Under the pieces are notes generated by a model, which saw only the letters and a program-made list of their open reading frames with translations, did no database searches and was not told where the DNA came from. 51,059 nucleotides of DNA from JBDREC01 sp043820105 [NCBI: Pseudomonadota bacterium] (GTDB taxonomy: Bacteria; Bdellovibrionota_F; JAHFAK01), in contig JBDREC010000104.1 of assembly GCA_043820105.1 (NCBI GenBank), positions 1-51,059 on the forward strand, in the 5' to 3' direction. Both the position numbers and the translations under genes were made by a program. Of this stretch, positions 1 to 51,059 are shown in pieces (positions within the stretch are counted from its first letter, which is position 1; each line of letters begins with the position of its first letter).

Positions 1-14
1 TTTTATCCCAATTT

Positions 15-33
15 ATTAAGAACAGTTCTTAAT
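15..33. repeat. Perfect 9-bp dyad with one central base
   Basis: ATTAAGAAC, a single A, then GTTCTTAAT. The arms are perfect, and the compact odd-length dyad looks more like an operator for a dimeric helix-turn-helix protein than a terminator, because no T-run follows. No gene is visible between the window edge and position 391, so its target is unknown. Confidence 0.5.
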
Positions 34-87
34 TTGGTCCACATTGTATCAAGTATCGTTATATCTTATTATTTAGAAACAGTGCTT

Positions 88-292
88 GCTAAAAGTTTTA
101 ACAGATCTCTTTTATAAAATGCATTAAAAGCAAGGAGATCGACTGCATGATGGAGTAAAAAGTATATTGATTTCTTTAAGTTCAGGTCTGACAGAGGAAG
201 ACATGAACTTAATGAAATCAAATACTTTTTGCGACTGAGTAAGGAGATCGGTGCTTAGCATTTTATAAAAGAGATCTGTTAAAACTTTTAGC
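88..292. repeat. 205-bp fold-back (MITE-like) element
   Basis: The outer arms 88-122 and 258-292 are perfect 35-nt reverse complements of each other. Inside them, 157-184 and 204-230 form a second, slightly imperfect inverted pair around a 19-nt loop (185-203). The direct repeat AAGGAGATCG occurs at 132-141 and 241-250 between the two arm sets. No open reading frame of note lies inside and I see no clear target-site duplication. It could be a non-autonomous mobile element, a fragment of a larger transposon, or a long hairpin RNA. Confidence 0.75.
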
Positions 293-391
293 TTGGGTAC
301 GCAATTCGGAGATGATCCTATAATATAATGTAAATTGCTTCATTATTAATAAATATTTTCTCAATAGAACCAGAAAGAGTTTTTCAAGCAT

Positions 392-640
392 ATGAAAAAA
401 TTAGTCTTTTTAATATTTTTAGCAATTTTCTTCGTGCTTTTTTCTTGTTCACAAAGCACAAATTCAGGAAAAGATGCAGATGATGAAGAAAATGTCAGCA
501 AAAATCCAATAATTTCAGGCACAATAGATATTTCATCCATCATTCCACGACAGGATATCTTATCAAGAAATAATTGTACGGAGGTAAAAAAATTTAAAAA
601 AAAGAGAAAGAAAAGAGAAAGTAGTACGGAGGTAAAATAA
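392..640 (+). CDS. Short lipoprotein, probably truncated
   Basis: The 82-residue product starts with a lipoprotein signal (residues 1-19, lipobox LFSC, Cys19), so the mature chain would be lipid-anchored. An acidic Ser/Asn linker follows, then a short stretch around IIPRQDILSRN. The last 20 residues are a run of Lys, Arg and Glu encoded by purine-rich DNA holding two 14-bp direct repeats (576-589 and 624-637, GTACGGAGGTAAAA). That tail looks like read-through into non-coding DNA, so I suspect a 3'-truncated remnant of a longer lipoprotein gene. No strong ribosome-binding site is visible. It converges with the next gene with 10 bp between stops. The family is not recognised. Confidence 0.5.
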   Translation: MKKLVFLIFLAIFFVLFSCSQSTNSGKDADDEENVSKNPIISGTIDISSIIPRQDILSRNNCTEVKKFKKKRKKRESSTEVK

Positions 641-650
641 ACATACTATT

Positions 651-1571
651 TTATTTCATTAATTCAGGCAGTGTTTGGGGAAAAATGTTATTTTCATTTA
701 GTATCTGAAAGAAACTATTAAAAACTTCAGGATCTGAATCATATTCATGTTCATGAAAAACTATTCCATATGTTGTATTTGTATCAAGACCATCATAAAT
801 AAGGCTCTCCATTTCACTTAAGTCCCAATTTATATCACTTGATAATGCTGCTAATCTTGCATGCTTAAAAATCCAAACCATTTGACTATTAATTTCTCTT
901 TCTTCTGGATTTGAGCTTAAATCATCATATTTTTCTGAACCACCTTCTGTGTTGTACATAATTTCTGTTGGCAGATCATATTGCACATCTTCTTCAGGGC
1001 CAACTGTTGATGAAATAATTTTTCCACATGATGGTAATTGATTTAATATAGTCATTGCTTCATCTATGCTTCCTAAATAATTTTTTGAAAGCTTATATTC
1101 TTCCTGATTGGTATATCCATTCCACGATCCATTGTGATTTGGACCATGATGATGAAAACCAAGTTCGTGGCCTGAGGCTTCCCATTGCCTGACAAGAGTT
1201 AATTTATCATTATCTTCAAGAATGTAAGCCCCCCATTGAGGATTAAACATTAAATTTAATTTTACATTATAGTAATCTGCACTTGCAATGAGCTCAGGTA
1301 GAATAGGCCAATATCTTTCTTGATAGTTGCCATCTTTATATCCTGTGCCAGGTTCAAGGTGAATTGCTATGAATAATTTAAAGTTTTTTTCTTCACTATT
1401 TTGATCTTGTTCATCATCCCTTTGATCATCAGTATCAGCATCTTTTGTATCTGGTGCTTCATATTCTTCACAAACTTCATCTGAATTCCTTGTTTCGATA
1501 ATTTCATTTGAACATGCTGAAATGCTAATTAATATTATTAGAATTAATAATTTGCTTAGTTTTTTGTGCAT
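651..1571 (-). CDS. Lipoprotein with polysaccharide-deacetylase-like domain
   Basis: 306 residues from the ATG at 1571, chosen because GGAGAG lies 7 nt upstream. Residues 1-20 are a lipoprotein signal (ISAC, Cys20). Residues 21-62 are a Glu/Asp/Gln-rich linker. The rest resembles the NodB/polysaccharide-deacetylase beta-alpha barrel: FIAIHLEPGTG near residue 66 and the His-rich GHELGFHHHGPNH at 134-146, which sits where the family places metal-binding histidines. By family it would act on an N-acetylated surface or environmental polysaccharide at the outer membrane, but the substrate is unknown and the match is fold-level. A near-consensus sigma-54 promoter lies 45 bp upstream of the start. 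Confidence 0.75.
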   Translation of the reverse strand: MHKKLSKLLILIILISISACSNEIIETRNSDEVCEEYEAPDTKDADTDDQRDDEQDQNSEEKNFKLFIAIHLEPGTGYKDGNYQERYWPILPELIASADYYNVKLNLMFNPQWGAYILEDNDKLTLVRQWEASGHELGFHHHGPNHNGSWNGYTNQEEYKLSKNYLGSIDEAMTILNQLPSCGKIISSTVGPEEDVQYDLPTEIMYNTEGGSEKYDDLSSNPEEREINSQMVWIFKHARLAALSSDINWDLSEMESLIYDGLDTNTTYGIVFHEHEYDSDPEVFNSFFQILNENNIFPQTLPELMK

Positions 1572-1615
1572 GTTATCTCTCCTCAAGTGAAATAATATTT
1601 ATAGATTAATTTAAT

Positions 1616-1631
1616 AGCAAGCATTGTGCCA
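1616..1631 (-). promoter_or_regulatory. Sigma-54 promoter (-24/-12)
   Basis: On the minus strand it reads TGGCACAATGCTTGCT, matching TGGCAC-N5-TTGCW with exactly 10 bases between GG and GC. The predicted start is near 1605, giving a leader of about 34 nt before the ATG at 1571. Confidence 0.85.
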
Positions 1632-1648
1632 TGTCATCATCACAATTA

Positions 1649-1666
1649 ACCCAATAATAATTGGGT
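1649..1666. repeat. 7-bp dyad upstream of a sigma-54 promoter
   Basis: ACCCAAT, 4-nt loop, ATTGGGT. It is centred about 52 bp upstream of the predicted start at 1605. It lacks a T-run and so is not a terminator. It may be a protein-binding site. Confidence 0.4.
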
Positions 1667-1848
1667 GTTATGTGGTTGGATTAAAAGTATATATTAAAAA
1701 GGGCTAATTTACCTAATTTTTTAAAAATTAAATTTATCTTGAAACTAACACCCGTTTGGGGCAAGGCTCAATTAAAATTAGTCTTAAAATACTCTAACCT
1801 TTATTTATTGTGCCAGAGCAAACCTAAATATTCTAAAAAAACGACTAT

Positions 1849-2604
1849 TTAACATTTTTTCCAAATACCAAGCACATTTTTGTTCTTTAAAAGTAATTGT
1901 TCTTCATCCTCGTATTTTTTATCAATAAATTCATTGATTTTCAAATTATCTTCTTCCAAAATAAATTCCTTGGGAAATTCTATTAAAAAATCTTTAATAG
2001 CTGAAATTAATTTGTCTTTTGAACCCCTATAATCAGAAGTAACATCATGACTTAGAATTTCATTAGCACCACCTTTAAATACTTTATAAAAATTTTCAGG
2101 TGGACAATATGAACATCCTGGAATTATTTTTAACAATCTGGAGATATCAAACATTAATGTCTGCCAATCTGAGTCTCTACTAACTAGAACTACCATTAAC
2201 TGTCCATCTTTTTTCAACCAAGAAAATACCTTTTCTAATAAAGAAGTCCATTCATGAATTGGAAAATAATATAGAACATGTGATATTAGAATAAAATCAA
2301 ACTTCCCTTCATCAAAATTAACATCTAAAATAGACTCATTTTTTATACAAGCCAGTTTAAACTTTTGTTTTAATTCATCACAAAAGCTTTTTTCTTTTTC
2401 TACAATGCTAATTTCTTTGAAATTTTTCGCTATCGCTTCTGTTACAAGCCCATTACCAGCTCCAATATCTAAAAAGCTATCAAACTTATAATCTTTTAAA
2501 TAATCATTTAGACACTTAGATAATCTTTCTTTTTCATTGGAAAAGGAAAGATAGTTCTTTTTAAAACGCTCATTGTAATTATTTTGGACTGATTTGACTG
2601 GCAT
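1849..2604 (-). CDS. Class I SAM-dependent methyltransferase
   Basis: 251 residues with the AdoMet-binding motif I FLDIGAGNGL at about 44-53, an acidic motif II-like end of strand 2 (SIVEKE, about 66-71) and a hydrophobic motif (FDFILISHVLYYF, about 104-116), as in the class I Rossmann methyltransferases (Methyltransf_11/25 type). There is no signal peptide, so it is cytoplasmic. AGGAAA lies just before the ATG. The substrate cannot be told from the sequence. It stands alone, with non-coding DNA on both sides. Confidence 0.85.
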   Translation of the reverse strand: MPVKSVQNNYNERFKKNYLSFSNEKERLSKCLNDYLKDYKFDSFLDIGAGNGLVTEAIAKNFKEISIVEKEKSFCDELKQKFKLACIKNESILDVNFDEGKFDFILISHVLYYFPIHEWTSLLEKVFSWLKKDGQLMVVLVSRDSDWQTLMFDISRLLKIIPGCSYCPPENFYKVFKGGANEILSHDVTSDYRGSKDKLISAIKDFLIEFPKEFILEEDNLKINEFIDKKYEDEEQLLLKNKNVLGIWKKC

Positions 2605-2763
2605 TTTTATTTCCTATGTAAATATACCGGTTAAATGAAATTAATAATTTTTATAGATCATATAATATGTCAAGTTGATAATCTTAAGTTAAAACTTTGC
2701 TCACTTGGATAGTGCCTGAGTAAAACAAGAAAACAAGAGCACAAGGGAACATAGGTTTTAATT

Positions 2764-2791
2764 TTGAATCTTGAATCTTGAATTTTGAATT
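2764..2791. repeat. Heptad array, 4 x TTGAATY
   Basis: Four exact 7-base units (TTGAATC, TTGAATC, TTGAATT, TTGAATT). It lies in the 418-bp gap 2605-3022, which otherwise holds only the pilin promoter and its possible upstream site. It is one of the period-7 arrays scattered through the window. Confidence 0.8.
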
Positions 2792-2905
2792 ATTTCTACT
2801 GCCGGCTTCAATTCAATTACACAATTAATAGGCATATTTTAAAAATAAAACCAGAACTGAGCATCATTTCACCAAAAAACATATGCAAAGAATTACGACC
2901 TTCAC

Positions 2906-2917
2906 GTAAGCACTTAA
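2906..2917 (+). promoter_or_regulatory. Candidate activator site (GTAAGCACTTAA)
   Basis: A near-palindrome centred about 70 bp upstream of the start predicted for the sigma-54 promoter at 2956. Almost the same sequence occurs upstream of the sigma-54 promoters at 21103 and 31269. The role as an enhancer-binding-protein site is inference. Confidence 0.4.
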
Positions 2918-2955
2918 TATGAACAATAAATATTGGACTAAACATTTACAGGCCT

Positions 2956-2971
2956 TGGCATTCATCTTGCA
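2956..2971 (+). promoter_or_regulatory. Sigma-54 promoter for pilin gene
   Basis: TGGCATTCATCTTGCA has GG and GC separated by 10 bases and fits the -24/-12 consensus. The predicted start is near 2982, 41 nt before the pilin ATG. Sigma-54 control of pilA through PilS/PilR is well established in other proteobacteria. Confidence 0.85.
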
Positions 2972-3022
2972 TTTATCTTTATTCGTACGAAAACCTTATG
3001 AACTAAAATTTTTGGGGGAACT

Positions 3023-3517
3023 ATGAAACGAAAAGGATTTACACTAGTAGAATTAATGATCACAGTAGCCATCATTGGCATTCTTGGTGCACTGGCAACA
3101 TCATCTCTAATGGGTCTAATTATTAAATCAAAAAAAGCTGAAGTAAATATTCTAGTTAGCGCAATATTTACAGCTGAAGCTCAATATAATTTAGAAAAAA
3201 ATTATATTCATCCAATATCAGAAGAATTTGACCCCATTCCTGTTTGGTTTGAAAAATTAAATGGTGATAAAATATCAGGTAGCGCAGATACCATTGCCAA
3301 TGATAAAGATTGCCAAATTCTAGGATTTGTCGTTAACGCTGATATATATTCAAACTTTCATGTAAGTTCAAAAATGTCTACTAATGGCATAGATTGGGCT
3401 ATTTATGTTTCTCAAGATCTGGATGATGATGATGAGATTGAAAATTACAAACAAGGAATGAATATTTCTGCTCTTGGATTAATAAAGGATGGTGAGATTC
3501 TAAATGAGGGGTATTAA
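3023..3517 (+). CDS. Type IV pilin-like protein
   Basis: 164 residues. The class III leader MKRKG is followed by FTLVELMITVAIIGILGALA, the canonical hydrophobic helix with Phe at +1 and Glu at +5, so it should be cut by a prepilin peptidase and assembled into a pilus or pseudopilus. The globular part has only one obvious Cys (in NDKDCQILGF) and an acidic stretch QDLDDDDEIE near the C-terminus that could bind calcium. GGGGGAACT precedes the ATG. It has a sigma-54 promoter, unlike its paralogue at 22204-22710, which shares the QDLDDD segment. No pilus-assembly genes are in the window. Its stop overlaps that of the convergent gene by 4 bases (TTAA). Confidence 0.9.
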   Translation: MKRKGFTLVELMITVAIIGILGALATSSLMGLIIKSKKAEVNILVSAIFTAEAQYNLEKNYIHPISEEFDPIPVWFEKLNGDKISGSADTIANDKDCQILGFVVNADIYSNFHVSSKMSTNGIDWAIYVSQDLDDDDEIENYKQGMNISALGLIKDGEILNEGY

Positions 3518-4389
3518 AGCTTTAGATCATTTTCACACCAAGTCATACAATCATAAGGAATTGTAAGTTCAAGATCAATTGTTCCAAAAAAACCACCAAA
3601 GGTTGTTCCATCAACCTCATTAACATTAATGATTTCTCCTTTTTTAAAACCTGGAATCTGATCTGATAAAAATTCAACTTCTACTTTTGCAGGCCGTAAG
3701 GATGCTTCCTCAAAACCCCATTGAACACGGGAACATGTTGAATCATCAATCTCATCATCCTGAAACGACATAATAGTTTCTTCAAATAATGGTTCAATTA
3801 ATTCAAGACTTTTTAACATCTCATAGCTGTCACCTAAATCATTAATTGTGAAAGTAGCCTGAAGAATATCTTCTGCACTCTCTTTTTCAACAACATGATA
3901 TGTTGTCCAATCTGATGATATTTCACCTAGAACCTTGTTGAATTTAAAAAAATCACCAACTAATTTTGCTCGTATAGATGTGGGAAATAAAATTGGATCA
4001 AAATTAAAAGGACCCTTATCTGCCTTTAAAACTAAGGACTCATCCTTAGGCATTACATTTGGAATGACCATAATAAATTCAAAATAATCATCTAGAATCC
4101 AATCAATACTAAATTCAGTATTTGGAACAAAAAGAAAAGTTTCATACATATAACCAAAGGTTAAAATAACTGGATGATGTCCATCTTTTGAATGTTCATA
4201 TTTTATAGCTTTTAGACCACGTTCTTCTAAAATTGGCAGTAATTTGGACATTTCCACATCAGCCACAACATAGGCAGCTTTATATTTTGCAGTTAATAAT
4301 TTAATATCCCAAGGACTTGAAATTGAAATTGTTGGAACAAGTAAGATAAAAAGGATTAAAACATGAATATTTTTATTAAAATTTAGCAT
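3514..4389 (-). CDS. Secreted protein, function unknown
   Basis: 291 residues from the ATG at 4389, which has GGAGAG 5 nt upstream; a GTG 6 bases earlier is the alternative. Residues 1-25 form a Sec signal peptide (LILFILLVPTISISS), so the protein should reach the periplasm or beyond. The mature part is a mixed alpha/beta domain with three Cys near the C-terminus (STCSRVQW, PYDCMTWCEN). A stretch around GHHPVILTFGYMYET reminded me weakly of acetoacetate-decarboxylase-fold proteins, but I cannot support that. Its stop overlaps the pilin stop. Confidence 0.75.
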   Translation of the reverse strand: MLNFNKNIHVLILFILLVPTISISSPWDIKLLTAKYKAAYVVADVEMSKLLPILEERGLKAIKYEHSKDGHHPVILTFGYMYETFLFVPNTEFSIDWILDDYFEFIMVIPNVMPKDESLVLKADKGPFNFDPILFPTSIRAKLVGDFFKFNKVLGEISSDWTTYHVVEKESAEDILQATFTINDLGDSYEMLKSLELIEPLFEETIMSFQDDEIDDSTCSRVQWGFEEASLRPAKVEVEFLSDQIPGFKKGEIINVNEVDGTTFGGFFGTIDLELTIPYDCMTWCENDLKL

Positions 4390-4468
4390 GAGCACTCTCC
4401 CGTTTCTATGACAATAATTAGTATTCTACTCCCCATTTCCTGAAAGAAACCCAAAAAAGCTCTTCCTG

Positions 4469-4482
4469 GCTGTACGCTGTAC
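4469..4482. repeat. Two GCTGTAC heptads
   Basis: GCTGTAC occurs twice in tandem, ending 5 bp short of the glutamine synthetase stop codon at 4488. It is a minimal member of the period-7 repeat class. Confidence 0.55.
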
Positions 4483-4487
4483 GCGTC

Positions 4488-6029
4488 TTAATGCTTGTGT
4501 ATATCCTTATGCATAATCCGTCTAGTTGCATGAAGCCTGTCATCTGCTGGCAAGTCAACAAGCACTTCATTCATCTTTGCGTCTTTTTCTTTTGCTAAAA
4601 CCCCAGCAACATATTCGATTATACTAGCAGGAAAAATACCTTCTCTTTCATAAAGTTCTTTTTTTTCAAGAAGAATTTTGGATGATTCTTCACAGCTTTT
4701 TGGAAGCATTGGTAAGGTTTTTAAAAGCTCAGGATTTTTAAATATATTGCCAGTTGCATAAAGATCTTTGGCTAATTTCAAAGACTCTTTTTGATTATTA
4801 ATTCCCCACTGAGCAGCCATTGTAATGCCAGCCAGCAATAAATGAATAATCGCAGACCCATCAGGGCTGCGAAGCTCAACTGTTTGTCTTTTTTGAAAGC
4901 TTGTAGAATCTAATTTTTCATTGGGATTAACAATTCTGCTAAGATTATTTTTCTTTGCCCAGCCAAGAGGTACTCTAACCATTGCTGCTCTATTTAGTTC
5001 TGACCAGCAAATATTAACTGGAGCCTCCTGATTTGGAACAAGTCTTAAATATGCTGATGATACAGTATTTCCAAAGGCTGTAAGAGTATCTGCATATTTG
5101 CATAAGCCACCAATTAATTTTAATGCATCCTGAGATAAATCGCCTTCATCATTTGTCATTATATTATCGCCATCTTTTCTTAATTGCAGATGAACGTGCA
5201 ATCCATTGCCAGCAACCCCTTCTTCAATTTTAGGAGCAAAGGAAGCTACGCAACCATATTTATGAGCGATATTTCTAATTAACCACCTGGACAAAACCAG
5301 ATGATCAGCAGCATCATGAATTGGCGTTGGTAAAAATTCTACTTCAAACTGTTCAGCGCGCTTATCTTTTATTTCAGAAATATCGGATCGAACATGTTCA
5401 ACATAACCTACTTCAGAATGAGCATATTTCACACAGCCTGTCATTTGTGTAATATAACGAACCATCTCATTTAAAATATCTCCATTTTTAACATATGGCG
5501 CAGAAGAATGATAACCTTGCTGTCTTGAGCCAAGAAAAATATCAGATTGATGCTTACTTATTAAATAAAACTCCAGTTCGCCAAGGGCATATAGTTCAAG
5601 ACCTGTGGTTTCTTTAAAATATCTGTAGGCATTTCCTAAAATATTATCCATTGCAAAGGAAGCAAAATTGCCATCCTGCTGTAAATATCTGCAGATAAAA
5701 TCTAAAGAGCCCTTGTCAAATGGATTTAAAAAAGCGGTTTTGTAAATAGGAACAACATATAAATCAGAGAGGGACTGATCAACCATTCCTTTAAATAATG
5801 AAGAGCCATCAACTCTCTCCCCTTCTGCTAGAATGGACTCAGCCTGTATTCGATTTGCAATTGGAAGTTTTAATTCTTTTAACTTACCATCAAGTGCTGT
5901 GTAATGAAAAGTAATTCTTTCAATATTATTTTCTTCAATTACTTTTATTAAATCATTTCTTGTAAATTCATCTCTTTTTTTATCAAGCTGTAATTCAAGG
6001 GGATTCGTGAGAGCGTATTTTGACAACAT
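4488..6029 (-). CDS. glnA: Glutamine synthetase family protein (type I-like)
   Basis: 513 residues, slightly longer than the usual 440-475 of GS type I. The beta-grasp N-terminus (about 25-115) is followed by the catalytic domain: GELEFYLIS for the first metal-binding glutamate, NGLHVHLQLRKDG with the metal-binding His, YLRLVPNQEAPVN, NRAAMVRVP and VELRSPDGSA for the substrate arginines. It would make glutamine from glutamate, ammonia and ATP in the cytoplasm. The NLYDLPPEE adenylylation motif of GS I-beta is not recognisable (DLYATGNIF in its place) and the N after PD.SA is missing, so it may be unadenylylated or a specialised GS-like ligase. No glnB or ntr genes are nearby. Confidence 0.85.
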   Translation of the reverse strand: MLSKYALTNPLELQLDKKRDEFTRNDLIKVIEENNIERITFHYTALDGKLKELKLPIANRIQAESILAEGERVDGSSLFKGMVDQSLSDLYVVPIYKTAFLNPFDKGSLDFICRYLQQDGNFASFAMDNILGNAYRYFKETTGLELYALGELEFYLISKHQSDIFLGSRQQGYHSSAPYVKNGDILNEMVRYITQMTGCVKYAHSEVGYVEHVRSDISEIKDKRAEQFEVEFLPTPIHDAADHLVLSRWLIRNIAHKYGCVASFAPKIEEGVAGNGLHVHLQLRKDGDNIMTNDEGDLSQDALKLIGGLCKYADTLTAFGNTVSSAYLRLVPNQEAPVNICWSELNRAAMVRVPLGWAKKNNLSRIVNPNEKLDSTSFQKRQTVELRSPDGSAIIHLLLAGITMAAQWGINNQKESLKLAKDLYATGNIFKNPELLKTLPMLPKSCEESSKILLEKKELYEREGIFPASIIEYVAGVLAKEKDAKMNEVLVDLPADDRLHATRRIMHKDIHKH

Positions 6030-6100
6030 CTGCTTTATCCTTTCCTTTATCTAGATTCTATTTTATGGATCATCAGAGTAAGCGGGTTTTTTTAGTTTCC

Positions 6101-6376
6101 TTAAACTATTTTGTCAAAAAACTTATCAGGTGCATTAATAATTTCCACACCAAAAAATTCTTCGTTTTGATATACTTTTTTGACTTTCACAATATACTCA
6201 ACATTTGAATTTGGAACCAAGATGGAGGTATGGAATTCATCTTTAATTGCCTGACCTCTAATCTTCATTCCACCTTCAGAAATGTCAACGCAGTCAAGTG
6301 TTCTTGCTGTATCTTCGGAATGATCAATTACATGATATTCCACATTATGCCTTTCAAATTGTCTTTTTTCTTTCAT
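6101..6376 (-). CDS. PilZ domain protein
   Basis: 91 residues, a stand-alone PilZ domain. It shows the two c-di-GMP-binding signatures: RQFER (RxxxR) at residues 5-9 and DISEGGMKI (D/NxSxxG) at about 31-39. It should bind c-di-GMP in the cytoplasm and pass the signal to a partner. It is divergent from the EAL gene across a 146-bp gap, so maker or breaker and reader of the same messenger sit side by side. The output (pilus, exopolysaccharide or other) is not shown. Confidence 0.88.
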   Translation of the reverse strand: MKEKRQFERHNVEYHVIDHSEDTARTLDCVDISEGGMKIRGQAIKDEFHTSILVPNSNVEYIVKVKKVYQNEEFFGVEIINAPDKFFDKIV

Positions 6377-6522
6377 ATAAGACCTCTTTTGTCTCGTTGC
6401 GTTATGGTTTTATAAACTATTTTTTATGATTTGTCTACTATTTTATTATAAAATTCATTTGACTATAATAGTTGAATCTTTTTTACTTATTTTAACTATA
6501 TTTCAAAAAGAAAGAATTCTAA

Positions 6523-7707
6523 ATGAGTAAATTTATTTTAGCGCTGAGAATTGAAAATCCTTCTAAATATCATAATCTGGAAAGAGCTGAATATGATGCG
6601 CTTTTTCAAAAGCTTATAACAGCAGAGTTTGAAAAATCTGCATCAAGCCTGCTTGATAAATATGATATTTATGAAACTAACCATAATCCTCTCAAGGGCT
6701 TGCATTATGCTATTTTTACCTTACAAGATGATTCTTTGAAGCTTGATAAAACTGAATTTATTAATACTTTAATAGGCTCTTTTCAAGATGAAATAAAGTT
6801 ATCTTTGCACACTATTCTTGGAATTAGAATTGGTTCTGCGTTAAAATATGATCTTAATATCTTTTCTTTCATTGCTAATATTGAAGAAAAAGAAAAACTT
6901 GAAACTTATATTGAAAAATCTTTTATTAATTTTCCACAACGAGTTTCTCCCACATTACAAATAAACAGAAGAGATTTTCTTGAAATTTTGTCAAAAGGTA
7001 AGATTAACACCTTTTTCCAACCAATAATATCAATGGAAAGCATGAAAACAGTTGGCTTTGAAGCTCTTTCCAGGGGTCCAATGAATTCAAAGCTTAATAA
7101 CGCTCTTTCACTATTTAAAGCAGCAGCTAACCTTGGCTTAAATCATGAATTAGAATTAATATGTATAAAAAAGGCTTTAAAATATTTAGAAAAACTTCCA
7201 CAGCAATATTGGTTATCAGTTAATGTTGGACCTGGTGTTTTAGTTAGTGCAGATTTTAAAAAAATAGCCAAAGATCCAAAGTTCAAGAAAAATAGTAAAA
7301 GAATCATTTTTGAAATTACTGAGCACCTTCCAATTCTTAATATTCCAGACATAGCAGATACAATTGATGAACTAATAGCAAATGGTTATAGTTTTGCTTT
7401 AGATGATGCAGGTTGCGGCTTCATTGATTCTGAAATAATCGGAAAATTAAAACCAAAAATCATTAAAATTTGTACTAATGTTATTAACACTATTCTTGGA
7501 AAATCAGATTCAACAGAAATAATTGAAGACATTTTAAAAGATCTCAAAAAAATGGGTTGCCAGGTTTTGGTTGAAGGAATTGAAAATGAAGAAATCGCAA
7601 AACTCTTAGAAGGCAGTGGAATCGCCTTTGCCCAAGGTTTTTTCTTTAATAAGCCAAGACATGTTAGTGAATACGAATGGTTTGCTGGTGAAACAATAAT
7701 TGAGTAA
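6523..7707 (+). CDS. EAL-domain c-di-GMP phosphodiesterase
   Basis: 394 residues. The first 155 have no clear family; their size and position suggest a degenerate sensory or GGDEF-like domain. The EAL domain follows: FEALSRG (EAL at 180-182), SVNVGP (Asn234), IFEITEH (Glu264, Glu267), FALDDAGCGF (Asp294, Asp295), KPKIIKI (Lys315), LVEGIEN (Glu351) and AQGFFF (Gln371). All residues normally needed for metal binding and catalysis are present, so it is probably an active enzyme that linearises c-di-GMP. There is no signal peptide or membrane helix. Its 3' end stops 6 bp from a convergent lipoprotein gene. Confidence 0.9.
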   Translation: MSKFILALRIENPSKYHNLERAEYDALFQKLITAEFEKSASSLLDKYDIYETNHNPLKGLHYAIFTLQDDSLKLDKTEFINTLIGSFQDEIKLSLHTILGIRIGSALKYDLNIFSFIANIEEKEKLETYIEKSFINFPQRVSPTLQINRRDFLEILSKGKINTFFQPIISMESMKTVGFEALSRGPMNSKLNNALSLFKAAANLGLNHELELICIKKALKYLEKLPQQYWLSVNVGPGVLVSADFKKIAKDPKFKKNSKRIIFEITEHLPILNIPDIADTIDELIANGYSFALDDAGCGFIDSEIIGKLKPKIIKICTNVINTILGKSDSTEIIEDILKDLKKMGCQVLVEGIENEEIAKLLEGSGIAFAQGFFFNKPRHVSEYEWFAGETIIE

Positions 7708-7713
7708 AACTTT

Positions 7714-8064
7714 CTAGTTTGACCAACAATCACTTTCACAAGCCAAACCTTCACTTCCATCAACACCGTCATAACAATCATCAACACATGAAACGCAAGT
7801 ATCGAATTCATCTTCTTTAACTAAAGTACACTCACCATCAACAATTTCACAGCTTGCATATTGACGGCAGCCATCTCCTTGCATGTAAATTTCTGTGCAT
7901 ACAGTTGCAACATTTGAACCGCATGTTATATCAGTTCCATGACAATTCTCTATCCCACAAGATTCAGTATTTCCATCTCCATCACCTGAGCCTGAAGACC
8001 CATCACTTTCAAGACAAGAAAATAAAACAAATAGACAAAAAGCAAATATCATTATAATTCTCAT
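7714..8064 (-). CDS. Cys-rich lipoprotein, function unknown
   Basis: 116 residues. Lipoprotein signal 1-16 with lipobox LFSC (Cys17), then a Gly/Ser/Asp linker and about 11 cysteines in the mature part (e.g. SCGIENCHG, TCVSCVDDCYDG), which suggests a disulfide-stabilised domain exposed outside the cytoplasm. AAGGAGAAAGA precedes the ATG. The same minus-strand stretch (GAAGGAGA) is complementary over 8 nt to a CU-rich stretch of the predicted small RNA at 43193-43393. The family is not recognised. Confidence 0.8.
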   Translation of the reverse strand: MRIIMIFAFCLFVLFSCLESDGSSGSGDGDGNTESCGIENCHGTDITCGSNVATVCTEIYMQGDGCRQYASCEIVDGECTLVKEDEFDTCVSCVDDCYDGVDGSEGLACESDCWSN

Positions 8065-8080
8065 TCTTTCTCCTTCAAAA

Positions 8081-8160
8081 ATTGAAAATTGAAAATTGAT
8101 TGTTCAATGTTTGAAGAGAATGAAAATAATCAATAATCAACAATCAATTTTCAATAATCA
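8081..8160. repeat. Heptad arrays in opposite orientation
   Basis: 8081-8115 holds five 7-base units of the ATTGAAA/ATTGATT type. 8125-8159 holds five of the AATAATC/AACAATC type, which is roughly the reverse complement. The gap 8065-8201 between a lipoprotein start and the GH57 remnant has nothing else. Confidence 0.75.
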
Positions 8161-8201
8161 ATGAGTAGTACACATAAAATACCGAATCTTCATTTTGTCA
8201 A

Positions 8202-9087
8202 CTAATAAGAACTAGCCAGCTCAAGATGATAATACCCATCATCTCGCATTTGACAGTATTCAAATCCAATGGGATCTGATCCACTTCTAAAAACAATGGT
8301 CATTGCATCAGAGTTGTCATTGTCACAAAATATAGAATCTCCATCAATTCTGTAAGCAAGGCCATTATCAAAAAAATGCCCTGAATTTTTGCCAACATCT
8401 TCTCCTGTGGCTATCCATTTTATTCCATTTTTTTGAAATAATGGTACTATTTGCTCTGCAACTGAGCCTTCTCCAGGCCACATTCTTTTAGGGACTTCGC
8501 CAAATAAGCTATAAAAAGTATCAATACCTCTTTAGTATTTGTGCTTCAGCATCTTCTGGATAAAAATATCTTTCAGGTAGCTGCAAATTAAAATAATCAT
8601 CCCCAATATTTGAATCATAAATAAGTGGTAATATTGGGTGGGAATAAGGGGTTGTAATAATTTCACTTGCTCCTATTTTAAGCAATAACCTATGTACTGG
8701 AATTACAAATTTCATTATTTGGTACTGTTCTAAAATAAAGGCTATTGACTCTTCCTGAGTGAAGTTTGATGGACCATATCCTGCATTCATGCCCTTTTGA
8801 AAAAGTTCGGGAATTACTGATAACTTAAAACTTATGTATTGGTCATTTGAATCAAGCCACTTTAATTCATATTCAGAATACTTAAAATATGCATGACACC
8901 AAGCCAGGTGATACCAAACTTTTAAATCAATAATATCTTGATCACTTATTTTTTCAGCTTTAATAGAAATTAACTTATCATAAAAATATTTATATCCAGG
9001 GAAGGGATCAATCATGGATGGCCTATAAACCATGAAAAAATTAGCAATAAGATATTCCTTTGCCTCTTTTGTAATTGCCAAAAACAT
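8202..9087 (-). pseudogene. Glycoside hydrolase family 57 remnant
   Basis: Two minus-strand frames read one GH57 domain. 8521-9087 gives 188 residues including the family's SHPILPL segment and ends in QILKRY. The other frame opens with RGIDTFYSLFGEVP directly overlapping that end and runs to 8202 with KRMWPGEGSV and KWIATGEDV. The two halves join if a single base is gained or lost near 8527-8535. The N-terminal barrel strands with the first catalytic region are missing (a TGA sits just before the ATG at 9087), and a stop at 8202 cuts the domain mid-fold. GH57 enzymes act on alpha-glucans, but this copy cannot be functional as read. A sequencing error could explain the frameshift but not the two truncations. 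Confidence 0.85.
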
Positions 9088-9210
9088 GCCTCAAAGCAAA
9101 AGAATAAGGCTTTCTGTAAGTTGCTATTATTTTAGGACAAATAACTTTGATTTTGGATATAAACCAAATACAACTAGTGTCATAATGGCGGTTTAACATT
9201 TTTTTTAATT

Positions 9211-9558
9211 TTATTCATATTCTTTAGGAACAGCACAGAGAAATTTGATTGGTTTATTAGTATTATTTAGGAATTGATGCTTATCATTTGGTGGCATTAG
9301 AACAAAGCCGCCTTCATTAACAGTGGTTTCAGTTTCTTCTGTCTTTACAGTGCAATCACCTTCTAAAACCACAATTTGATGTTCAAAAGGATGCTTATGA
9401 TATGGTGTATGACCACCTGGTTCCAATCCAAAAACTCTAAAAGAAAAATTAGGGGCACCCTCTTTTGTGCCAATTGGAAGTGCTTTTGATGCGCCTTTGG
9501 CACCTTCCATTCCAATGACATCCTGAAACTGCATATCCTGTTTTTGTAGTATTTTCAT
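9211..9558 (-). CDS. Small cupin protein
   Basis: 115 residues from the ATG at 9558 (AAAAGGAG 5 nt upstream). A single cupin barrel: motif 1 is HTPYHKHPFEHQIVVLEG, giving the HxH...E metal ligands near residues 54-65, and motif 2 is PPNDKHQF with the last His. It probably binds one metal ion in the cytoplasm. The Gly-rich start (GMEGAKGASKALPIG) resembles stand-alone cupins often annotated as dioxygenase-like or sugar-binding. The substrate is unknown and no partner gene is nearby. Confidence 0.85.
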   Translation of the reverse strand: MKILQKQDMQFQDVIGMEGAKGASKALPIGTKEGAPNFSFRVFGLEPGGHTPYHKHPFEHQIVVLEGDCTVKTEETETTVNEGGFVLMPPNDKHQFLNNTNKPIKFLCAVPKEYE

Positions 9559-9664
9559 TTTCACTCCTTTTGTACAAAATCTTTAGCAATAAAAAAATCA
9601 ATAACCTAAAAGAATCTTTTTTATCAACAAAAAAACACTAGCTTTTTTAAATTAAAAAAAGTAT

Positions 9665-9692
9665 TTGATTTAAGTGTTATTTTTTTTATACT
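9665..9692 (+). promoter_or_regulatory. Sigma-70-type promoter for the PP2C gene
   Basis: TTGATT, 16-base spacer, TATACT. It ends 35 bp before the TTG start at 9728. Confidence 0.55.
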
Positions 9693-9727
9693 ATACACAC
9701 TAAATAAAAATAAACTTAGGGTGAATT

Positions 9728-10486
9728 TTGAAAGTATTAAATGCAGCAATTACTGATGTTGGAAAAAAGCGCCAAATAAATGAAGATAACTTCTTTATTT
9801 CAAAGGAAGAAGGTTTATTTGTATTAGCTGATGGAATGGGTGGACACCAGGCTGGTGATATGGCTAGTAAGATAGCTGTTGATACCATTGGAGATTTTAT
9901 TAGAGCGACCTCTAGGGATAAAGAAATCACTTGGCCTTATGATAGAGATGGAAACCTGCCTTATGAAGCGAACCGACTCATTGTTGCAATAAAACTAGCT
10001 AATAAAAAGATTTTTAATACAGCTCGAGAAAAAAACTTAGATGGCATGGGAACAACTATCGCTAGCCTTATTTATAAGGAAGAAAAGGTTTATCTTTGCC
10101 ATGTAGGTGATTCAAGAATATATAGAGTTAGAGACGGTAAAATAAAGCAACTAACATCTGATCACTCCTTACTAAATGATTCTCTAAAGGCAAAATCACT
10201 TACACAAGAAGAAATAGATAATTTTCCTTTTAAAAATGTTATTACACGCGCTTTAGGAATTGAAGATAATGTTGATGTTGAAATGGACAACAAAATGGCA
10301 AAACAAGGTGATTATTATCTTGTTTGTTCAGATGGTTTATCAAACCTGGTACCAGATGATGATATTAAAGAAGTTATTACAAAGCATAAAGATAAATTAA
10401 TTGCAGCCTGCAAAGAACTAATTCAAAGAGCAAATGACGCCGGCGGCAATGATAATATAACTTGCATTTTGGTTCATCTTTCTTAA
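9728..10486 (+). CDS. PP2C-family Ser/Thr protein phosphatase
   Basis: 252 residues from a TTG start (TAGGGTG upstream); an ATG start would delete the family's N-terminal strand. The PP2C motifs appear in order: DVGKKRQINEDNF (metal Asp20), LADGMGGHQAGD (Asp35, Gly36), GMGTTIASLI, HVGDSRIYR, DHSLLNDSLKAK, ITRALG, LVCSDGLSNL and DNITCILV. All metal-binding aspartates are present, so it should remove phosphate from Ser/Thr in the cytoplasm, normally opposing a Hanks-type kinase. No kinase gene is in the window. It stands alone under its own promoter. Confidence 0.93.
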   Translation: MKVLNAAITDVGKKRQINEDNFFISKEEGLFVLADGMGGHQAGDMASKIAVDTIGDFIRATSRDKEITWPYDRDGNLPYEANRLIVAIKLANKKIFNTAREKNLDGMGTTIASLIYKEEKVYLCHVGDSRIYRVRDGKIKQLTSDHSLLNDSLKAKSLTQEEIDNFPFKNVITRALGIEDNVDVEMDNKMAKQGDYYLVCSDGLSNLVPDDDIKEVITKHKDKLIAACKELIQRANDAGGNDNITCILVHLS

Positions 10487-10618
10487 ATAACATGCTTATT
10501 TTATTAAATAATTTCTAGTCATTTTTTATTGCTTGACCTTAAAACCAAAAATCAGTAGTGAAGCTTACAAATTTGTCATAATAATTTTAGATAGTTATTT
10601 CGTTAAAGGGAAATATAT

Positions 10619-11530
10619 ATGAAAAATATTCTCAGATACTTGAGGGCCCCATTTTTTACAGGCGTTATAATTCCGGTATTAATTGGAACAGCTACAGTAT
10701 CCTTGCAAGCACATTCTATAAATATCTGGATTTTCCTAGCCACCTTATTAGGCTGTATTTTCATGCATGGAGGAGCCAATATAATGAATGATTATTTTGA
10801 TACTCTTTCTGGAGCTGATTCAAACAATGCAAAAAGAACAATATTTTCCGGAGGTTCAGCTGTTATTATTAGTGGTGAAGTTACAAAGGAAAAAATGAGA
10901 AACCTGGCTATAATAATGTATATATTAGGTTCTTTATGCGGAATGTTTCTTATGTATAAAGCCTCAAATTTATGGTATGTTGTATTAATACTCGGCCTTA
11001 TTGGCTTTTTACTCGGATTTTTCTATACTTCACCTCCTTTAAAAATAATATATCGTGGTTTTGGAGAATTAGCAATTTTCATAGCTTTTGGCCCACTCAT
11101 TTGCTTTGGCACTTATTTTGTTCAAACATTGGAATTAAGCTTTGTTCCAATATTAATTTCTATTCCAATTGGACTTTTAATTACAATGGTACTGTGGATA
11201 AACCAATTTCCTGATATTGAAGCAGATTCTAAAGTTAATAAAAACAACTGGGTTGTTAGACTTGGTCTTGAAAAGTCAAAAGACATTTATTTAGCCATAT
11301 TTTATTTTGTATTCTTTTCAGTTCTAATTTTAACAATTTTTGGCTTTACTCCTATCAAGTCATTGTTTGTATTTGTTCTATTTCCAATTATCCTTAAAAT
11401 TAATATTGCCTTTCAAAACGACTTAACTTCAGTAAAAAATACAATTCCAATTCAGGCTAAAACAATCCAGCTTCACCTGCTTTTTGGTCTTATTTACGCT
11501 CTTTTACTATTCCTGGGAAGGACTATCTAA
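10619..11530 (+). CDS. UbiA-family prenyltransferase (MenA-like)
   Basis: 303 residues, about eight membrane helices. The first Asp-rich motif NDYFDTLSGADSNN (57-70) with the following FSGGSAVI is typical of MenA-like enzymes. The second is NQFPDIEADSKVNKNN. The family moves a polyprenyl chain onto an aromatic acceptor in the inner membrane. MenA makes demethylmenaquinone. It overlaps the downstream polyprenyl synthase start by one base (TAATG), so chain maker and chain user are translationally coupled, which supports a quinone role. A ubiquinone-type or other acceptor remains possible. Confidence 0.85.
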   Translation: MKNILRYLRAPFFTGVIIPVLIGTATVSLQAHSINIWIFLATLLGCIFMHGGANIMNDYFDTLSGADSNNAKRTIFSGGSAVIISGEVTKEKMRNLAIIMYILGSLCGMFLMYKASNLWYVVLILGLIGFLLGFFYTSPPLKIIYRGFGELAIFIAFGPLICFGTYFVQTLELSFVPILISIPIGLLITMVLWINQFPDIEADSKVNKNNWVVRLGLEKSKDIYLAIFYFVFFSVLILTIFGFTPIKSLFVFVLFPIILKINIAFQNDLTSVKNTIPIQAKTIQLHLLFGLIYALLLFLGRTI

Positions 11531-12489
11531 TGACCCTAAACTCATCAAATATACATCTTGAAAATATCTACGAAAAGATGAGTAAAATTATTTTAAACTC
11601 TGAAAATGACCTTATTAATGAAGCAATTGATCATGTTCTTTCATCAGGTGGAAAAAAAATAAGAGCCCTCTTCCCTATATATTTTGGAAGTTTTGTGGGA
11701 GCTAAAATGGATAAATCCATAAGCTTAGGAGCGATTTGTGAGATCATCCATAATGCTACTTTACTTCATGATGATGTTATTGATTCAACTCAAATAAGAA
11801 GAAACAAACCTGTGTTTAATAAGCTATGGGGAAATAAAAACTCAATCCTATTTGGAGACTATTTATTCTCAGTAGCTATTAAAGAATTAAATGTTTTTGG
11901 TCTGCAAGAGTTGTATACACTTGCAGCTGATACAATAAAAAAACTAGCTCTTGGGGAAATGCTTCAGCTCAAACATCAAAACTCCTTAGCTATTACAGAT
12001 GAAGAATATTTTAAAATTATAGAATACAAAACTGCTTCTTTGTTTATTCTTGCTTCCACATCCATGGCAATTATTGAAAAAGCTGATGATTATAAAATTG
12101 ATTTTTATAATTTCGGCCTACATTTTGGCCTTATTTTTCAAATAAAAGATGATTTAAATGATTACTTTATGGAGCTTGCAAGTAGTGGCAAAGCTAAGTT
12201 TTCAGACTTTAAAAACAAAGTCACTACATTGCCTTTAATTAAATTATTTGAACTGTCTAATAATTCCGAAAAAAAAGAAATTGAAGCTCTATTTAATAAA
12301 GAAGCAATTACTGTAAGTGATGAGATTTCAATACTAAACTTAATGAAAAAATATGAAATAAAAAAAACAATCATAGAAAATGATTTAAATAATAATCAAA
12401 TTATTTGTGAAGAAATATTAAATAAACTACCAGAAAACGAATTTAAGAATGAACTTCAAAATATCCTTAATCAAATCAGAATATTTTAA
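11530..12489 (+). CDS. Polyprenyl diphosphate synthase
   Basis: 319 residues of the trans-isoprenyl synthase family. GGKKIRALFP is the substrate-binding lysine/arginine region. LLHDDVIDSTQIRRNKP holds the first Asp-rich motif (Asp81, Asp82, Asp85) and is followed by the arginines. The second motif is the QIKDDLNDYF segment, which keeps DDxxD. It would extend FPP or GPP with IPP to make the quinone side chain. The start codon shares one base with the stop of the UbiA-like gene. The C-terminal 80 residues are less conserved and Lys/Glu/Asn-rich. Confidence 0.92.
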   Translation: MTLNSSNIHLENIYEKMSKIILNSENDLINEAIDHVLSSGGKKIRALFPIYFGSFVGAKMDKSISLGAICEIIHNATLLHDDVIDSTQIRRNKPVFNKLWGNKNSILFGDYLFSVAIKELNVFGLQELYTLAADTIKKLALGEMLQLKHQNSLAITDEEYFKIIEYKTASLFILASTSMAIIEKADDYKIDFYNFGLHFGLIFQIKDDLNDYFMELASSGKAKFSDFKNKVTTLPLIKLFELSNNSEKKEIEALFNKEAITVSDEISILNLMKKYEIKKTIIENDLNNNQIICEEILNKLPENEFKNELQNILNQIRIF

Positions 12490-12571
12490 AATTAATTAAA
12501 TTTGATTTTCACATCGAAAATAATATAATATGCTTACAATTATTAAACTTATAAATAATTAGGATTTATTA

Positions 12572-13243
12572 ATGCAACTGCCAATTATTGAAAAATTCCT
12601 ATCGATCCAGGGTGAAGGAAAAAATTGTGGAAGAGTTTCTTATTTCTTGCGTCTTGCTGGCTGTAACCTAAACTGCACCTGGTGTGACACTAAGTATTCA
12701 TGGAATGAAGATTCAAAAGCTTTAATTCGCAGTGAAGATATTTTATCATTATCAAGAGAAATCAATAGCAATAAAGCTCAAACAATTGTCATTACGGGAG
12801 GAGAACCCTGCCTTTATAAACTGGATGAGCTGATTTCACGAATAAAAAATAAAACCATTGAAATTGAAACTAATGGAAGTATAATTCCATCTTTTGCTAT
12901 TAGTGGTATTGAATGGAGTGTCAGCCCAAAGCTTAAAAACGCAGGTCAAAATGTCGACGAAACAGTAATTCAATTCTGGAAAAACCAATCAAAACTGCAT
13001 ACTGTTTATTTTAAATTTGTAGCAAGAAATGATCGCCATCTAAGTGAAGATTTAAATGAGATAAAAGATCTAGCAGAAAAGTTTCAAATTGATTCTAAGC
13101 TAATCTACGTTATGCAAGAAAGCAGATCAAAAGAAAGCCAACTAAATGACATGTCTGGCTTCATTGAAAAATTATTAGAGTACAATTTCAATTACTCCCC
13201 AAGAATACATACAATTGCCTGGGATGGTATGATGGGCAAATAA
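12572..13243 (+). CDS. queE: 7-carboxy-7-deazaguanine synthase (radical SAM)
   Basis: 223 residues. FLSIQGEGKNCGR is the QueE signature, followed by FLRLAGCNLNCTWCDTKY with the CxxxCxxC iron-sulfur ligands Cys31, Cys35 and Cys38, and TGGEPCL for AdoMet binding. It converts 6-carboxy-tetrahydropterin to 7-carboxy-7-deazaguanine in the queuosine pathway. queC and queD are not in the window. It lies 82 bp after the polyprenyl synthase and 33 bp before the histone-like gene, probably in one transcript. Confidence 0.93.
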   Translation: MQLPIIEKFLSIQGEGKNCGRVSYFLRLAGCNLNCTWCDTKYSWNEDSKALIRSEDILSLSREINSNKAQTIVITGGEPCLYKLDELISRIKNKTIEIETNGSIIPSFAISGIEWSVSPKLKNAGQNVDETVIQFWKNQSKLHTVYFKFVARNDRHLSEDLNEIKDLAEKFQIDSKLIYVMQESRSKESQLNDMSGFIEKLLEYNFNYSPRIHTIAWDGMMGK

Positions 13244-13276
13244 TAAACCAATAATAAATGAAAAGGAGACCATAAA

Positions 13277-14044
13277 TTGCCACCTAAAAATAAAACAACA
13301 AATAAAAAACCTATTAATAAAGCAAAAGTAACCACATTAAAAAAGACTGCTTTTAAAAAGGTTGAAACTAAAAAACCGCTGACTCCCAAAAAGATCCAGA
13401 ACAAGAAAAAGTTAACAGAAAAAAAACCTCGTGCTAAAAATAAAACTCTTAGTAAAAAAAAGGTGCTTATAAATAAAACTACTACTACGAAAAAAGTTAT
13501 TCTTAATAAGCCTGTGCTTAAGAAAAAACCGCTTATTAAGAAGCCAGTAAATAAAAAGAAACCTGCTTTAGTTAAACCTTTACCTAAAAAGGAAAAACTT
13601 GTTAAAAAAACAAAGCAAATAAAAAGCGCTATAAAGGAAAAAGTTCTTATAAAGAAAAAAACTGAATTGAAAAAAACAACAACCGCGAAAAAAATTACTC
13701 CCAAAAAGAAAACCAAAGAAACGAAACAATTGCCAACAAATAAAACAAAAATAAAAGAAATCAAGAAGGTGCTGCCTGCTTTTGAAATGCCTTATATTGT
13801 ACACGCAGAAGGTGTTATTCCTCAATCATTATTTAACTGGACTGATGAGCTTAAAAGTGATTTAGAAAACAATATAGATTATCTTAATGATACAATTTAC
13901 AAATTAAATGAATATGCAGATTATGATATAATTTTAGGTGTAATGGAAAAATTATATAATTTAAGAAGAAATATTGATAGAAAACTCAGGCTTTTTAGGC
14001 AGAATGAAGCTAAAAAAGAACTTGAAAAAATGTTTAAGGAATAA
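13277..14044 (+). CDS. Lys-rich histone-like protein with C-terminal helical domain
   Basis: 255 residues from a TTG start (AAAGGAG 9 nt upstream). Residues 1-170 are about 40% Lys with Thr, Pro and Ala in KKxxxKK patterns, as in histone H1-like and AlgP-type tails, and should bind DNA or RNA without a fixed fold. Residues 171-255 form a distinct acidic/amphipathic domain (VIPQSLFNWTDELKSDLENN then helices to the end). The reverse strand of the Lys-rich part gives long Phe/Leu-rich open frames that I regard as artefacts. The next gene starts 3 bp after the stop. Confidence 0.8.
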   Translation: MPPKNKTTNKKPINKAKVTTLKKTAFKKVETKKPLTPKKIQNKKKLTEKKPRAKNKTLSKKKVLINKTTTTKKVILNKPVLKKKPLIKKPVNKKKPALVKPLPKKEKLVKKTKQIKSAIKEKVLIKKKTELKKTTTAKKITPKKKTKETKQLPTNKTKIKEIKKVLPAFEMPYIVHAEGVIPQSLFNWTDELKSDLENNIDYLNDTIYKLNEYADYDIILGVMEKLYNLRRNIDRKLRLFRQNEAKKELEKMFKE

Positions 14045-14047
14045 ACA

Positions 14048-14314
14048 ATGGAAAAAACCAATATAAAAGAAAAACTTGAAAAGCTGCTTGGTGTTAGAGA
14101 AGCTCATGAAATCATCAAGCTATTAGCAAAAGTTAAATCTTCAGAAGATAACCAAGCTGCCCAGGAAGTGGATCGTATTGCCAGGATAATTAATAAAAAA
14201 ATACCACAAATAGAATATAGATACAAACAGCTTACAGCCAACACTCCTGAAGCTTTAGAAAAAATAAAGGTGCTTGCGTATCTTGTAAAAGATGTGACAG
14301 TGAATATTAATTAG
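14048..14314 (+). CDS. Small helical protein, function unknown
   Basis: 88 residues, no signal peptide, predicted all-helical with a charged pattern (KEKLEKLLGVREAHEIIKLLAKVK). It starts 3 bp after the histone-like gene and is certainly cotranscribed, so the two may act together on the nucleoid. AAGGAATAAAC supplies a ribosome-binding site inside the end of the upstream gene. Its 3' end overlaps the convergent gene by 8 bp. The family is not recognised. Confidence 0.75.
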   Translation: MEKTNIKEKLEKLLGVREAHEIIKLLAKVKSSEDNQAAQEVDRIARIINKKIPQIEYRYKQLTANTPEALEKIKVLAYLVKDVTVNIN

Positions 14315-14702
14315 AAGCTGCGATGATCTGAGCCTCTTTTTCTGCTACTTTGACCTTGAAAAATTTTGTTTTTCTTAAATCAATTGTTTTATCAGAAACA
14401 GTTACAGAAACACGATATTCACCTTTTTCATCTGGTGCTATCCAAAGAGCTTTTGAATTATTGATTTCTAAAGGTTTTGGGTTATCTCCAATACTAGACA
14501 ACCACTTAAACTCAAGATTATTTATATTCTTATTTGTATCAATATAAAAGACAATTTTCTCATTTGCTTTAAAAAGTATATCTTCAGTTTTCAAAAAATC
14601 TGTAAATTCAATTAGCTTGAATTCATCAGAAGCACTGAAGGCTGTTAAAGGTATAATACTAAGAAAAAGTATCTGGCTTATCATTTTTGTAATTTTTTTC
14701 AT
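14307..14702 (-). CDS. Secreted Ig/PKD-like protein
   Basis: 131 residues from the ATG at 14702 (AAAGGGG upstream). An alternative ATG at 14720 overlaps the upstream stop as ATGA and would add six residues. Sec signal at 1-23 (ILFLSIIPLTAFSA). The mature part is one beta-sandwich-like domain with PKD/Ig traits: NLEFKWLSSIGDNP, ALWIAPDEKGEYRVSVTVSD, FKVKVAEKE. It is therefore likely periplasmic or surface-exposed. It is second in an operon behind the sigma-54-driven lipoprotein gene. Confidence 0.75.
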   Translation of the reverse strand: MKKITKMISQILFLSIIPLTAFSASDEFKLIEFTDFLKTEDILFKANEKIVFYIDTNKNINNLEFKWLSSIGDNPKPLEINNSKALWIAPDEKGEYRVSVTVSDKTIDLRKTKFFKVKVAEKEAQIIAASN

Positions 14703-14716
14703 AATTGCCCCTTTAA

Positions 14717-15259
14717 TCATTGCCTGATCATATTAAGTGTAAAATAACCTTCAATTTCATATCCATTATAGCTATAGATATCTATAGTGCTTTCTTGATC
14801 AGAAGCTAAACCATAAGCTGCATTATTAGGCGCTATCAATGCAACATTTGCATTATTTGAACTTGAAATATTATTAAGACCTTCATTAATTCCTTGCACA
14901 TCAAGATAAAATATAGGTCCAAAAGCATCATCACTAGCTGACATGCTTATTGTTGCATTAGAAATACTTGAATACATACCCACCATTGCATCACTTGAAG
15001 CCTGTGAATAAAATAAAACATCACTACTCATTATTGGCTGAGAATAATCATATTGATTTTCAGGAAACACATGAATATCGTAGATTTCGCCGTAGTATTC
15101 ATATGAAGAATAATAAAAACTTCCTGTTACATAAATTGAATCTCCTAAAACAGTTCCGCTTTGTGAAGCCAAGTAAGAATAATTCTCATTATTTCCGCAA
15201 CTAAATAGTCCCATTAGTACTATTAAAAATATCATGAATTTTAAAGCTATTCTAAGCAT
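14717..15259 (-). CDS. Lipoprotein, function unknown
   Basis: 180 residues from the ATG at 15259 (AAGGAGG 9-10 nt upstream). Lipoprotein signal 1-20 with lipobox LFSC. The mature part is Ser/Asn/Tyr-rich and beta-type (VTGSFYYSSYEYYGEIYDIH), nearly free of Cys after the lipidated one. It should sit in the outer or inner membrane leaflet. First gene of a two-gene operon with the Ig-like secreted protein (ATGA overlap) behind a near-consensus sigma-54 promoter. No family recognised. Confidence 0.8.
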   Translation of the reverse strand: MLRIALKFMIFLIVLMGLFSCGNNENYSYLASQSGTVLGDSIYVTGSFYYSSYEYYGEIYDIHVFPENQYDYSQPIMSSDVLFYSQASSDAMVGMYSSISNATISMSASDDAFGPIFYLDVQGINEGLNNISSSNNANVALIAPNNAAYGLASDQESTIDIYSYNGYEIEGYFTLNMIRQ

Positions 15260-15297
15260 TTTCAAATTCCTCCTTCTTTTTAGATACTAAGATATTA

Positions 15298-15313
15298 AGC
15301 AATTTCTGTGCCA
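15298..15313 (-). promoter_or_regulatory. Sigma-54 promoter
   Basis: On the minus strand TGGCACAGAAATTGCT, with GG and GC 10 bases apart. The predicted start is near 15287, 28 nt before the ATG at 15259. A half-site ACACTTAAG (minus strand, about 15325-15333) lies upstream. Confidence 0.87.
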
Positions 15314-15459
15314 ATGAAATTTATCTTAAGTGTCTGTTTTTATTAGGCATCAAATTGAATATTAAAACAAAAGCGCTTATTTATTGCATATTTTCGCGTT
15401 TTTATATATTTTTGAGCAGATTTTACTCATTATACTAATAGGACCTTTTGGAGGAAATG

Positions 15460-18400
15460 ATGAAAAAACTTCTAGGCTTATACCTTATTTTCATGATGAT
15501 CTTTGCTTTTACACAACCATTTTTAGCCTGTCTAGGCTCAGATGACCAAGAGGATGCTGCTGAAAATGGAGAAACTGATGACATAGACACATCAATTCCT
15601 GATGGCTTTGCAAGAATTAACGGCTTTGCAATTCCAGCTGCAATTCCTGGAGCAATTCCTGGTTTATTAAAAAACGCTGAAGACACTGAAAGCTATGTGC
15701 AGGAGGCATCAGTTTATGTTATTGGCCAGGAAACATCAAAAGTTTACACAGATGAAGATGGATATTATTCATTATTAGTAGATACAACTACTAGTCCAGT
15801 AGTTACTTCAAACTATAAAGCCGCGACAGAAACACAATCTTTTGGCGTTGTAATAATAAGTCCTGATAGTAACTATGGCCGCAAATTTGAAGTTGAACTT
15901 TCAATAGGTGATAATTACGATGTTCCTGATATTGAGATTCCAACAACAGGAGTCATTGCTGGAACCGTGACTTTGCAAGGACAAAGTGATCACACTGGCA
16001 TTGATGTATACATCCCAGGAACTTCATTTTCAGCTAAAACAGATTCAGATGGCGACTTTACAATTAGTAATGTACCTGAAGGGCTTTATGATTTCCTCAG
16101 GGCAGAAAAAGACGGTTATAGATATGCTGTGCTTTCTGAAATTCAGGTTCAAAGAGAAGAAACTACCTCTACTGATTCTTTAGAATTGATTTTATCAACA
16201 GGAGCAAGTGGAGCAATTCAAATTAATAGTGGTGATAATATTTCAACATCTCTATCTTGTGAACTGACAATTGCAGCAACTGATGACGCTGTTTTAATGA
16301 TGGTCGCTGAAGATGTTAATTTTACGGGCGGCAGCTGGCAAGCAATTTCATCAACACTTGACCACACCTTTACAGATGAAGGAGAAAATACAGTTTATAT
16401 TAAGTTTGCTGATGCAAATGGACTTGAAAGCTCATATTTTAGTGATTCAATTACAATTATGACAAATCCTACAGTAACACTTTTAACACCAAGCCAAGGT
16501 CAAACAATTGCAGAAACTTTGCCATCATTTGATTGGAGTGACTCACCTCTTTCTAGTTCCACTTATACTTTTATCTTGGCTTCTGATTCAAACTTTTCAA
16601 ATGTTATTAAACAAGTAAGCAGCTTAACATCATCAACTTATACCCTAACAACAGTCCTTGATGATCTGGAACAATATTATTGGTCAGTAAAAATTGTTGA
16701 TGAAGATGCTAATAGTTATAGTTATGCAAGTGCTTATACTTTTTCAATAGACCTAAGTACTGTTACACTTTCAAGTCCAAGCTCTGCTTCAATTACAAAT
16801 GATACAACACCAAGCTTTTCATGGTCAGCAAATGCAAATGCAGCAAGCTATACATTTGTTTTATCAGAATCCTCTGATTTATCAAATCCTGTGGTTCAGG
16901 AAACAGGCATAACATCTACAAGTCACACCTTGACCTCAGCCCTTCCAGATACCACCTCAACAACTTATTATTGGGCTGTAACACCAGTTGATGAGAATGA
17001 GGTTGCAGGCACAAGATCTGATATTTGGAATTTTGAATTAGACAATACAGGCCCAACTGGTTCAGTCACAATTAATAGTGGTGATACAGAAACCTCTAAT
17101 ACTACAGTAAGTTTAACAATTTCAGCAACAGATGAAAACACTGTTAGTTATATGTATATTTCAACTGACGGAACTTTTACAGATGGAGCCTGGGAAGCCT
17201 ATTCAACTTCAGCTACCCTTACTTTTGACGAATTTGTAGCTGATGATAGTGCAACAATGACAGCTTATATAAAATTTAAAGACAATGCAGATAACCTTTC
17301 AGATTCATATAATGACAGCATTGATTTAGCCAGAACTCTTACTTCTGGATCAATTACTTTAGATGAAACCTGGGCTTTAGCTGACAGTCCATTTGTTATT
17401 ATTGGAAATGTGGGAGTAGCAAGTGGTGTTACATTAACTATTGAAGCAGGAGTAGAAGTATTATTTGATGGTGCTTATACAATATTAATATTAGGTGACA
17501 TCACAGCTGTAGGTACAGATGAAAATCCAATTACATTTACTTCAAATACAGCATCCACTTCATCTGGTGCAACAATGTTAAAATATGAACAAACTAATTT
17601 ATCTGATTCTTCTCTTAGTTATCTTGAGATGTCTTATGCAGCAAAAGCAATTCATGTTGGAGATGAAACTGAACTAGAACAAGATCCTACTGAGAATTCT
17701 GGCACCTTAACAATTGGCAATACTACCATTGATAATGCTGAAGTAAGGACTGGTGGTTATGATACAGCCGCTGCCATAGTTTTTAATACACCCACAATTT
17801 CCAACTCAACAATTATTGGTGAATCTGCAAGAAGTGAGCCAATAACTTTCAATAATGGAACAATTTCTGATTCAACTATTGTATCTGACTCATATAATAA
17901 TGGAATAACAATATCAGGTGTGATAGTTTCTGATTCTGAAATGAGAATTGGCTGCTGTGGAGGAAACATAACAATAAACAGCTCTTCAAATATTAGCAAT
18001 ACTCGAATTTATGAATATAGTGGCGCTCCAATTTCTGGTCCACTTGAAATAGATGCTTCTACACTAATTAATGTTAATATTGATTTACCCTATGCTCAAG
18101 TTAATTTTACTGATTCCATGGTTTATTATAATACTTTATATTTAACATATTCTTTTGGAACAAAAATGGGTAACGGAACAATTACTGAATCAGTTTTTGA
18201 TGGAACTTCAGGTATTACTGGCTTTGAAATTACTGGTTCTAATGGATATAGTACAAATGGAACCTGTAGTATTGATCTAGTTGATATAAATGATTTTGCA
18301 ACTGGAATTTATTTAAGCGGGGGATCCGGAGCATTTTCAATAACAGATTCAAATCTACATGACAATACAAGCTATGCTTTGAATAATGGTAAATCCATAG

Positions 18401-18549
18401 GTGTTACAGCTACTGGAAACTGGTGGGGATCAGATGATGAGGCAACAATTGAAAGTTATATTTATGATAATGATGATGATATAAGCCTTGGAGATGTTGA
18501 TTACTTAGGATATTTATCAGCTGAAAAAACCGGCACTGGCCCTCAATAA
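15460..18549 (+). CDS. Large multi-domain lipoprotein with C-terminal beta-helix
   Basis: 1,029 residues from the second of two ATGs (GGAGG at 15450-15454 favours 15460). Signal 1-25 ending in LAC, so probably lipidated, though Phe at -3 is not ideal. An acidic linker with the short repeat AIPAAIPGAIPG follows. Then two carboxypeptidase-regulatory-like beta domains (TDEDGYYSLLV; GTVTLQGQSDHTG to TISNVPEGLYDFLRAEKDGY), fibronectin-III/Ig-like modules (e.g. PSFDWSDSPLSSSTYTFIL and PSFSWSANANAASYTFVL as a repeated pair), and from about 630 a right-handed beta-helix (EAGVEVLFDGAYTILILGDI) ending with GNWWGSDDE. This is the layout of surface adhesins or polysaccharide-binding proteins. The ligand is unknown. 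A TATACT -10 box lies at 15431-15436; no sigma-54 site was found. Confidence 0.88.
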   Translation: MKKLLGLYLIFMMIFAFTQPFLACLGSDDQEDAAENGETDDIDTSIPDGFARINGFAIPAAIPGAIPGLLKNAEDTESYVQEASVYVIGQETSKVYTDEDGYYSLLVDTTTSPVVTSNYKAATETQSFGVVIISPDSNYGRKFEVELSIGDNYDVPDIEIPTTGVIAGTVTLQGQSDHTGIDVYIPGTSFSAKTDSDGDFTISNVPEGLYDFLRAEKDGYRYAVLSEIQVQREETTSTDSLELILSTGASGAIQINSGDNISTSLSCELTIAATDDAVLMMVAEDVNFTGGSWQAISSTLDHTFTDEGENTVYIKFADANGLESSYFSDSITIMTNPTVTLLTPSQGQTIAETLPSFDWSDSPLSSSTYTFILASDSNFSNVIKQVSSLTSSTYTLTTVLDDLEQYYWSVKIVDEDANSYSYASAYTFSIDLSTVTLSSPSSASITNDTTPSFSWSANANAASYTFVLSESSDLSNPVVQETGITSTSHTLTSALPDTTSTTYYWAVTPVDENEVAGTRSDIWNFELDNTGPTGSVTINSGDTETSNTTVSLTISATDENTVSYMYISTDGTFTDGAWEAYSTSATLTFDEFVADDSATMTAYIKFKDNADNLSDSYNDSIDLARTLTSGSITLDETWALADSPFVIIGNVGVASGVTLTIEAGVEVLFDGAYTILILGDITAVGTDENPITFTSNTASTSSGATMLKYEQTNLSDSSLSYLEMSYAAKAIHVGDETELEQDPTENSGTLTIGNTTIDNAEVRTGGYDTAAAIVFNTPTISNSTIIGESARSEPITFNNGTISDSTIVSDSYNNGITISGVIVSDSEMRIGCCGGNITINSSSNISNTRIYEYSGAPISGPLEIDASTLINVNIDLPYAQVNFTDSMVYYNTLYLTYSFGTKMGNGTITESVFDGTSGITGFEITGSNGYSTNGTCSIDLVDINDFATGIYLSGGSGAFSITDSNLHDNTSYALNNGKSIGVTATGNWWGSDDEATIESYIYDNDDDISLGDVDYLGYLSAEKTGTGPQ

Positions 18550-18737
18550 GCAGGCAAATCAATCCCATGAGTATAGGCAATAACATCTAGATTTCTTAAA
18601 GCCTTCCATGTTTCAGCAATAGTTGTATTTACATAAGCACAAGCATGCATCCAAAGGTGCCCATCTTCACCACTTATTAAACTTAGTCTTTCTGGATATG
18701 GATTTAAATCTGAACCTTCTGAACATTGGTCAATGGA
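18543..18737 (-). pseudogene. 5'-truncated gene fragment
   Basis: The minus strand reads 64 sense codons between an upstream TAA (18738-18740) and a TGA (18543-18545), with strongly protein-like content such as CSEGSDLNPYPERLSL, GHLWMHACAYVNTTI and AETWKALRNLDVIAY. There is no start codon near its beginning. CSEGSD looks like the first residues after a lipoprotein signal, which is missing. It lies between the beta-helix gene and a methyltransferase gene and is best read as the remnant of a deleted lipoprotein gene. Function unknown. Confidence 0.7.
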
Positions 18738-18754
18738 TTAATACTATTATTCTC

Positions 18755-19513
18755 TTAGCTTTTTTTTAATATGAGTATTTGATTAGGAGAATCAGATTTA
18801 AAACTAGAACTATCAAAAAAGCCATATTCTTTTTTAATTTCAAACCCATTATTTTCTAAAATCATCCTCAGTTCTTGAGGAAAATAATATCTAAACTTAA
18901 AACTTACATTATATTTACGTTTGGGTTTAATAAAATTATGATACCAAAAAACTTCAAAAGTTTGAGCTTTTTTTGAATAAGTTATGGCCTGAGATTTTTT
19001 AAATAATTTGCCAGATTTTGTTTTAAAAACAATTGGCCTATCATCATTTCCCCTAATAAATCCTATCTCATTTTTATCTCGGCAGAAAAATGACATGTCA
19101 AAATTTAAAACATCGACAATGAAATAACTACTATGAAACATATGCTTTTTAACGGTATTTAAACAAGCCTTAAGTTCTTTATCAGTCATTAAATGAAAAA
19201 AAGCATTAAAGGGCATTATTATTGTATGAAATTTTTGATTCAGCTTAAAATTGCACATGTTTTTAATGTAAAATTTTGGTGATTTTTTAAGGTTTTGAGC
19301 TTTTATTTTAGCGGATTTAATAAATTCTATCGAATTATCAAGGCCAACATAATCAAATCCAGTCTCACTTAATGGAATGCCAAGCCTCCCTGTTCCACAT
19401 CCAAGCTCAAGCACGGAATTGCCCGATTTTTGGCAATATTTTTTCCAGAAATTCATATCATAATCAAAGGAATACTCTGCATCATATACTTCAGAATCAG
19501 AATAGTTTTTCAT
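18755..19513 (-). CDS. Class I SAM-dependent methyltransferase
   Basis: 252 residues. Motif I SVLELGCGTGRLGIPL at about 33-48, motif II DYVGLDNSIEF at about 54-64, and HTIIMPFNAFFHL for the later strand, as in Methyltransf_25-type enzymes. No signal peptide, so it is cytoplasmic. The C-terminal part (KYNVSFKFRYYFPQELRMIL) matches the usual final beta hairpin of small-molecule methyltransferases. Substrate unknown. It is not closely similar to the methyltransferase at 1849-2604. No clear ribosome-binding site precedes the ATG. Confidence 0.85.
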   Translation of the reverse strand: MKNYSDSEVYDAEYSFDYDMNFWKKYCQKSGNSVLELGCGTGRLGIPLSETGFDYVGLDNSIEFIKSAKIKAQNLKKSPKFYIKNMCNFKLNQKFHTIIMPFNAFFHLMTDKELKACLNTVKKHMFHSSYFIVDVLNFDMSFFCRDKNEIGFIRGNDDRPIVFKTKSGKLFKKSQAITYSKKAQTFEVFWYHNFIKPKRKYNVSFKFRYYFPQELRMILENNGFEIKKEYGFFDSSSFKSDSPNQILILKKS

Positions 19514-19569
19514 AAATTAAAGCAATCTGTTTATAAAATAAAACGACAGGAAGATTCTCAAAATATTAT

Positions 19570-19719
19570 CTATTTTTTAATTCTACTTTTTTTCTTTTTT
19601 ACTGGTTTTGCTTCTTGAGGAGGTTCAGTAATGACGACTCTCTCAAGCTTTTCTTTTTTAAATCGACCTTTATCCGTTTTTGGTTTAATGAATTTTTCAA
19701 TCAATGTAAATAGTAGCAT
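19570..19719 (-). CDS. Small basic protein (49 residues)
   Basis: ATG at 19719 with a strong AAGGAGG 6 nt upstream and a TAG at 19570-19572. The product begins MLLFTLIEKF, then becomes Lys/Arg-rich (KPKTDKGRFKKEKLE), with VVITEPPQEA and a final KKKKSRIKK. There is no signal peptide. The pattern suggests a small nucleic-acid or ribosome-associated protein, or an amphipathic membrane-binding peptide, but no family is recognised. The strong ribosome-binding site is the best support. Confidence 0.6.
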   Translation of the reverse strand: MLLFTLIEKFIKPKTDKGRFKKEKLERVVITEPPQEAKPVKKKKSRIKK

Positions 19720-19827
19720 AACATTCCTCCTTCAATTATTTATTTAATAATTTTATCATACATCTGTTTTATTTGCAAATATTAAGAAGCACTTTATGTT
19801 CGCCAGTAAAAAAAATAACTGCGAGAA

Positions 19828-19844
19828 AGTATCAGTTTGATACT
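19828..19844. repeat. 7-bp dyad upstream of a sigma-54 promoter
   Basis: AGTATCA, GTT, TGATACT. It is centred about 107 bp upstream of the start predicted at 19943, the distance range where sigma-54 enhancer-binding proteins usually bind. The 249-bp gap 19720-19968 also holds AAGCACTTT near 19788 and the promoter. Confidence 0.4.
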
Positions 19845-19916
19845 AAAAACACTTGTCAAAATTCATTATAAAGTTAATTAGCTTTTAATTACAAACAATT
19901 AAAATTAAATAAATTT

Positions 19917-19932
19917 TGGCACATAAAATGCA
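19917..19932 (+). promoter_or_regulatory. Sigma-54 promoter
   Basis: TGGCACATAAAATGCA, GG and GC 10 bases apart. The predicted start is near 19943, 26 nt before the ATG of the RTX-repeat gene. Confidence 0.85.
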
Positions 19933-19968
19933 ATTCAAATAAGAAAAATCATATTATGGAGCTATATT

Positions 19969-20616
19969 ATGAAAGTATTAACAATTACCCTAATCTTATC
20001 TTTTCTTTTTTCATTTACATTATTTGCATATGAACTTGATAGTATTAATTTAGATGATTCATTTGAATTTGAGCCAGCTTATGGTCAAGGAATCTGCAAT
20101 AACCATCAAATATACATGCCTAAATATGTTTCTTGCTGGTTTGGAACCTCAGGTGATGATGTATTCTTTGTCACTGACGACAATAAAGTCAAAATCAACA
20201 ATGAAATCGTTGGTGACTATGTATTAACATACGATTACCCAGCTGGAAGCATAGTAAGAATGCATATTTTCCTCGGGTTTTCAGGAAACGACCAAATCGC
20301 AGGGGGCCCAGGCTTTGACTTCATTGTTGGTGGACCAGGAGATGATTACTTATTTGGTGGTGACTATAAAGACAAACTTGAAGGCCGCCAAGGAAATGAT
20401 ATTTTGCAAGCAGGGGCTGGTGATGATGTATTAGAAGGTGGCTCAGGTGATGACATTTTGTTAGGGGAAGCAGGCAATGATATCTTGAGAGGTCAAACTG
20501 GTGTTGATTATTTAGACGGAGGACTTGATGCTGATATTTTAGATGGTGGAAAGCAAGAATGTAACACTATTATTACCGATGATAACGACTTATATAAAGT
20601 AAATGGTTGCGATTAA
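19969..20616 (+). CDS. Secreted protein with RTX calcium-binding repeats
   Basis: 215 residues. Sec signal 1-20 (ending TLFA). Residues 21-105 form an N-terminal beta region with three Cys. From about 103 to 195 there are nine or so GGxGxDxLx-type nonapeptides (GGPGDDYLF, GAGDDVLEG, GGSGDDILL, GEAGNDILR), which fold into a calcium-filled parallel beta-roll. RTX proteins are normally exported by type I systems using an uncleaved C-terminal signal. This one has an N-terminal Sec signal and no type I genes nearby, so it probably reaches the periplasm or surface another way. The sigma-54 promoter ties it to the other secreted proteins here. Confidence 0.88.
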   Translation: MKVLTITLILSFLFSFTLFAYELDSINLDDSFEFEPAYGQGICNNHQIYMPKYVSCWFGTSGDDVFFVTDDNKVKINNEIVGDYVLTYDYPAGSIVRMHIFLGFSGNDQIAGGPGFDFIVGGPGDDYLFGGDYKDKLEGRQGNDILQAGAGDDVLEGGSGDDILLGEAGNDILRGQTGVDYLDGGLDADILDGGKQECNTIITDDNDLYKVNGCD

Positions 20617-21063
20617 TTAATACTTATCTTCTTTGCATTGGTCATCTTTATTAATTTTAAGATATAGATATTCACGTTCTCTACAAGGATTTTTGAGAAT
20701 AAAATTACCATTTATTAAAAGTTCAATTGTTAAGCTATCACAAGTATCCGTATTATAATATTTTTTATCTAATCTGCATGTATTAAAAAAACATTTATAA
20801 TATGTGCCTGGCCCAACATGCACATCATTAACATCATCATAGGCATTTGAAGTTAATCGAAAGAACTTTGAGTGTTGATTTCTTCCTGCAAAAGTTTCGA
20901 TATGCATTCCATAAAGACCCTTATCAGTACAATCATAATTTCCAGTATAAATTTCATATGAAAAATCACTTTCAACTAAGATTTCCTCTGCAAAAATACC
21001 AGATAAAAATATAGAACTAGTAAGGATAAACATGCAAAGCATTGACAATCTATTTCTCGTCAT
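20617..21063 (-). CDS. Secreted Cys-rich protein, function unknown
   Basis: 148 residues with AAAGGAG just before the ATG. Sec signal 1-25 (LCMFILTSSIFLSGIFA). The mature part has seven cysteines (e.g. GTYYKCFFNTCRLD, DTCDSLTIE, NPCRERE, DQCKED) and a beta-rich pattern. It should be a disulfide-stabilised periplasmic or extracellular domain. Its 3' end is directly adjacent to that of the RTX gene (20616/20617), and both have sigma-54 promoters, so they may be induced together. Family not recognised. Confidence 0.78.
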   Translation of the reverse strand: MTRNRLSMLCMFILTSSIFLSGIFAEEILVESDFSYEIYTGNYDCTDKGLYGMHIETFAGRNQHSKFFRLTSNAYDDVNDVHVGPGTYYKCFFNTCRLDKKYYNTDTCDSLTIELLINGNFILKNPCREREYLYLKINKDDQCKEDKY

Positions 21064-21102
21064 TTTAAAACTCCTTTTTATAGCTTAACTAATGCTAATA
21101 AT

Positions 21103-21118
21103 TGCAATCATGAGGCCA
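21103..21118 (-). promoter_or_regulatory. Sigma-54 promoter
   Basis: On the minus strand TGGCCTCATGATTGCA. The GG/GC spacing of 10 and the TTGCA box are exact; CC replaces CA after TGG. The predicted start is near 21092, 29 nt before the ATG at 21063. Confidence 0.75.
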
Positions 21119-21147
21119 TGTATACCAAACTGATTAACTATTTAATT

Positions 21148-21159
21148 TTAAGCACTTAA
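21148..21159. promoter_or_regulatory. Candidate activator site (TTAAGCACTTAA)
   Basis: A near-perfect palindrome centred about 62 bp upstream of the start predicted for the sigma-54 promoter at 21103. It matches the sites at 2906 and 31235. Role inferred. Confidence 0.42.
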
Positions 21160-21259
21160 GGCCATTCAATCATAAAGTCTTTTTTTCAAACAAAGGATAT
21201 TTAAGAGTTATTATAGAAAACGAGATGCAAATGTCCCAAAAATATTTTCTTTAAAGCCA

Positions 21260-22150
21260 TCAAATATCGTGAGGATTTACAGTCTTTCCCTTGAGTTGAG
21301 ATACTAACATTCCACATAACATCAATATACAACCAATGGCCATTTTAATTCCAAAAGGTTCAGACAGAAAGAAACAACCCCCAATCACAGCGAATATTGC
21401 TTCACTACTCAGAATAATAGCAGCATGACTTGGATGAGCTCTATCTTGAGCTAAAAGCTGGAGTGCATAAGCGCAGCCAGAGGATAAAATACCAGCATAA
21501 AGCAAAGGACCAATTACTAATATAATCTGATTTAATTCAATATTTTCAAAACTTAAAGCAATAATTAAACTAAAAAATGAGCATATAAAACATTGCATTG
21601 AAGCAAGAAAGATAGGATTGATCTTTGGAGCAAAAAGCCCAATTAATAAAACATGAATAGCAAAAAACAAGGCGCAAAGCAAAACCAGAAAATCACCAAA
21701 TTCTATTAAAAAATCATCATTAATACTTAATAAATAAAGACCCGCAATTGCAATCAATGCTCCAATAAAATTTGCCCAATTACTTTTCATTTTAAAAATA
21801 AAAAATCCTAAAATTGGAACAATCACAACATACATTCCTGTTATAAATCCTGCTTTACCCGCTGTTGTAAAGACTATTCCTACCTGTTGAAAAGATGAGC
21901 CTAAAAACAAGAACAAACCAAGCAATAATGCAGCTTGATAAATTTTTTTCTTTGAAAACCTTTTATACTCAGGTTTATTAAATCTAGATATTAAAGGCAG
22001 TAAAACAAGACCACCAAGAAAGAATCTTATAGCATTAAAGGTAAATGGACCTATGCTTTCCATACCTTTTCTTTGGGCAACAAAGGCAAAACCCCAAATT
22101 ATAGCGGCTGTTATTAGTAGAAAATTAGGTTTTTGAAAAAGCTTAAGCAT
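21260..22150 (-). CDS. EamA/DMT-family transporter
   Basis: 296 residues with ten predicted membrane helices in two five-helix halves, the EamA (drug/metabolite transporter) layout. The first half begins FLLITAAIIWGFAFVAQRKG and the second has SCGYALQLLAQDRAHPSHAA and SSEAIFAVIGG, both typical of RhaT/YdcZ-like exporters. It sits in the inner membrane. The substrate (amino acids, sugars or other metabolites) cannot be inferred. It stands alone, with non-coding DNA upstream and the pilin gene 53 bp away on the same strand. Confidence 0.88.
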   Translation of the reverse strand: MLKLFQKPNFLLITAAIIWGFAFVAQRKGMESIGPFTFNAIRFFLGGLVLLPLISRFNKPEYKRFSKKKIYQAALLLGLFLFLGSSFQQVGIVFTTAGKAGFITGMYVVIVPILGFFIFKMKSNWANFIGALIAIAGLYLLSINDDFLIEFGDFLVLLCALFFAIHVLLIGLFAPKINPIFLASMQCFICSFFSLIIALSFENIELNQIILVIGPLLYAGILSSGCAYALQLLAQDRAHPSHAAIILSSEAIFAVIGGCFFLSEPFGIKMAIGCILMLCGMLVSQLKGKTVNPHDI

Positions 22151-22203
22151 ACTTTGTGAATATTATTTATATTAGGGTAAGTCAATGATAGAAGATTCCA
22201 GAA

Positions 22204-22710
22204 TTAATCCTCATTCTGGGTTATTAATGGTCCTTCTCTCCTAACTTCTCCACCACCATTTATTACTCTCAAAACTTCTTGATAATACTCTCCTCTTACA
22301 TTATCATCATCAAGATCCTGAAAAACTATAATAGATATTTTCCAGTTTATAATTCCGACATCATAAGCTCTTGCACAGGAATAAACATCTCCATCCGGAA
22401 CAAAGTTAATGATTGCAAAACCATTTGTATCATTTGCAAAAGCTTGTTGAGAATTAGGAATTTTGTTCCCATTTAAAAGATTTGCATTCCAATAGTCAGT
22501 AGGTATAGGGCCAGCTGCATGAAATTTTGCATTCTCGATAGCATAATCTGCTTCAGCTGCAAAAATACCACTGATTAAAGAATTAACCTCTGATTTTTTC
22601 GTTTTTTTGATATAGGACATAAAGGATGGAATCGCAATTGCGGCCAAAATACCAATAATTGCCACAACAATCATGAGTTCAACCAGGGTAAATCCGCTCT
22701 TTTTATTCAT
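22204..22710 (-). CDS. Type IV pilin-like protein (second copy)
   Basis: 168 residues. Leader MNKKSG, then FTLVELMIVVAIIGILAAIA with Glu at +5. GAGGAGGAAC precedes the ATG. The next segment SEVNSLISGIFAAEADYAIE parallels AEVNILVSAIFTAEAQYNLE of the pilin at 3023, and both carry QDLDDD near the C-terminus, so they are paralogues. This copy has the standard helix and one Cys only (YSCARA). Its promoter looks like sigma-70, so the two pilins are probably expressed under different conditions. Confidence 0.92.
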   Translation of the reverse strand: MNKKSGFTLVELMIVVAIIGILAAIAIPSFMSYIKKTKKSEVNSLISGIFAAEADYAIENAKFHAAGPIPTDYWNANLLNGNKIPNSQQAFANDTNGFAIINFVPDGDVYSCARAYDVGIINWKISIIVFQDLDDDNVRGEYYQEVLRVINGGGEVRREGPLITQNED

Positions 22711-22739
22711 AAGTTCCTCCTCGATAAGATACTGCTTTA

Positions 22740-22768
22740 ATTGTAATATAATTTATTCATAAAATCAA
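22740..22768 (-). promoter_or_regulatory. Sigma-70-type promoter for second pilin
   Basis: On the minus strand TTGATT, 17-base spacer, TACAAT, ending 30 bp before the ATG. No GG-N10-GC element is present in this leader. The 413-bp gap 22711-23123 otherwise holds only the divergent sigma-54 promoter. Confidence 0.5.
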
Positions 22769-23030
22769 TTAATAATATGAACAAAATACATAGATATTTA
22801 TTTAACTCATTTTTTTCTTGCATTTTGACATAACGCGCTATATATAGTGGTACAAATAATAGGGGTTAATTATAATGCATGATTATGAGACATATTTTTC
22901 CAATTATAGCCTTAATTTGAGAATTTTTAGTCACATATTCAAATTTATCAAACAAAACACTAAAAAGCATTTGACATTTAAGCCCATGTAATTATTTTAT
23001 TTTTGTTTTATTTTATTATGAAACTTGTTT

Positions 23031-23046
23031 TGGCACTAAACTTGCT
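23031..23046 (+). promoter_or_regulatory. Sigma-54 promoter for the helical-protein operon
   Basis: TGGCACTAAACTTGCT is a full match to TGGCAC-N5-TTGCW. The predicted start is near 23057, 67 nt before the ATG at 23124. TTTAAGCCCAT at about 22978-22988 resembles the TTAAGCACTT sites. Confidence 0.9.
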
Positions 23047-23123
23047 TAAAAAAAAGAAGAACAATGCCGAACATAGACGTATTATAAGCATATTATTAAT
23101 TAATGTTTTTAGGGGGCCTAAAA

Positions 23124-24023
23124 ATGAAACGCACAGTACAAATCTTATCGTTAATCGTACTTTTCACTATTATATCAACTACACTGATTTTTGCTCAAAG
23201 ACCAGTAGACGTAAGAAAATCAATGACAAAAAGAGAAGCTTTAAGAGAATTTAAAAAGCTTAAATCTGGTGATCAAGCTATGATGTCAGAAGCTGATTGG
23301 GCAAAGTCAAACAGAGATATGCTTCTTGGTCTTACTTCTGTCAGAAGTTTTGATAAAGGAACAAGACCTTCTGAAACAGCAAGTGAAGCTGGCGAAATAA
23401 AATTCGCTAGACAATATTTAATAGATAATGTTGCAAAACTCATGGAAAATATTAATAAAGCAGAAATAAGGTTGTCTGAATTAGATGAAATTGAACTAGA
23501 GGAAAAAGATAAAATTGAGGTTACAGAAAAAAGTATTTATATTAGAGCAAAAAGATTTTTTGAAAATTGCAGTGACGATAATGTGTTGAAGTTTATATCT
23601 GTACTTTCAGCGGTTGAAGATTTTCCAAGAGAAGTTCGAAATAGTGCATTAAAAACACTTGCTATGTATGCTGAATATGCTGAGAAAACAGATGATACTG
23701 GCATTCCAGTAGAAAAGCTTATTTTTGATTTAAATGATATGCTCAAAACTGAAGAAGGCCGTGATCCAGTTGAAATAGTTGAAGTGGAAAGACATTTAAG
23801 AGAACTAAGAAAAGTTTTTGCAATAGCTGTTGCTGAATTTGCAAAAAGCACGAGCACTAATGTTGAAGCTATGAAAACATTTCAGTTTGCTTTTGGAAAA
23901 TATCATGTTCTAAAAGAAGCTAAAAAGCTTGGACTTACTTATCAAGCTGCAACCTTAGCTGAAAAAGTAAAGGAAATTGTTAGAGAAAAACTTGAAAGAC
24001 TAGAAAGATGTCTATTAATTTAA
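23124..24023 (+). CDS. Secreted helical protein, operon gene 1
   Basis: 299 residues from the ATG at 23124, chosen because AGGGGG precedes it and a signal peptide follows (MKRTVQILSLIVLF to IFAQ, about 24 residues). The mature chain is almost all helical and highly charged, with heptad-like patches (KAEIRLSELDEIELEEKDKI; EVERHLRELRKVFAIAVAEF; EKVKEIVREKLERLERC). One Cys at FFENCSDD and one near the C-terminus. The KREALREFKKL segment could be a helical hairpin. No family recognised. It leads a four-gene operon of secreted proteins and has a sigma-54 promoter. The signal-peptide start resembles that of the protein at 31379 (MK.T.QI). Confidence 0.82.
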   Translation: MKRTVQILSLIVLFTIISTTLIFAQRPVDVRKSMTKREALREFKKLKSGDQAMMSEADWAKSNRDMLLGLTSVRSFDKGTRPSETASEAGEIKFARQYLIDNVAKLMENINKAEIRLSELDEIELEEKDKIEVTEKSIYIRAKRFFENCSDDNVLKFISVLSAVEDFPREVRNSALKTLAMYAEYAEKTDDTGIPVEKLIFDLNDMLKTEEGRDPVEIVEVERHLRELRKVFAIAVAEFAKSTSTNVEAMKTFQFAFGKYHVLKEAKKLGLTYQAATLAEKVKEIVREKLERLERCLLI

Positions 24024-24088
24024 AATAATTATTTTCACCTTATAATATAACTTTGGGTAGAGTTATATTTAGAGAAGGGGGAGCGCAA

Positions 24089-27016
24089 TTGAAACATTCA
24101 AAACAAAAATATAAGCTTTCTATACTTACATCCTTATTCATTATATTTTTCATAAGCTATTCTGCATTTGCTGAAAACTCATCTGATGGCACAGCAACTT
24201 CAAACTCAGATTCCGAAATAAACGGCGATGAACAAATTATTCGTTTTTATCCTATAAATGGTCAAACTCAAATGTCTGTTAAAACGATTGATGAAGAAGC
24301 AACAATGATGAATGTTGTTTCTAATCCAACACCATATCACACAATTGGCTTAACAGAAGAAGAAATTTTAAGCTTAAGCGAAAATGCTCTTGATAAAAAA
24401 ATAGAAGAAAAAATTGGAGAAGAAGAAAACGCCTTGAGAAACTTATTTGCAATAATTACCGCGAGCAAGACAAAAGATGAAAAGGCATTGAAAAAAATGG
24501 CTGAAGATGAAAGAATACCTGAACAATATAGAATCTTACTAAAAGATATTTTAAGCTCAAAAGGTGAAGACAGGGCTCTTCAATTGCACGAACTTGAAAA
24601 TCATTATAAAGTTAGAAAATATAATTTCACAGGAACTAAAAGCCTACTCCAAGATCCAGAAAGAAAAACAAATGAAGTAGCGTGGTATTCAAAAGGAATG
24701 GAAAAAGGTTATTTTCTCCAGGCTACGCCAGCTCATAATACTGGTGCACATATGGTCCAATTTTATTCAGCTGTCGTTTTATCAAGTCTTATTTCTGATC
24801 CAGCTCATTTTGACGAATCAATTACATCACTTTTAATACCAAGAACACATGCACATTTTTTAACCTTCACATATTTTGCAAATCTAGGCAGCACAGGCAC
24901 AATGTTTATGAGAAACATTATGGGCACAGCACTGGGTCTAAAGTCTTCTCCTGGAATTCTAGCACAATCAACAGCTTCATATTTAGGCTTAGTACTAGGT
25001 TCAACAATGGCAGACGTGATCTGGGAACTAGCAGCTGAACCCGAACACTGGAAAATACTCTGGAGAAGTGTATTTAATAAGGATAAAGTTAATAAAGCAG
25101 AAAACCGTTATCTACGAAATAGCATCTTGGAACATTTTGGATATAGAGCATCTTCTGGGTCTCTTAGCTTTCTTGCTGCAGTTATCTCTTCAAAAATGAT
25201 TGAAAAAGGTGCTCTATACGGAGCATTAGGTTTATTAAATGGTACTTTAAAGGGAAACATAAAAACCACACTTATTTCACCAGATGATGCATATGGCAAA
25301 GCACATAATATGAGTAGAAAAAAAATTAAGTCTAAGTTGCCTAAAAAAATGGCCCAAGTACAGAGAGTCGAAGCGCCTGTTAGTATTTTAGAAAAAAAGC
25401 TTGTTCAAGCTGGTGTGGGTGGCAAATCACAATATGTTAGATTTGGAAAATGGGGAGTAAGAAGATTAGGTGGTGAAGCCACTTTGCTTTTTGACATAAT
25501 TTCTACAACCTTCATGTTAACACTGGCCCATAAATACGAACAATGGGATCAAGGCAGACAACAGGAAAATTATGAAGAAAGATATCAAGAAGCCATTACA
25601 GACTTCAACTCAACCAGAAAAGCATATGAAATTGGTGGAAAAAGATACATTGATCTATTAATAGCCTCAACAGAAGTAGCAGATAAATTTCAGCATTTAT
25701 TAAGTAAATATCAGGAAAAACACCTTATATTACAATCAGTTTATGAACAAGAAATGTACCAAATAAGTACTAAGTATAATTCTGCTATAAATTGGATTAA
25801 ATGGATTGGGCTAAATGGTCTTAATGTAAATGATCAAGAGTTTCTTGTTGGAGAACAAACAGGATGGCATGAACCCTTTGGAACAAAGAAATTTTATGCA
25901 CAAACAATGGATTGGTTAAGAATCTTTTTCTGGGGATCATGGTATCCTGAAACAAAAAAGCATAATCCATTATCTGGTTTTAGACCTGTTTACGATATTG
26001 ATAAAGTTTTATCAACTGAGCTAAAAGATAAATTTGAAAACTATAAAGGTGATATTGGAGCAGCTCAGCAAGCAATTAATTTAATAAAACAAGTCCACGC
26101 TGGAAGAACATATCAAGAAGCCACAAGAATATATATTCAAAAACTTGAAGATCAAAGGGATCTTAAAATTCAATCTGCTTTTAAAAAGCATATGAAAAAA
26201 TCAAAAAAGACTTTAGAAGAACTTTATATTAAAGATTCAAAAATAAGTGCAACTATAAATAAGAATCTTATATACAACTACAGAGACTATATTAAATCAC
26301 TTAAAAAAGTGAAATTCCCAAGCTCATTAAAAGAAATCAAAGTAAGTCAGTCCACTCACTGTCTTGATATTCTTTTGGGTGAAGCTCCTTTTGCTCAGGC
26401 AGACAGAATATATGACATTAATTATTGCAGGGGAATTATAGAAGATGATTTTGATAAATTACTAATTTATCTTGGTATAAATAAAGAGGAGGCAATGAGT
26501 ACTAATCCAGAGAGTCAGCCTCATAACTCATCATTAACAAACTTGGCCTTATTACATGCAAACAGAATATTTAGAACACTGATTGAAGAAGAACAAATAG
26601 ATGGAGCATTAAAATTTACCGTGGGTTATGACATAACTTATGAAGACCTTGTAATGCATGAAGTATCTGGTTTTGCTGACGTTAGCAGGGCATGTTCACA
26701 GAGATCATGTAATATGATGTTCAACCCCGCTGAAGTAATGGCTGAAAGAAGAAAAGAATTAGAAGCACAAAATGGAATTGAAAGACCAATAGATGAAAAG
26801 ATAGAATTAAATGAACAAGAAAAAAGGTATATGAATTCATTAATTGTCACAGCTGATAGAATGAAAAGAGCTTTTACCGATAGAGCAACACTAGAAAATA
26901 TAAAAAAGAATTGGTCAATTTCTAGTGGGGAAAACCATGATGATGGTGGAATAAAAAAAATACCAAGAATCCCGGAAGAAAGATCTGGAAGATTAAGCAC
27001 AGGACCAGGAGTTTAA
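24089..27016 (+). CDS. Large secreted helical protein, operon gene 2
   Basis: 975 residues from a TTG at 24089 (AGAAGGGGGAG upstream), which puts a clean Sec signal (about 1-27, ending SAFA) at the N-terminus. Next comes a charged helical region (about 90-180). From about 210 to 390 runs a long Gly/Ala/Met-rich hydrophobic stretch with segments such as GSTGTMFMRNIMGTALGL, SYLGLVLGSTMADVIWEL and KGALYGALGLLNG, more like amphipathic or membrane-inserting helices than classical transmembrane helices. A coiled-coil part (WDQGRQQENYEERYQEAI) follows, then SAINWIKWIGLNGL and a charged C-terminal third. The order of regions parallels the next gene. No family recognised. 65 bp separate it from gene 1. 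Confidence 0.82.
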   Translation: MKHSKQKYKLSILTSLFIIFFISYSAFAENSSDGTATSNSDSEINGDEQIIRFYPINGQTQMSVKTIDEEATMMNVVSNPTPYHTIGLTEEEILSLSENALDKKIEEKIGEEENALRNLFAIITASKTKDEKALKKMAEDERIPEQYRILLKDILSSKGEDRALQLHELENHYKVRKYNFTGTKSLLQDPERKTNEVAWYSKGMEKGYFLQATPAHNTGAHMVQFYSAVVLSSLISDPAHFDESITSLLIPRTHAHFLTFTYFANLGSTGTMFMRNIMGTALGLKSSPGILAQSTASYLGLVLGSTMADVIWELAAEPEHWKILWRSVFNKDKVNKAENRYLRNSILEHFGYRASSGSLSFLAAVISSKMIEKGALYGALGLLNGTLKGNIKTTLISPDDAYGKAHNMSRKKIKSKLPKKMAQVQRVEAPVSILEKKLVQAGVGGKSQYVRFGKWGVRRLGGEATLLFDIISTTFMLTLAHKYEQWDQGRQQENYEERYQEAITDFNSTRKAYEIGGKRYIDLLIASTEVADKFQHLLSKYQEKHLILQSVYEQEMYQISTKYNSAINWIKWIGLNGLNVNDQEFLVGEQTGWHEPFGTKKFYAQTMDWLRIFFWGSWYPETKKHNPLSGFRPVYDIDKVLSTELKDKFENYKGDIGAAQQAINLIKQVHAGRTYQEATRIYIQKLEDQRDLKIQSAFKKHMKKSKKTLEELYIKDSKISATINKNLIYNYRDYIKSLKKVKFPSSLKEIKVSQSTHCLDILLGEAPFAQADRIYDINYCRGIIEDDFDKLLIYLGINKEEAMSTNPESQPHNSSLTNLALLHANRIFRTLIEEEQIDGALKFTVGYDITYEDLVMHEVSGFADVSRACSQRSCNMMFNPAEVMAERRKELEAQNGIERPIDEKIELNEQEKRYMNSLIVTADRMKRAFTDRATLENIKKNWSISSGENHDDGGIKKIPRIPEERSGRLSTGPGV

Positions 27017-27033
27017 GGAGAAAGGAATAAATT

Positions 27034-30033
27034 ATGATATTTAATGAGGACAGTTTGAAAAAACAAAAAAAGTTTATAATTCAAATATTCTTAATATTAA
27101 TGATTATTGTTTTATTATTCTCAAGTATGAGTGCGTATGACTTATATCCAGCTGATTATGATCCGGATGGGAATTCTTCTGCATCGTTAATTGCAATAAT
27201 TTTTGATAAGCTAAGTGATCATAATAAGAAAAAAGCCGAGGACCTAAGCCAACAGCATGACATTAATCCAGAACAATTCTTTGGCTTATACACTGGAAGC
27301 AAATCACAATGGCAAACAATATCAAGTGAAATCCTTGATTTAACTAAAACATATATGTTTCCAACTATTGAAAACAGTGAAAATGTGAATCTTGGTTTTG
27401 ATTTTGAAAATCAAGTTATGAGTTCAAATGACCCAAATGATAAAGGTAAAATTTTATCATATTATCTTCTTTATCACATTTTAAACAGAGTCCCTGTTAA
27501 TTTTGATAAGCAAGCAATTATTGATCAGCAATTAATAGGTTATGATTCAATGGCTCTAAGATTTAATGAGGAAGAAACTGAAGAAGATATTGATTATGAT
27601 GCCAGTGATCCATCTGATAATTATAAAAGTTCTTATGATGATGATAATTGCGATGATGGTTCTTTTTGTGAAAAAGCTGAAGAAAATAGAGAGGATGACT
27701 TTTATGAAGATAGTGATGCATGTATCCCTGATGAGGGTTGCGATGACTATACATCAGAAGAAGAAAGATATGATGAAATAAGTGAAAAGTTAACACATCT
27801 CTATAATTCAAACTTAAGAGCGTGGCACAAGGGCAGATCTGTTCTATGGAATCACTTTAATCCTGAATGGCTTCTATTTAATATTGATATAAGTGAAGCA
27901 AATGCTGAAGAAAGGCAGTATTTTGTTCAAGTAGCGGATGTTTTCAATAAAATCATTAACAAAGAATTTCCGGAAAATGACAAAGAAATGGCCAAACTAC
28001 ATGAAAATATGATGGATGGCGCTAATCTTAAGGGTCTTGCGAAATTAAGACTTAATGGAAATAAATTTCAACTTGTGATGAATAGAAAAGAGTTTTCTGA
28101 TATGAAAATTTATCCAGAAAACAAAGGTTGGAATATTGAATCTAGAGACCCCTTTCACATTGAGGGTATGCAAAAATTCGCTAAAGAACTAAAAAATGTA
28201 ATCGTTTTTGGATCAGGTTTTGCTTATGGTAGCGCGGTTGTACCTTGGTTAGATAATAATTTATTAGGCAAAAGTTTATTATTAAAACTCAGAAAAGTTC
28301 CATATTTAAAGTCCTTTCTTTTTCATCCTGTTAAAAAACCTTTTAATGTTGCTGATCCAAAAAAATCAGTAAGTGTGCTTAAAAAAATGGGGAAAGGATT
28401 ATTAAGGGTCCCAGCTAGAGGTGTCAGTGACATTGCTACTTTTGCATCAAGGTTGCCGACAATTGCAGGTGCATTGTTTTATGGATATACGGCTTTTGAC
28501 TATTATAGCACAATGAATGAAATTTCAAATGGCATGGTAGTTAATGATAACGGACTACCAGTATTTTTTAATACCTTAAATGAGCAAAACGCGATGGTTG
28601 GCGATATAACCTTTGAAGCAATGCGAGCCTTATCTTTTCAAGTGCTCATGAGAGGTCAGGTAATGAATCCTGTATCATTGGGAATATTAACAACATACAT
28701 GACAGCTGAGTTTATTCAAGGCTTATCAAAAATATCTGGATCAAAAGTTGAATTTAAAGATGCAATAGCTGGACATTATTCTACTTATCAAAGATTATGG
28801 GATAAAAAAGTCCATCCTATGTTACATCCTGAAAAAGGCGAAATAAATAGGCAAAAAAAGTTAAATGAAGCAAACAACAATTATTACTTAACTTACTATG
28901 AATTTGAAAAAGATCCGTTAGTTTGTAATGGTTTCGTTGATACTGATATACTAATGGGTCATCAAAATGAGTTTGCTATTAGAATGAACAATATAAACAC
29001 AGGTCTTGGTACAATCAAAATAATAAGTTCACTTGTTGATGAATTTGAAAATCGAAACTTAACTGAAAATGAGCAAATGAAAATCAAGCAAGGTTTAAAA
29101 GAACTTTATTGGATTTTATATGAATCGGATAATGAACTTATGCCCACAACTATACCGACAAAATTAGAGATAGAGGATTTTAAGTGGAATGACTTAGAAT
29201 ATTTGGGCGACTTAAATTTAGCCAAACAAAATGTTATTCTCTACTTAAAATCATATCTCCCGGAACTTCGATCTGGTTTGTATAATAAGCTTGAAGCTTC
29301 TTATGGAATGTATTGGAAATATATGAAAATGTCATCACTTTGTTGGATGAATTACATTTTTAATGGTTTAAGGCACACTGGAAATCCAAATTCAGTAGTA
29401 AATTATTTTTTCTTTAATCCAAGAGATGTTAGCTCAAGAGGATTAGCTGCATTAAAACAAGTTACTGTAAGTTCAATTAAAAAATTCTGGAATAAGGTTT
29501 TATCATTTGTTGGTATTGATTGGCGCTTTGAAATCAAAAGCTATCGTGACGCTTATTATAAAAAAATTGAATTAATGATGCATGAAAGTAAAAATGAATT
29601 AATTTCAGCTTTTTGGCAAACCTTTTTTCTAGATAGTCAATATTTTGAATTTAAAGAAAGATACCAATCTGCAAATATAAGAAGATCTGTAAATGATGAT
29701 GAACTATATTATGACACTGTGTTAAATGAAGATGGCAGTTTAAAGAATCCACTTTTTGTATGGCATGTAAGAGAAGCAACTTCTGAGTCTAATTGGGAAT
29801 TCATTCCTTTAGTCAAATACTATCACCTATTAAAAGATAAAATCTTGAATTATAAAGAAGTTGATATAGCACAAATTGAGGCCTTAAAAACTCGAATTGG
29901 TCAAGAAAATAAAAAAGATCAAATTGATCAGAACCGAAATGAAGATGAAGAGCTGAAAATGGAATCAGTAAGGATTTTAGAATGTTTAGTGTCTAGTGAT
30001 AATCCAGATAAATGCAATAGGAGGGATAACTAG
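27034..30033 (+). CDS. Large secreted helical protein, operon gene 3
   Basis: 999 residues with AAGGAGAAAGG before the ATG. N-terminal hydrophobic segment 14-30 is a signal peptide or anchor (FLILMIIVLLFSS). Residues 178-240 form a very acidic Asp/Glu/Ser stretch with four Cys (DDNCDDGSFCEKAEEN). About 385-580 is Gly/Ala/Met-rich and hydrophobic (VIVFGSGFAYGSAVVPWL, LPTIAGALFYGYTAF, VSLGILTTYMTAEFIQGL). The last 400 residues are charged helices, with SSLCWMNYIFNGL placed like SAINWIKWIGLNGL of gene 2. I infer the two are distant paralogues. No known domain is recognised. Periplasm or surface expected. Confidence 0.82.
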   Translation: MIFNEDSLKKQKKFIIQIFLILMIIVLLFSSMSAYDLYPADYDPDGNSSASLIAIIFDKLSDHNKKKAEDLSQQHDINPEQFFGLYTGSKSQWQTISSEILDLTKTYMFPTIENSENVNLGFDFENQVMSSNDPNDKGKILSYYLLYHILNRVPVNFDKQAIIDQQLIGYDSMALRFNEEETEEDIDYDASDPSDNYKSSYDDDNCDDGSFCEKAEENREDDFYEDSDACIPDEGCDDYTSEEERYDEISEKLTHLYNSNLRAWHKGRSVLWNHFNPEWLLFNIDISEANAEERQYFVQVADVFNKIINKEFPENDKEMAKLHENMMDGANLKGLAKLRLNGNKFQLVMNRKEFSDMKIYPENKGWNIESRDPFHIEGMQKFAKELKNVIVFGSGFAYGSAVVPWLDNNLLGKSLLLKLRKVPYLKSFLFHPVKKPFNVADPKKSVSVLKKMGKGLLRVPARGVSDIATFASRLPTIAGALFYGYTAFDYYSTMNEISNGMVVNDNGLPVFFNTLNEQNAMVGDITFEAMRALSFQVLMRGQVMNPVSLGILTTYMTAEFIQGLSKISGSKVEFKDAIAGHYSTYQRLWDKKVHPMLHPEKGEINRQKKLNEANNNYYLTYYEFEKDPLVCNGFVDTDILMGHQNEFAIRMNNINTGLGTIKIISSLVDEFENRNLTENEQMKIKQGLKELYWILYESDNELMPTTIPTKLEIEDFKWNDLEYLGDLNLAKQNVILYLKSYLPELRSGLYNKLEASYGMYWKYMKMSSLCWMNYIFNGLRHTGNPNSVVNYFFFNPRDVSSRGLAALKQVTVSSIKKFWNKVLSFVGIDWRFEIKSYRDAYYKKIELMMHESKNELISAFWQTFFLDSQYFEFKERYQSANIRRSVNDDELYYDTVLNEDGSLKNPLFVWHVREATSESNWEFIPLVKYYHLLKDKILNYKEVDIAQIEALKTRIGQENKKDQIDQNRNEDEELKMESVRILECLVSSDNPDKCNRRDN

Positions 30034-30035
30034 TC

Positions 30036-31118
30036 ATGAACAGAAATAATTTAAAAGCATTTATTTTTTTATTTGCCTTAGCATATTCTTCCCTAATTTA
30101 TTCTCAAAGCGGTGATGATGCATTGTGGGCTTTATTAGGTGAAGTTAACCAAGTATTAGAGCAAGAGCCAGCATTACGAACAGCTGTTATAGAGGCAAAA
30201 GATGAATTTCAAAGAACCAGTATTGATTTGGAATCTGAAGTTGAAGAAGAATTTGATGTTCTATTATGGAATAACCTATTTAATGAACTTGCAACCACAG
30301 GTGAAACTTTCACTTTTGAAGATATAAATACATTATATGAAGAAGAAAATTCACCAGAAACAGTCCAAAGTCCTTCAGACATTTACGAGTTCGCAACAAG
30401 CACTGTTGATAATACAAGCACAGATGAAGCAGAACCAGAAGGCATATCCTATAAAGAAGCCAGGAATATGATTTTCAAAGAATATCTAGATAAAGTGACA
30501 AATAATGATTTTAGAGTAAAATCATTTTACTGGAGATTTGTTTTAAGGCTTGCTGATTTTTTTAATACCTCTTGGAATTGGACCGCGAGAAATATTTATA
30601 AAGAAAATATCGGGCGAGTTTATTCAAGAGACAGGCAATTATTAAAAGTAGAAGCAGAAACATTATATTTAACTAAATATCTTATGAAAAAACATGAAAA
30701 CATGTTGTTCCAGGATGGAAGCATATTATTAGAAGCTGGCTTAGCTGACTTCGCGGAAGTATGGGAAATGCTATTACGAGACGCTGGCTGGGATCCGAGT
30801 GAACTTACAGAGATGAACTTAAATAATTTTGAATCAGTCTATAGTGATGCCATATCAAATCCAAATATTGATATTGAATCTGAAGAACAATCAAATCCAG
30901 ATATAATATGTGAAGAAATAAAAAGTATATTTTTAGAAAAGATAAATAATGGTGAATATGATACTGCATTATATATTGATCTAGCTTTAGAAGAAGATAT
31001 AAGATATTTTATTGATGAAATTCCAGAAGAATATCTTTTATATGAAACTCGTAACATCTTGCTTAGTGACAAAGTAGAACCATTAATTCAAGAAATCATG
31101 TATGAGCTTGGGTATTAA
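30036..31118 (+). CDS. Secreted helical protein, operon gene 4
   Basis: 360 residues starting 2 bp after gene 3, with AGGAGGGATAAC before the ATG. Sec signal 1-23 (FIFLFALAYSSLIYSQ). Acidic and Thr/Ser-rich to about 140, then basic/aromatic helices (DFRVKSFYWRFVLRLADFFN, SWNWTARNIYKENI), then acidic helices to the end. A single Cys lies late in the chain (PDIICEEIKS). The tight spacing implies translation with gene 3 and a shared complex is plausible. No family recognised. Confidence 0.8.
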   Translation: MNRNNLKAFIFLFALAYSSLIYSQSGDDALWALLGEVNQVLEQEPALRTAVIEAKDEFQRTSIDLESEVEEEFDVLLWNNLFNELATTGETFTFEDINTLYEEENSPETVQSPSDIYEFATSTVDNTSTDEAEPEGISYKEARNMIFKEYLDKVTNNDFRVKSFYWRFVLRLADFFNTSWNWTARNIYKENIGRVYSRDRQLLKVEAETLYLTKYLMKKHENMLFQDGSILLEAGLADFAEVWEMLLRDAGWDPSELTEMNLNNFESVYSDAISNPNIDIESEEQSNPDIICEEIKSIFLEKINNGEYDTALYIDLALEEDIRYFIDEIPEEYLLYETRNILLSDKVEPLIQEIMYELGY

Positions 31119-31166
31119 CAACATGAAACATAAAGCTGCCTTGCCTTGGCTTGTTTTAAATAATTT

Positions 31167-31192
31167 GAATTGGGACGAAATTATCCCAATTC
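31167..31192. repeat. 9-bp dyad in the leader region of the next gene
   Basis: GAATTGGGA, 8-nt loop, TCCCAATTC. It could terminate the operon ending at 31118, but it lacks a T-run (TATATTAAC follows), so I prefer a protein-binding dyad. It is centred about 115 bp upstream of the start predicted at 31295. Confidence 0.4.
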
Positions 31193-31234
31193 TATATTAA
31201 CTTACGAATCTTTCAACTCTTATATTGTTTTATT

Positions 31235-31246
31235 TTAAGCACTTGG
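31235..31246 (+). promoter_or_regulatory. Candidate activator site (TTAAGCACTTGG)
   Basis: Centred about 55 bp upstream of the start predicted for the sigma-54 promoter at 31269. It shares TAAGCACTT with the sites at 2906 and 21148. Role inferred. Confidence 0.42.
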
Positions 31247-31268
31247 AGTGACTTATTCTTTTGCAATT

Positions 31269-31284
31269 AGGCACACATTTTGCA
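31269..31284 (+). promoter_or_regulatory. Sigma-54 promoter
   Basis: AGGCACACATTTTGCA, GG and GC 10 bases apart. The first base is A in place of T. The predicted start is near 31295, 84 nt before the ATG at 31379. Confidence 0.82.
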
Positions 31285-31378
31285 ATAAAATTAATTATAC
31301 TTGCCTTAAATATAATTTATTAAAAAAAACTTACAGACACCAAAATAAATATTAATATTTTCACTTTGGGAGCAAAAA

Positions 31379-32224
31379 ATGAAACAAACAATTCAAATTA
31401 TTTTGGCAATTCTAATTTTAACAATTTCCTTTTTTAGCACAAGCTATTCAAATGAAAGAATCAGTGATCAAAAGAAGGCAAAGCTTAAAGAGCTCTTTCC
31501 AAATGTCATAACATTTAATGAAGCAATTGATGAAATTTATTTTTTAGAAAGAAAAACTGAAAATGATCAAGAAATAGAATGCTTAAAAACTAATAGCTCT
31601 GATTTGCTTGATTACTATATAACATTTGGCTTAAATTATGTTTACATGGAAGAAGTTGAACCATGGCCCTCTGAAAGAAGTGAAGCAATAAAATCTACAC
31701 AAGATGAGCTTATTGATTTGTCGAAGGCAATCATTTCAAATTCTAGAAGCAATGAAGAAAAGCGTATTATATCTAATATAAATGAAATTTTAGAATTTAC
31801 AGAAAAGGCACATGATCTTACTGTAGCAGAAATTAGAGCTTCAATTGTATATGCTAATTCAATTGAAAACCAAAAGCTAAGATTAAAAATTAGTAAAATT
31901 GTATATTTATATTGGACGATTGTAGCCAAAAAAAATGAACAATTTATTGACCTTTTAGCTGTTGATATAATCAGAAATATTGAATCTAATTTTAATTTTA
32001 ATAAAAAAAGACAAAGCTCAATGGAAGATAAATTATATTCGATAATTAAAGAAAAAAATAATTTTTTAGAAGACTATATTACGATTTTCAATTTAATCTT
32101 ATCTATAGAAAGTTCAGAACAATTTTTAGATATGAGTTTATATGAGTTATTTGAAAGAGCATATAGAGAACAAAAAGGGAATGTAATTTATAAAATAGAA
32201 GAAGAGTTTATTTTGGAAAAATAA
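31379..32224 (+). CDS. Secreted helical protein, function unknown
   Basis: 281 residues with TTTGGGAG before the ATG. Sec signal 1-24 (IQIILAILILTISFFST). The mature chain is all helical and charged, with one Cys (IECLKTNSSD), and ends with EEEFILEK. It is similar in size, composition and signal peptide to the first protein of the upstream operon (23124-24023), though without clear sequence identity. It has its own sigma-54 promoter. The family is not recognised. A contribution to the same assembly as the four upstream proteins is inference. Confidence 0.78.
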   Translation: MKQTIQIILAILILTISFFSTSYSNERISDQKKAKLKELFPNVITFNEAIDEIYFLERKTENDQEIECLKTNSSDLLDYYITFGLNYVYMEEVEPWPSERSEAIKSTQDELIDLSKAIISNSRSNEEKRIISNINEILEFTEKAHDLTVAEIRASIVYANSIENQKLRLKISKIVYLYWTIVAKKNEQFIDLLAVDIIRNIESNFNFNKKRQSSMEDKLYSIIKEKNNFLEDYITIFNLILSIESSEQFLDMSLYELFERAYREQKGNVIYKIEEEFILEK

Positions 32225-32270
32225 ATGTGCACTAATCAACAGGCTCTCTTGATTATTGCAAATGATATAC

Positions 32271-32338
32271 CTTAATCTTAATTTTAATCTCCTAATCCTA
32301 ATCGTTTTAAAAATAACCAATAATTAATAATTAATGAG
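32271..32338. repeat. Degenerate period-6/7 repeats
   Basis: CTTAATC-type units at 32271-32300 and AATAATT units at 32319-32332. They occupy the 292-bp gap 32225-32516 together with the palindrome at 32390 and the array at 32421. I see no gene there. Confidence 0.55.
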
Positions 32339-32389
32339 AAGAGAAAGAAGGATTTTTATTAATATTAATCATAATTCTAATCAGATGGG

Positions 32390-32410
32390 ATCCTGAATCA
32401 AGTTCAGGAT
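32390..32410. repeat. Palindromic REP-like element
   Basis: ATCCTGAA, TCAAG, TTCAGGAT, an 8-bp stem followed by GACACGC. Sequences of this kind (CTGAATCAAGTTCAG flanked by GGATC and GATGAC) occur as dispersed palindromic repeats in many bacterial genomes. That resemblance is from memory. Only one copy is in this window. Confidence 0.55.
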
Positions 32411-32420
32411 GACACGCATC

Positions 32421-32518
32421 ACTTATCACTTATCACTTACCACTTACCACTTACCACTTACGACTTATGACTTATGACTTACCACTTACGACTTACGACT
32501 TACGACTTACCACTTATC
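32421..32518. repeat. Heptad array, 14 exact units of ACTTAYS
   Basis: Fourteen consecutive 7-base units, each ACTTA followed by TC, CC, CG or TG, with no insertion or deletion. The last unit overlaps the rpoZ stop codon (32517-32519) by two bases. A reverse-complement array (TAAGTGG type) lies on the other side of rpoZ at 32741-32775. This is the longest member of the period-7 class in the window and resembles in form the short tandemly repeated heptanucleotides known from cyanobacteria. Confidence 0.92.
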
Positions 32519-32723
32519 ATGTAACATCTGGCGGTTCTTTAGCAAGATGCACTTTGTTATCTGCTATCTCACGAAGAGCCATAACAATTGGCTTGTTCTT
32601 TCTGCCAGTAACCAGTGGGATATCTCCTGCTAAAAGCTGTCTTGTACGTTTTGTAGCTAACATTACAAGAGCAAACCTATTTGCAACATGATCCAGACAA
32701 TCTTCAACTGTAACTCGTGCCAT
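32517..32723 (-). CDS. rpoZ: RNA polymerase omega subunit
   Basis: 68 residues. [29 protein letters not shown] is split here as [13 protein letters not shown] and [15 protein letters not shown], the signature of omega, and [12 protein letters not shown] matches the second conserved helix. The subunit helps assemble RNA polymerase by binding beta-prime. It is last in a ribF-fmdB-ppiC-rpoZ run on the minus strand. The C-terminus (KEPPDVT) ends inside the heptad array, which may therefore have reset the stop codon. Confidence 0.95.
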
Positions 32724-32740
32724 TATAAAACCTTTGGTTT

Positions 32741-32775
32741 TAAGTTGTAAGCTGTAAGTGGTAAGTGGTAAGTTT
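32741..32775. repeat. Heptad array, 5 units of TAAGYKG
   Basis: TAAGTTG, TAAGCTG, TAAGTGG, TAAGTGG, TAAGTTT between the ppiC stop and the rpoZ start. The unit is the reverse complement of the ACTTAYS array on the far side of rpoZ, so the gene sits between inverted arrays. Confidence 0.8.
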
Positions 32776-32809
32776 AATTTTACTTCTTAAAACCTAAAGC
32801 TTATAACAT

Positions 32810-33655
32810 TTATTTTAGCAAATCTTGATTATAGCTAATCTTAGCCTTTTTTCTTAAATCTGCAATTAAATTCTTTTCTGATTCTGCTTTTTTGCTTTTA
32901 TTTAACTTACCCTTTATTAAACTCTCAACCTGTTTAATTGGTTTAAGTTGCTTTTCTTCCATTTTTATTATCTGAAAGCCAATTTTGCTTTGAAAAACCG
33001 GACTCATTTCACCCTCAGCCAGCTTTAAGGCTTCTGACCAAAGATTTTTATCAGATCTGCCCATAGAAACCCTTTCAAGCAAACCACCTTTTTTTGCACT
33101 ATGTTTTGCCTCAGATTGCTCTTTGGCAACTTTTTCAAAATCAGCACCTTTTTTAATTTTTTCTAAGATATCTTCACATCTTTTCTTGCTTGCTTGATCT
33201 TTGCCCTTAACAAGAATATGCCTAAGTTTAAGAACATAAAATTCGGGTTTATTTTTTTCATAATAGTTGGCTATTTCATTAGAAGTAATCTCAAATTTTC
33301 GTTGAACTTTTGAGGTAAGATATTTTCTAACGATTGATTTTTGAATGACTTTCTCCTCAGCAACTCCAGCTTTTTTTGCCTCTTGATATAAGAGTTCTTC
33401 ATTAATTAAGGAATCAATAATCTTCATCTTTAAATTATCATCAATAGATAAATTATTTGATAATGCTTTTTTATTTTTAATCATATCAAGCTTTGCATGA
33501 ATCATTGAAGCAGTAATAGCCTTACCATTAACTTCAGCGATAATTTCATCCACCTTTTGCTGATCATGTTTATGTTCATCCCCAGTTTCATGAGCAAAAG
33601 CAACAATAGAAATATTAATCACTATAAGACTTATTATTATCTTAATTATATTCAT
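32810..33655 (-). CDS. Periplasmic parvulin-type peptidyl-prolyl isomerase
   Basis: 281 residues from the ATG at 33655 (a TTG 3 bases earlier is possible). Sec signal 1-20 (ending AFA) and a His-rich HETGDEHKHD start to the mature chain. A SurA_N-like helical domain (VNGKAITASMIHAKLDMI, about 35-140) is followed by a parvulin domain (LRHILVKGKD to GFQIIKMEE, about 147-245). It should act as a folding factor for secreted or outer-membrane proteins. Only one parvulin domain is present, against two in SurA. The array CTTAATCTTAATT lies just upstream. Confidence 0.9.
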   Translation of the reverse strand: MNIIKIIISLIVINISIVAFAHETGDEHKHDQQKVDEIIAEVNGKAITASMIHAKLDMIKNKKALSNNLSIDDNLKMKIIDSLINEELLYQEAKKAGVAEEKVIQKSIVRKYLTSKVQRKFEITSNEIANYYEKNKPEFYVLKLRHILVKGKDQASKKRCEDILEKIKKGADFEKVAKEQSEAKHSAKKGGLLERVSMGRSDKNLWSEALKLAEGEMSPVFQSKIGFQIIKMEEKQLKPIKQVESLIKGKLNKSKKAESEKNLIADLRKKAKISYNQDLLK

Positions 33656-33662
33656 CAAAACT

Positions 33663-33701
33663 CTTAATCTTAATTCTTAATCTTAATCCTTAATCTTAAT
33701 T
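33663..33701. repeat. Period-13 array, 3 x CTTAATCTTAATY
   Basis: Three units of a 6+7 base repeat, lying between the fmdB stop and the ppiC start. It probably occupies the site where a ribosome-binding site would be expected, which is weak here. Confidence 0.75.
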
Positions 33702-33746
33702 CTTAATTTCCAATATCAAGTCAGCAAAGCAAAACCGCTATAACAC

Positions 33747-34058
33747 TTAAGCCGCTTTAGTATCCTTCTTTTCCTCATTCTTTTTTTTCTTCTTCTTATC
33801 ATCTAGCTTAGGTTTTTCATATTTGCTTGCTGCCTTATCTGACAGCTCTTCTTGCTTTTGCGATGGTGGAGGAGAATTTTTCTTTGCGTAATCAGTTGCA
33901 TACCAACCAGAACCCTTTAAGTGAAAGGTCGATTGAGATATCAATTTTTTAGCTTCTGACCCACAATCAGGACACTTCTCTTCTGAATTATCAGTAATTT
34001 TTTTTAACACTTCAAATCTTTTGCCATCTCTGCAGCATTCATATTCATATATTGGCAT
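33747..34058 (-). CDS. FmdB-family zinc ribbon protein
   Basis: 103 residues. MPIYEYEC and CPDCGSEAKKLIS match the FmdB zinc ribbon family, followed by a Lys-rich acidic/basic tail (residues 70-103). The family's first knuckle is normally CxxCG. Here it reads ECCRDG, so the second Cys of that pair is Asp and an extra Cys sits next to the first. The domain may bind zinc with altered ligands or not at all. FmdB proteins are linked to regulation of formamide or amide uptake but in general their role is unknown. Second in the minus-strand run from ribF. Confidence 0.88.
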   Translation of the reverse strand: MPIYEYECCRDGKRFEVLKKITDNSEEKCPDCGSEAKKLISQSTFHLKGSGWYATDYAKKNSPPPSQKQEELSDKAASKYEKPKLDDKKKKKKNEEKKDTKAA

Positions 34059-34150
34059 AATTCAAAACCTCGTAAACACAAACCTTTTATCAAATCGGGT
34101 CTAAATAGCAGAAACAAAGAAAAAATCAACAAAAAAATCCTGAAATTATG

Positions 34151-35059
34151 CTAGTTTAGCATGCTCACATCCTTTTTAATTTGCTCAGTAAGTTCCATAA
34201 AAGAATGAAATTTAACCTCTTCTCTAATAAAGTTTATAAGTTCGATTTTTATTATTTGTCCATAGATTTCTTCATCAAAATCAAGAATATGCGTTTCAAA
34301 GGTAACAATATTATCCTTTACTGTTGGCCTTTTCCCAACATTAACAACTGCTTGGTATTTAAGATCACCTACAAGGCAATTAGCTTTATAAACCCCATAT
34401 TTAGGTAAAAGATAAGTAGTGTAATCAATATTAGCAGTTGGAAAACCAATTTTTCTCCCAATTCCATTGCCACGAATCACTTCTCCTTCTATTGAATAAT
34501 GACGCCCTAAAAACTTTGAAACTTCCTCAATTTTACCATCTTTTAAACAAGTCCTGATTAATGAAGTGCTAAGAACTTCACCTGAAACCTTAAAAGGCTC
34601 AATAATTGTTAGCTTAACCTTTTGGCTCTGGCACCTTGATTCGAGGTAGGCAAGGTCACCTAAGCCCTTAAATCCAAAAGAAAAATCATATCCAACAAAA
34701 AGTTTTTTTACACCGATTCTATTAAACAAAATGTCCTCTAAAAAGGTAGATCTTGATATTTTTGCAAAGTCCTTATTAAAATTTTCTACTATTACAACAT
34801 CAACTCCATAATCAGCCATAAGAGATAATTTTTCTTTTCCTGGAGTCAATACAAAGTTTCTCTTTATTCCTGAAACTATATTTAAGGGGTGTGGTTCAAA
34901 TGTATAAACTATACTTGTTCCCCCTATTTTTTCTTTTGCATCCTGCATTTTTTTAAGAATATCCTGATGTCCCAAATGTATGCCGTCAAAATTTCCAATG
35001 GTCAGGATTGGATGATCAAATTTTGTTTTAATACTTTCAAATCCCTTAATAACCTTCAT
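34151..35059 (-). CDS. ribF: Bifunctional riboflavin kinase/FAD synthetase
   Basis: 302 residues, usual for RibF. The N-terminal FAD synthetase part has TIGNFDGIHLGHQDIL (nucleotidyl-transferase HxGH-type motif, 21-36) and FVGYDFSFG. The C-terminal kinase part has GEVIRGNGIGRKIGFPTANI. It makes FMN then FAD from riboflavin in the cytoplasm. Followed by fmdB, ppiC and rpoZ with gaps of about 90 bp each. Confidence 0.95.
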   Translation of the reverse strand: MKVIKGFESIKTKFDHPILTIGNFDGIHLGHQDILKKMQDAKEKIGGTSIVYTFEPHPLNIVSGIKRNFVLTPGKEKLSLMADYGVDVVIVENFNKDFAKISRSTFLEDILFNRIGVKKLFVGYDFSFGFKGLGDLAYLESRCQSQKVKLTIIEPFKVSGEVLSTSLIRTCLKDGKIEEVSKFLGRHYSIEGEVIRGNGIGRKIGFPTANIDYTTYLLPKYGVYKANCLVGDLKYQAVVNVGKRPTVKDNIVTFETHILDFDEEIYGQIIKIELINFIREEVKFHSFMELTEQIKKDVSMLN

Positions 35060-35262
35060 TTAGCCAAAAACTCCTTAATTTGTATAGCTTGAAAATCCCC
35101 ATTAAAATTACTCAAACATCTATCTATCCAAAAACAATTATCTTTTTTTACTTTTTCTTATGTACAATATCAACTTAAAAGCATTAATATTTATTTTTTG
35201 CATTGATTTTTTATATATAAATGTAAAAAATCATTTATTATTAAATTCCAAGAAATGATAAT

Positions 35263-36648
35263 ATGGAAATTAGAAAAAAAATATTACTATACACAATTAT
35301 TTTTGATATTGTAGGTTTTTCATTTGCATGGGTTTTTGCATATATTGCAAGATATCTGCTTAATCCAATTTTTCAAAAACCAATCAACCCCTTTCTACAA
35401 TATATTACAATTCTACCACTTATTCTTATTATTTGGATGCTGATTTTAAAGATGCTTTCATTTTATTCAAGTTTTGACTTTGATACAAGAAGCATTCTTG
35501 AAAGAAATATGAAAATATTCAAAGCTGTTTTAATGGGGATGCTAATTACAATGTCCTTTTCTTTTATGACAAAAGAATACGATTTCGGACGAAGTGTTGT
35601 TTTACTTTTTACAGTGCTAAATTTTATTTTCCTGATTCTTTCAAGAAATATGATAATCAAGAAAGTAAAAGCCTGGGATAAAAAGGGTCTATTAATAAAA
35701 CGATCTATTATTCTTGGTATAAATGAATATGGTATTAGAATTTTGCAAAAACTTGAAGACATGCCAGCTCTTGGATACATTGTTCTTGGCTTTGTTGATG
35801 ATGAAATAGTAGCAGGAAATATTGTCTGCAACAGACCTGTTCTTGGCAAAATGGAAGATTTGAAAAAAATTATCAAAGACAATAATATCAAACATGTTTT
35901 TGCTGCAAATGCTGCCTTTAACAATGAATATCTTTTTAATATTGTGGAAGAATTTGAAGGCAAGGATGTTACTTTTAACATTTTAACATCTATTTTTGAA
36001 ATGCTAAAAAACAATAAGAATGTGCACATGATTGGAGACCTGCCAATAATAACGATCAGACAGCAAATTACTGATTACCAGGTTTATGATGCTACAAAAA
36101 GAATTTTTGATGTATGCGCGTCCTTTATTGGTCTTGTTCTTGCAATACCTATAGCAATCACTGCAATTATATGCATTAAAGCAGATACTAAAGGCAAAGC
36201 TATCATCACACAGGAAAGAGCAGGCTTAAATGGTAAGCTCTTTAAAATGTATAAGTTTCGATCCATGAGAACAAACACTGATCTATATGAAAAAGCACCA
36301 GATAGCGATAGTGATGATAGAATCACAAAAGTGGGTAAGTTCATCCGCAAATATTCAATTGATGAATTACCGCAACTTTTCAATGTATTAATCGGTGATA
36401 TGAGCATCATTGGTCCTCGTCCAGAAATGCCCTTCTTAGTTGAAAAATACCTGCCCTGGCAAAGAAAAAGACTTACAATAAAACCAGGTCTCACAGGTCT
36501 TTGGCAAGTCCTGGGAAGAAAAGATATCCCACTTGATGCAAACTTAGAATATGACTTCTATTATATAAAAAACAGATCCTTTGCCCTGGATTTATCGATA
36601 TTACTAAAAACCATACCAGTGTTAATAATGAGAAAAGGTGCGTATTAA
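35263..36648 (+). CDS. Exopolysaccharide polyprenyl glycosylphosphotransferase
   Basis: 461 residues. Four N-terminal membrane helices (about 8-125), a Rossmann-like CoA-binding-type middle (RSIILGINEYGIRIL), a fifth helix near 280-300, and the bacterial sugar transferase domain: KADTKGKAIITQERAGLNG, FKMYKFRSMR, KVGKFIRKYSIDELPQL, MSIIGPRPEMP and RLTIKPGLTGLWQ. The family (WcaJ/WbaP/EpsZ-like) puts the first sugar phosphate on undecaprenyl phosphate at the inner membrane to start an exopolysaccharide or O-antigen repeat. Only the neighbouring GT9 gene is related here; no flippase or polymerase is present. The stop codon forms part of a heptad array. Confidence 0.93.
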   Translation: MEIRKKILLYTIIFDIVGFSFAWVFAYIARYLLNPIFQKPINPFLQYITILPLILIIWMLILKMLSFYSSFDFDTRSILERNMKIFKAVLMGMLITMSFSFMTKEYDFGRSVVLLFTVLNFIFLILSRNMIIKKVKAWDKKGLLIKRSIILGINEYGIRILQKLEDMPALGYIVLGFVDDEIVAGNIVCNRPVLGKMEDLKKIIKDNNIKHVFAANAAFNNEYLFNIVEEFEGKDVTFNILTSIFEMLKNNKNVHMIGDLPIITIRQQITDYQVYDATKRIFDVCASFIGLVLAIPIAITAIICIKADTKGKAIITQERAGLNGKLFKMYKFRSMRTNTDLYEKAPDSDSDDRITKVGKFIRKYSIDELPQLFNVLIGDMSIIGPRPEMPFLVEKYLPWQRKRLTIKPGLTGLWQVLGRKDIPLDANLEYDFYYIKNRSFALDLSILLKTIPVLIMRKGAY

Positions 36649-36680
36649 GTGGTAAATGGCAAGCTGTAAGTGTTAAGGCG
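36646..36680. repeat. Heptad array starting in a stop codon
   Basis: Five 7-base units: TAAGTGG, TAAATGG, CAAGCTG, TAAGTGT, TAAGGCG. The first TAA is the stop codon of the glycosylphosphotransferase. This is the second case (with rpoZ) where an array overlaps a stop codon. Confidence 0.75.
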
Positions 36681-36713
36681 TTTTGTCAATCCACTCAAAA
36701 AGATTTAGGAATT

Positions 36714-37841
36714 ATGATAAAATTATTAAAAATATATTATTTAAATCTCAGAAAGCTTGTTTTATCGTTTTTAAGCAAATTTGTTAAAAATGCTGAATTA
36801 AGTAAAATTGAGATTAAAAATATTCTTGTTATAAGGCTTGACCGTTTAGGAGATTTGGTTTTGACAACAGGGATATTTGAAATGCTCAGAAAATTATATC
36901 CAAATGCAAAAATACATGCCCTAATTAATGAAAATCTTAAAGATGTCTTAAACAACAATCCATATGTCGATGAAACAATTGGTATAAACCCGTCTTTAAA
37001 GGGATTGCTAAATCTTTTAATACAGAATGAACTAAAAAAGTATAAGTTTGATTTAGCCATTGACTGCCAAGCAAACTACAAACTTTTCCCAGCCATAATT
37101 TGTTTTTTATCAAAAGCAAAGATTCGACTTGGATTCCCAATCTTTGGAAAGGAAGCTTTTTATAATCTTCAATGTACATCATCAACAGACAACAAACACT
37201 TGATTGAGCTAAATCGGGATCTTGTAAATACTGTTTCAATTGATAAATTAGAAACTCAAAGCCCTCCCTGCATTATTGCAGATCCCAAGGCTTTTGATAA
37301 AATTGAAAAGAAACTCAAAGATTTGGGAATAAATAGTAATGACAAAATTCTATGTATTCATCCTGGAGCAACTCATCAAACACAAAGATGGTTTCCACAT
37401 CGCTTTGCAGACCTTGCTCAAAGGCTTTTCAAAGAATTTGACTTAAAACCAATTCTTTTAGTTGGTAAAAATGAAGATATGATTGCACAAGAAATTATCA
37501 AAGAAAGCAAAATAGAAATTAAAATATTAAATAATTTAAAACTTTCAGAGATGATAACGCTTTTTAGAAGATCCAGCCTTTTAGTTTGCAATAATTCTGG
37601 CCCCTTGCATGTAGCAGCTGCTATTGGAACAAAAAACGTCAGTACAATGGGACCAACTATAGAATCAAGATTTAAACCGATTGGCAAGAACTCTTTGTAT
37701 ATTAGAAAAAACCTCTCCTGTTCACCATGTACACTTGTTAAATGCAATCATCATTCTTGCATGAACTTAATCAAAGTTGAAAACATGTATGAAAAATGTG
37801 TTGAGCTATTAAATCCTGAATTGACAAATGAAGATTCTTGA
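36714..37841 (+). CDS. Glycosyltransferase family 9 (heptosyltransferase-like)
   Basis: 375 residues. IKNILVIRLDRLGDLVLTTG is split as NILVIRLDRLGDLVL near 38-52, the GT9 N-terminal signature, and LLVCNNSGPLHVAAAIGTKNVSTM is the C-terminal nucleotide-sugar site, read as NNSGPLHVAAAIG. The family adds heptose or other sugars to LPS core or related glycans on the cytoplasmic face. A C-terminal Cys/His group (SCSPCTLVKCNHHSCM) is like that of heptosyltransferases with extra Cys. It follows the exopolysaccharide initiator by 65 bp, which favours a surface-glycan role. Confidence 0.9.
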   Translation: MIKLLKIYYLNLRKLVLSFLSKFVKNAELSKIEIKNILVIRLDRLGDLVLTTGIFEMLRKLYPNAKIHALINENLKDVLNNNPYVDETIGINPSLKGLLNLLIQNELKKYKFDLAIDCQANYKLFPAIICFLSKAKIRLGFPIFGKEAFYNLQCTSSTDNKHLIELNRDLVNTVSIDKLETQSPPCIIADPKAFDKIEKKLKDLGINSNDKILCIHPGATHQTQRWFPHRFADLAQRLFKEFDLKPILLVGKNEDMIAQEIIKESKIEIKILNNLKLSEMITLFRRSSLLVCNNSGPLHVAAAIGTKNVSTMGPTIESRFKPIGKNSLYIRKNLSCSPCTLVKCNHHSCMNLIKVENMYEKCVELLNPELTNEDS

Positions 37842-37933
37842 ATACCTATTAAGCTTGATTTATTTTCTATAATTATTGATAATTTTGAACATATTATTTA
37901 GGTATTTATCTATTCAATATCAGTAATTTCACT

Positions 37934-37961
37934 GAATACTGAATACCAAATACTAAATACT
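37934..37961. repeat. Heptad array, 4 x RAATACY
   Basis: GAATACT, GAATACC, AAATACT, AAATACT between the GT9 stop and the start of the next gene. One of the period-7 class. Confidence 0.75.
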
Positions 37962-37990
37962 AATTTATTAATTCCATATATGGATAAAAA

Positions 37991-38419
37991 ATGGCTTTTG
38001 AATATTTAATAAAAGTCTTTCAAAACTCAAAACTTTTTCATGGCATTTCTCTTGATACCATTAAAGATATTGTCTCAAAGCTTCGGATTAAAAGAGTTGT
38101 TGAGGGAACGGTTATAATTAAAGAAGGCAAGTCAGCGGATAAATTTTATATTATTAGAAATGGCAAAGTAGCTGTACGAAAGAAAATTGGTTTCTTTCGC
38201 AAGAAAACAATTGCTCATTTATATAATGGGGACTGTTTTGGAGAAATGGCGCTAGTAGAAGACAGACCCAGAAATGCAACAGTTGTAGCAGAAGAATACA
38301 CAGAATTATTTACCTTGGACAAAACTGCATTTGATTCAATAATTATGACTCATCCAGAATTAAAGAAAAATATTGAATATATAATCAATGAAAGAAAGAA
38401 CGGCAAATCCCAATATTAG
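37991..38419 (+). CDS. Stand-alone cyclic-nucleotide-binding domain protein
   Basis: 142 residues, one CNB domain: VVEGTVIIKEGKSADKFYII for the beta roll and FGEMALVEDRPRNATVV for the phosphate-binding cassette with its Arg. No DNA-binding, kinase or membrane part is attached, so it must act through a partner. The cassette looks intact, though whether cAMP, cGMP or c-di-GMP is the ligand cannot be read from it. The stop overlaps the convergent tsaC stop by 4 bp. Confidence 0.88.
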   Translation: MAFEYLIKVFQNSKLFHGISLDTIKDIVSKLRIKRVVEGTVIIKEGKSADKFYIIRNGKVAVRKKIGFFRKKTIAHLYNGDCFGEMALVEDRPRNATVVAEEYTELFTLDKTAFDSIIMTHPELKKNIEYIINERKNGKSQY

Positions 38420-39054
38420 AAGATAGCTAAAAGCTCTTCTTCAGAGATTGCGCCTGGTCTAACAATATCAATATCATTACCCTTAAAGTCAACAATAGTT
38501 GAAGCATATTTCCTCAGAAGATCACCATCATCAATTAACACACTAATAATCCTTGAAAAGTTTTTTTTAATTGATGCAATTGAAGTTGATCCAACTTTAC
38601 CAGTTAAGTTCGCGCTTGTTATAAAAAGTGGCTTATTATAAGAGCTTAAAATCCTTTTTACTAAACTTTCAGTAGGAATCCTTACCCCGATTTTTCCAGT
38701 GCCACCAGTAATTGCTTTTGCAACGTTTTTTGAATAATTATCAGACAAGGGTAATCTAATGGTAACAGGCTTATCCCAGGAATGTCTTATTAGTTTTATG
38801 CATTTTTCTGAAACCTCCTTTGCCACTTTGTTTAAATATGATTCATCTGGAATAAACATTAATGATGGCTTTTTTGACACCCTTCTTTTTGCTTGTAGAA
38901 GATACATAATCGCATCTTCCGAGCATCCATTTACTGCTAACCTATATGTATTGTCTGATGGCAGGCAAACAACTCCATCATTTTCCAAAACATCAATCAC
39001 TTCTTTTAAAACTTCTGACTTATTAAGCACATCATCCTTTAATACAACATTCAT
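38416..39054 (-). CDS. Sua5/YrdC/YciO family protein
   Basis: 212 residues from the ATG at 39054 (AAAGGTGA upstream). An upstream in-frame start at 39093 would overlap prmA and is less likely. Family motifs: GVVCLPSDNTYRLAV, AKRRVSKKPSLMFI, RHSWDKPVTIRL, IGVRIPTESLV, LFITSANLTGKVG. TsaC/Sua5 makes threonylcarbamoyl-AMP for the t6A37 modification of tRNA. The usual KxR...S/TxN site is broadly present. A YciO-like paralogue without that role cannot be excluded. It is last in the lysS-DUF502-smpB-prmA run. Confidence 0.88.
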   Translation of the reverse strand: MNVVLKDDVLNKSEVLKEVIDVLENDGVVCLPSDNTYRLAVNGCSEDAIMYLLQAKRRVSKKPSLMFIPDESYLNKVAKEVSEKCIKLIRHSWDKPVTIRLPLSDNYSKNVAKAITGGTGKIGVRIPTESLVKRILSSYNKPLFITSANLTGKVGSTSIASIKKNFSRIISVLIDDGDLLRKYASTIVDFKGNDIDIVRPGAISEEELLAIF

Positions 39055-39059
39055 TCTAA

Positions 39060-39935
39060 TCACCTTTTTCTTTGAATTAAAATTCCACACCATTCATTCA
39101 TAGTACAAGTATTAATAACATTAAAATCATCAATGTAATAACTTTTTATTTTATTAAGCTGCTTGTTTAAAATACCAGATAAAATAATTCTAGATTTTCC
39201 ACCTGAAAGCAGCTTTTTAATTTGCTCTTGAATATTTTCCTGAATTCTAGAAATAACATTTGCTATGATAAAATCAAATTTGCCATCAATATTCATCACA
39301 TCATTATGCTCAAAACCAATTTTCAATTCATTAATATCTGTCCTTGATAAATTCCTTTCAAGATTTTGAAATGCCTGAATTGGAGAATTTTCATCAACAT
39401 CAATACCAAATATTTCTGAAACTTTCTTTAAAGCTGCATAAATTGATAAAATACCACTACCACAGCCAATATCCAATATTTTTTTTGGAAGTGTTTGCTT
39501 AAAACTAAACTCAAGCAGCATAAGAGCTATTTTAGTTGATTCATGTGTTCCAGTTCCAAAACATAAAGCCGGCTCAATTATAATTTTATCCAGACCTGCC
39601 CTAAAATTGTCTTCCCATGGAGGTGCAACAACGATATTCTCACCAATATATTGAGGCTTAAAATATTGTTTCCAGTTGTCCTGCCAATTCTCTTCTTCAA
39701 TAAAGTCAATTGAAATTTCAATGTCATCAATCGGATATTTCTCAATTTCCTTAATTAAATTATTTCTTACCAGGTCAATATCTTTCTTGCCTTCAAAATA
39801 TGCAAAGATTATATAAGGACACAAAGATTTAACTTCAAGGCTTGTTATTCCAATCTCTTGAAGCACACAAAACAACAGCTCTTCCTGCTTCAAATCACTT
39901 TTAATTGTTATTCGAGTCCAATATTTCTTCATCAT
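39060..39935 (-). CDS. prmA: Ribosomal protein L11 methyltransferase
   Basis: 291 residues. N-terminal ferredoxin-like substrate part (WTRITIKSDLKQEELLF), the linker ENWQDNWKQYFKP (typical of PrmA), then the class I methyltransferase with ALCFGTGTHESTK, ILDIGCGSGILSIYA and DFIIANVISRI. The protein methylates L11 on lysines and the N-terminus. It stops 5 bp before the tsaC start. Two ATGs lie in tandem at the start and no clear ribosome-binding site is seen. A heptad array borders the start. Confidence 0.93.
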   Translation of the reverse strand: MMKKYWTRITIKSDLKQEELLFCVLQEIGITSLEVKSLCPYIIFAYFEGKKDIDLVRNNLIKEIEKYPIDDIEISIDFIEEENWQDNWKQYFKPQYIGENIVVAPPWEDNFRAGLDKIIIEPALCFGTGTHESTKIALMLLEFSFKQTLPKKILDIGCGSGILSIYAALKKVSEIFGIDVDENSPIQAFQNLERNLSRTDINELKIGFEHNDVMNIDGKFDFIIANVISRIQENIQEQIKKLLSGGKSRIILSGILNKQLNKIKSYYIDDFNVINTCTMNEWCGILIQRKR

Positions 39936-39939
39936 TTCA

Positions 39940-40027
39940 TTAATTATTAATTGTTATTTATTAGTTATTAATTATTCTATTTTTCGTTCACGAGCACGTT
40001 CACGATTAAAATTACCAGCAACCAGCA
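39940..40027. repeat. Mixed period-6/7 arrays between smpB and prmA
   Basis: 39940-39974 has five units of the TTAATTA type. 39986-40003 has three hexads (GTTCAC, GAGCAC, GTTCAC). 40014-40027 has two ACCAGCA heptads, ending one base before the smpB stop codon. Three unrelated unit sequences fill one 93-bp gap. Confidence 0.75.
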
Positions 40028-40028
40028 A

Positions 40029-40487
40029 CTAATATTTATTACCTTTCCTAAATCCTCGCTCGATATCTCTTTGCATATCTTTTTTCTTAATTGTTTCTCT
40101 TTTATCATACTGTCTTTTTCCACTGGCAATTGCTATCTCAATTTTTGCTTTTCCTAATTTAAAATACATTTTCAATGGAACAATTGTTTTTCCCTTTTCA
40201 GTAATCTTTCCAATAAGCTTTTTTATTTCACGCTTATGTAAAAGTAATTTTCTATCTCTTAAAGGATCATGGTTATTTCTATTGCCGAAATCATATTCAT
40301 TAATATGTGAGTTAACTAAAAAAAGTTCGCCTGATTTGATTTTTGCATAACTATCTTTTATATTAGCTCGTCCTGCCCTGAGTGATTTTACTTCAGTTCC
40401 AACAAGCGCAAGCCCTGCTTCAATTGTCTCTTCAATATGATAATCATGCCTTGCTTTTCTATTAACGCAAATTATCTTTTCAGTCAT
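40029..40487 (-). CDS. smpB: SsrA-binding protein
   Basis: 152 residues, the usual length. [40 protein letters not shown] and [14 protein letters not shown] are SmpB signatures, and the basic tail [13 protein letters not shown] is the part that enters the ribosome. It brings tmRNA to stalled ribosomes. The tmRNA gene is not seen in the window. It follows the DUF502 gene by 19 bp in the lysS run. Confidence 0.95.
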
Positions 40488-40506
40488 CTTTATCTCTTTA
40501 TATATT

Positions 40507-41187
40507 TTACTTCTTTACATTAATTATATTGGCTTCAGGGGTAACTATGCCTCCTGAAATTATGGATTTAAAAGCTACATCAACTGTTATATTTAAATCA
40601 ATCATATCTTTTTCAGGTATGAATAAATAAAATCCTGAAGTTGGATTTGGAGTTGTTGGAACAAAAACAGAAAGCAACTTCTTGCCAAGTTTGCTTTCCA
40701 TTTCCTTTGAACCAACGCCAGTCACAAAAGCCATTGTATAAATTCCTTTGCGAGGATATTCGATTAATACAGCCCTTTTAAAACTATCTGCTTGGCTTGT
40801 TAAAATTGTTTCAATTATTTGCTTTATACCATTATATATTTTTCTTAGAATTGGAATTCTTTCAATTATATCTTCATAAAATTGAACAAGTTTTCTGCCA
40901 AAAATATTTCGGGCCATAAGGCCTATTAAAAAAAGAATCATTATTAAAAAAATAAGTCCCAAGCCAGGTAATGGGAAGTCTAAAACAAAACCTGGAATTG
41001 CGTCTCTTGGAATATAGGAAAAAAACTTTCCACTTATTGATTTAAAAAATTTATCTGAATAGTTCAGAAAAAATCGAACAAGTGAGAAGGTGGCTCCAAT
41101 TGGCACAAGCACCAAAAATCCAGCAATTATATTTCTTTTCAAATCACGTTTAATAGCTGAAAAAAAACTAGAAATTATTTTTCTCAT
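40507..41187 (-). CDS. DUF502 family membrane protein
   Basis: 226 residues. AAAGGATAA lies before the ATG, 3 bp after the lysS stop. Two membrane helices (about 19-41 and 68-93), then the family signature: [70 protein letters not shown]. The DUF502 family is widespread in diderms and plants and its role is not firmly known. Coupled to lysS. Confidence 0.9.
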
Positions 41188-41190
41188 TTA

Positions 41191-42711
41191 TTATCCTTTT
41201 AAAAGACTTGTAAAACGTTTCTTTATAAAGTCATTATCTAATGTGGCTAAAAACCATCCTGCTCTTGGACCTTTTTCCTGCCCAAGCATTGAAATATATA
41301 TTGCCCTAAAAGCTTCACTTGGTTCAAGTTCAAATTTTTCTTTTCCCTCGTAGATCAGTTTGTGGAAATCATCTCCTGAATAATTCTCTTGTGCATGCTC
41401 GGCAATATATTCTAAAAACTCTTTATTTTTTTCACTCAAAGTTAAAGCTTCACTTGGAACTTCTTGCTTTATTTCAAAGCGCATGCTTTCTGGAGCGAAT
41501 CTATCAAGCCACTTCCTGGCCCAAAATGCTCTATCAGCCACTGCAGCTTTACTTACAATTTCATAGCCAGTTCTCTTTAATATATGAATGATTTGATCAA
41601 CATCATCAGCAGCAATTTGAACTAGGTTTACCATGTGTTTAAAAGGAACATTGGCTGCCTCGATCCCTCTAATTGATGATAGCTCATAAGCACGCTGATT
41701 CCTGTTAGCATTTTCTTCATCATATTCATTTATAATATTCAAAATGCCAAGACCAGGATCAAAAGTAATTGCTTTTTTAGGTTGAACTTTGAAAACCATA
41801 TATCTTAAAACTTCAGGAGGAAGTACTTCTAAGGTTTTATCAATGCTTAGAACATTTCCTTTACTTGAAGACATATCACCCTGTCCTTTTAAAGAAATCC
41901 ATTCATAAATTATTGGAACAGGAGCCTGGCAATCAAAAACTTCTTTAGCAATTTCAACCCCAGTATCATATGAACCACCGCGAGAGGCATGATCTTTTCC
42001 AAAGGGTTCAACTAATACTTTTAAAACTGACCACCTAGCTGGCCAATCAATTCTCCATGTTAACTTTCCATTCCCTGTTACATCTACTGTCTTTGCTGAA
42101 CCACATGAGCATTCATAATCAATAGAATTATTTTCTCGTGAAAATCCAACAAGTTTTGTTGTGGTCATTTTCTTGCAATCAGCACAAATTGGATTAAATG
42201 GAGACCAATCTTGAGAAATTTCTTTTCCTGTTTTCTTATTTAAAATGCTTGCAATTTCCTCTCTTTTTTCAAGAGCAGAAAAAATTGCATTATTCATTTC
42301 ACCTGATTCATAAAGTTGGCTAGATCTTTTAACTTCCACATCAATATCAAGTTTTTTTAAAGACTCAACAAAGGGAATCAAGAAGTGCTCTGAATAGCTG
42401 TCATGTTGCCCACAAGGGCAAGGAATCCTGGAAATGGGCATTCCTACATATTGTTCATAAATCTCAGCATCTAAAAAAGGGTAAACCTTTCTAAGTGGAT
42501 CAAAATTGTCTGCAATATAATGAAAGGATATTTTATCAGTTTTTTTCTTTAATGACCTAAAAACCGCATCACCAGTCAAAACTTCCCTCATATTACCAAT
42601 ATGGATTTCACCAGATGGTGTGATTCCAGTACTAATTACTATATCTTTATTCCTTGCTATAGCCTGATCAGCTACCAAATCAGCCCAAAAATTCGAATTA
42701 TCCTGTAACAT
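41191..42711 (-). CDS. lysS: Lysyl-tRNA synthetase, class I
   Basis: 506 residues. ISTGITPSGEIHIGNMREV carries the HIGH-type motif HIGN (37-40) and GDMSSSKGNVLSI the KMSKS-type motif, so it is the archaeal-type class I enzyme, not the class II enzyme most bacteria use. Cys pairs (CPCG, CADC, ECSCG) are the zinc-binding knuckles in the insertion. It charges tRNA-Lys. AAGGAA lies before the ATG. First gene of the lysS-DUF502-smpB-prmA-tsaC run. Class I LysRS is patchily spread in bacteria, including several deltaproteobacterial groups. Confidence 0.95.
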   Translation of the reverse strand: MLQDNSNFWADLVADQAIARNKDIVISTGITPSGEIHIGNMREVLTGDAVFRSLKKKTDKISFHYIADNFDPLRKVYPFLDAEIYEQYVGMPISRIPCPCGQHDSYSEHFLIPFVESLKKLDIDVEVKRSSQLYESGEMNNAIFSALEKREEIASILNKKTGKEISQDWSPFNPICADCKKMTTTKLVGFSRENNSIDYECSCGSAKTVDVTGNGKLTWRIDWPARWSVLKVLVEPFGKDHASRGGSYDTGVEIAKEVFDCQAPVPIIYEWISLKGQGDMSSSKGNVLSIDKTLEVLPPEVLRYMVFKVQPKKAITFDPGLGILNIINEYDEENANRNQRAYELSSIRGIEAANVPFKHMVNLVQIAADDVDQIIHILKRTGYEIVSKAAVADRAFWARKWLDRFAPESMRFEIKQEVPSEALTLSEKNKEFLEYIAEHAQENYSGDDFHKLIYEGKEKFELEPSEAFRAIYISMLGQEKGPRAGWFLATLDNDFIKKRFTSLLKG

Positions 42712-43165
42712 ATTAAATTCCTTTTTTAATTAAACAATTACCATTTTTTCTAAGAAAAGCCACTACAAAACAAAAAAAATCAGAAATTTCAACCATTTTC
42801 GGTGTTTTGGGCATTTATTTTCTAAAATCAGGCAAGTGCGCTCATTTTTAAGCATAGAATTTTAAGGATTTTGTTGTTAATTTTTGCTTAAAAGTAACAA
42901 AAATACTTAGAAAAGCTAACCTGAGCGTTTTTTAGGCTTTTTGATCTTTCTGTGCAATTGTTTGCAGATTCGCTAAGCTCTTATTTTTCCAAACATATAT
43001 GGATTGCTTTGCAATTTAGTTTATTAATATATTGATTCCAACAGTGTTTTAGCTTGAAATATGCTCAAAAGTCTTATTTTGATATTAAGCTCTGTTTTCA
43101 CCACAGGTTAAAATATCCAATGGATAGAAGTTTTTAGGCATTTTTTTTATGCAATAAATCCAGGA
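42712..43165. other. Non-coding stretch upstream of the small RNA
   Basis: About 450 bp without a convincing gene on either strand. It holds the palindrome ATTGC-TTT-GCAAT at 43003-43015 and TTAAGCTCTG at 43085-43094, which resembles the TTAAGCACTT sites and lies about 100 bp upstream of the predicted RNA start. AAAAGTAACAAAAAT at about 42890-42904 may be a leftover of a dispersed element. I see no tmRNA, tRNA or riboswitch here. Confidence 0.5.
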
Positions 43166-43181
43166 TGGCATTTAAATTGCA
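43166..43181 (+). promoter_or_regulatory. Sigma-54 promoter for a small RNA
   Basis: TGGCATTTAAATTGCA, GG and GC 10 bases apart. The predicted start is near 43192, exactly where the structured RNA begins. The next coding start is 294 bp downstream, beyond a terminator. Confidence 0.85.
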
Positions 43182-43192
43182 ATCGCTATATT

Positions 43193-43393
43193 ATGAATTG
43201 CTTGGGGAAGCGATATTATGAGGGTGAGCGCAATGCTTGCTCGCCCTTATATTTTTCCATGGCAATTCATTTGCGAGACTTATTTTGATGTTGATCTAGT
43301 CAGTCCTTATAGGACCGGCTATTTTAAACATAATATCTCCTTCTCTTTAATAACCTAAGTTTAAGCAGGTTCGGGTGAACCTGCTTTTTTTTT
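43193..43393 (+). ncRNA. Predicted sigma-54-dependent small RNA
   Basis: About 200 nt from the predicted start to the terminator. 43193-43201 (ATGAATTGC) pairs perfectly with 43262-43270 (GCAATTCAT), and the pair encloses a 13-bp hairpin: 43217-43229 with 43239-43251, core AGGGTGAGC/GCTCGCCCT, 9-nt loop. A small hairpin GTCCT-TAT-AGGAC lies at 43303-43315. Then comes a CU-rich single-stranded stretch, TCTCCTTCTCTTT (43336-43348), which is anti-Shine-Dalgarno in character, and a strong terminator. There is no open reading frame with a ribosome-binding site. The family is not recognised; sigma-54-dependent regulatory RNAs are known elsewhere (Qrr in Vibrio, Pxr in Myxococcus). Confidence 0.72.
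43363..43393 (+). terminator. Intrinsic terminator
   Basis: AAGCAGGTTC, loop GGGT, GAACCTGCTT, followed by a run of nine T (43385-43393). A 10-bp perfect stem. It is the only convincing intrinsic terminator I found in the window. Confidence 0.95.
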
Positions 43394-43402
43394 ATCTATT
43401 TA

Positions 43403-43431
43403 TTGACTCCAAAAATTATTTTTAGTATGTA
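43403..43431 (+). promoter_or_regulatory. Sigma-70-type promoter
   Basis: TTGACT, 17-base spacer, TATGTA, just after the terminator and 54 bp before the histone-like gene start at 43486. Confidence 0.45.
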
Positions 43432-43485
43432 ATATTTTAATTATTCAAAATCATTTCATTTTCAACTTAATCAAGGAAAGAAATT

Positions 43486-44328
43486 ATGTCATATAAAAAT
43501 GCTGACAAGCCAAAAGATATCTTTATGAATATTTTAAAAATGGCTAAATTAGAAACTCTTAGACTTTCTCCAGGCATTAAAGAATTCTTAGATGCTATTC
43601 CTATTCTAACAAAAAATATTTCAAAATTTGAAAAAATCGATCGCATTTTAATAAACCTTGCTGATTTAAAAAATCAGATGGAAAACATAAAAAGGGATCT
43701 TAGAAACCTTACTGAAAAAATTTCAAATAAAAAGGAAGAACCTAATAACCAAAGACAGCAAAACCAAAATCAAAACCAACATAACCATAAACAACATTTT
43801 TATAAAAAATATGAGCACAAAAAAAGTTTTAATAATAATGATAATTTCAGAAAAGATGATTATAAAAAAGTTGAACCTATTAAAGAATATGATAAAAAAC
43901 CTGAGAGTGCTGGCTTTATTATAGATGAGCTTGGAAACAAAGTTCCAACAAAACCACAAGCTGAAAAAAAGCCTTTTAACAATCCAAATCCTAAACCATT
44001 TCAAGCAAGAAGATGTAAGGTTTGGGGTTGTGAAAAACCAGCATTTGACATGGGATATTGTGCTGAACATTATGAAAAGTTTTATTTACCAAAAACTCAA
44101 ACACCACAACAACCTGTTGGTGCTAAAAAAGTAGAAGCGCCAAATGAAGTTGAAAACATAAAAACAGAGACAAAGATAACTGATCCAAAGACTGCTGCTA
44201 AAAAAACTGTAACTAAAAAGACGACCGCTAAAAAAACAGCAACAAAAAAAGTTGTAGCAAAAACGACAAGTGCTAAAAAACCTGCTGCTAAAAAAGCAAC
44301 AACAAAGAAAATAACAAAAAAGAAATAA
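43486..44328 (+). CDS. Histone-like protein with zinc-knuckle motif
   Basis: 280 residues. AAGGAAAG lies before the ATG. Residues 1-85 are a helical, coiled-coil-like domain. 86-175 is Asn/Gln/Lys/His-rich and probably unfolded. At about 179-203 the motif CKVWGCEKPAFDMGYCAEHY gives a C-x4-C-x8-C-x2-H knuckle, which I associate with so-called vegetative proteins of myxobacteria. The C-terminal 70 residues are Lys/Ala/Thr repeats (AAKKTVTKKTTAKK) like the histone H1 tail. It likely binds DNA or RNA. The second such protein in the window, with a different N-terminal half from that at 13277. Confidence 0.83.
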   Translation: MSYKNADKPKDIFMNILKMAKLETLRLSPGIKEFLDAIPILTKNISKFEKIDRILINLADLKNQMENIKRDLRNLTEKISNKKEEPNNQRQQNQNQNQHNHKQHFYKKYEHKKSFNNNDNFRKDDYKKVEPIKEYDKKPESAGFIIDELGNKVPTKPQAEKKPFNNPNPKPFQARRCKVWGCEKPAFDMGYCAEHYEKFYLPKTQTPQQPVGAKKVEAPNEVENIKTETKITDPKTAAKKTVTKKTTAKKTATKKVVAKTTSAKKPAAKKATTKKITKKK

Positions 44329-44365
44329 TTCTATTTTTTATAATCTAGCTTCAATTCCAAATTCC

Positions 44366-46012
44366 CTATTTTCTAAATTTATTATGCACCCTAAAATACT
44401 CTTTAAAAGCATCTATCATCTCTTGTTTTTTATTATCATCCCAAAAAAGGGCGCTAGCGTGCTGATCAGCTACAAATTGGATGGAATCCAAACCTTGTGA
44501 TTTGGCACAGAGAAAGATTTGTGTTCTTCTTCTATAAAAATCAATTAAGCTATAACTCATTTCATGTTGAATTGCATAAGGAACTTCTGCCTTAATATTA
44601 GGCAGATCTTCTTCAAGCTTTTCCCCTAGACTTGGATTTTTGATTATCAGGTCAAGAATATATAAAATATTCTTACCATAATTTTTTCTTAAATAAATAG
44701 TCGTTTCACTGGTCAGCTTTGTTTTTTCAAGTTTTTCTCTATAAGAAAACTCTTCTCGAGTTTCAAGACAAGCTTCACTTGTTTTAACAGGTTTAATTAT
44801 TTTTTCTTTAAGAAAAGGAAAGTTTTTTATAACAGCATCAATAAGCTCTTTTACCATAGGTCTATAAGTAGTAAGTTTACCACCAGCTATTGTTACAATA
44901 TTATCATCAATAAATATTTTATGCTCTCTTGAAACAGCTGATTCATTTTTTCCTTTCTCATAAACCAACGGTCGTAAACCTGCATAGCTTGAAATAATAT
45001 CATCTTTGCTTAATTTTGCTTCAGGAAATAAAATATTTAAAGACTCAATAAGATATTCAATATCCTTTTTTGTAGCATAAACATTATCAAGGTCCGCATC
45101 ATAATCAGTATCCGTGGTTCCAACTAAGGTAAATTTATCCCAAGGTATAACAAAAGTTGTTCTATTATCTTTTACTGCTTTCATTACAATAGCATTATTA
45201 TTATTAATCTTATCACGCTTAACAATAAAATGAACTCCCTTTGTAGGTCTTATTTTTTTTGATTCAATCTTCTTTAAAGAACTAAGAGTTTTATCAACCC
45301 AAGGACCAGAACAATTAACAATGACCTTTGCTTTAATTTCAAATTTATCACCACTAATTGTATCAACAGCATTTATTGTGCTTAAATTTTGATTTCTTGA
45401 AAGAATAGAACTTGCTTTAATGTAGTTTGCACAAACAGCTCCATTTAGATGAGCAGAAATAGCGTTTTCAATTGTTAATCGTGAATCGTCTGCAATACAG
45501 TCATAGTAGGATGCACCTCCAACAAGACCTTCTTTATTAAGCATTGGTTCAATTACAGAAAATGATTTTCTATTATATATTTTATGAAGTCCATTGTTTC
45601 TAAATGTTGCTAAAACATCATAAAGCCACATACCACAGGAAATAAGGAATATGCCTGGTTTGCTATTCTTATAAACTGGAAAAATAAACTTACAAGGCTT
45701 TATTAAAGAAGGCATGACTTTTTGTAAAACTCTTCTTTCCTTGCTAGACTCATATATAAGCTTAAACTGATATGTTTCTAAATATCTCAAACCGCCATGT
45801 ATTAATTTAGAAGAGGAAGATGACGTTCCTGAAGAAAAATCATCTTTATCTATTAAAGCCACATTTAAACCTCGCAGAGCAGCGTCACGTGCGGCTCCAG
45901 CACCATTAATACCAGCTCCAACAATTAATAAATCAAAGGGTTTTGTTTTTAGAATTTGAAGGTTGTGTTTTCTAGTTTCATTTGAAAAAATAAAAGGATT
46001 ATTTTGACTCAC
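44366..46012 (-). CDS. glpD: Glycerol-3-phosphate dehydrogenase, FAD-dependent
   Basis: 548 residues. The FAD-binding Rossmann motif is LLIVGAGINGAGAARDAA (28-45). FSSGTSSSSSKLIHGGLRYLE matches GlpD, and IAGGKLTTYRPMVKE is the second conserved region; the C-terminal 120 residues are the GlpD cap. It oxidises glycerol-3-phosphate to dihydroxyacetone phosphate at the inner membrane and hands electrons to quinone. It begins inside the end of divIVA with a 14-bp overlap. No glpK or glpF is near. Confidence 0.94.
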   Translation of the reverse strand: MSQNNPFIFSNETRKHNLQILKTKPFDLLIVGAGINGAGAARDAALRGLNVALIDKDDFSSGTSSSSSKLIHGGLRYLETYQFKLIYESSKERRVLQKVMPSLIKPCKFIFPVYKNSKPGIFLISCGMWLYDVLATFRNNGLHKIYNRKSFSVIEPMLNKEGLVGGASYYDCIADDSRLTIENAISAHLNGAVCANYIKASSILSRNQNLSTINAVDTISGDKFEIKAKVIVNCSGPWVDKTLSSLKKIESKKIRPTKGVHFIVKRDKINNNNAIVMKAVKDNRTTFVIPWDKFTLVGTTDTDYDADLDNVYATKKDIEYLIESLNILFPEAKLSKDDIISSYAGLRPLVYEKGKNESAVSREHKIFIDDNIVTIAGGKLTTYRPMVKELIDAVIKNFPFLKEKIIKPVKTSEACLETREEFSYREKLEKTKLTSETTIYLRKNYGKNILYILDLIIKNPSLGEKLEEDLPNIKAEVPYAIQHEMSYSLIDFYRRRTQIFLCAKSQGLDSIQFVADQHASALFWDDNKKQEMIDAFKEYFRVHNKFRK

Positions 46013-46517
46013 TTTGTTTCATCACCTTTAGGTTTGTTTCAATTTGTTCATCATTTAGCTCAGACTCTTCTTCGCTTTTCTTTGCATTTAAAATCTTAAT
46101 GTGAGTATATAATAATGATTTTAGCGAAGTTTCGTATTGTATTCTCTGTCTTTTCATTTCATTAATATCTTCAATTACCTTTGCAAGTCTTGAATAAGCT
46201 TTTTCAAGAATCATGTCAGCTTGGCTTTCAGCTTGTGCAATTATAATATCGCCTTCTTTTTTGGCGTTTTCCTTCATATCTTCTGATATTTTTTGTGCTG
46301 CAATAATAGTGTCTTTAAGAATTTTTTCTTTATCTTTAAACTCTTCTAGTTGATTTGTTAGGCGGGTTTGCTTATCTTTTATTTCATTATTTTCTCGAAT
46401 AACTTTTTCAAGTTCACTTGAAACCATTTCCATGAAAACATCGACATCTTTAGTATCATATCCACGGAGTGTAATCTTGAATTGTTGTTGTTGAATATCA
46501 AGTGGAGTGATTTTCAC
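45999..46517 (-). CDS. DivIVA family protein
   Basis: 172 residues from a GTG start with AAAGGAGGA 5-6 nt upstream. The N-terminus KITPLDIQQQQFKITLRGYD matches the membrane-binding DivIVA segment, with the typical GYDTKDVDVFM. A long coiled coil follows (about 30-165). It marks curved membrane or poles in other bacteria and guides growth or division proteins. DivIVA homologues occur in deltaproteobacteria as well as Gram-positives. It overlaps the start of glpD by 14 bp. The role of the pair is unclear. Confidence 0.88.
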   Translation of the reverse strand: MKITPLDIQQQQFKITLRGYDTKDVDVFMEMVSSELEKVIRENNEIKDKQTRLTNQLEEFKDKEKILKDTIIAAQKISEDMKENAKKEGDIIIAQAESQADMILEKAYSRLAKVIEDINEMKRQRIQYETSLKSLLYTHIKILNAKKSEEESELNDEQIETNLKVMKQSESK

Positions 46518-46536
46518 TTTTTCCTCCTTTTTTTAG

Positions 46537-46599
46537 CTATAAGCTGTAAGGGGTAAGCTGTAAGAAATGGTACAGCGTAGGGCGTACAGCGTACGGCGT
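46537..46599. repeat. Two heptad arrays upstream of divIVA
   Basis: 46537-46564: CTATAAG, CTGTAAG, GGGTAAG, CTGTAAG. 46572-46599: ACAGCGT, AGGGCGT, ACAGCGT, ACGGCGT. Two unrelated unit sequences with the same period, separated by 7 bases, so the whole 63 bp stays in one 7-base phase. Confidence 0.8.
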
Positions 46600-46681
46600 A
46601 AAGTTCTTTATTTTTATAGGTTATTATATAAAAAAATCAGGAAAAATCAAATTATTAATATAGCTTAGTTAAAAAGTTATT

Positions 46682-48757
46682 TCAAGCTACTTGCTTTTTT
46701 TTTTCATCGAGCTCTTTTAATACTTTTTCAGTTATATCATTTGATAAAACTTCGTATCTGTAAAATTCCATTGAATAGTTGGCTCTTCCACTTGAAATGG
46801 ATCTTAGGTTGTTTGCATAGCCGAACATATCAAGCAGTGGTGCAAAGCCATTGAGTTTTTGAGAACCTTTTCTGAATCTTCTCATTGAATGGATTTTGCC
46901 TCGTCTTTTTGAAAGATCTTTAACTATTTCTCCTATATAATCATCAGGTGTATTTATTTCAACCTTCATTAAGGGTTCTAATAATACTGGACAAGCTTTT
47001 CTAAAAGCGTCTTTAAAGCATAAGGAACCAGCTGTCCTAAAAGCCATGTCTGATGAATCAACAGCGTGAAAAGAACCATCAATTAAAACCACCTTAACAT
47101 CAACAATTGGAAAACCTGCGAAAATGCCCTCTTCCATTGCAGCTACAACTCCTTTTTTAATAGAAGGAATATATTCTTGTGGAATTGCCCCACCCTTAAT
47201 TTTATCTACAAATTCAAAACCGTTCCCATGGTTTGCTTCAATTCTCATTACACAATGCGCATATTGACCTTTACCACCTGATTGTTTTGAAAATTTTGTA
47301 TCAGAGGTTGCTTCTTTGGAAATTGTTTCTTTAAAGGCAACTGAAGGTTTAGAAACATTTGCTAACACACCAAATTCTTGTTTTAATCTATCAGCGATAA
47401 CTTCAAGATGAAGTTCTCCCATTCCACTTAAAATAGTTTCTTTTGTTTCATCATCATATTTAACATTAAAAGAAGGATCTTCTAAAGAAAGCTTTCTCAA
47501 AGAAATTCCAAGCTTTTCTTCTTCTTTCTTAGTTACTGGGGATATTTTTAATTGAACAACTGAAGCAGGAATATGAATAGATTCTAACAATAGCCTTGCC
47601 TCCATATCACACAAAGTATCTCCTGTTACTGTATTTTGCATGCCTATTAAAGCAACAATATCTCCAGGACCTGCACTTGTAACTTCTACCCTATCTTTTG
47701 CATGAATTTTTAAAATTCTACCAATGCGTTCTTTTTTATTTTTCTTAGCGTTGTAAATCGTCATTCCAGATTGTAAAAGCCCAGAATAAACACGAATAAA
47801 AGTTTGCTGGCCAACATATGGATCGTAAATAATCTTAAAAGCTAAAGCTGAAAAAGGATCCTTAATGCAAGGGTGTCTTGTTTCAACCTTATCATTATCT
47901 TTTAAATTAATTCCTGTAACAACGCCAGCATCAAGAGGGGATGGAAGAAAATCAGAAACAGCATTAAGCAAGGCCTGTATGCCTTTATTTTTATATGCAG
48001 AGCCACAGAAAACAGGTGTAATCAATAAATTAATTGTAGCTTTTCTAGCTGCTGCAGTTAAAACACTGGCTTCAACATCTTCATCATTTAGGTACTTTTC
48101 CAATATTTCATCATCAAAGTCAGCCAGTTTTTCTATTAATTTTTTTCTATGAACTTTATATATTTCATTATATTCAGATGGTATTTGGCATTCAATTCTT
48201 TCAAATTCATTAAATAAAATATAGTTTTCATTTATTAAATCGATGCTACCTTGAAATTCATCTTCAGAGCCAATTGGAATATGAAAAGGCACAGGATTAG
48301 CTGCTAAATATTCATCCATTTGATTTATACAATCAAAAAAATCTGCTCCAACGCGATCCATTTTATTTATAAAGGCGATTCTTGGAACCTTGTATCGATC
48401 AGATTGATTCCACACTGCTTCACTTTGAGGCTCAACCCCTCCTACAGCACAAAATACAGCAACCATTCCATCAATAACTCGCAAGGATCTTTCAACTTCT
48501 ACAGAAAAATCAACATGTCCGGGAGTATCTATGATGTTTATCTTTTTATCTTTCCAGTCACAAGAAATTGCAGCTGAGGCAATAGTAATGCCCCTTTCCT
48601 GTTCTTGTTTCATAAAGTCCATAGTAGCTTGACCATCATGAACTTCACCTAACTTTCTTGTGGTTCCAGTGAAATAAAGAATTCTTTCAGTGACTGTGGT
48701 TTTACCAGCATCAATGTGGGCTGCTATACCTATATTTCGAATTTTACTTAGAGACAT
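46682..48757 (-). CDS. fusA: Elongation factor G
   Basis: 691 residues from the ATG at 48757 (TTGGGAG upstream). AHIDAGKTT (G1), the switch segment QERGITIASAA, DTPGHVDF (G3) and NKMDR (G4) are all present, followed by domains II-V (GAIPQEYIPSIKKGV in domain IV). It catalyses translocation on the ribosome. No str-operon neighbours (rpsL, rpsG, tuf) are present, and the sequence shows some departures from the canonical EF-G, so it could be the second EF-G copy (EF-G2 type) that many deltaproteobacteria carry. Confidence 0.92.
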   Translation of the reverse strand: MSLSKIRNIGIAAHIDAGKTTVTERILYFTGTTRKLGEVHDGQATMDFMKQEQERGITIASAAISCDWKDKKINIIDTPGHVDFSVEVERSLRVIDGMVAVFCAVGGVEPQSEAVWNQSDRYKVPRIAFINKMDRVGADFFDCINQMDEYLAANPVPFHIPIGSEDEFQGSIDLINENYILFNEFERIECQIPSEYNEIYKVHRKKLIEKLADFDDEILEKYLNDEDVEASVLTAAARKATINLLITPVFCGSAYKNKGIQALLNAVSDFLPSPLDAGVVTGINLKDNDKVETRHPCIKDPFSALAFKIIYDPYVGQQTFIRVYSGLLQSGMTIYNAKKNKKERIGRILKIHAKDRVEVTSAGPGDIVALIGMQNTVTGDTLCDMEARLLLESIHIPASVVQLKISPVTKKEEEKLGISLRKLSLEDPSFNVKYDDETKETILSGMGELHLEVIADRLKQEFGVLANVSKPSVAFKETISKEATSDTKFSKQSGGKGQYAHCVMRIEANHGNGFEFVDKIKGGAIPQEYIPSIKKGVVAAMEEGIFAGFPIVDVKVVLIDGSFHAVDSSDMAFRTAGSLCFKDAFRKACPVLLEPLMKVEINTPDDYIGEIVKDLSKRRGKIHSMRRFRKGSQKLNGFAPLLDMFGYANNLRSISSGRANYSMEFYRYEVLSNDITEKVLKELDEKKKQVA

Positions 48758-48910
48758 TTTTTCTCCCAAAAAATTTTTTCTTAAATTGCTAAAAACCTTT
48801 ATTTAAAAGGACCTGGCTGTATACATAAACTTATTACGCAATGCAAGATAAAAATACTTTATTATAAAATTAACTTTTGAATTAGAATCAAGCTTAAAAG
48901 TTTTTAGGTT

Positions 48911-50053
48911 TTAAATACCATCAACTTGATCAGAAATATCTCTGGATATGCACACTATTCCACTTGCTAGACCTTCTTTATCTCGAATAATATCAATTTT
49001 AGTATCAGTCCAAATGGTAGCTCCATCTTTACATTTCATTTCCAAAACAATTGAAAGTGATTCAATTTCTTTTGCTTTGGTTTTTTTATAGTCATTTAGC
49101 TGATCAAAAACTGTGCTTTTTGCGAGATCTAAAGAATCTTGACAAAGTATTTCTTCTATATTTTGCCTAATAGCTTCTTTTACAGTAAAGCCTCTGAGCT
49201 TGAGCACTGATTCACTGACAAATTTTGTTTTAAAATCAAGGTCAGTAATCCAAACCAAATCAGAAACATGACGCGTAATAATTTTTCTAAATTCCTTAGC
49301 TTCTTGAGATTCAAGACTTAATCTTTTTTTATTAGTTGTATCTTGTATGATTACTAAAGCCACCTCGTTGCTTGCTCTCACTATCCTTGCTTCAAAATAT
49401 CTTGTTTCATTATTTATAGGAAGATTGTATTCAAACCAATCATATTTGCCTGTTTCAAACACTTGTTCAAGTCTTACCATTGTCTCTGCTGCGATTTCCT
49501 TTGGTAAAGTCTCTGTAATTTTTTTGCCTATAAATTCATCAGGAGCCAAAAACAAGTTTATCTCTTTTGAAGGCTTAAAGCTTAAAAACCTGCCTTCTTT
49601 ATCCATTTCAAAAATGAGTTCTGGAATGGCTTCTAAATACAGCTTATAAGTTTCTTCTTTTTTCTTTAAGTGTTCTTCTGCCCTTTTTCTAGTGCTAATA
49701 TCCCTAATTGTCGCCAAAGAATTCCATTTACCATGAACCTTCATAGCAGAAACAGAAAGCTCAACTTGAATTTCTTCGCCATCTTTTCTGATTGCTTCCA
49801 TTTCCATAGTTTTACCAACAGCTAAACCTTCACCTGTATCTCTAAATTTAGCAAATCCCTTTTTATAATCATTGTGGTATTTTTCCGGAGCCAAAAGCAT
49901 GTGAACATCCTTTCCTTCTACTTCTTCTTTGGAATAGCCAAACATAAGTTCAGCTGATTTATTCCACAAAGTGATTAAGCCATCATTATCAATCATAATA
50001 ACAGCATCTTTTATTTGATGATGAAGCAAGAAAGATGCTTCCTGAGTTGTCAT
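48911..50053 (-). CDS. Protein with three PAS domains and no output domain
   Basis: 380 residues from the ATG at 50053 (TTAGGTG upstream). Three PAS/PAC units in a row: about 10-125 (DAVIMIDNDGLITLWNKSAE, LFGYSKEEV-like, ATIRDISTRKRAE), about 130-240 (YLEAIPELIFEMDKEGRFL, VIIQDTTNKKRLS) and about 255-375 (SDLVWITDLDFKTKFVSESV, GIVCISRDISDQ). No histidine kinase, GGDEF, EAL or DNA-binding part follows. A kinase lost downstream or a free-standing sensor are both possible. The stop at 48911 is followed by 141 bp without a gene and then the fusA start. Confidence 0.87.
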   Translation of the reverse strand: MTTQEASFLLHHQIKDAVIMIDNDGLITLWNKSAELMFGYSKEEVEGKDVHMLLAPEKYHNDYKKGFAKFRDTGEGLAVGKTMEMEAIRKDGEEIQVELSVSAMKVHGKWNSLATIRDISTRKRAEEHLKKKEETYKLYLEAIPELIFEMDKEGRFLSFKPSKEINLFLAPDEFIGKKITETLPKEIAAETMVRLEQVFETGKYDWFEYNLPINNETRYFEARIVRASNEVALVIIQDTTNKKRLSLESQEAKEFRKIITRHVSDLVWITDLDFKTKFVSESVLKLRGFTVKEAIRQNIEEILCQDSLDLAKSTVFDQLNDYKKTKAKEIESLSIVLEMKCKDGATIWTDTKIDIIRDKEGLASGIVCISRDISDQVDGI

Positions 50054-50182
50054 TTTGTACACCTAATAAATTTTGATTAATGAAAATATAATTATTTAAT
50101 ATGGAAATGTCTAGATTTAAGATTGAGATTAGGAATAAAGATTAAGAAGTAATGTTATTGTTGAATATTTGAAATAATTATA

Positions 50183-50211
50183 TTGATAAATTAGTTTTAA
50201 TTGTCTATAAT
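50183..50211 (+). promoter_or_regulatory. Sigma-70 promoter for the last lipoprotein
   Basis: TTGATA, 17-base spacer, TATAAT. It matches the consensus at 11 of 12 positions and ends 32 bp before the ATG at 50244. Confidence 0.75.
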
Positions 50212-50243
50212 TAATATATTGCGTCATAAAAAAGGCTAAAACA

Positions 50244-50666
50244 ATGAAAAACTTAATAATTCTATGTATTACAATGATTTTTGCTTTATCACTGTCTTTA
50301 TCCTGTTCTTCTAAAAGATCAGCATCTAAAGCCATACAAAACCCCAAAGCATCAACAAAGCCCAAAGATACTCAAGATGAAACACCAGCACCAAGTGGGG
50401 CAAGTGCTCAAGAATCTGATCAAGTAACTCAAGCAAAAGCAGAGCTTGATAATGCTGAAAATAAAAAGGATACAGACAAAGATTGTATTTCTGACTACTG
50501 GGAGGACAAACTTAGGCAAAGTAATATTGATGCAGATAAAAACAATCCACAAAAACCACAAACAAGAACAAATATTACTGAAGCGATCTGCAAAAACCCA
50601 AACCTAAGTGATGAATTAAGAGAAATAATTATTCAAGACATTTTTAAAAATTGTCCTGCAAAATGA
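50244..50666 (+). CDS. Small lipoprotein, function unknown
   Basis: 140 residues. Lipoprotein signal 1-20 (lipobox LSC, Cys21). Ala/Ser/Lys/Gln-rich linker (about 25-70), then DTDKDCISDYWED (a calcium-binding-like Asp pattern as in thrombospondin-3 repeats) and a short helical end. Four Cys in all, counting the lipidated one. Expected to sit on the outer or inner membrane. Preceded by a good sigma-70 promoter, unlike most secreted-protein genes in this window. Family not recognised. Confidence 0.8.
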   Translation: MKNLIILCITMIFALSLSLSCSSKRSASKAIQNPKASTKPKDTQDETPAPSGASAQESDQVTQAKAELDNAENKKDTDKDCISDYWEDKLRQSNIDADKNNPQKPQTRTNITEAICKNPNLSDELREIIIQDIFKNCPAK

Positions 50667-50680
50667 AATAAATAATAAAC

Positions 50681-50895
50681 AGATCTCCTCTCTAATTTTC
50701 AGCATTTACCCTTCCCGTAAACGTTACCGTTACCGTGAGCGTTACCGATTTAACTTTATAAAATTTCAAGCACAATTAAATACAAATCTAAAAGAATTAT
50801 TAATAGAAATTGTATATAAGCTGAGTAAGTGGTTTATGAAGTATTAATAAATCGGTAACGGTAACGTTTACGGGTACGGCAAGAAAGGAGATCTA
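50681..50895. repeat. Inverted hexad arrays with outer IR
   Basis: Left array 50714-50752 is made of hexads such as CGTTAC and CGTAAA. Right array 50848-50879 is the reverse complement. A 22-nt stretch pairs perfectly (50714-50735 with 50853-50874). Outer arms AGATCTCCT (50681-50689) and AGGAGATCT (50887-50895) also pair, so the whole 215 bp could fold back. No gene is seen in the 393-bp end gap 50667-51059. Confidence 0.8.
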
Positions 50896-51024
50896 GGTGT
50901 ATATTTATGGCTCATCTTCATTTTGAGTACCCACCAAGAATAATTATTCTGAAAATATAAAACACTGTTCTATCTATTCCATGATATTAAAATTGAAATA
51001 AATATTTCTATACATGAAACCATT

Positions 51025-51059
51025 GGATTAATCTTAGGATTATGATTATGATTAGGATT
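51025..51059. repeat. Period-6/7 repeats at the window end
   Basis: GGATTAATCTTAGGATTATG and then GATTAT-type units up to the edge. Cut by the window end. Confidence 0.5.

Follow-up and report, generated by a model that had tools for sequence, protein, structure and literature searches.

Predicted sigma-54 promoters and a recurrent palindrome upstream of exported-protein genes in a 51-kb bacterial contig

The window analyzed here, by which is meant the whole stretch of 51,059 nucleotides, carries genes for a pilin-like protein, lipoproteins, an RTX protein, and further secreted proteins, with housekeeping genes between them (Table 1). A sequence-only reading of this DNA had described eight elements with -24 and -12 boxes of the sigma-54 type and exactly 10 bases between GG and GC, giving the low coordinate for the three on the minus strand. 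All eight were found at those positions. Its account of orientation and placement also held: all eight are intergenic, and each is directed toward a gene start, except for one that faces a hairpin-rich RNA. The leaders of 26 to 84 nt that it gave were correct by hand count, with the start set 12 nt past the C of the -12 GC and genes counted from ATG. At seven of the eight elements, the -24 T lies 45 to 110 nt from a correctly oriented annotated start (within a limit of ~200 nt); the eighth, 43166(+), precedes the hairpin RNA, and the next gene is 320 nt away.

Table 1. Predicted sigma-54 promoters, the genes or RNA linked to them, and AAGYRCTT palindromes
Feature	Position	Strand	Remarks
Sigma-54 promoter TGGCACAATGCTTGCT	1616..1631	-	7/7, strict scan
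Lipoprotein gene, 306 aa from ATG	651..1571	-	lipobox by reading; no family assigned
Palindrome AAGCACTT	2908..2915		40 nt upstream of -24 box of 2956(+)
Sigma-54 promoter TGGCATTCATCTTGCA	2956..2971	+	7/7, strict scan
Type IV pilin-like gene	3023..3517	+	N_methyl PF07963, E 6.3e-9
Sigma-54 promoter TGGCACAGAAATTGCT	15298..15313	-	7/7, strict scan
Palindrome AAGCGCTT	15371..15378		57 nt upstream of -24 box of 15313(-)
Lipoprotein gene, first of two-gene unit behind 15313(-)	14717..15265	-	
Small secreted protein gene, second of unit behind 15313(-)	14307..14720	-	Pfam matches all below cut-offs
Palindrome AAGCACTT	19787..19794		122 nt upstream of -24 box of 19917(+)
Sigma-54 promoter TGGCACATAAAATGCA	19917..19932	+	6/7
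Secreted RTX protein gene, calcium-binding nonapeptide repeats	19969..20616	+	PF00353, E 2.7e-28
Sigma-54 promoter TGGCCTCATGATTGCA	21103..21118	-	6/7; weakest of eight
Palindrome AAGCACTT (AAGTGCTT in promoter direction)	21150..21157		31 nt upstream of -24 box of 21118(-)
Small secreted protein gene, 7 Cys in 148 aa	20617..21063	-	
Sigma-54 promoter TGGCACTAAACTTGCT	23031..23046	+	7/7, strict scan
Four-gene unit (306, 987, 999, 360 aa)	23103..31118	+	exported-type N-termini; no family over Pfam cut-off
Palindrome AAGCACTT	31237..31244		24 nt upstream of -24 box of 31269(+)
Sigma-54 promoter AGGCACACATTTTGCA	31269..31284	+	6/7
Secreted protein gene, 281 aa	31379..32224	+	no Pfam family
Sigma-54 promoter TGGCATTTAAATTGCA	43166..43181	+	7/7, strict scan
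Predicted small RNA, two hairpins, T-rich tail after second	43192..43256	+	both ends putative

The elements were scored with a generic consensus, not trained on these sites, in which GG-N10-GC was fixed and 7 further positions were counted. Eight intergenic sites scored at least 6/7, and these were identical to the eight noted earlier. The sequence-only reading had proposed shuffled intergenic DNA as the background, and this gave a mean of 0.163 sites scoring ≥6 against the 8 real ones (1000 dinucleotide shuffles of 33 intergenic blocks, which still took in rpoZ and the small gene 392-640; Poisson P = 1e-11). Two of the eight elements are weaker (21118(-) with TGGCCT, which ranked 26th among all positions by a leave-one-out weight matrix, and 31269(+) with AGGCAC), and three sites in coding sequence also score 6 at gap 10 (whole-window shuffles gave 2.04 sites scoring ≥6), as might be seen if AT-rich intergenic DNA had merely brought TGGCA and TTGC words together at the right distance. 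The excess over shuffles stands against this explanation, however, as does a spacing control on the real sequence, in which gap 10 returned 8 intergenic sites and 11 other gaps (5 to 9 and 11 to 16) returned 3 in total. Moreover, the strict pattern TGGCAYNNNNNTTGCW had 5 matches in the 51-kb window (shuffle mean of 0.15; 5 reached in 0 of 100 shuffles) versus 5 in a 2.1-Mb Fusobacterium record of similar G+C, which encodes sigma-54. Five of the eight elements match this pattern, and the other three differ from it at one scored position (consensus TGGCAY / TTGCW). Chance is therefore strongly disfavored, and we consider it exceedingly improbable. A sigma-70 scan of positions 1400 to 20000 only was uninformative (105 found versus 94.7 in shuffles).

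The elements might instead be sites of another regulator, or copies of a spread repeat, that resemble -24/-12 boxes, and the presence nearby of a palindrome, AAGYRCTT, is what a second factor's site would produce. Nevertheless, when the eight elements were aligned, strong agreement was limited to the canonical -24/-12 positions and was absent in the flanks; this, together with the orientation of 7/8 toward a gene at promoter distance, makes such an origin very unlikely. Because the elements exceed the shuffled background, because only the natural spacing is enriched, and because of the strict matches, all eight behave, as far as sequence can tell, as real sigma-54 promoters.

Exported products are encoded by all seven protein-coding units with a site, compared to 14 of 36 for the window as a whole (P = 4e-4), where "exported" was the author's call from N-termini with a hydropathy aid and was not blind. 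The P value was 1.4e-3 if two polytopic membrane-protein units were also counted as exported and 2.6e-4 in a tally that left out the lipoprotein unit 392-640 (13/35 exported). Elsewhere in the window, seven further exported units, including a second pilin gene, had no sigma-54 site; the regulon is therefore not the exported proteome as a whole. The earlier claim of an exported set is sustained for the units with a site. Such a promoter was likewise absent from the glutamine synthetase gene 4488(-) and from the housekeeping genes between promoter-bearing units. That these are real sigma-54 promoters serving exported genes is a reading in which we have good confidence.

Among the product labels in the sequence-only reading, "deacetylase-like", applied to the product of 651-1571(-), found no support: Pfam gave 0 families at E 0.1, the 2 weak matches in NCBIfam included no deacetylase, PDB gave 0 sequences at E 10, and the fold model was unusably poor (pLDDT of 39.7). 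No relative was found by two genome-collection scans, one with the 999-aa operon protein and one with the class I lysyl-tRNA synthetase (PF01921), or by a viral-contig scan with the 987-aa operon protein. In a plasmid collection, all 1377 records that matched EF-G were at <60% identity (the best among the matches listed was 53.5%), and the second pilin had no match at E 0.01.

The sequence behind 43166(+) folds into two hairpins (43184-43258; z = -3.8), and a small RNA with a putative function is predicted there. An Rfam scan of the transcript returned no family above the gathering score, and its 18 subthreshold matches (E of 0.33 or more) were taken as chance. Alternatively, the promoter might serve a 46-codon gene (43218-43358) and not the small RNA. 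This frame would have a leader of ~26 nt, GGGG lies 10 nt before its ATG (by reading), a terminator-like hairpin lies 3' of its stop, and its codon score exceeds the 95th percentile (-0.318) of wrong frames. At -0.002 bits/codon, however, the score falls short of the 1st percentile for 45-codon stretches from the genes used (0.063) and of every one of the 16 other frames scored, the lowest of which reached 0.187, and a strong hairpin lies inside the frame; we regard the gene as unlikely and retain the small RNA. A second promoter at 43260 (score of 5/7) was not accepted, since intergenic sites scoring ≥5 number 0.98 in shuffles; there are two other score-5 sites, one of them inside rpoZ, which also counts against it.

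The palindrome AAGYRCTT lies 24 to 122 nt upstream of five of the eight promoters (2956, 15313, 19917, 21118, and 31269), and these five copies are the only ones between genes in the window; it was not found at 1631, 23031, or 43166. The motif was taken from the best 12-mer of an unrestricted search and tested afterwards, and the half-palindrome restriction was chosen after AAGYRCTT had been seen. The tests are partly post hoc because the motif arose from the same search before testing; read with that limit, the half-palindrome test (256 patterns) was matched in extremity by 0 of 2000 shuffles at 150 bp and by 1 of 2000 at 250 bp; when 8 other units were drawn at random 2000 times, no set was as extreme. 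The control set for this test took in unit 392-640 and left out the divergent unit 15448(+), because the palindrome at 15371 also lies upstream of the latter; the 8-mer tests included 15448(+). Across nine settings, unrestricted word tests gave between 0 and 17% of 200 shuffles, and unrestricted 8-mer tests gave 7 and 28 of 2000. Unrestricted motif searches were not significant (12-mer, 32.4 versus a null mean of 29.6 with an sd of 2.3; 16-mer, 42.1 versus 41.8). The exported gene 15448(+), downstream of palindrome 15371, has no sigma-54 site; AAGYRCTT also occurs within 250 bp of two more units without a site, 4395(-) and 9728(+), in both cases inside the neighboring gene. Three of the five palindromes are 24 to 40 nt from the -24 box, which is close for looping. 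AAGYRCTT is a candidate activator site, at which one common activator may dock.

RNA polymerase with sigma-54 (RpoN) stays closed on the -24/-12 promoter until the complex is opened through ATP hydrolysis by an AAA+ enhancer-binding protein, which binds upstream and makes contact by looping. In the scheme proposed here, polymerase with a presumed RpoN would wait closed at each of the eight elements, and the switch would serve one small RNA along with the pilin, two lipoprotein units, the RTX protein, small secreted proteins, and the four-gene operon for large exported proteins. A putative activator would bind AAGYRCTT as a dimer and thereby open the five promoters that carry it. These promoters, at least five in number, probably share one activator, a claim of which we are less sure than of the promoters themselves.

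The shared activator, and not the promoters, is what is disputed by the alternative that several unrelated enhancer-binding proteins drive one or two promoters each in a sigma-54-rich genome with no joint program, AAGYRCTT being a chance or unrelated feature. Deltaproteobacteria do spread such promoters over many activators: the Desulfovibrio vulgaris report gives 36 regulons and 87 promoters (PMC4641369), and the Geobacter sulfurreducens report gives 28 activator genes and 110 predicted promoters (PMC2725144). In addition, three of the eight promoters are without the palindrome, and the wider word tests were only moderately significant. Against this are the position of all five intergenic palindromes ahead of these promoters, the half-palindrome shuffles, and the export of the products of all seven protein units. 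We give the several-activator alternative a substantial chance, somewhat short of even. The sequence-only reading had proposed one condition or developmental program for the whole set; the palindrome at 5/8 supports a shared activator, and one program is plausible for those five promoters and conjectural for the other three. Common timing of the promoters is something that we infer.

Sigma-54 control of the bacterial exterior has already been published (PMC3162934), and the promoter set adds a new, dense case to a known kind; AAGYRCTT is a new observation beyond it. Where an organism has sigma-54, a large fraction of best matches lies 0 to 200 nt upstream of a start, which is not so where sigma-54 is lacking (PMC3162934). 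The window resembles that account (Francke et al. 2011) in its oriented -24/-12 sites at this distance and in its link to the cell exterior, including lipoproteins, and that account also mentions a small RNA that depends on sigma-54 (glmY of E. coli); it differs in describing a tendency over many genomes, whereas the window has 7/7 protein units in 51 kb, with families mostly unassigned. The PEP-CTERM/EpsH regulon with PrsK-PrsR (Haft et al. 2006, PMC1569441) is a close precedent for exported proteins behind sigma-54 promoters, with 99/167 proteobacterial PEP-CTERM genes behind such promoters and a second shared upstream motif (spacer of 32 to 92 nt). That second element is a 17-nt motif ending in TTTACA, whereas the window has AAGYRCTT; no PEP-CTERM Pfam match was found among the 11 proteins that the seven promoter-linked units encode (E of 0.1 or 1), and, unlike PrsK-PrsR, none of the 49 window products scanned had a sigma-54-activator Pfam family, or a sigma-54 family. 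In the D. vulgaris sigma-54 regulome (Kazakov et al. 2015, PMC4641369), promoters lying ≤100 nt from the nearest activator site make up the largest fraction, comparable to the candidate site here, and extracellular functions and 4 noncoding RNAs are included, comparable to the exported products and the one predicted small RNA of the window; its 87 promoters, however, are counted genome-wide, and its 36 regulons have broad metabolic roles, compared to 8 promoters in 51 kb here. The G. sulfurreducens RpoN regulon likewise has an RpoN promoter upstream of pilA, and many activators (28), but its 110 predicted promoters are in 3.8 Mb, with nitrogen targets such as glnA (PMC2725144), whereas the glutamine synthetase gene of the window is without a site.

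A dedicated surface program in this low-G+C bacterium, in which one AAGYRCTT-reading enhancer-binding protein together with sigma-54 would control a regulatory RNA and a large share of the exported proteins, from the pilin and lipoproteins to the RTX protein and the large exported proteins without an assigned family, with promoters several-fold denser than in well-studied sigma-54-rich genomes, is a tentative and rather doubtful extension. The window would itself make an unusually clear instance of sigma-54 acting as a cell-surface switch: each of its protein units behind such a promoter is exported, and the housekeeping genes in between have none. AAGYRCTT would provide a concrete handle, since palindrome and promoter pairs can be searched for genome-wide and exported proteins without a function could be assigned to one program. 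Should the rest of the genome be as dense in such promoters as the window, its density would exceed several-fold that of G. sulfurreducens, a species already rich in sigma-54 activators.

The eight sigma-54 promoter elements of the window (31.2% G+C over 51,059 bases) are real. Each GG-N10-GC was rated on seven further consensus positions, with a scheme untrained on the eight -24/-12 elements proposed by the sequence-only reading; all of these were present where that reading had placed them, and the intergenic sites scoring 6 or 7 were exactly the same eight, with rpoZ, a gene below the ORF length cut, counted as intergenic. Shuffled intergenic blocks gave the background count, averaging 0.163 sites versus 8 in the real sequence (1,000 shuffles), and eleven gaps other than 10 yielded 3 intergenic sites altogether in the real sequence versus 8 at gap 10. 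Likewise, the strict promoter pattern TGGCAYNNNNNTTGCW was matched 5 times in the window and 0.15 times in shuffles. Counted against the reading as real elements were three coding-sequence sites reaching 6 (expectation, 2.04 for the whole shuffled window), deviating boxes (-24 in 21118(-) and 31269(+); -12 in 19917(+)), and the fall of 21118(-) to rank 26 with a leave-one-out matrix.

All results are based on the window, on a single control record from outside it, and on the literature; scans of genome collections and viral contigs with proteins of the window as queries found no relatives. The control, a Fusobacterium vincentii record of 2.1 Mb (30.9% G+C over the first 50 kb), encodes sigma-54 (PF04552, E 3.9e-40) and held 5 strict matches to the promoter pattern, approximately 41-fold fewer per base than the window. 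Eight sites in 51 kb correspond to approximately 157 per Mb in a window picked for its sites, whereas G. sulfurreducens has 110 predicted promoters in 3.8 Mb, approximately 29 per Mb, found by a different method (PMC2725144); 87 sigma-54 promoters are reported for the whole D. vulgaris genome (PMC4641369).

Coordinates of the promoter elements, their linked octamers, and other features
Feature	Position	Strand	AAGYRCTT at	Octamer end to -24 box (nt)	Family
Sigma-54 element	1616-1631	-			
Sigma-54 element	2956	+	2908	40	
Sigma-54 element	15298-15313	-	15371	57	
Sigma-54 element	19917	+	19787	122	
Sigma-54 element	21103-21118	-	21150	31	
Sigma-54 element	23031	+			
Sigma-54 element	31269	+	31237	24	
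Sigma-54 element	43166	+			
Weaker -24/-12 candidate (5/7)	43260-43275	+			
Pilin gene with promoter	3023-3517	+			
Paralogous pilin gene	22204-22710	-			
Small lipoprotein-like gene	392-640	+			
Cys-rich lipoprotein gene	7714-8064	-			
Gene for protein with histone H1-like C-terminus	43486-44328	+			PF07382, E 3.2e-5
Adjacent glycoside hydrolase frames	8202-9087	-			PF03065, E 1.5e-6 and 0.005
rpoZ, omega subunit gene	32517-32723	-			PF01192, E 5.8e-18
Inverted repeat	88-292				
Tandem array	32421-32532				

Seven sites precede protein-coding units, whose annotated starts lie 45 to 110 nt from the -24 T, and the first product was exported in all seven (N-termini judged by us as signal peptide, lipobox, or prepilin leader). 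Since 14 of the 36 units in the window are exported overall, this gives a P value of 4e-4, or 1.4e-3 when the units at 10619 and 35263, each headed by a polytopic membrane protein, also count as exported, in agreement with the exported gene set that had been claimed. Pfam recognised a pilin and an RTX protein among the products; for the four-gene operon 23103-31118 and the protein at 31379, no family exceeded its cut-off. Seven exported units carry no site (392, 3514, 7714, 15448, 22204, 32810, and 50244), and only one of the two paralogous pilin genes (products 44% identical) has a sigma-54 promoter. The unit at 7714 encodes a small lipoprotein with 14 Cys in 116 amino acids, and that at 392 a product of 82 amino acids whose tail is rich in Lys and which matches no Pfam family.

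Downstream of 43166(+), the stretch 43184-43258 folds at -27.7 kcal/mol (z -3.8), and its end is a GC-rich hairpin followed by a T-rich tail; no Rfam family matched it. A 46-codon frame overlaps this stretch and might instead be what the promoter drives, but its codon usage scored under that of all other frames tested. A small RNA is the better reading, in line with the structured RNA first suggested here. Sigma-54 small RNAs are known: glmY is one (PMC3162934), and the regulome of D. vulgaris includes four non-coding RNAs (PMC4641369). The weaker candidate directly follows the first hairpin and lies upstream of another stretch with predicted structure (z -3.6), which has a hairpin resembling a terminator at 43363-43386. 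The product of 43486-44328 is Lys/Ala-rich and histone H1-like at its C-terminus and matches PF07382 below the curated cut-off.

When the regions upstream of all eight promoters were searched for motifs, the result as run was not significant, but the best 12-mer indicated AAGCACTT, an octamer found upstream of four. The palindrome AAGYRCTT lies upstream of five and occurs nine times in the window; the intergenic occurrences are exactly the promoter-linked five, and the other four are within genes. One copy, at 15371, also belongs to the upstream region of 15448(+), a divergent exported gene that lacks a sigma-54 site. Family-wise tests under nine combinations of word length and region found equally extreme results in 0 to 17% of 200 shuffles; for 8-mers, this held for 7 (150 bp) and 28 (250 bp) of 2,000 shuffles. 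Random sets of eight from 28 other upstream regions equalled it in 13 and 28 of 1,000 draws, the best reaching the level with A-rich words. When the test was confined to 256 half-palindrome patterns, results as extreme came up in 0 and 1 of 2,000 shuffles and in 0 of 2,000 random unit sets omitting unit 15448(+). Because this restriction was picked once the motif had been seen, it gives good support, not proof, for AAGYRCTT as a candidate shared second element of five promoters. Some spacings, at less than 40 nt, are short for looping, but in D. vulgaris the largest share of sigma-54 promoters has its nearest activator site no more than 100 nt away (PMC4641369), and the PEP-CTERM regulon has spacers of 32 to 92 nt (PMC1569441). 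Among the papers searched, none joined AAGCACTT with sigma-54 and enhancer binding, although the site may have been described elsewhere.

Elsewhere, a pair of neighbouring frames matches glycoside hydrolase family 57, each a consecutive portion of it and the second below cut-off, and the gene therefore appears split or decayed. A perfect 35-base inverted repeat around 135 bases, with an inner 23-base inverted repeat, may be MITE-like or may encode a long hairpin RNA. The tandem array, with a 7-base unit read as ACTTAYS, partly overlaps the rpoZ end; similar words occur on the opposite strand at 32741, 36653, and 46533.

Pfam scans of the 49 listed products of the window revealed no sigma-54 or sigma-54-activator family; the genes for both would be elsewhere in the genome. 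Sigma-54 polymerase stays closed at its promoter until an upstream-bound activator opens it with ATP. On the likeliest reading of the sequence, the organism would place some of its surface proteins and one RNA under this tight switch, with one activator, acting via AAGYRCTT, serving at least five of the eight promoters. The single programme previously proposed would hold to that extent; the other three promoters may or may not follow it. Sigma-54 control of the bacterial exterior has already been published (PMC3162934), and the set resembles the PEP-CTERM regulon described by Haft et al. 2006, with exported proteins behind sigma-54 promoters and a second shared motif (PMC1569441). The set in the window is a new, dense example of sigma-54 control of exported proteins.
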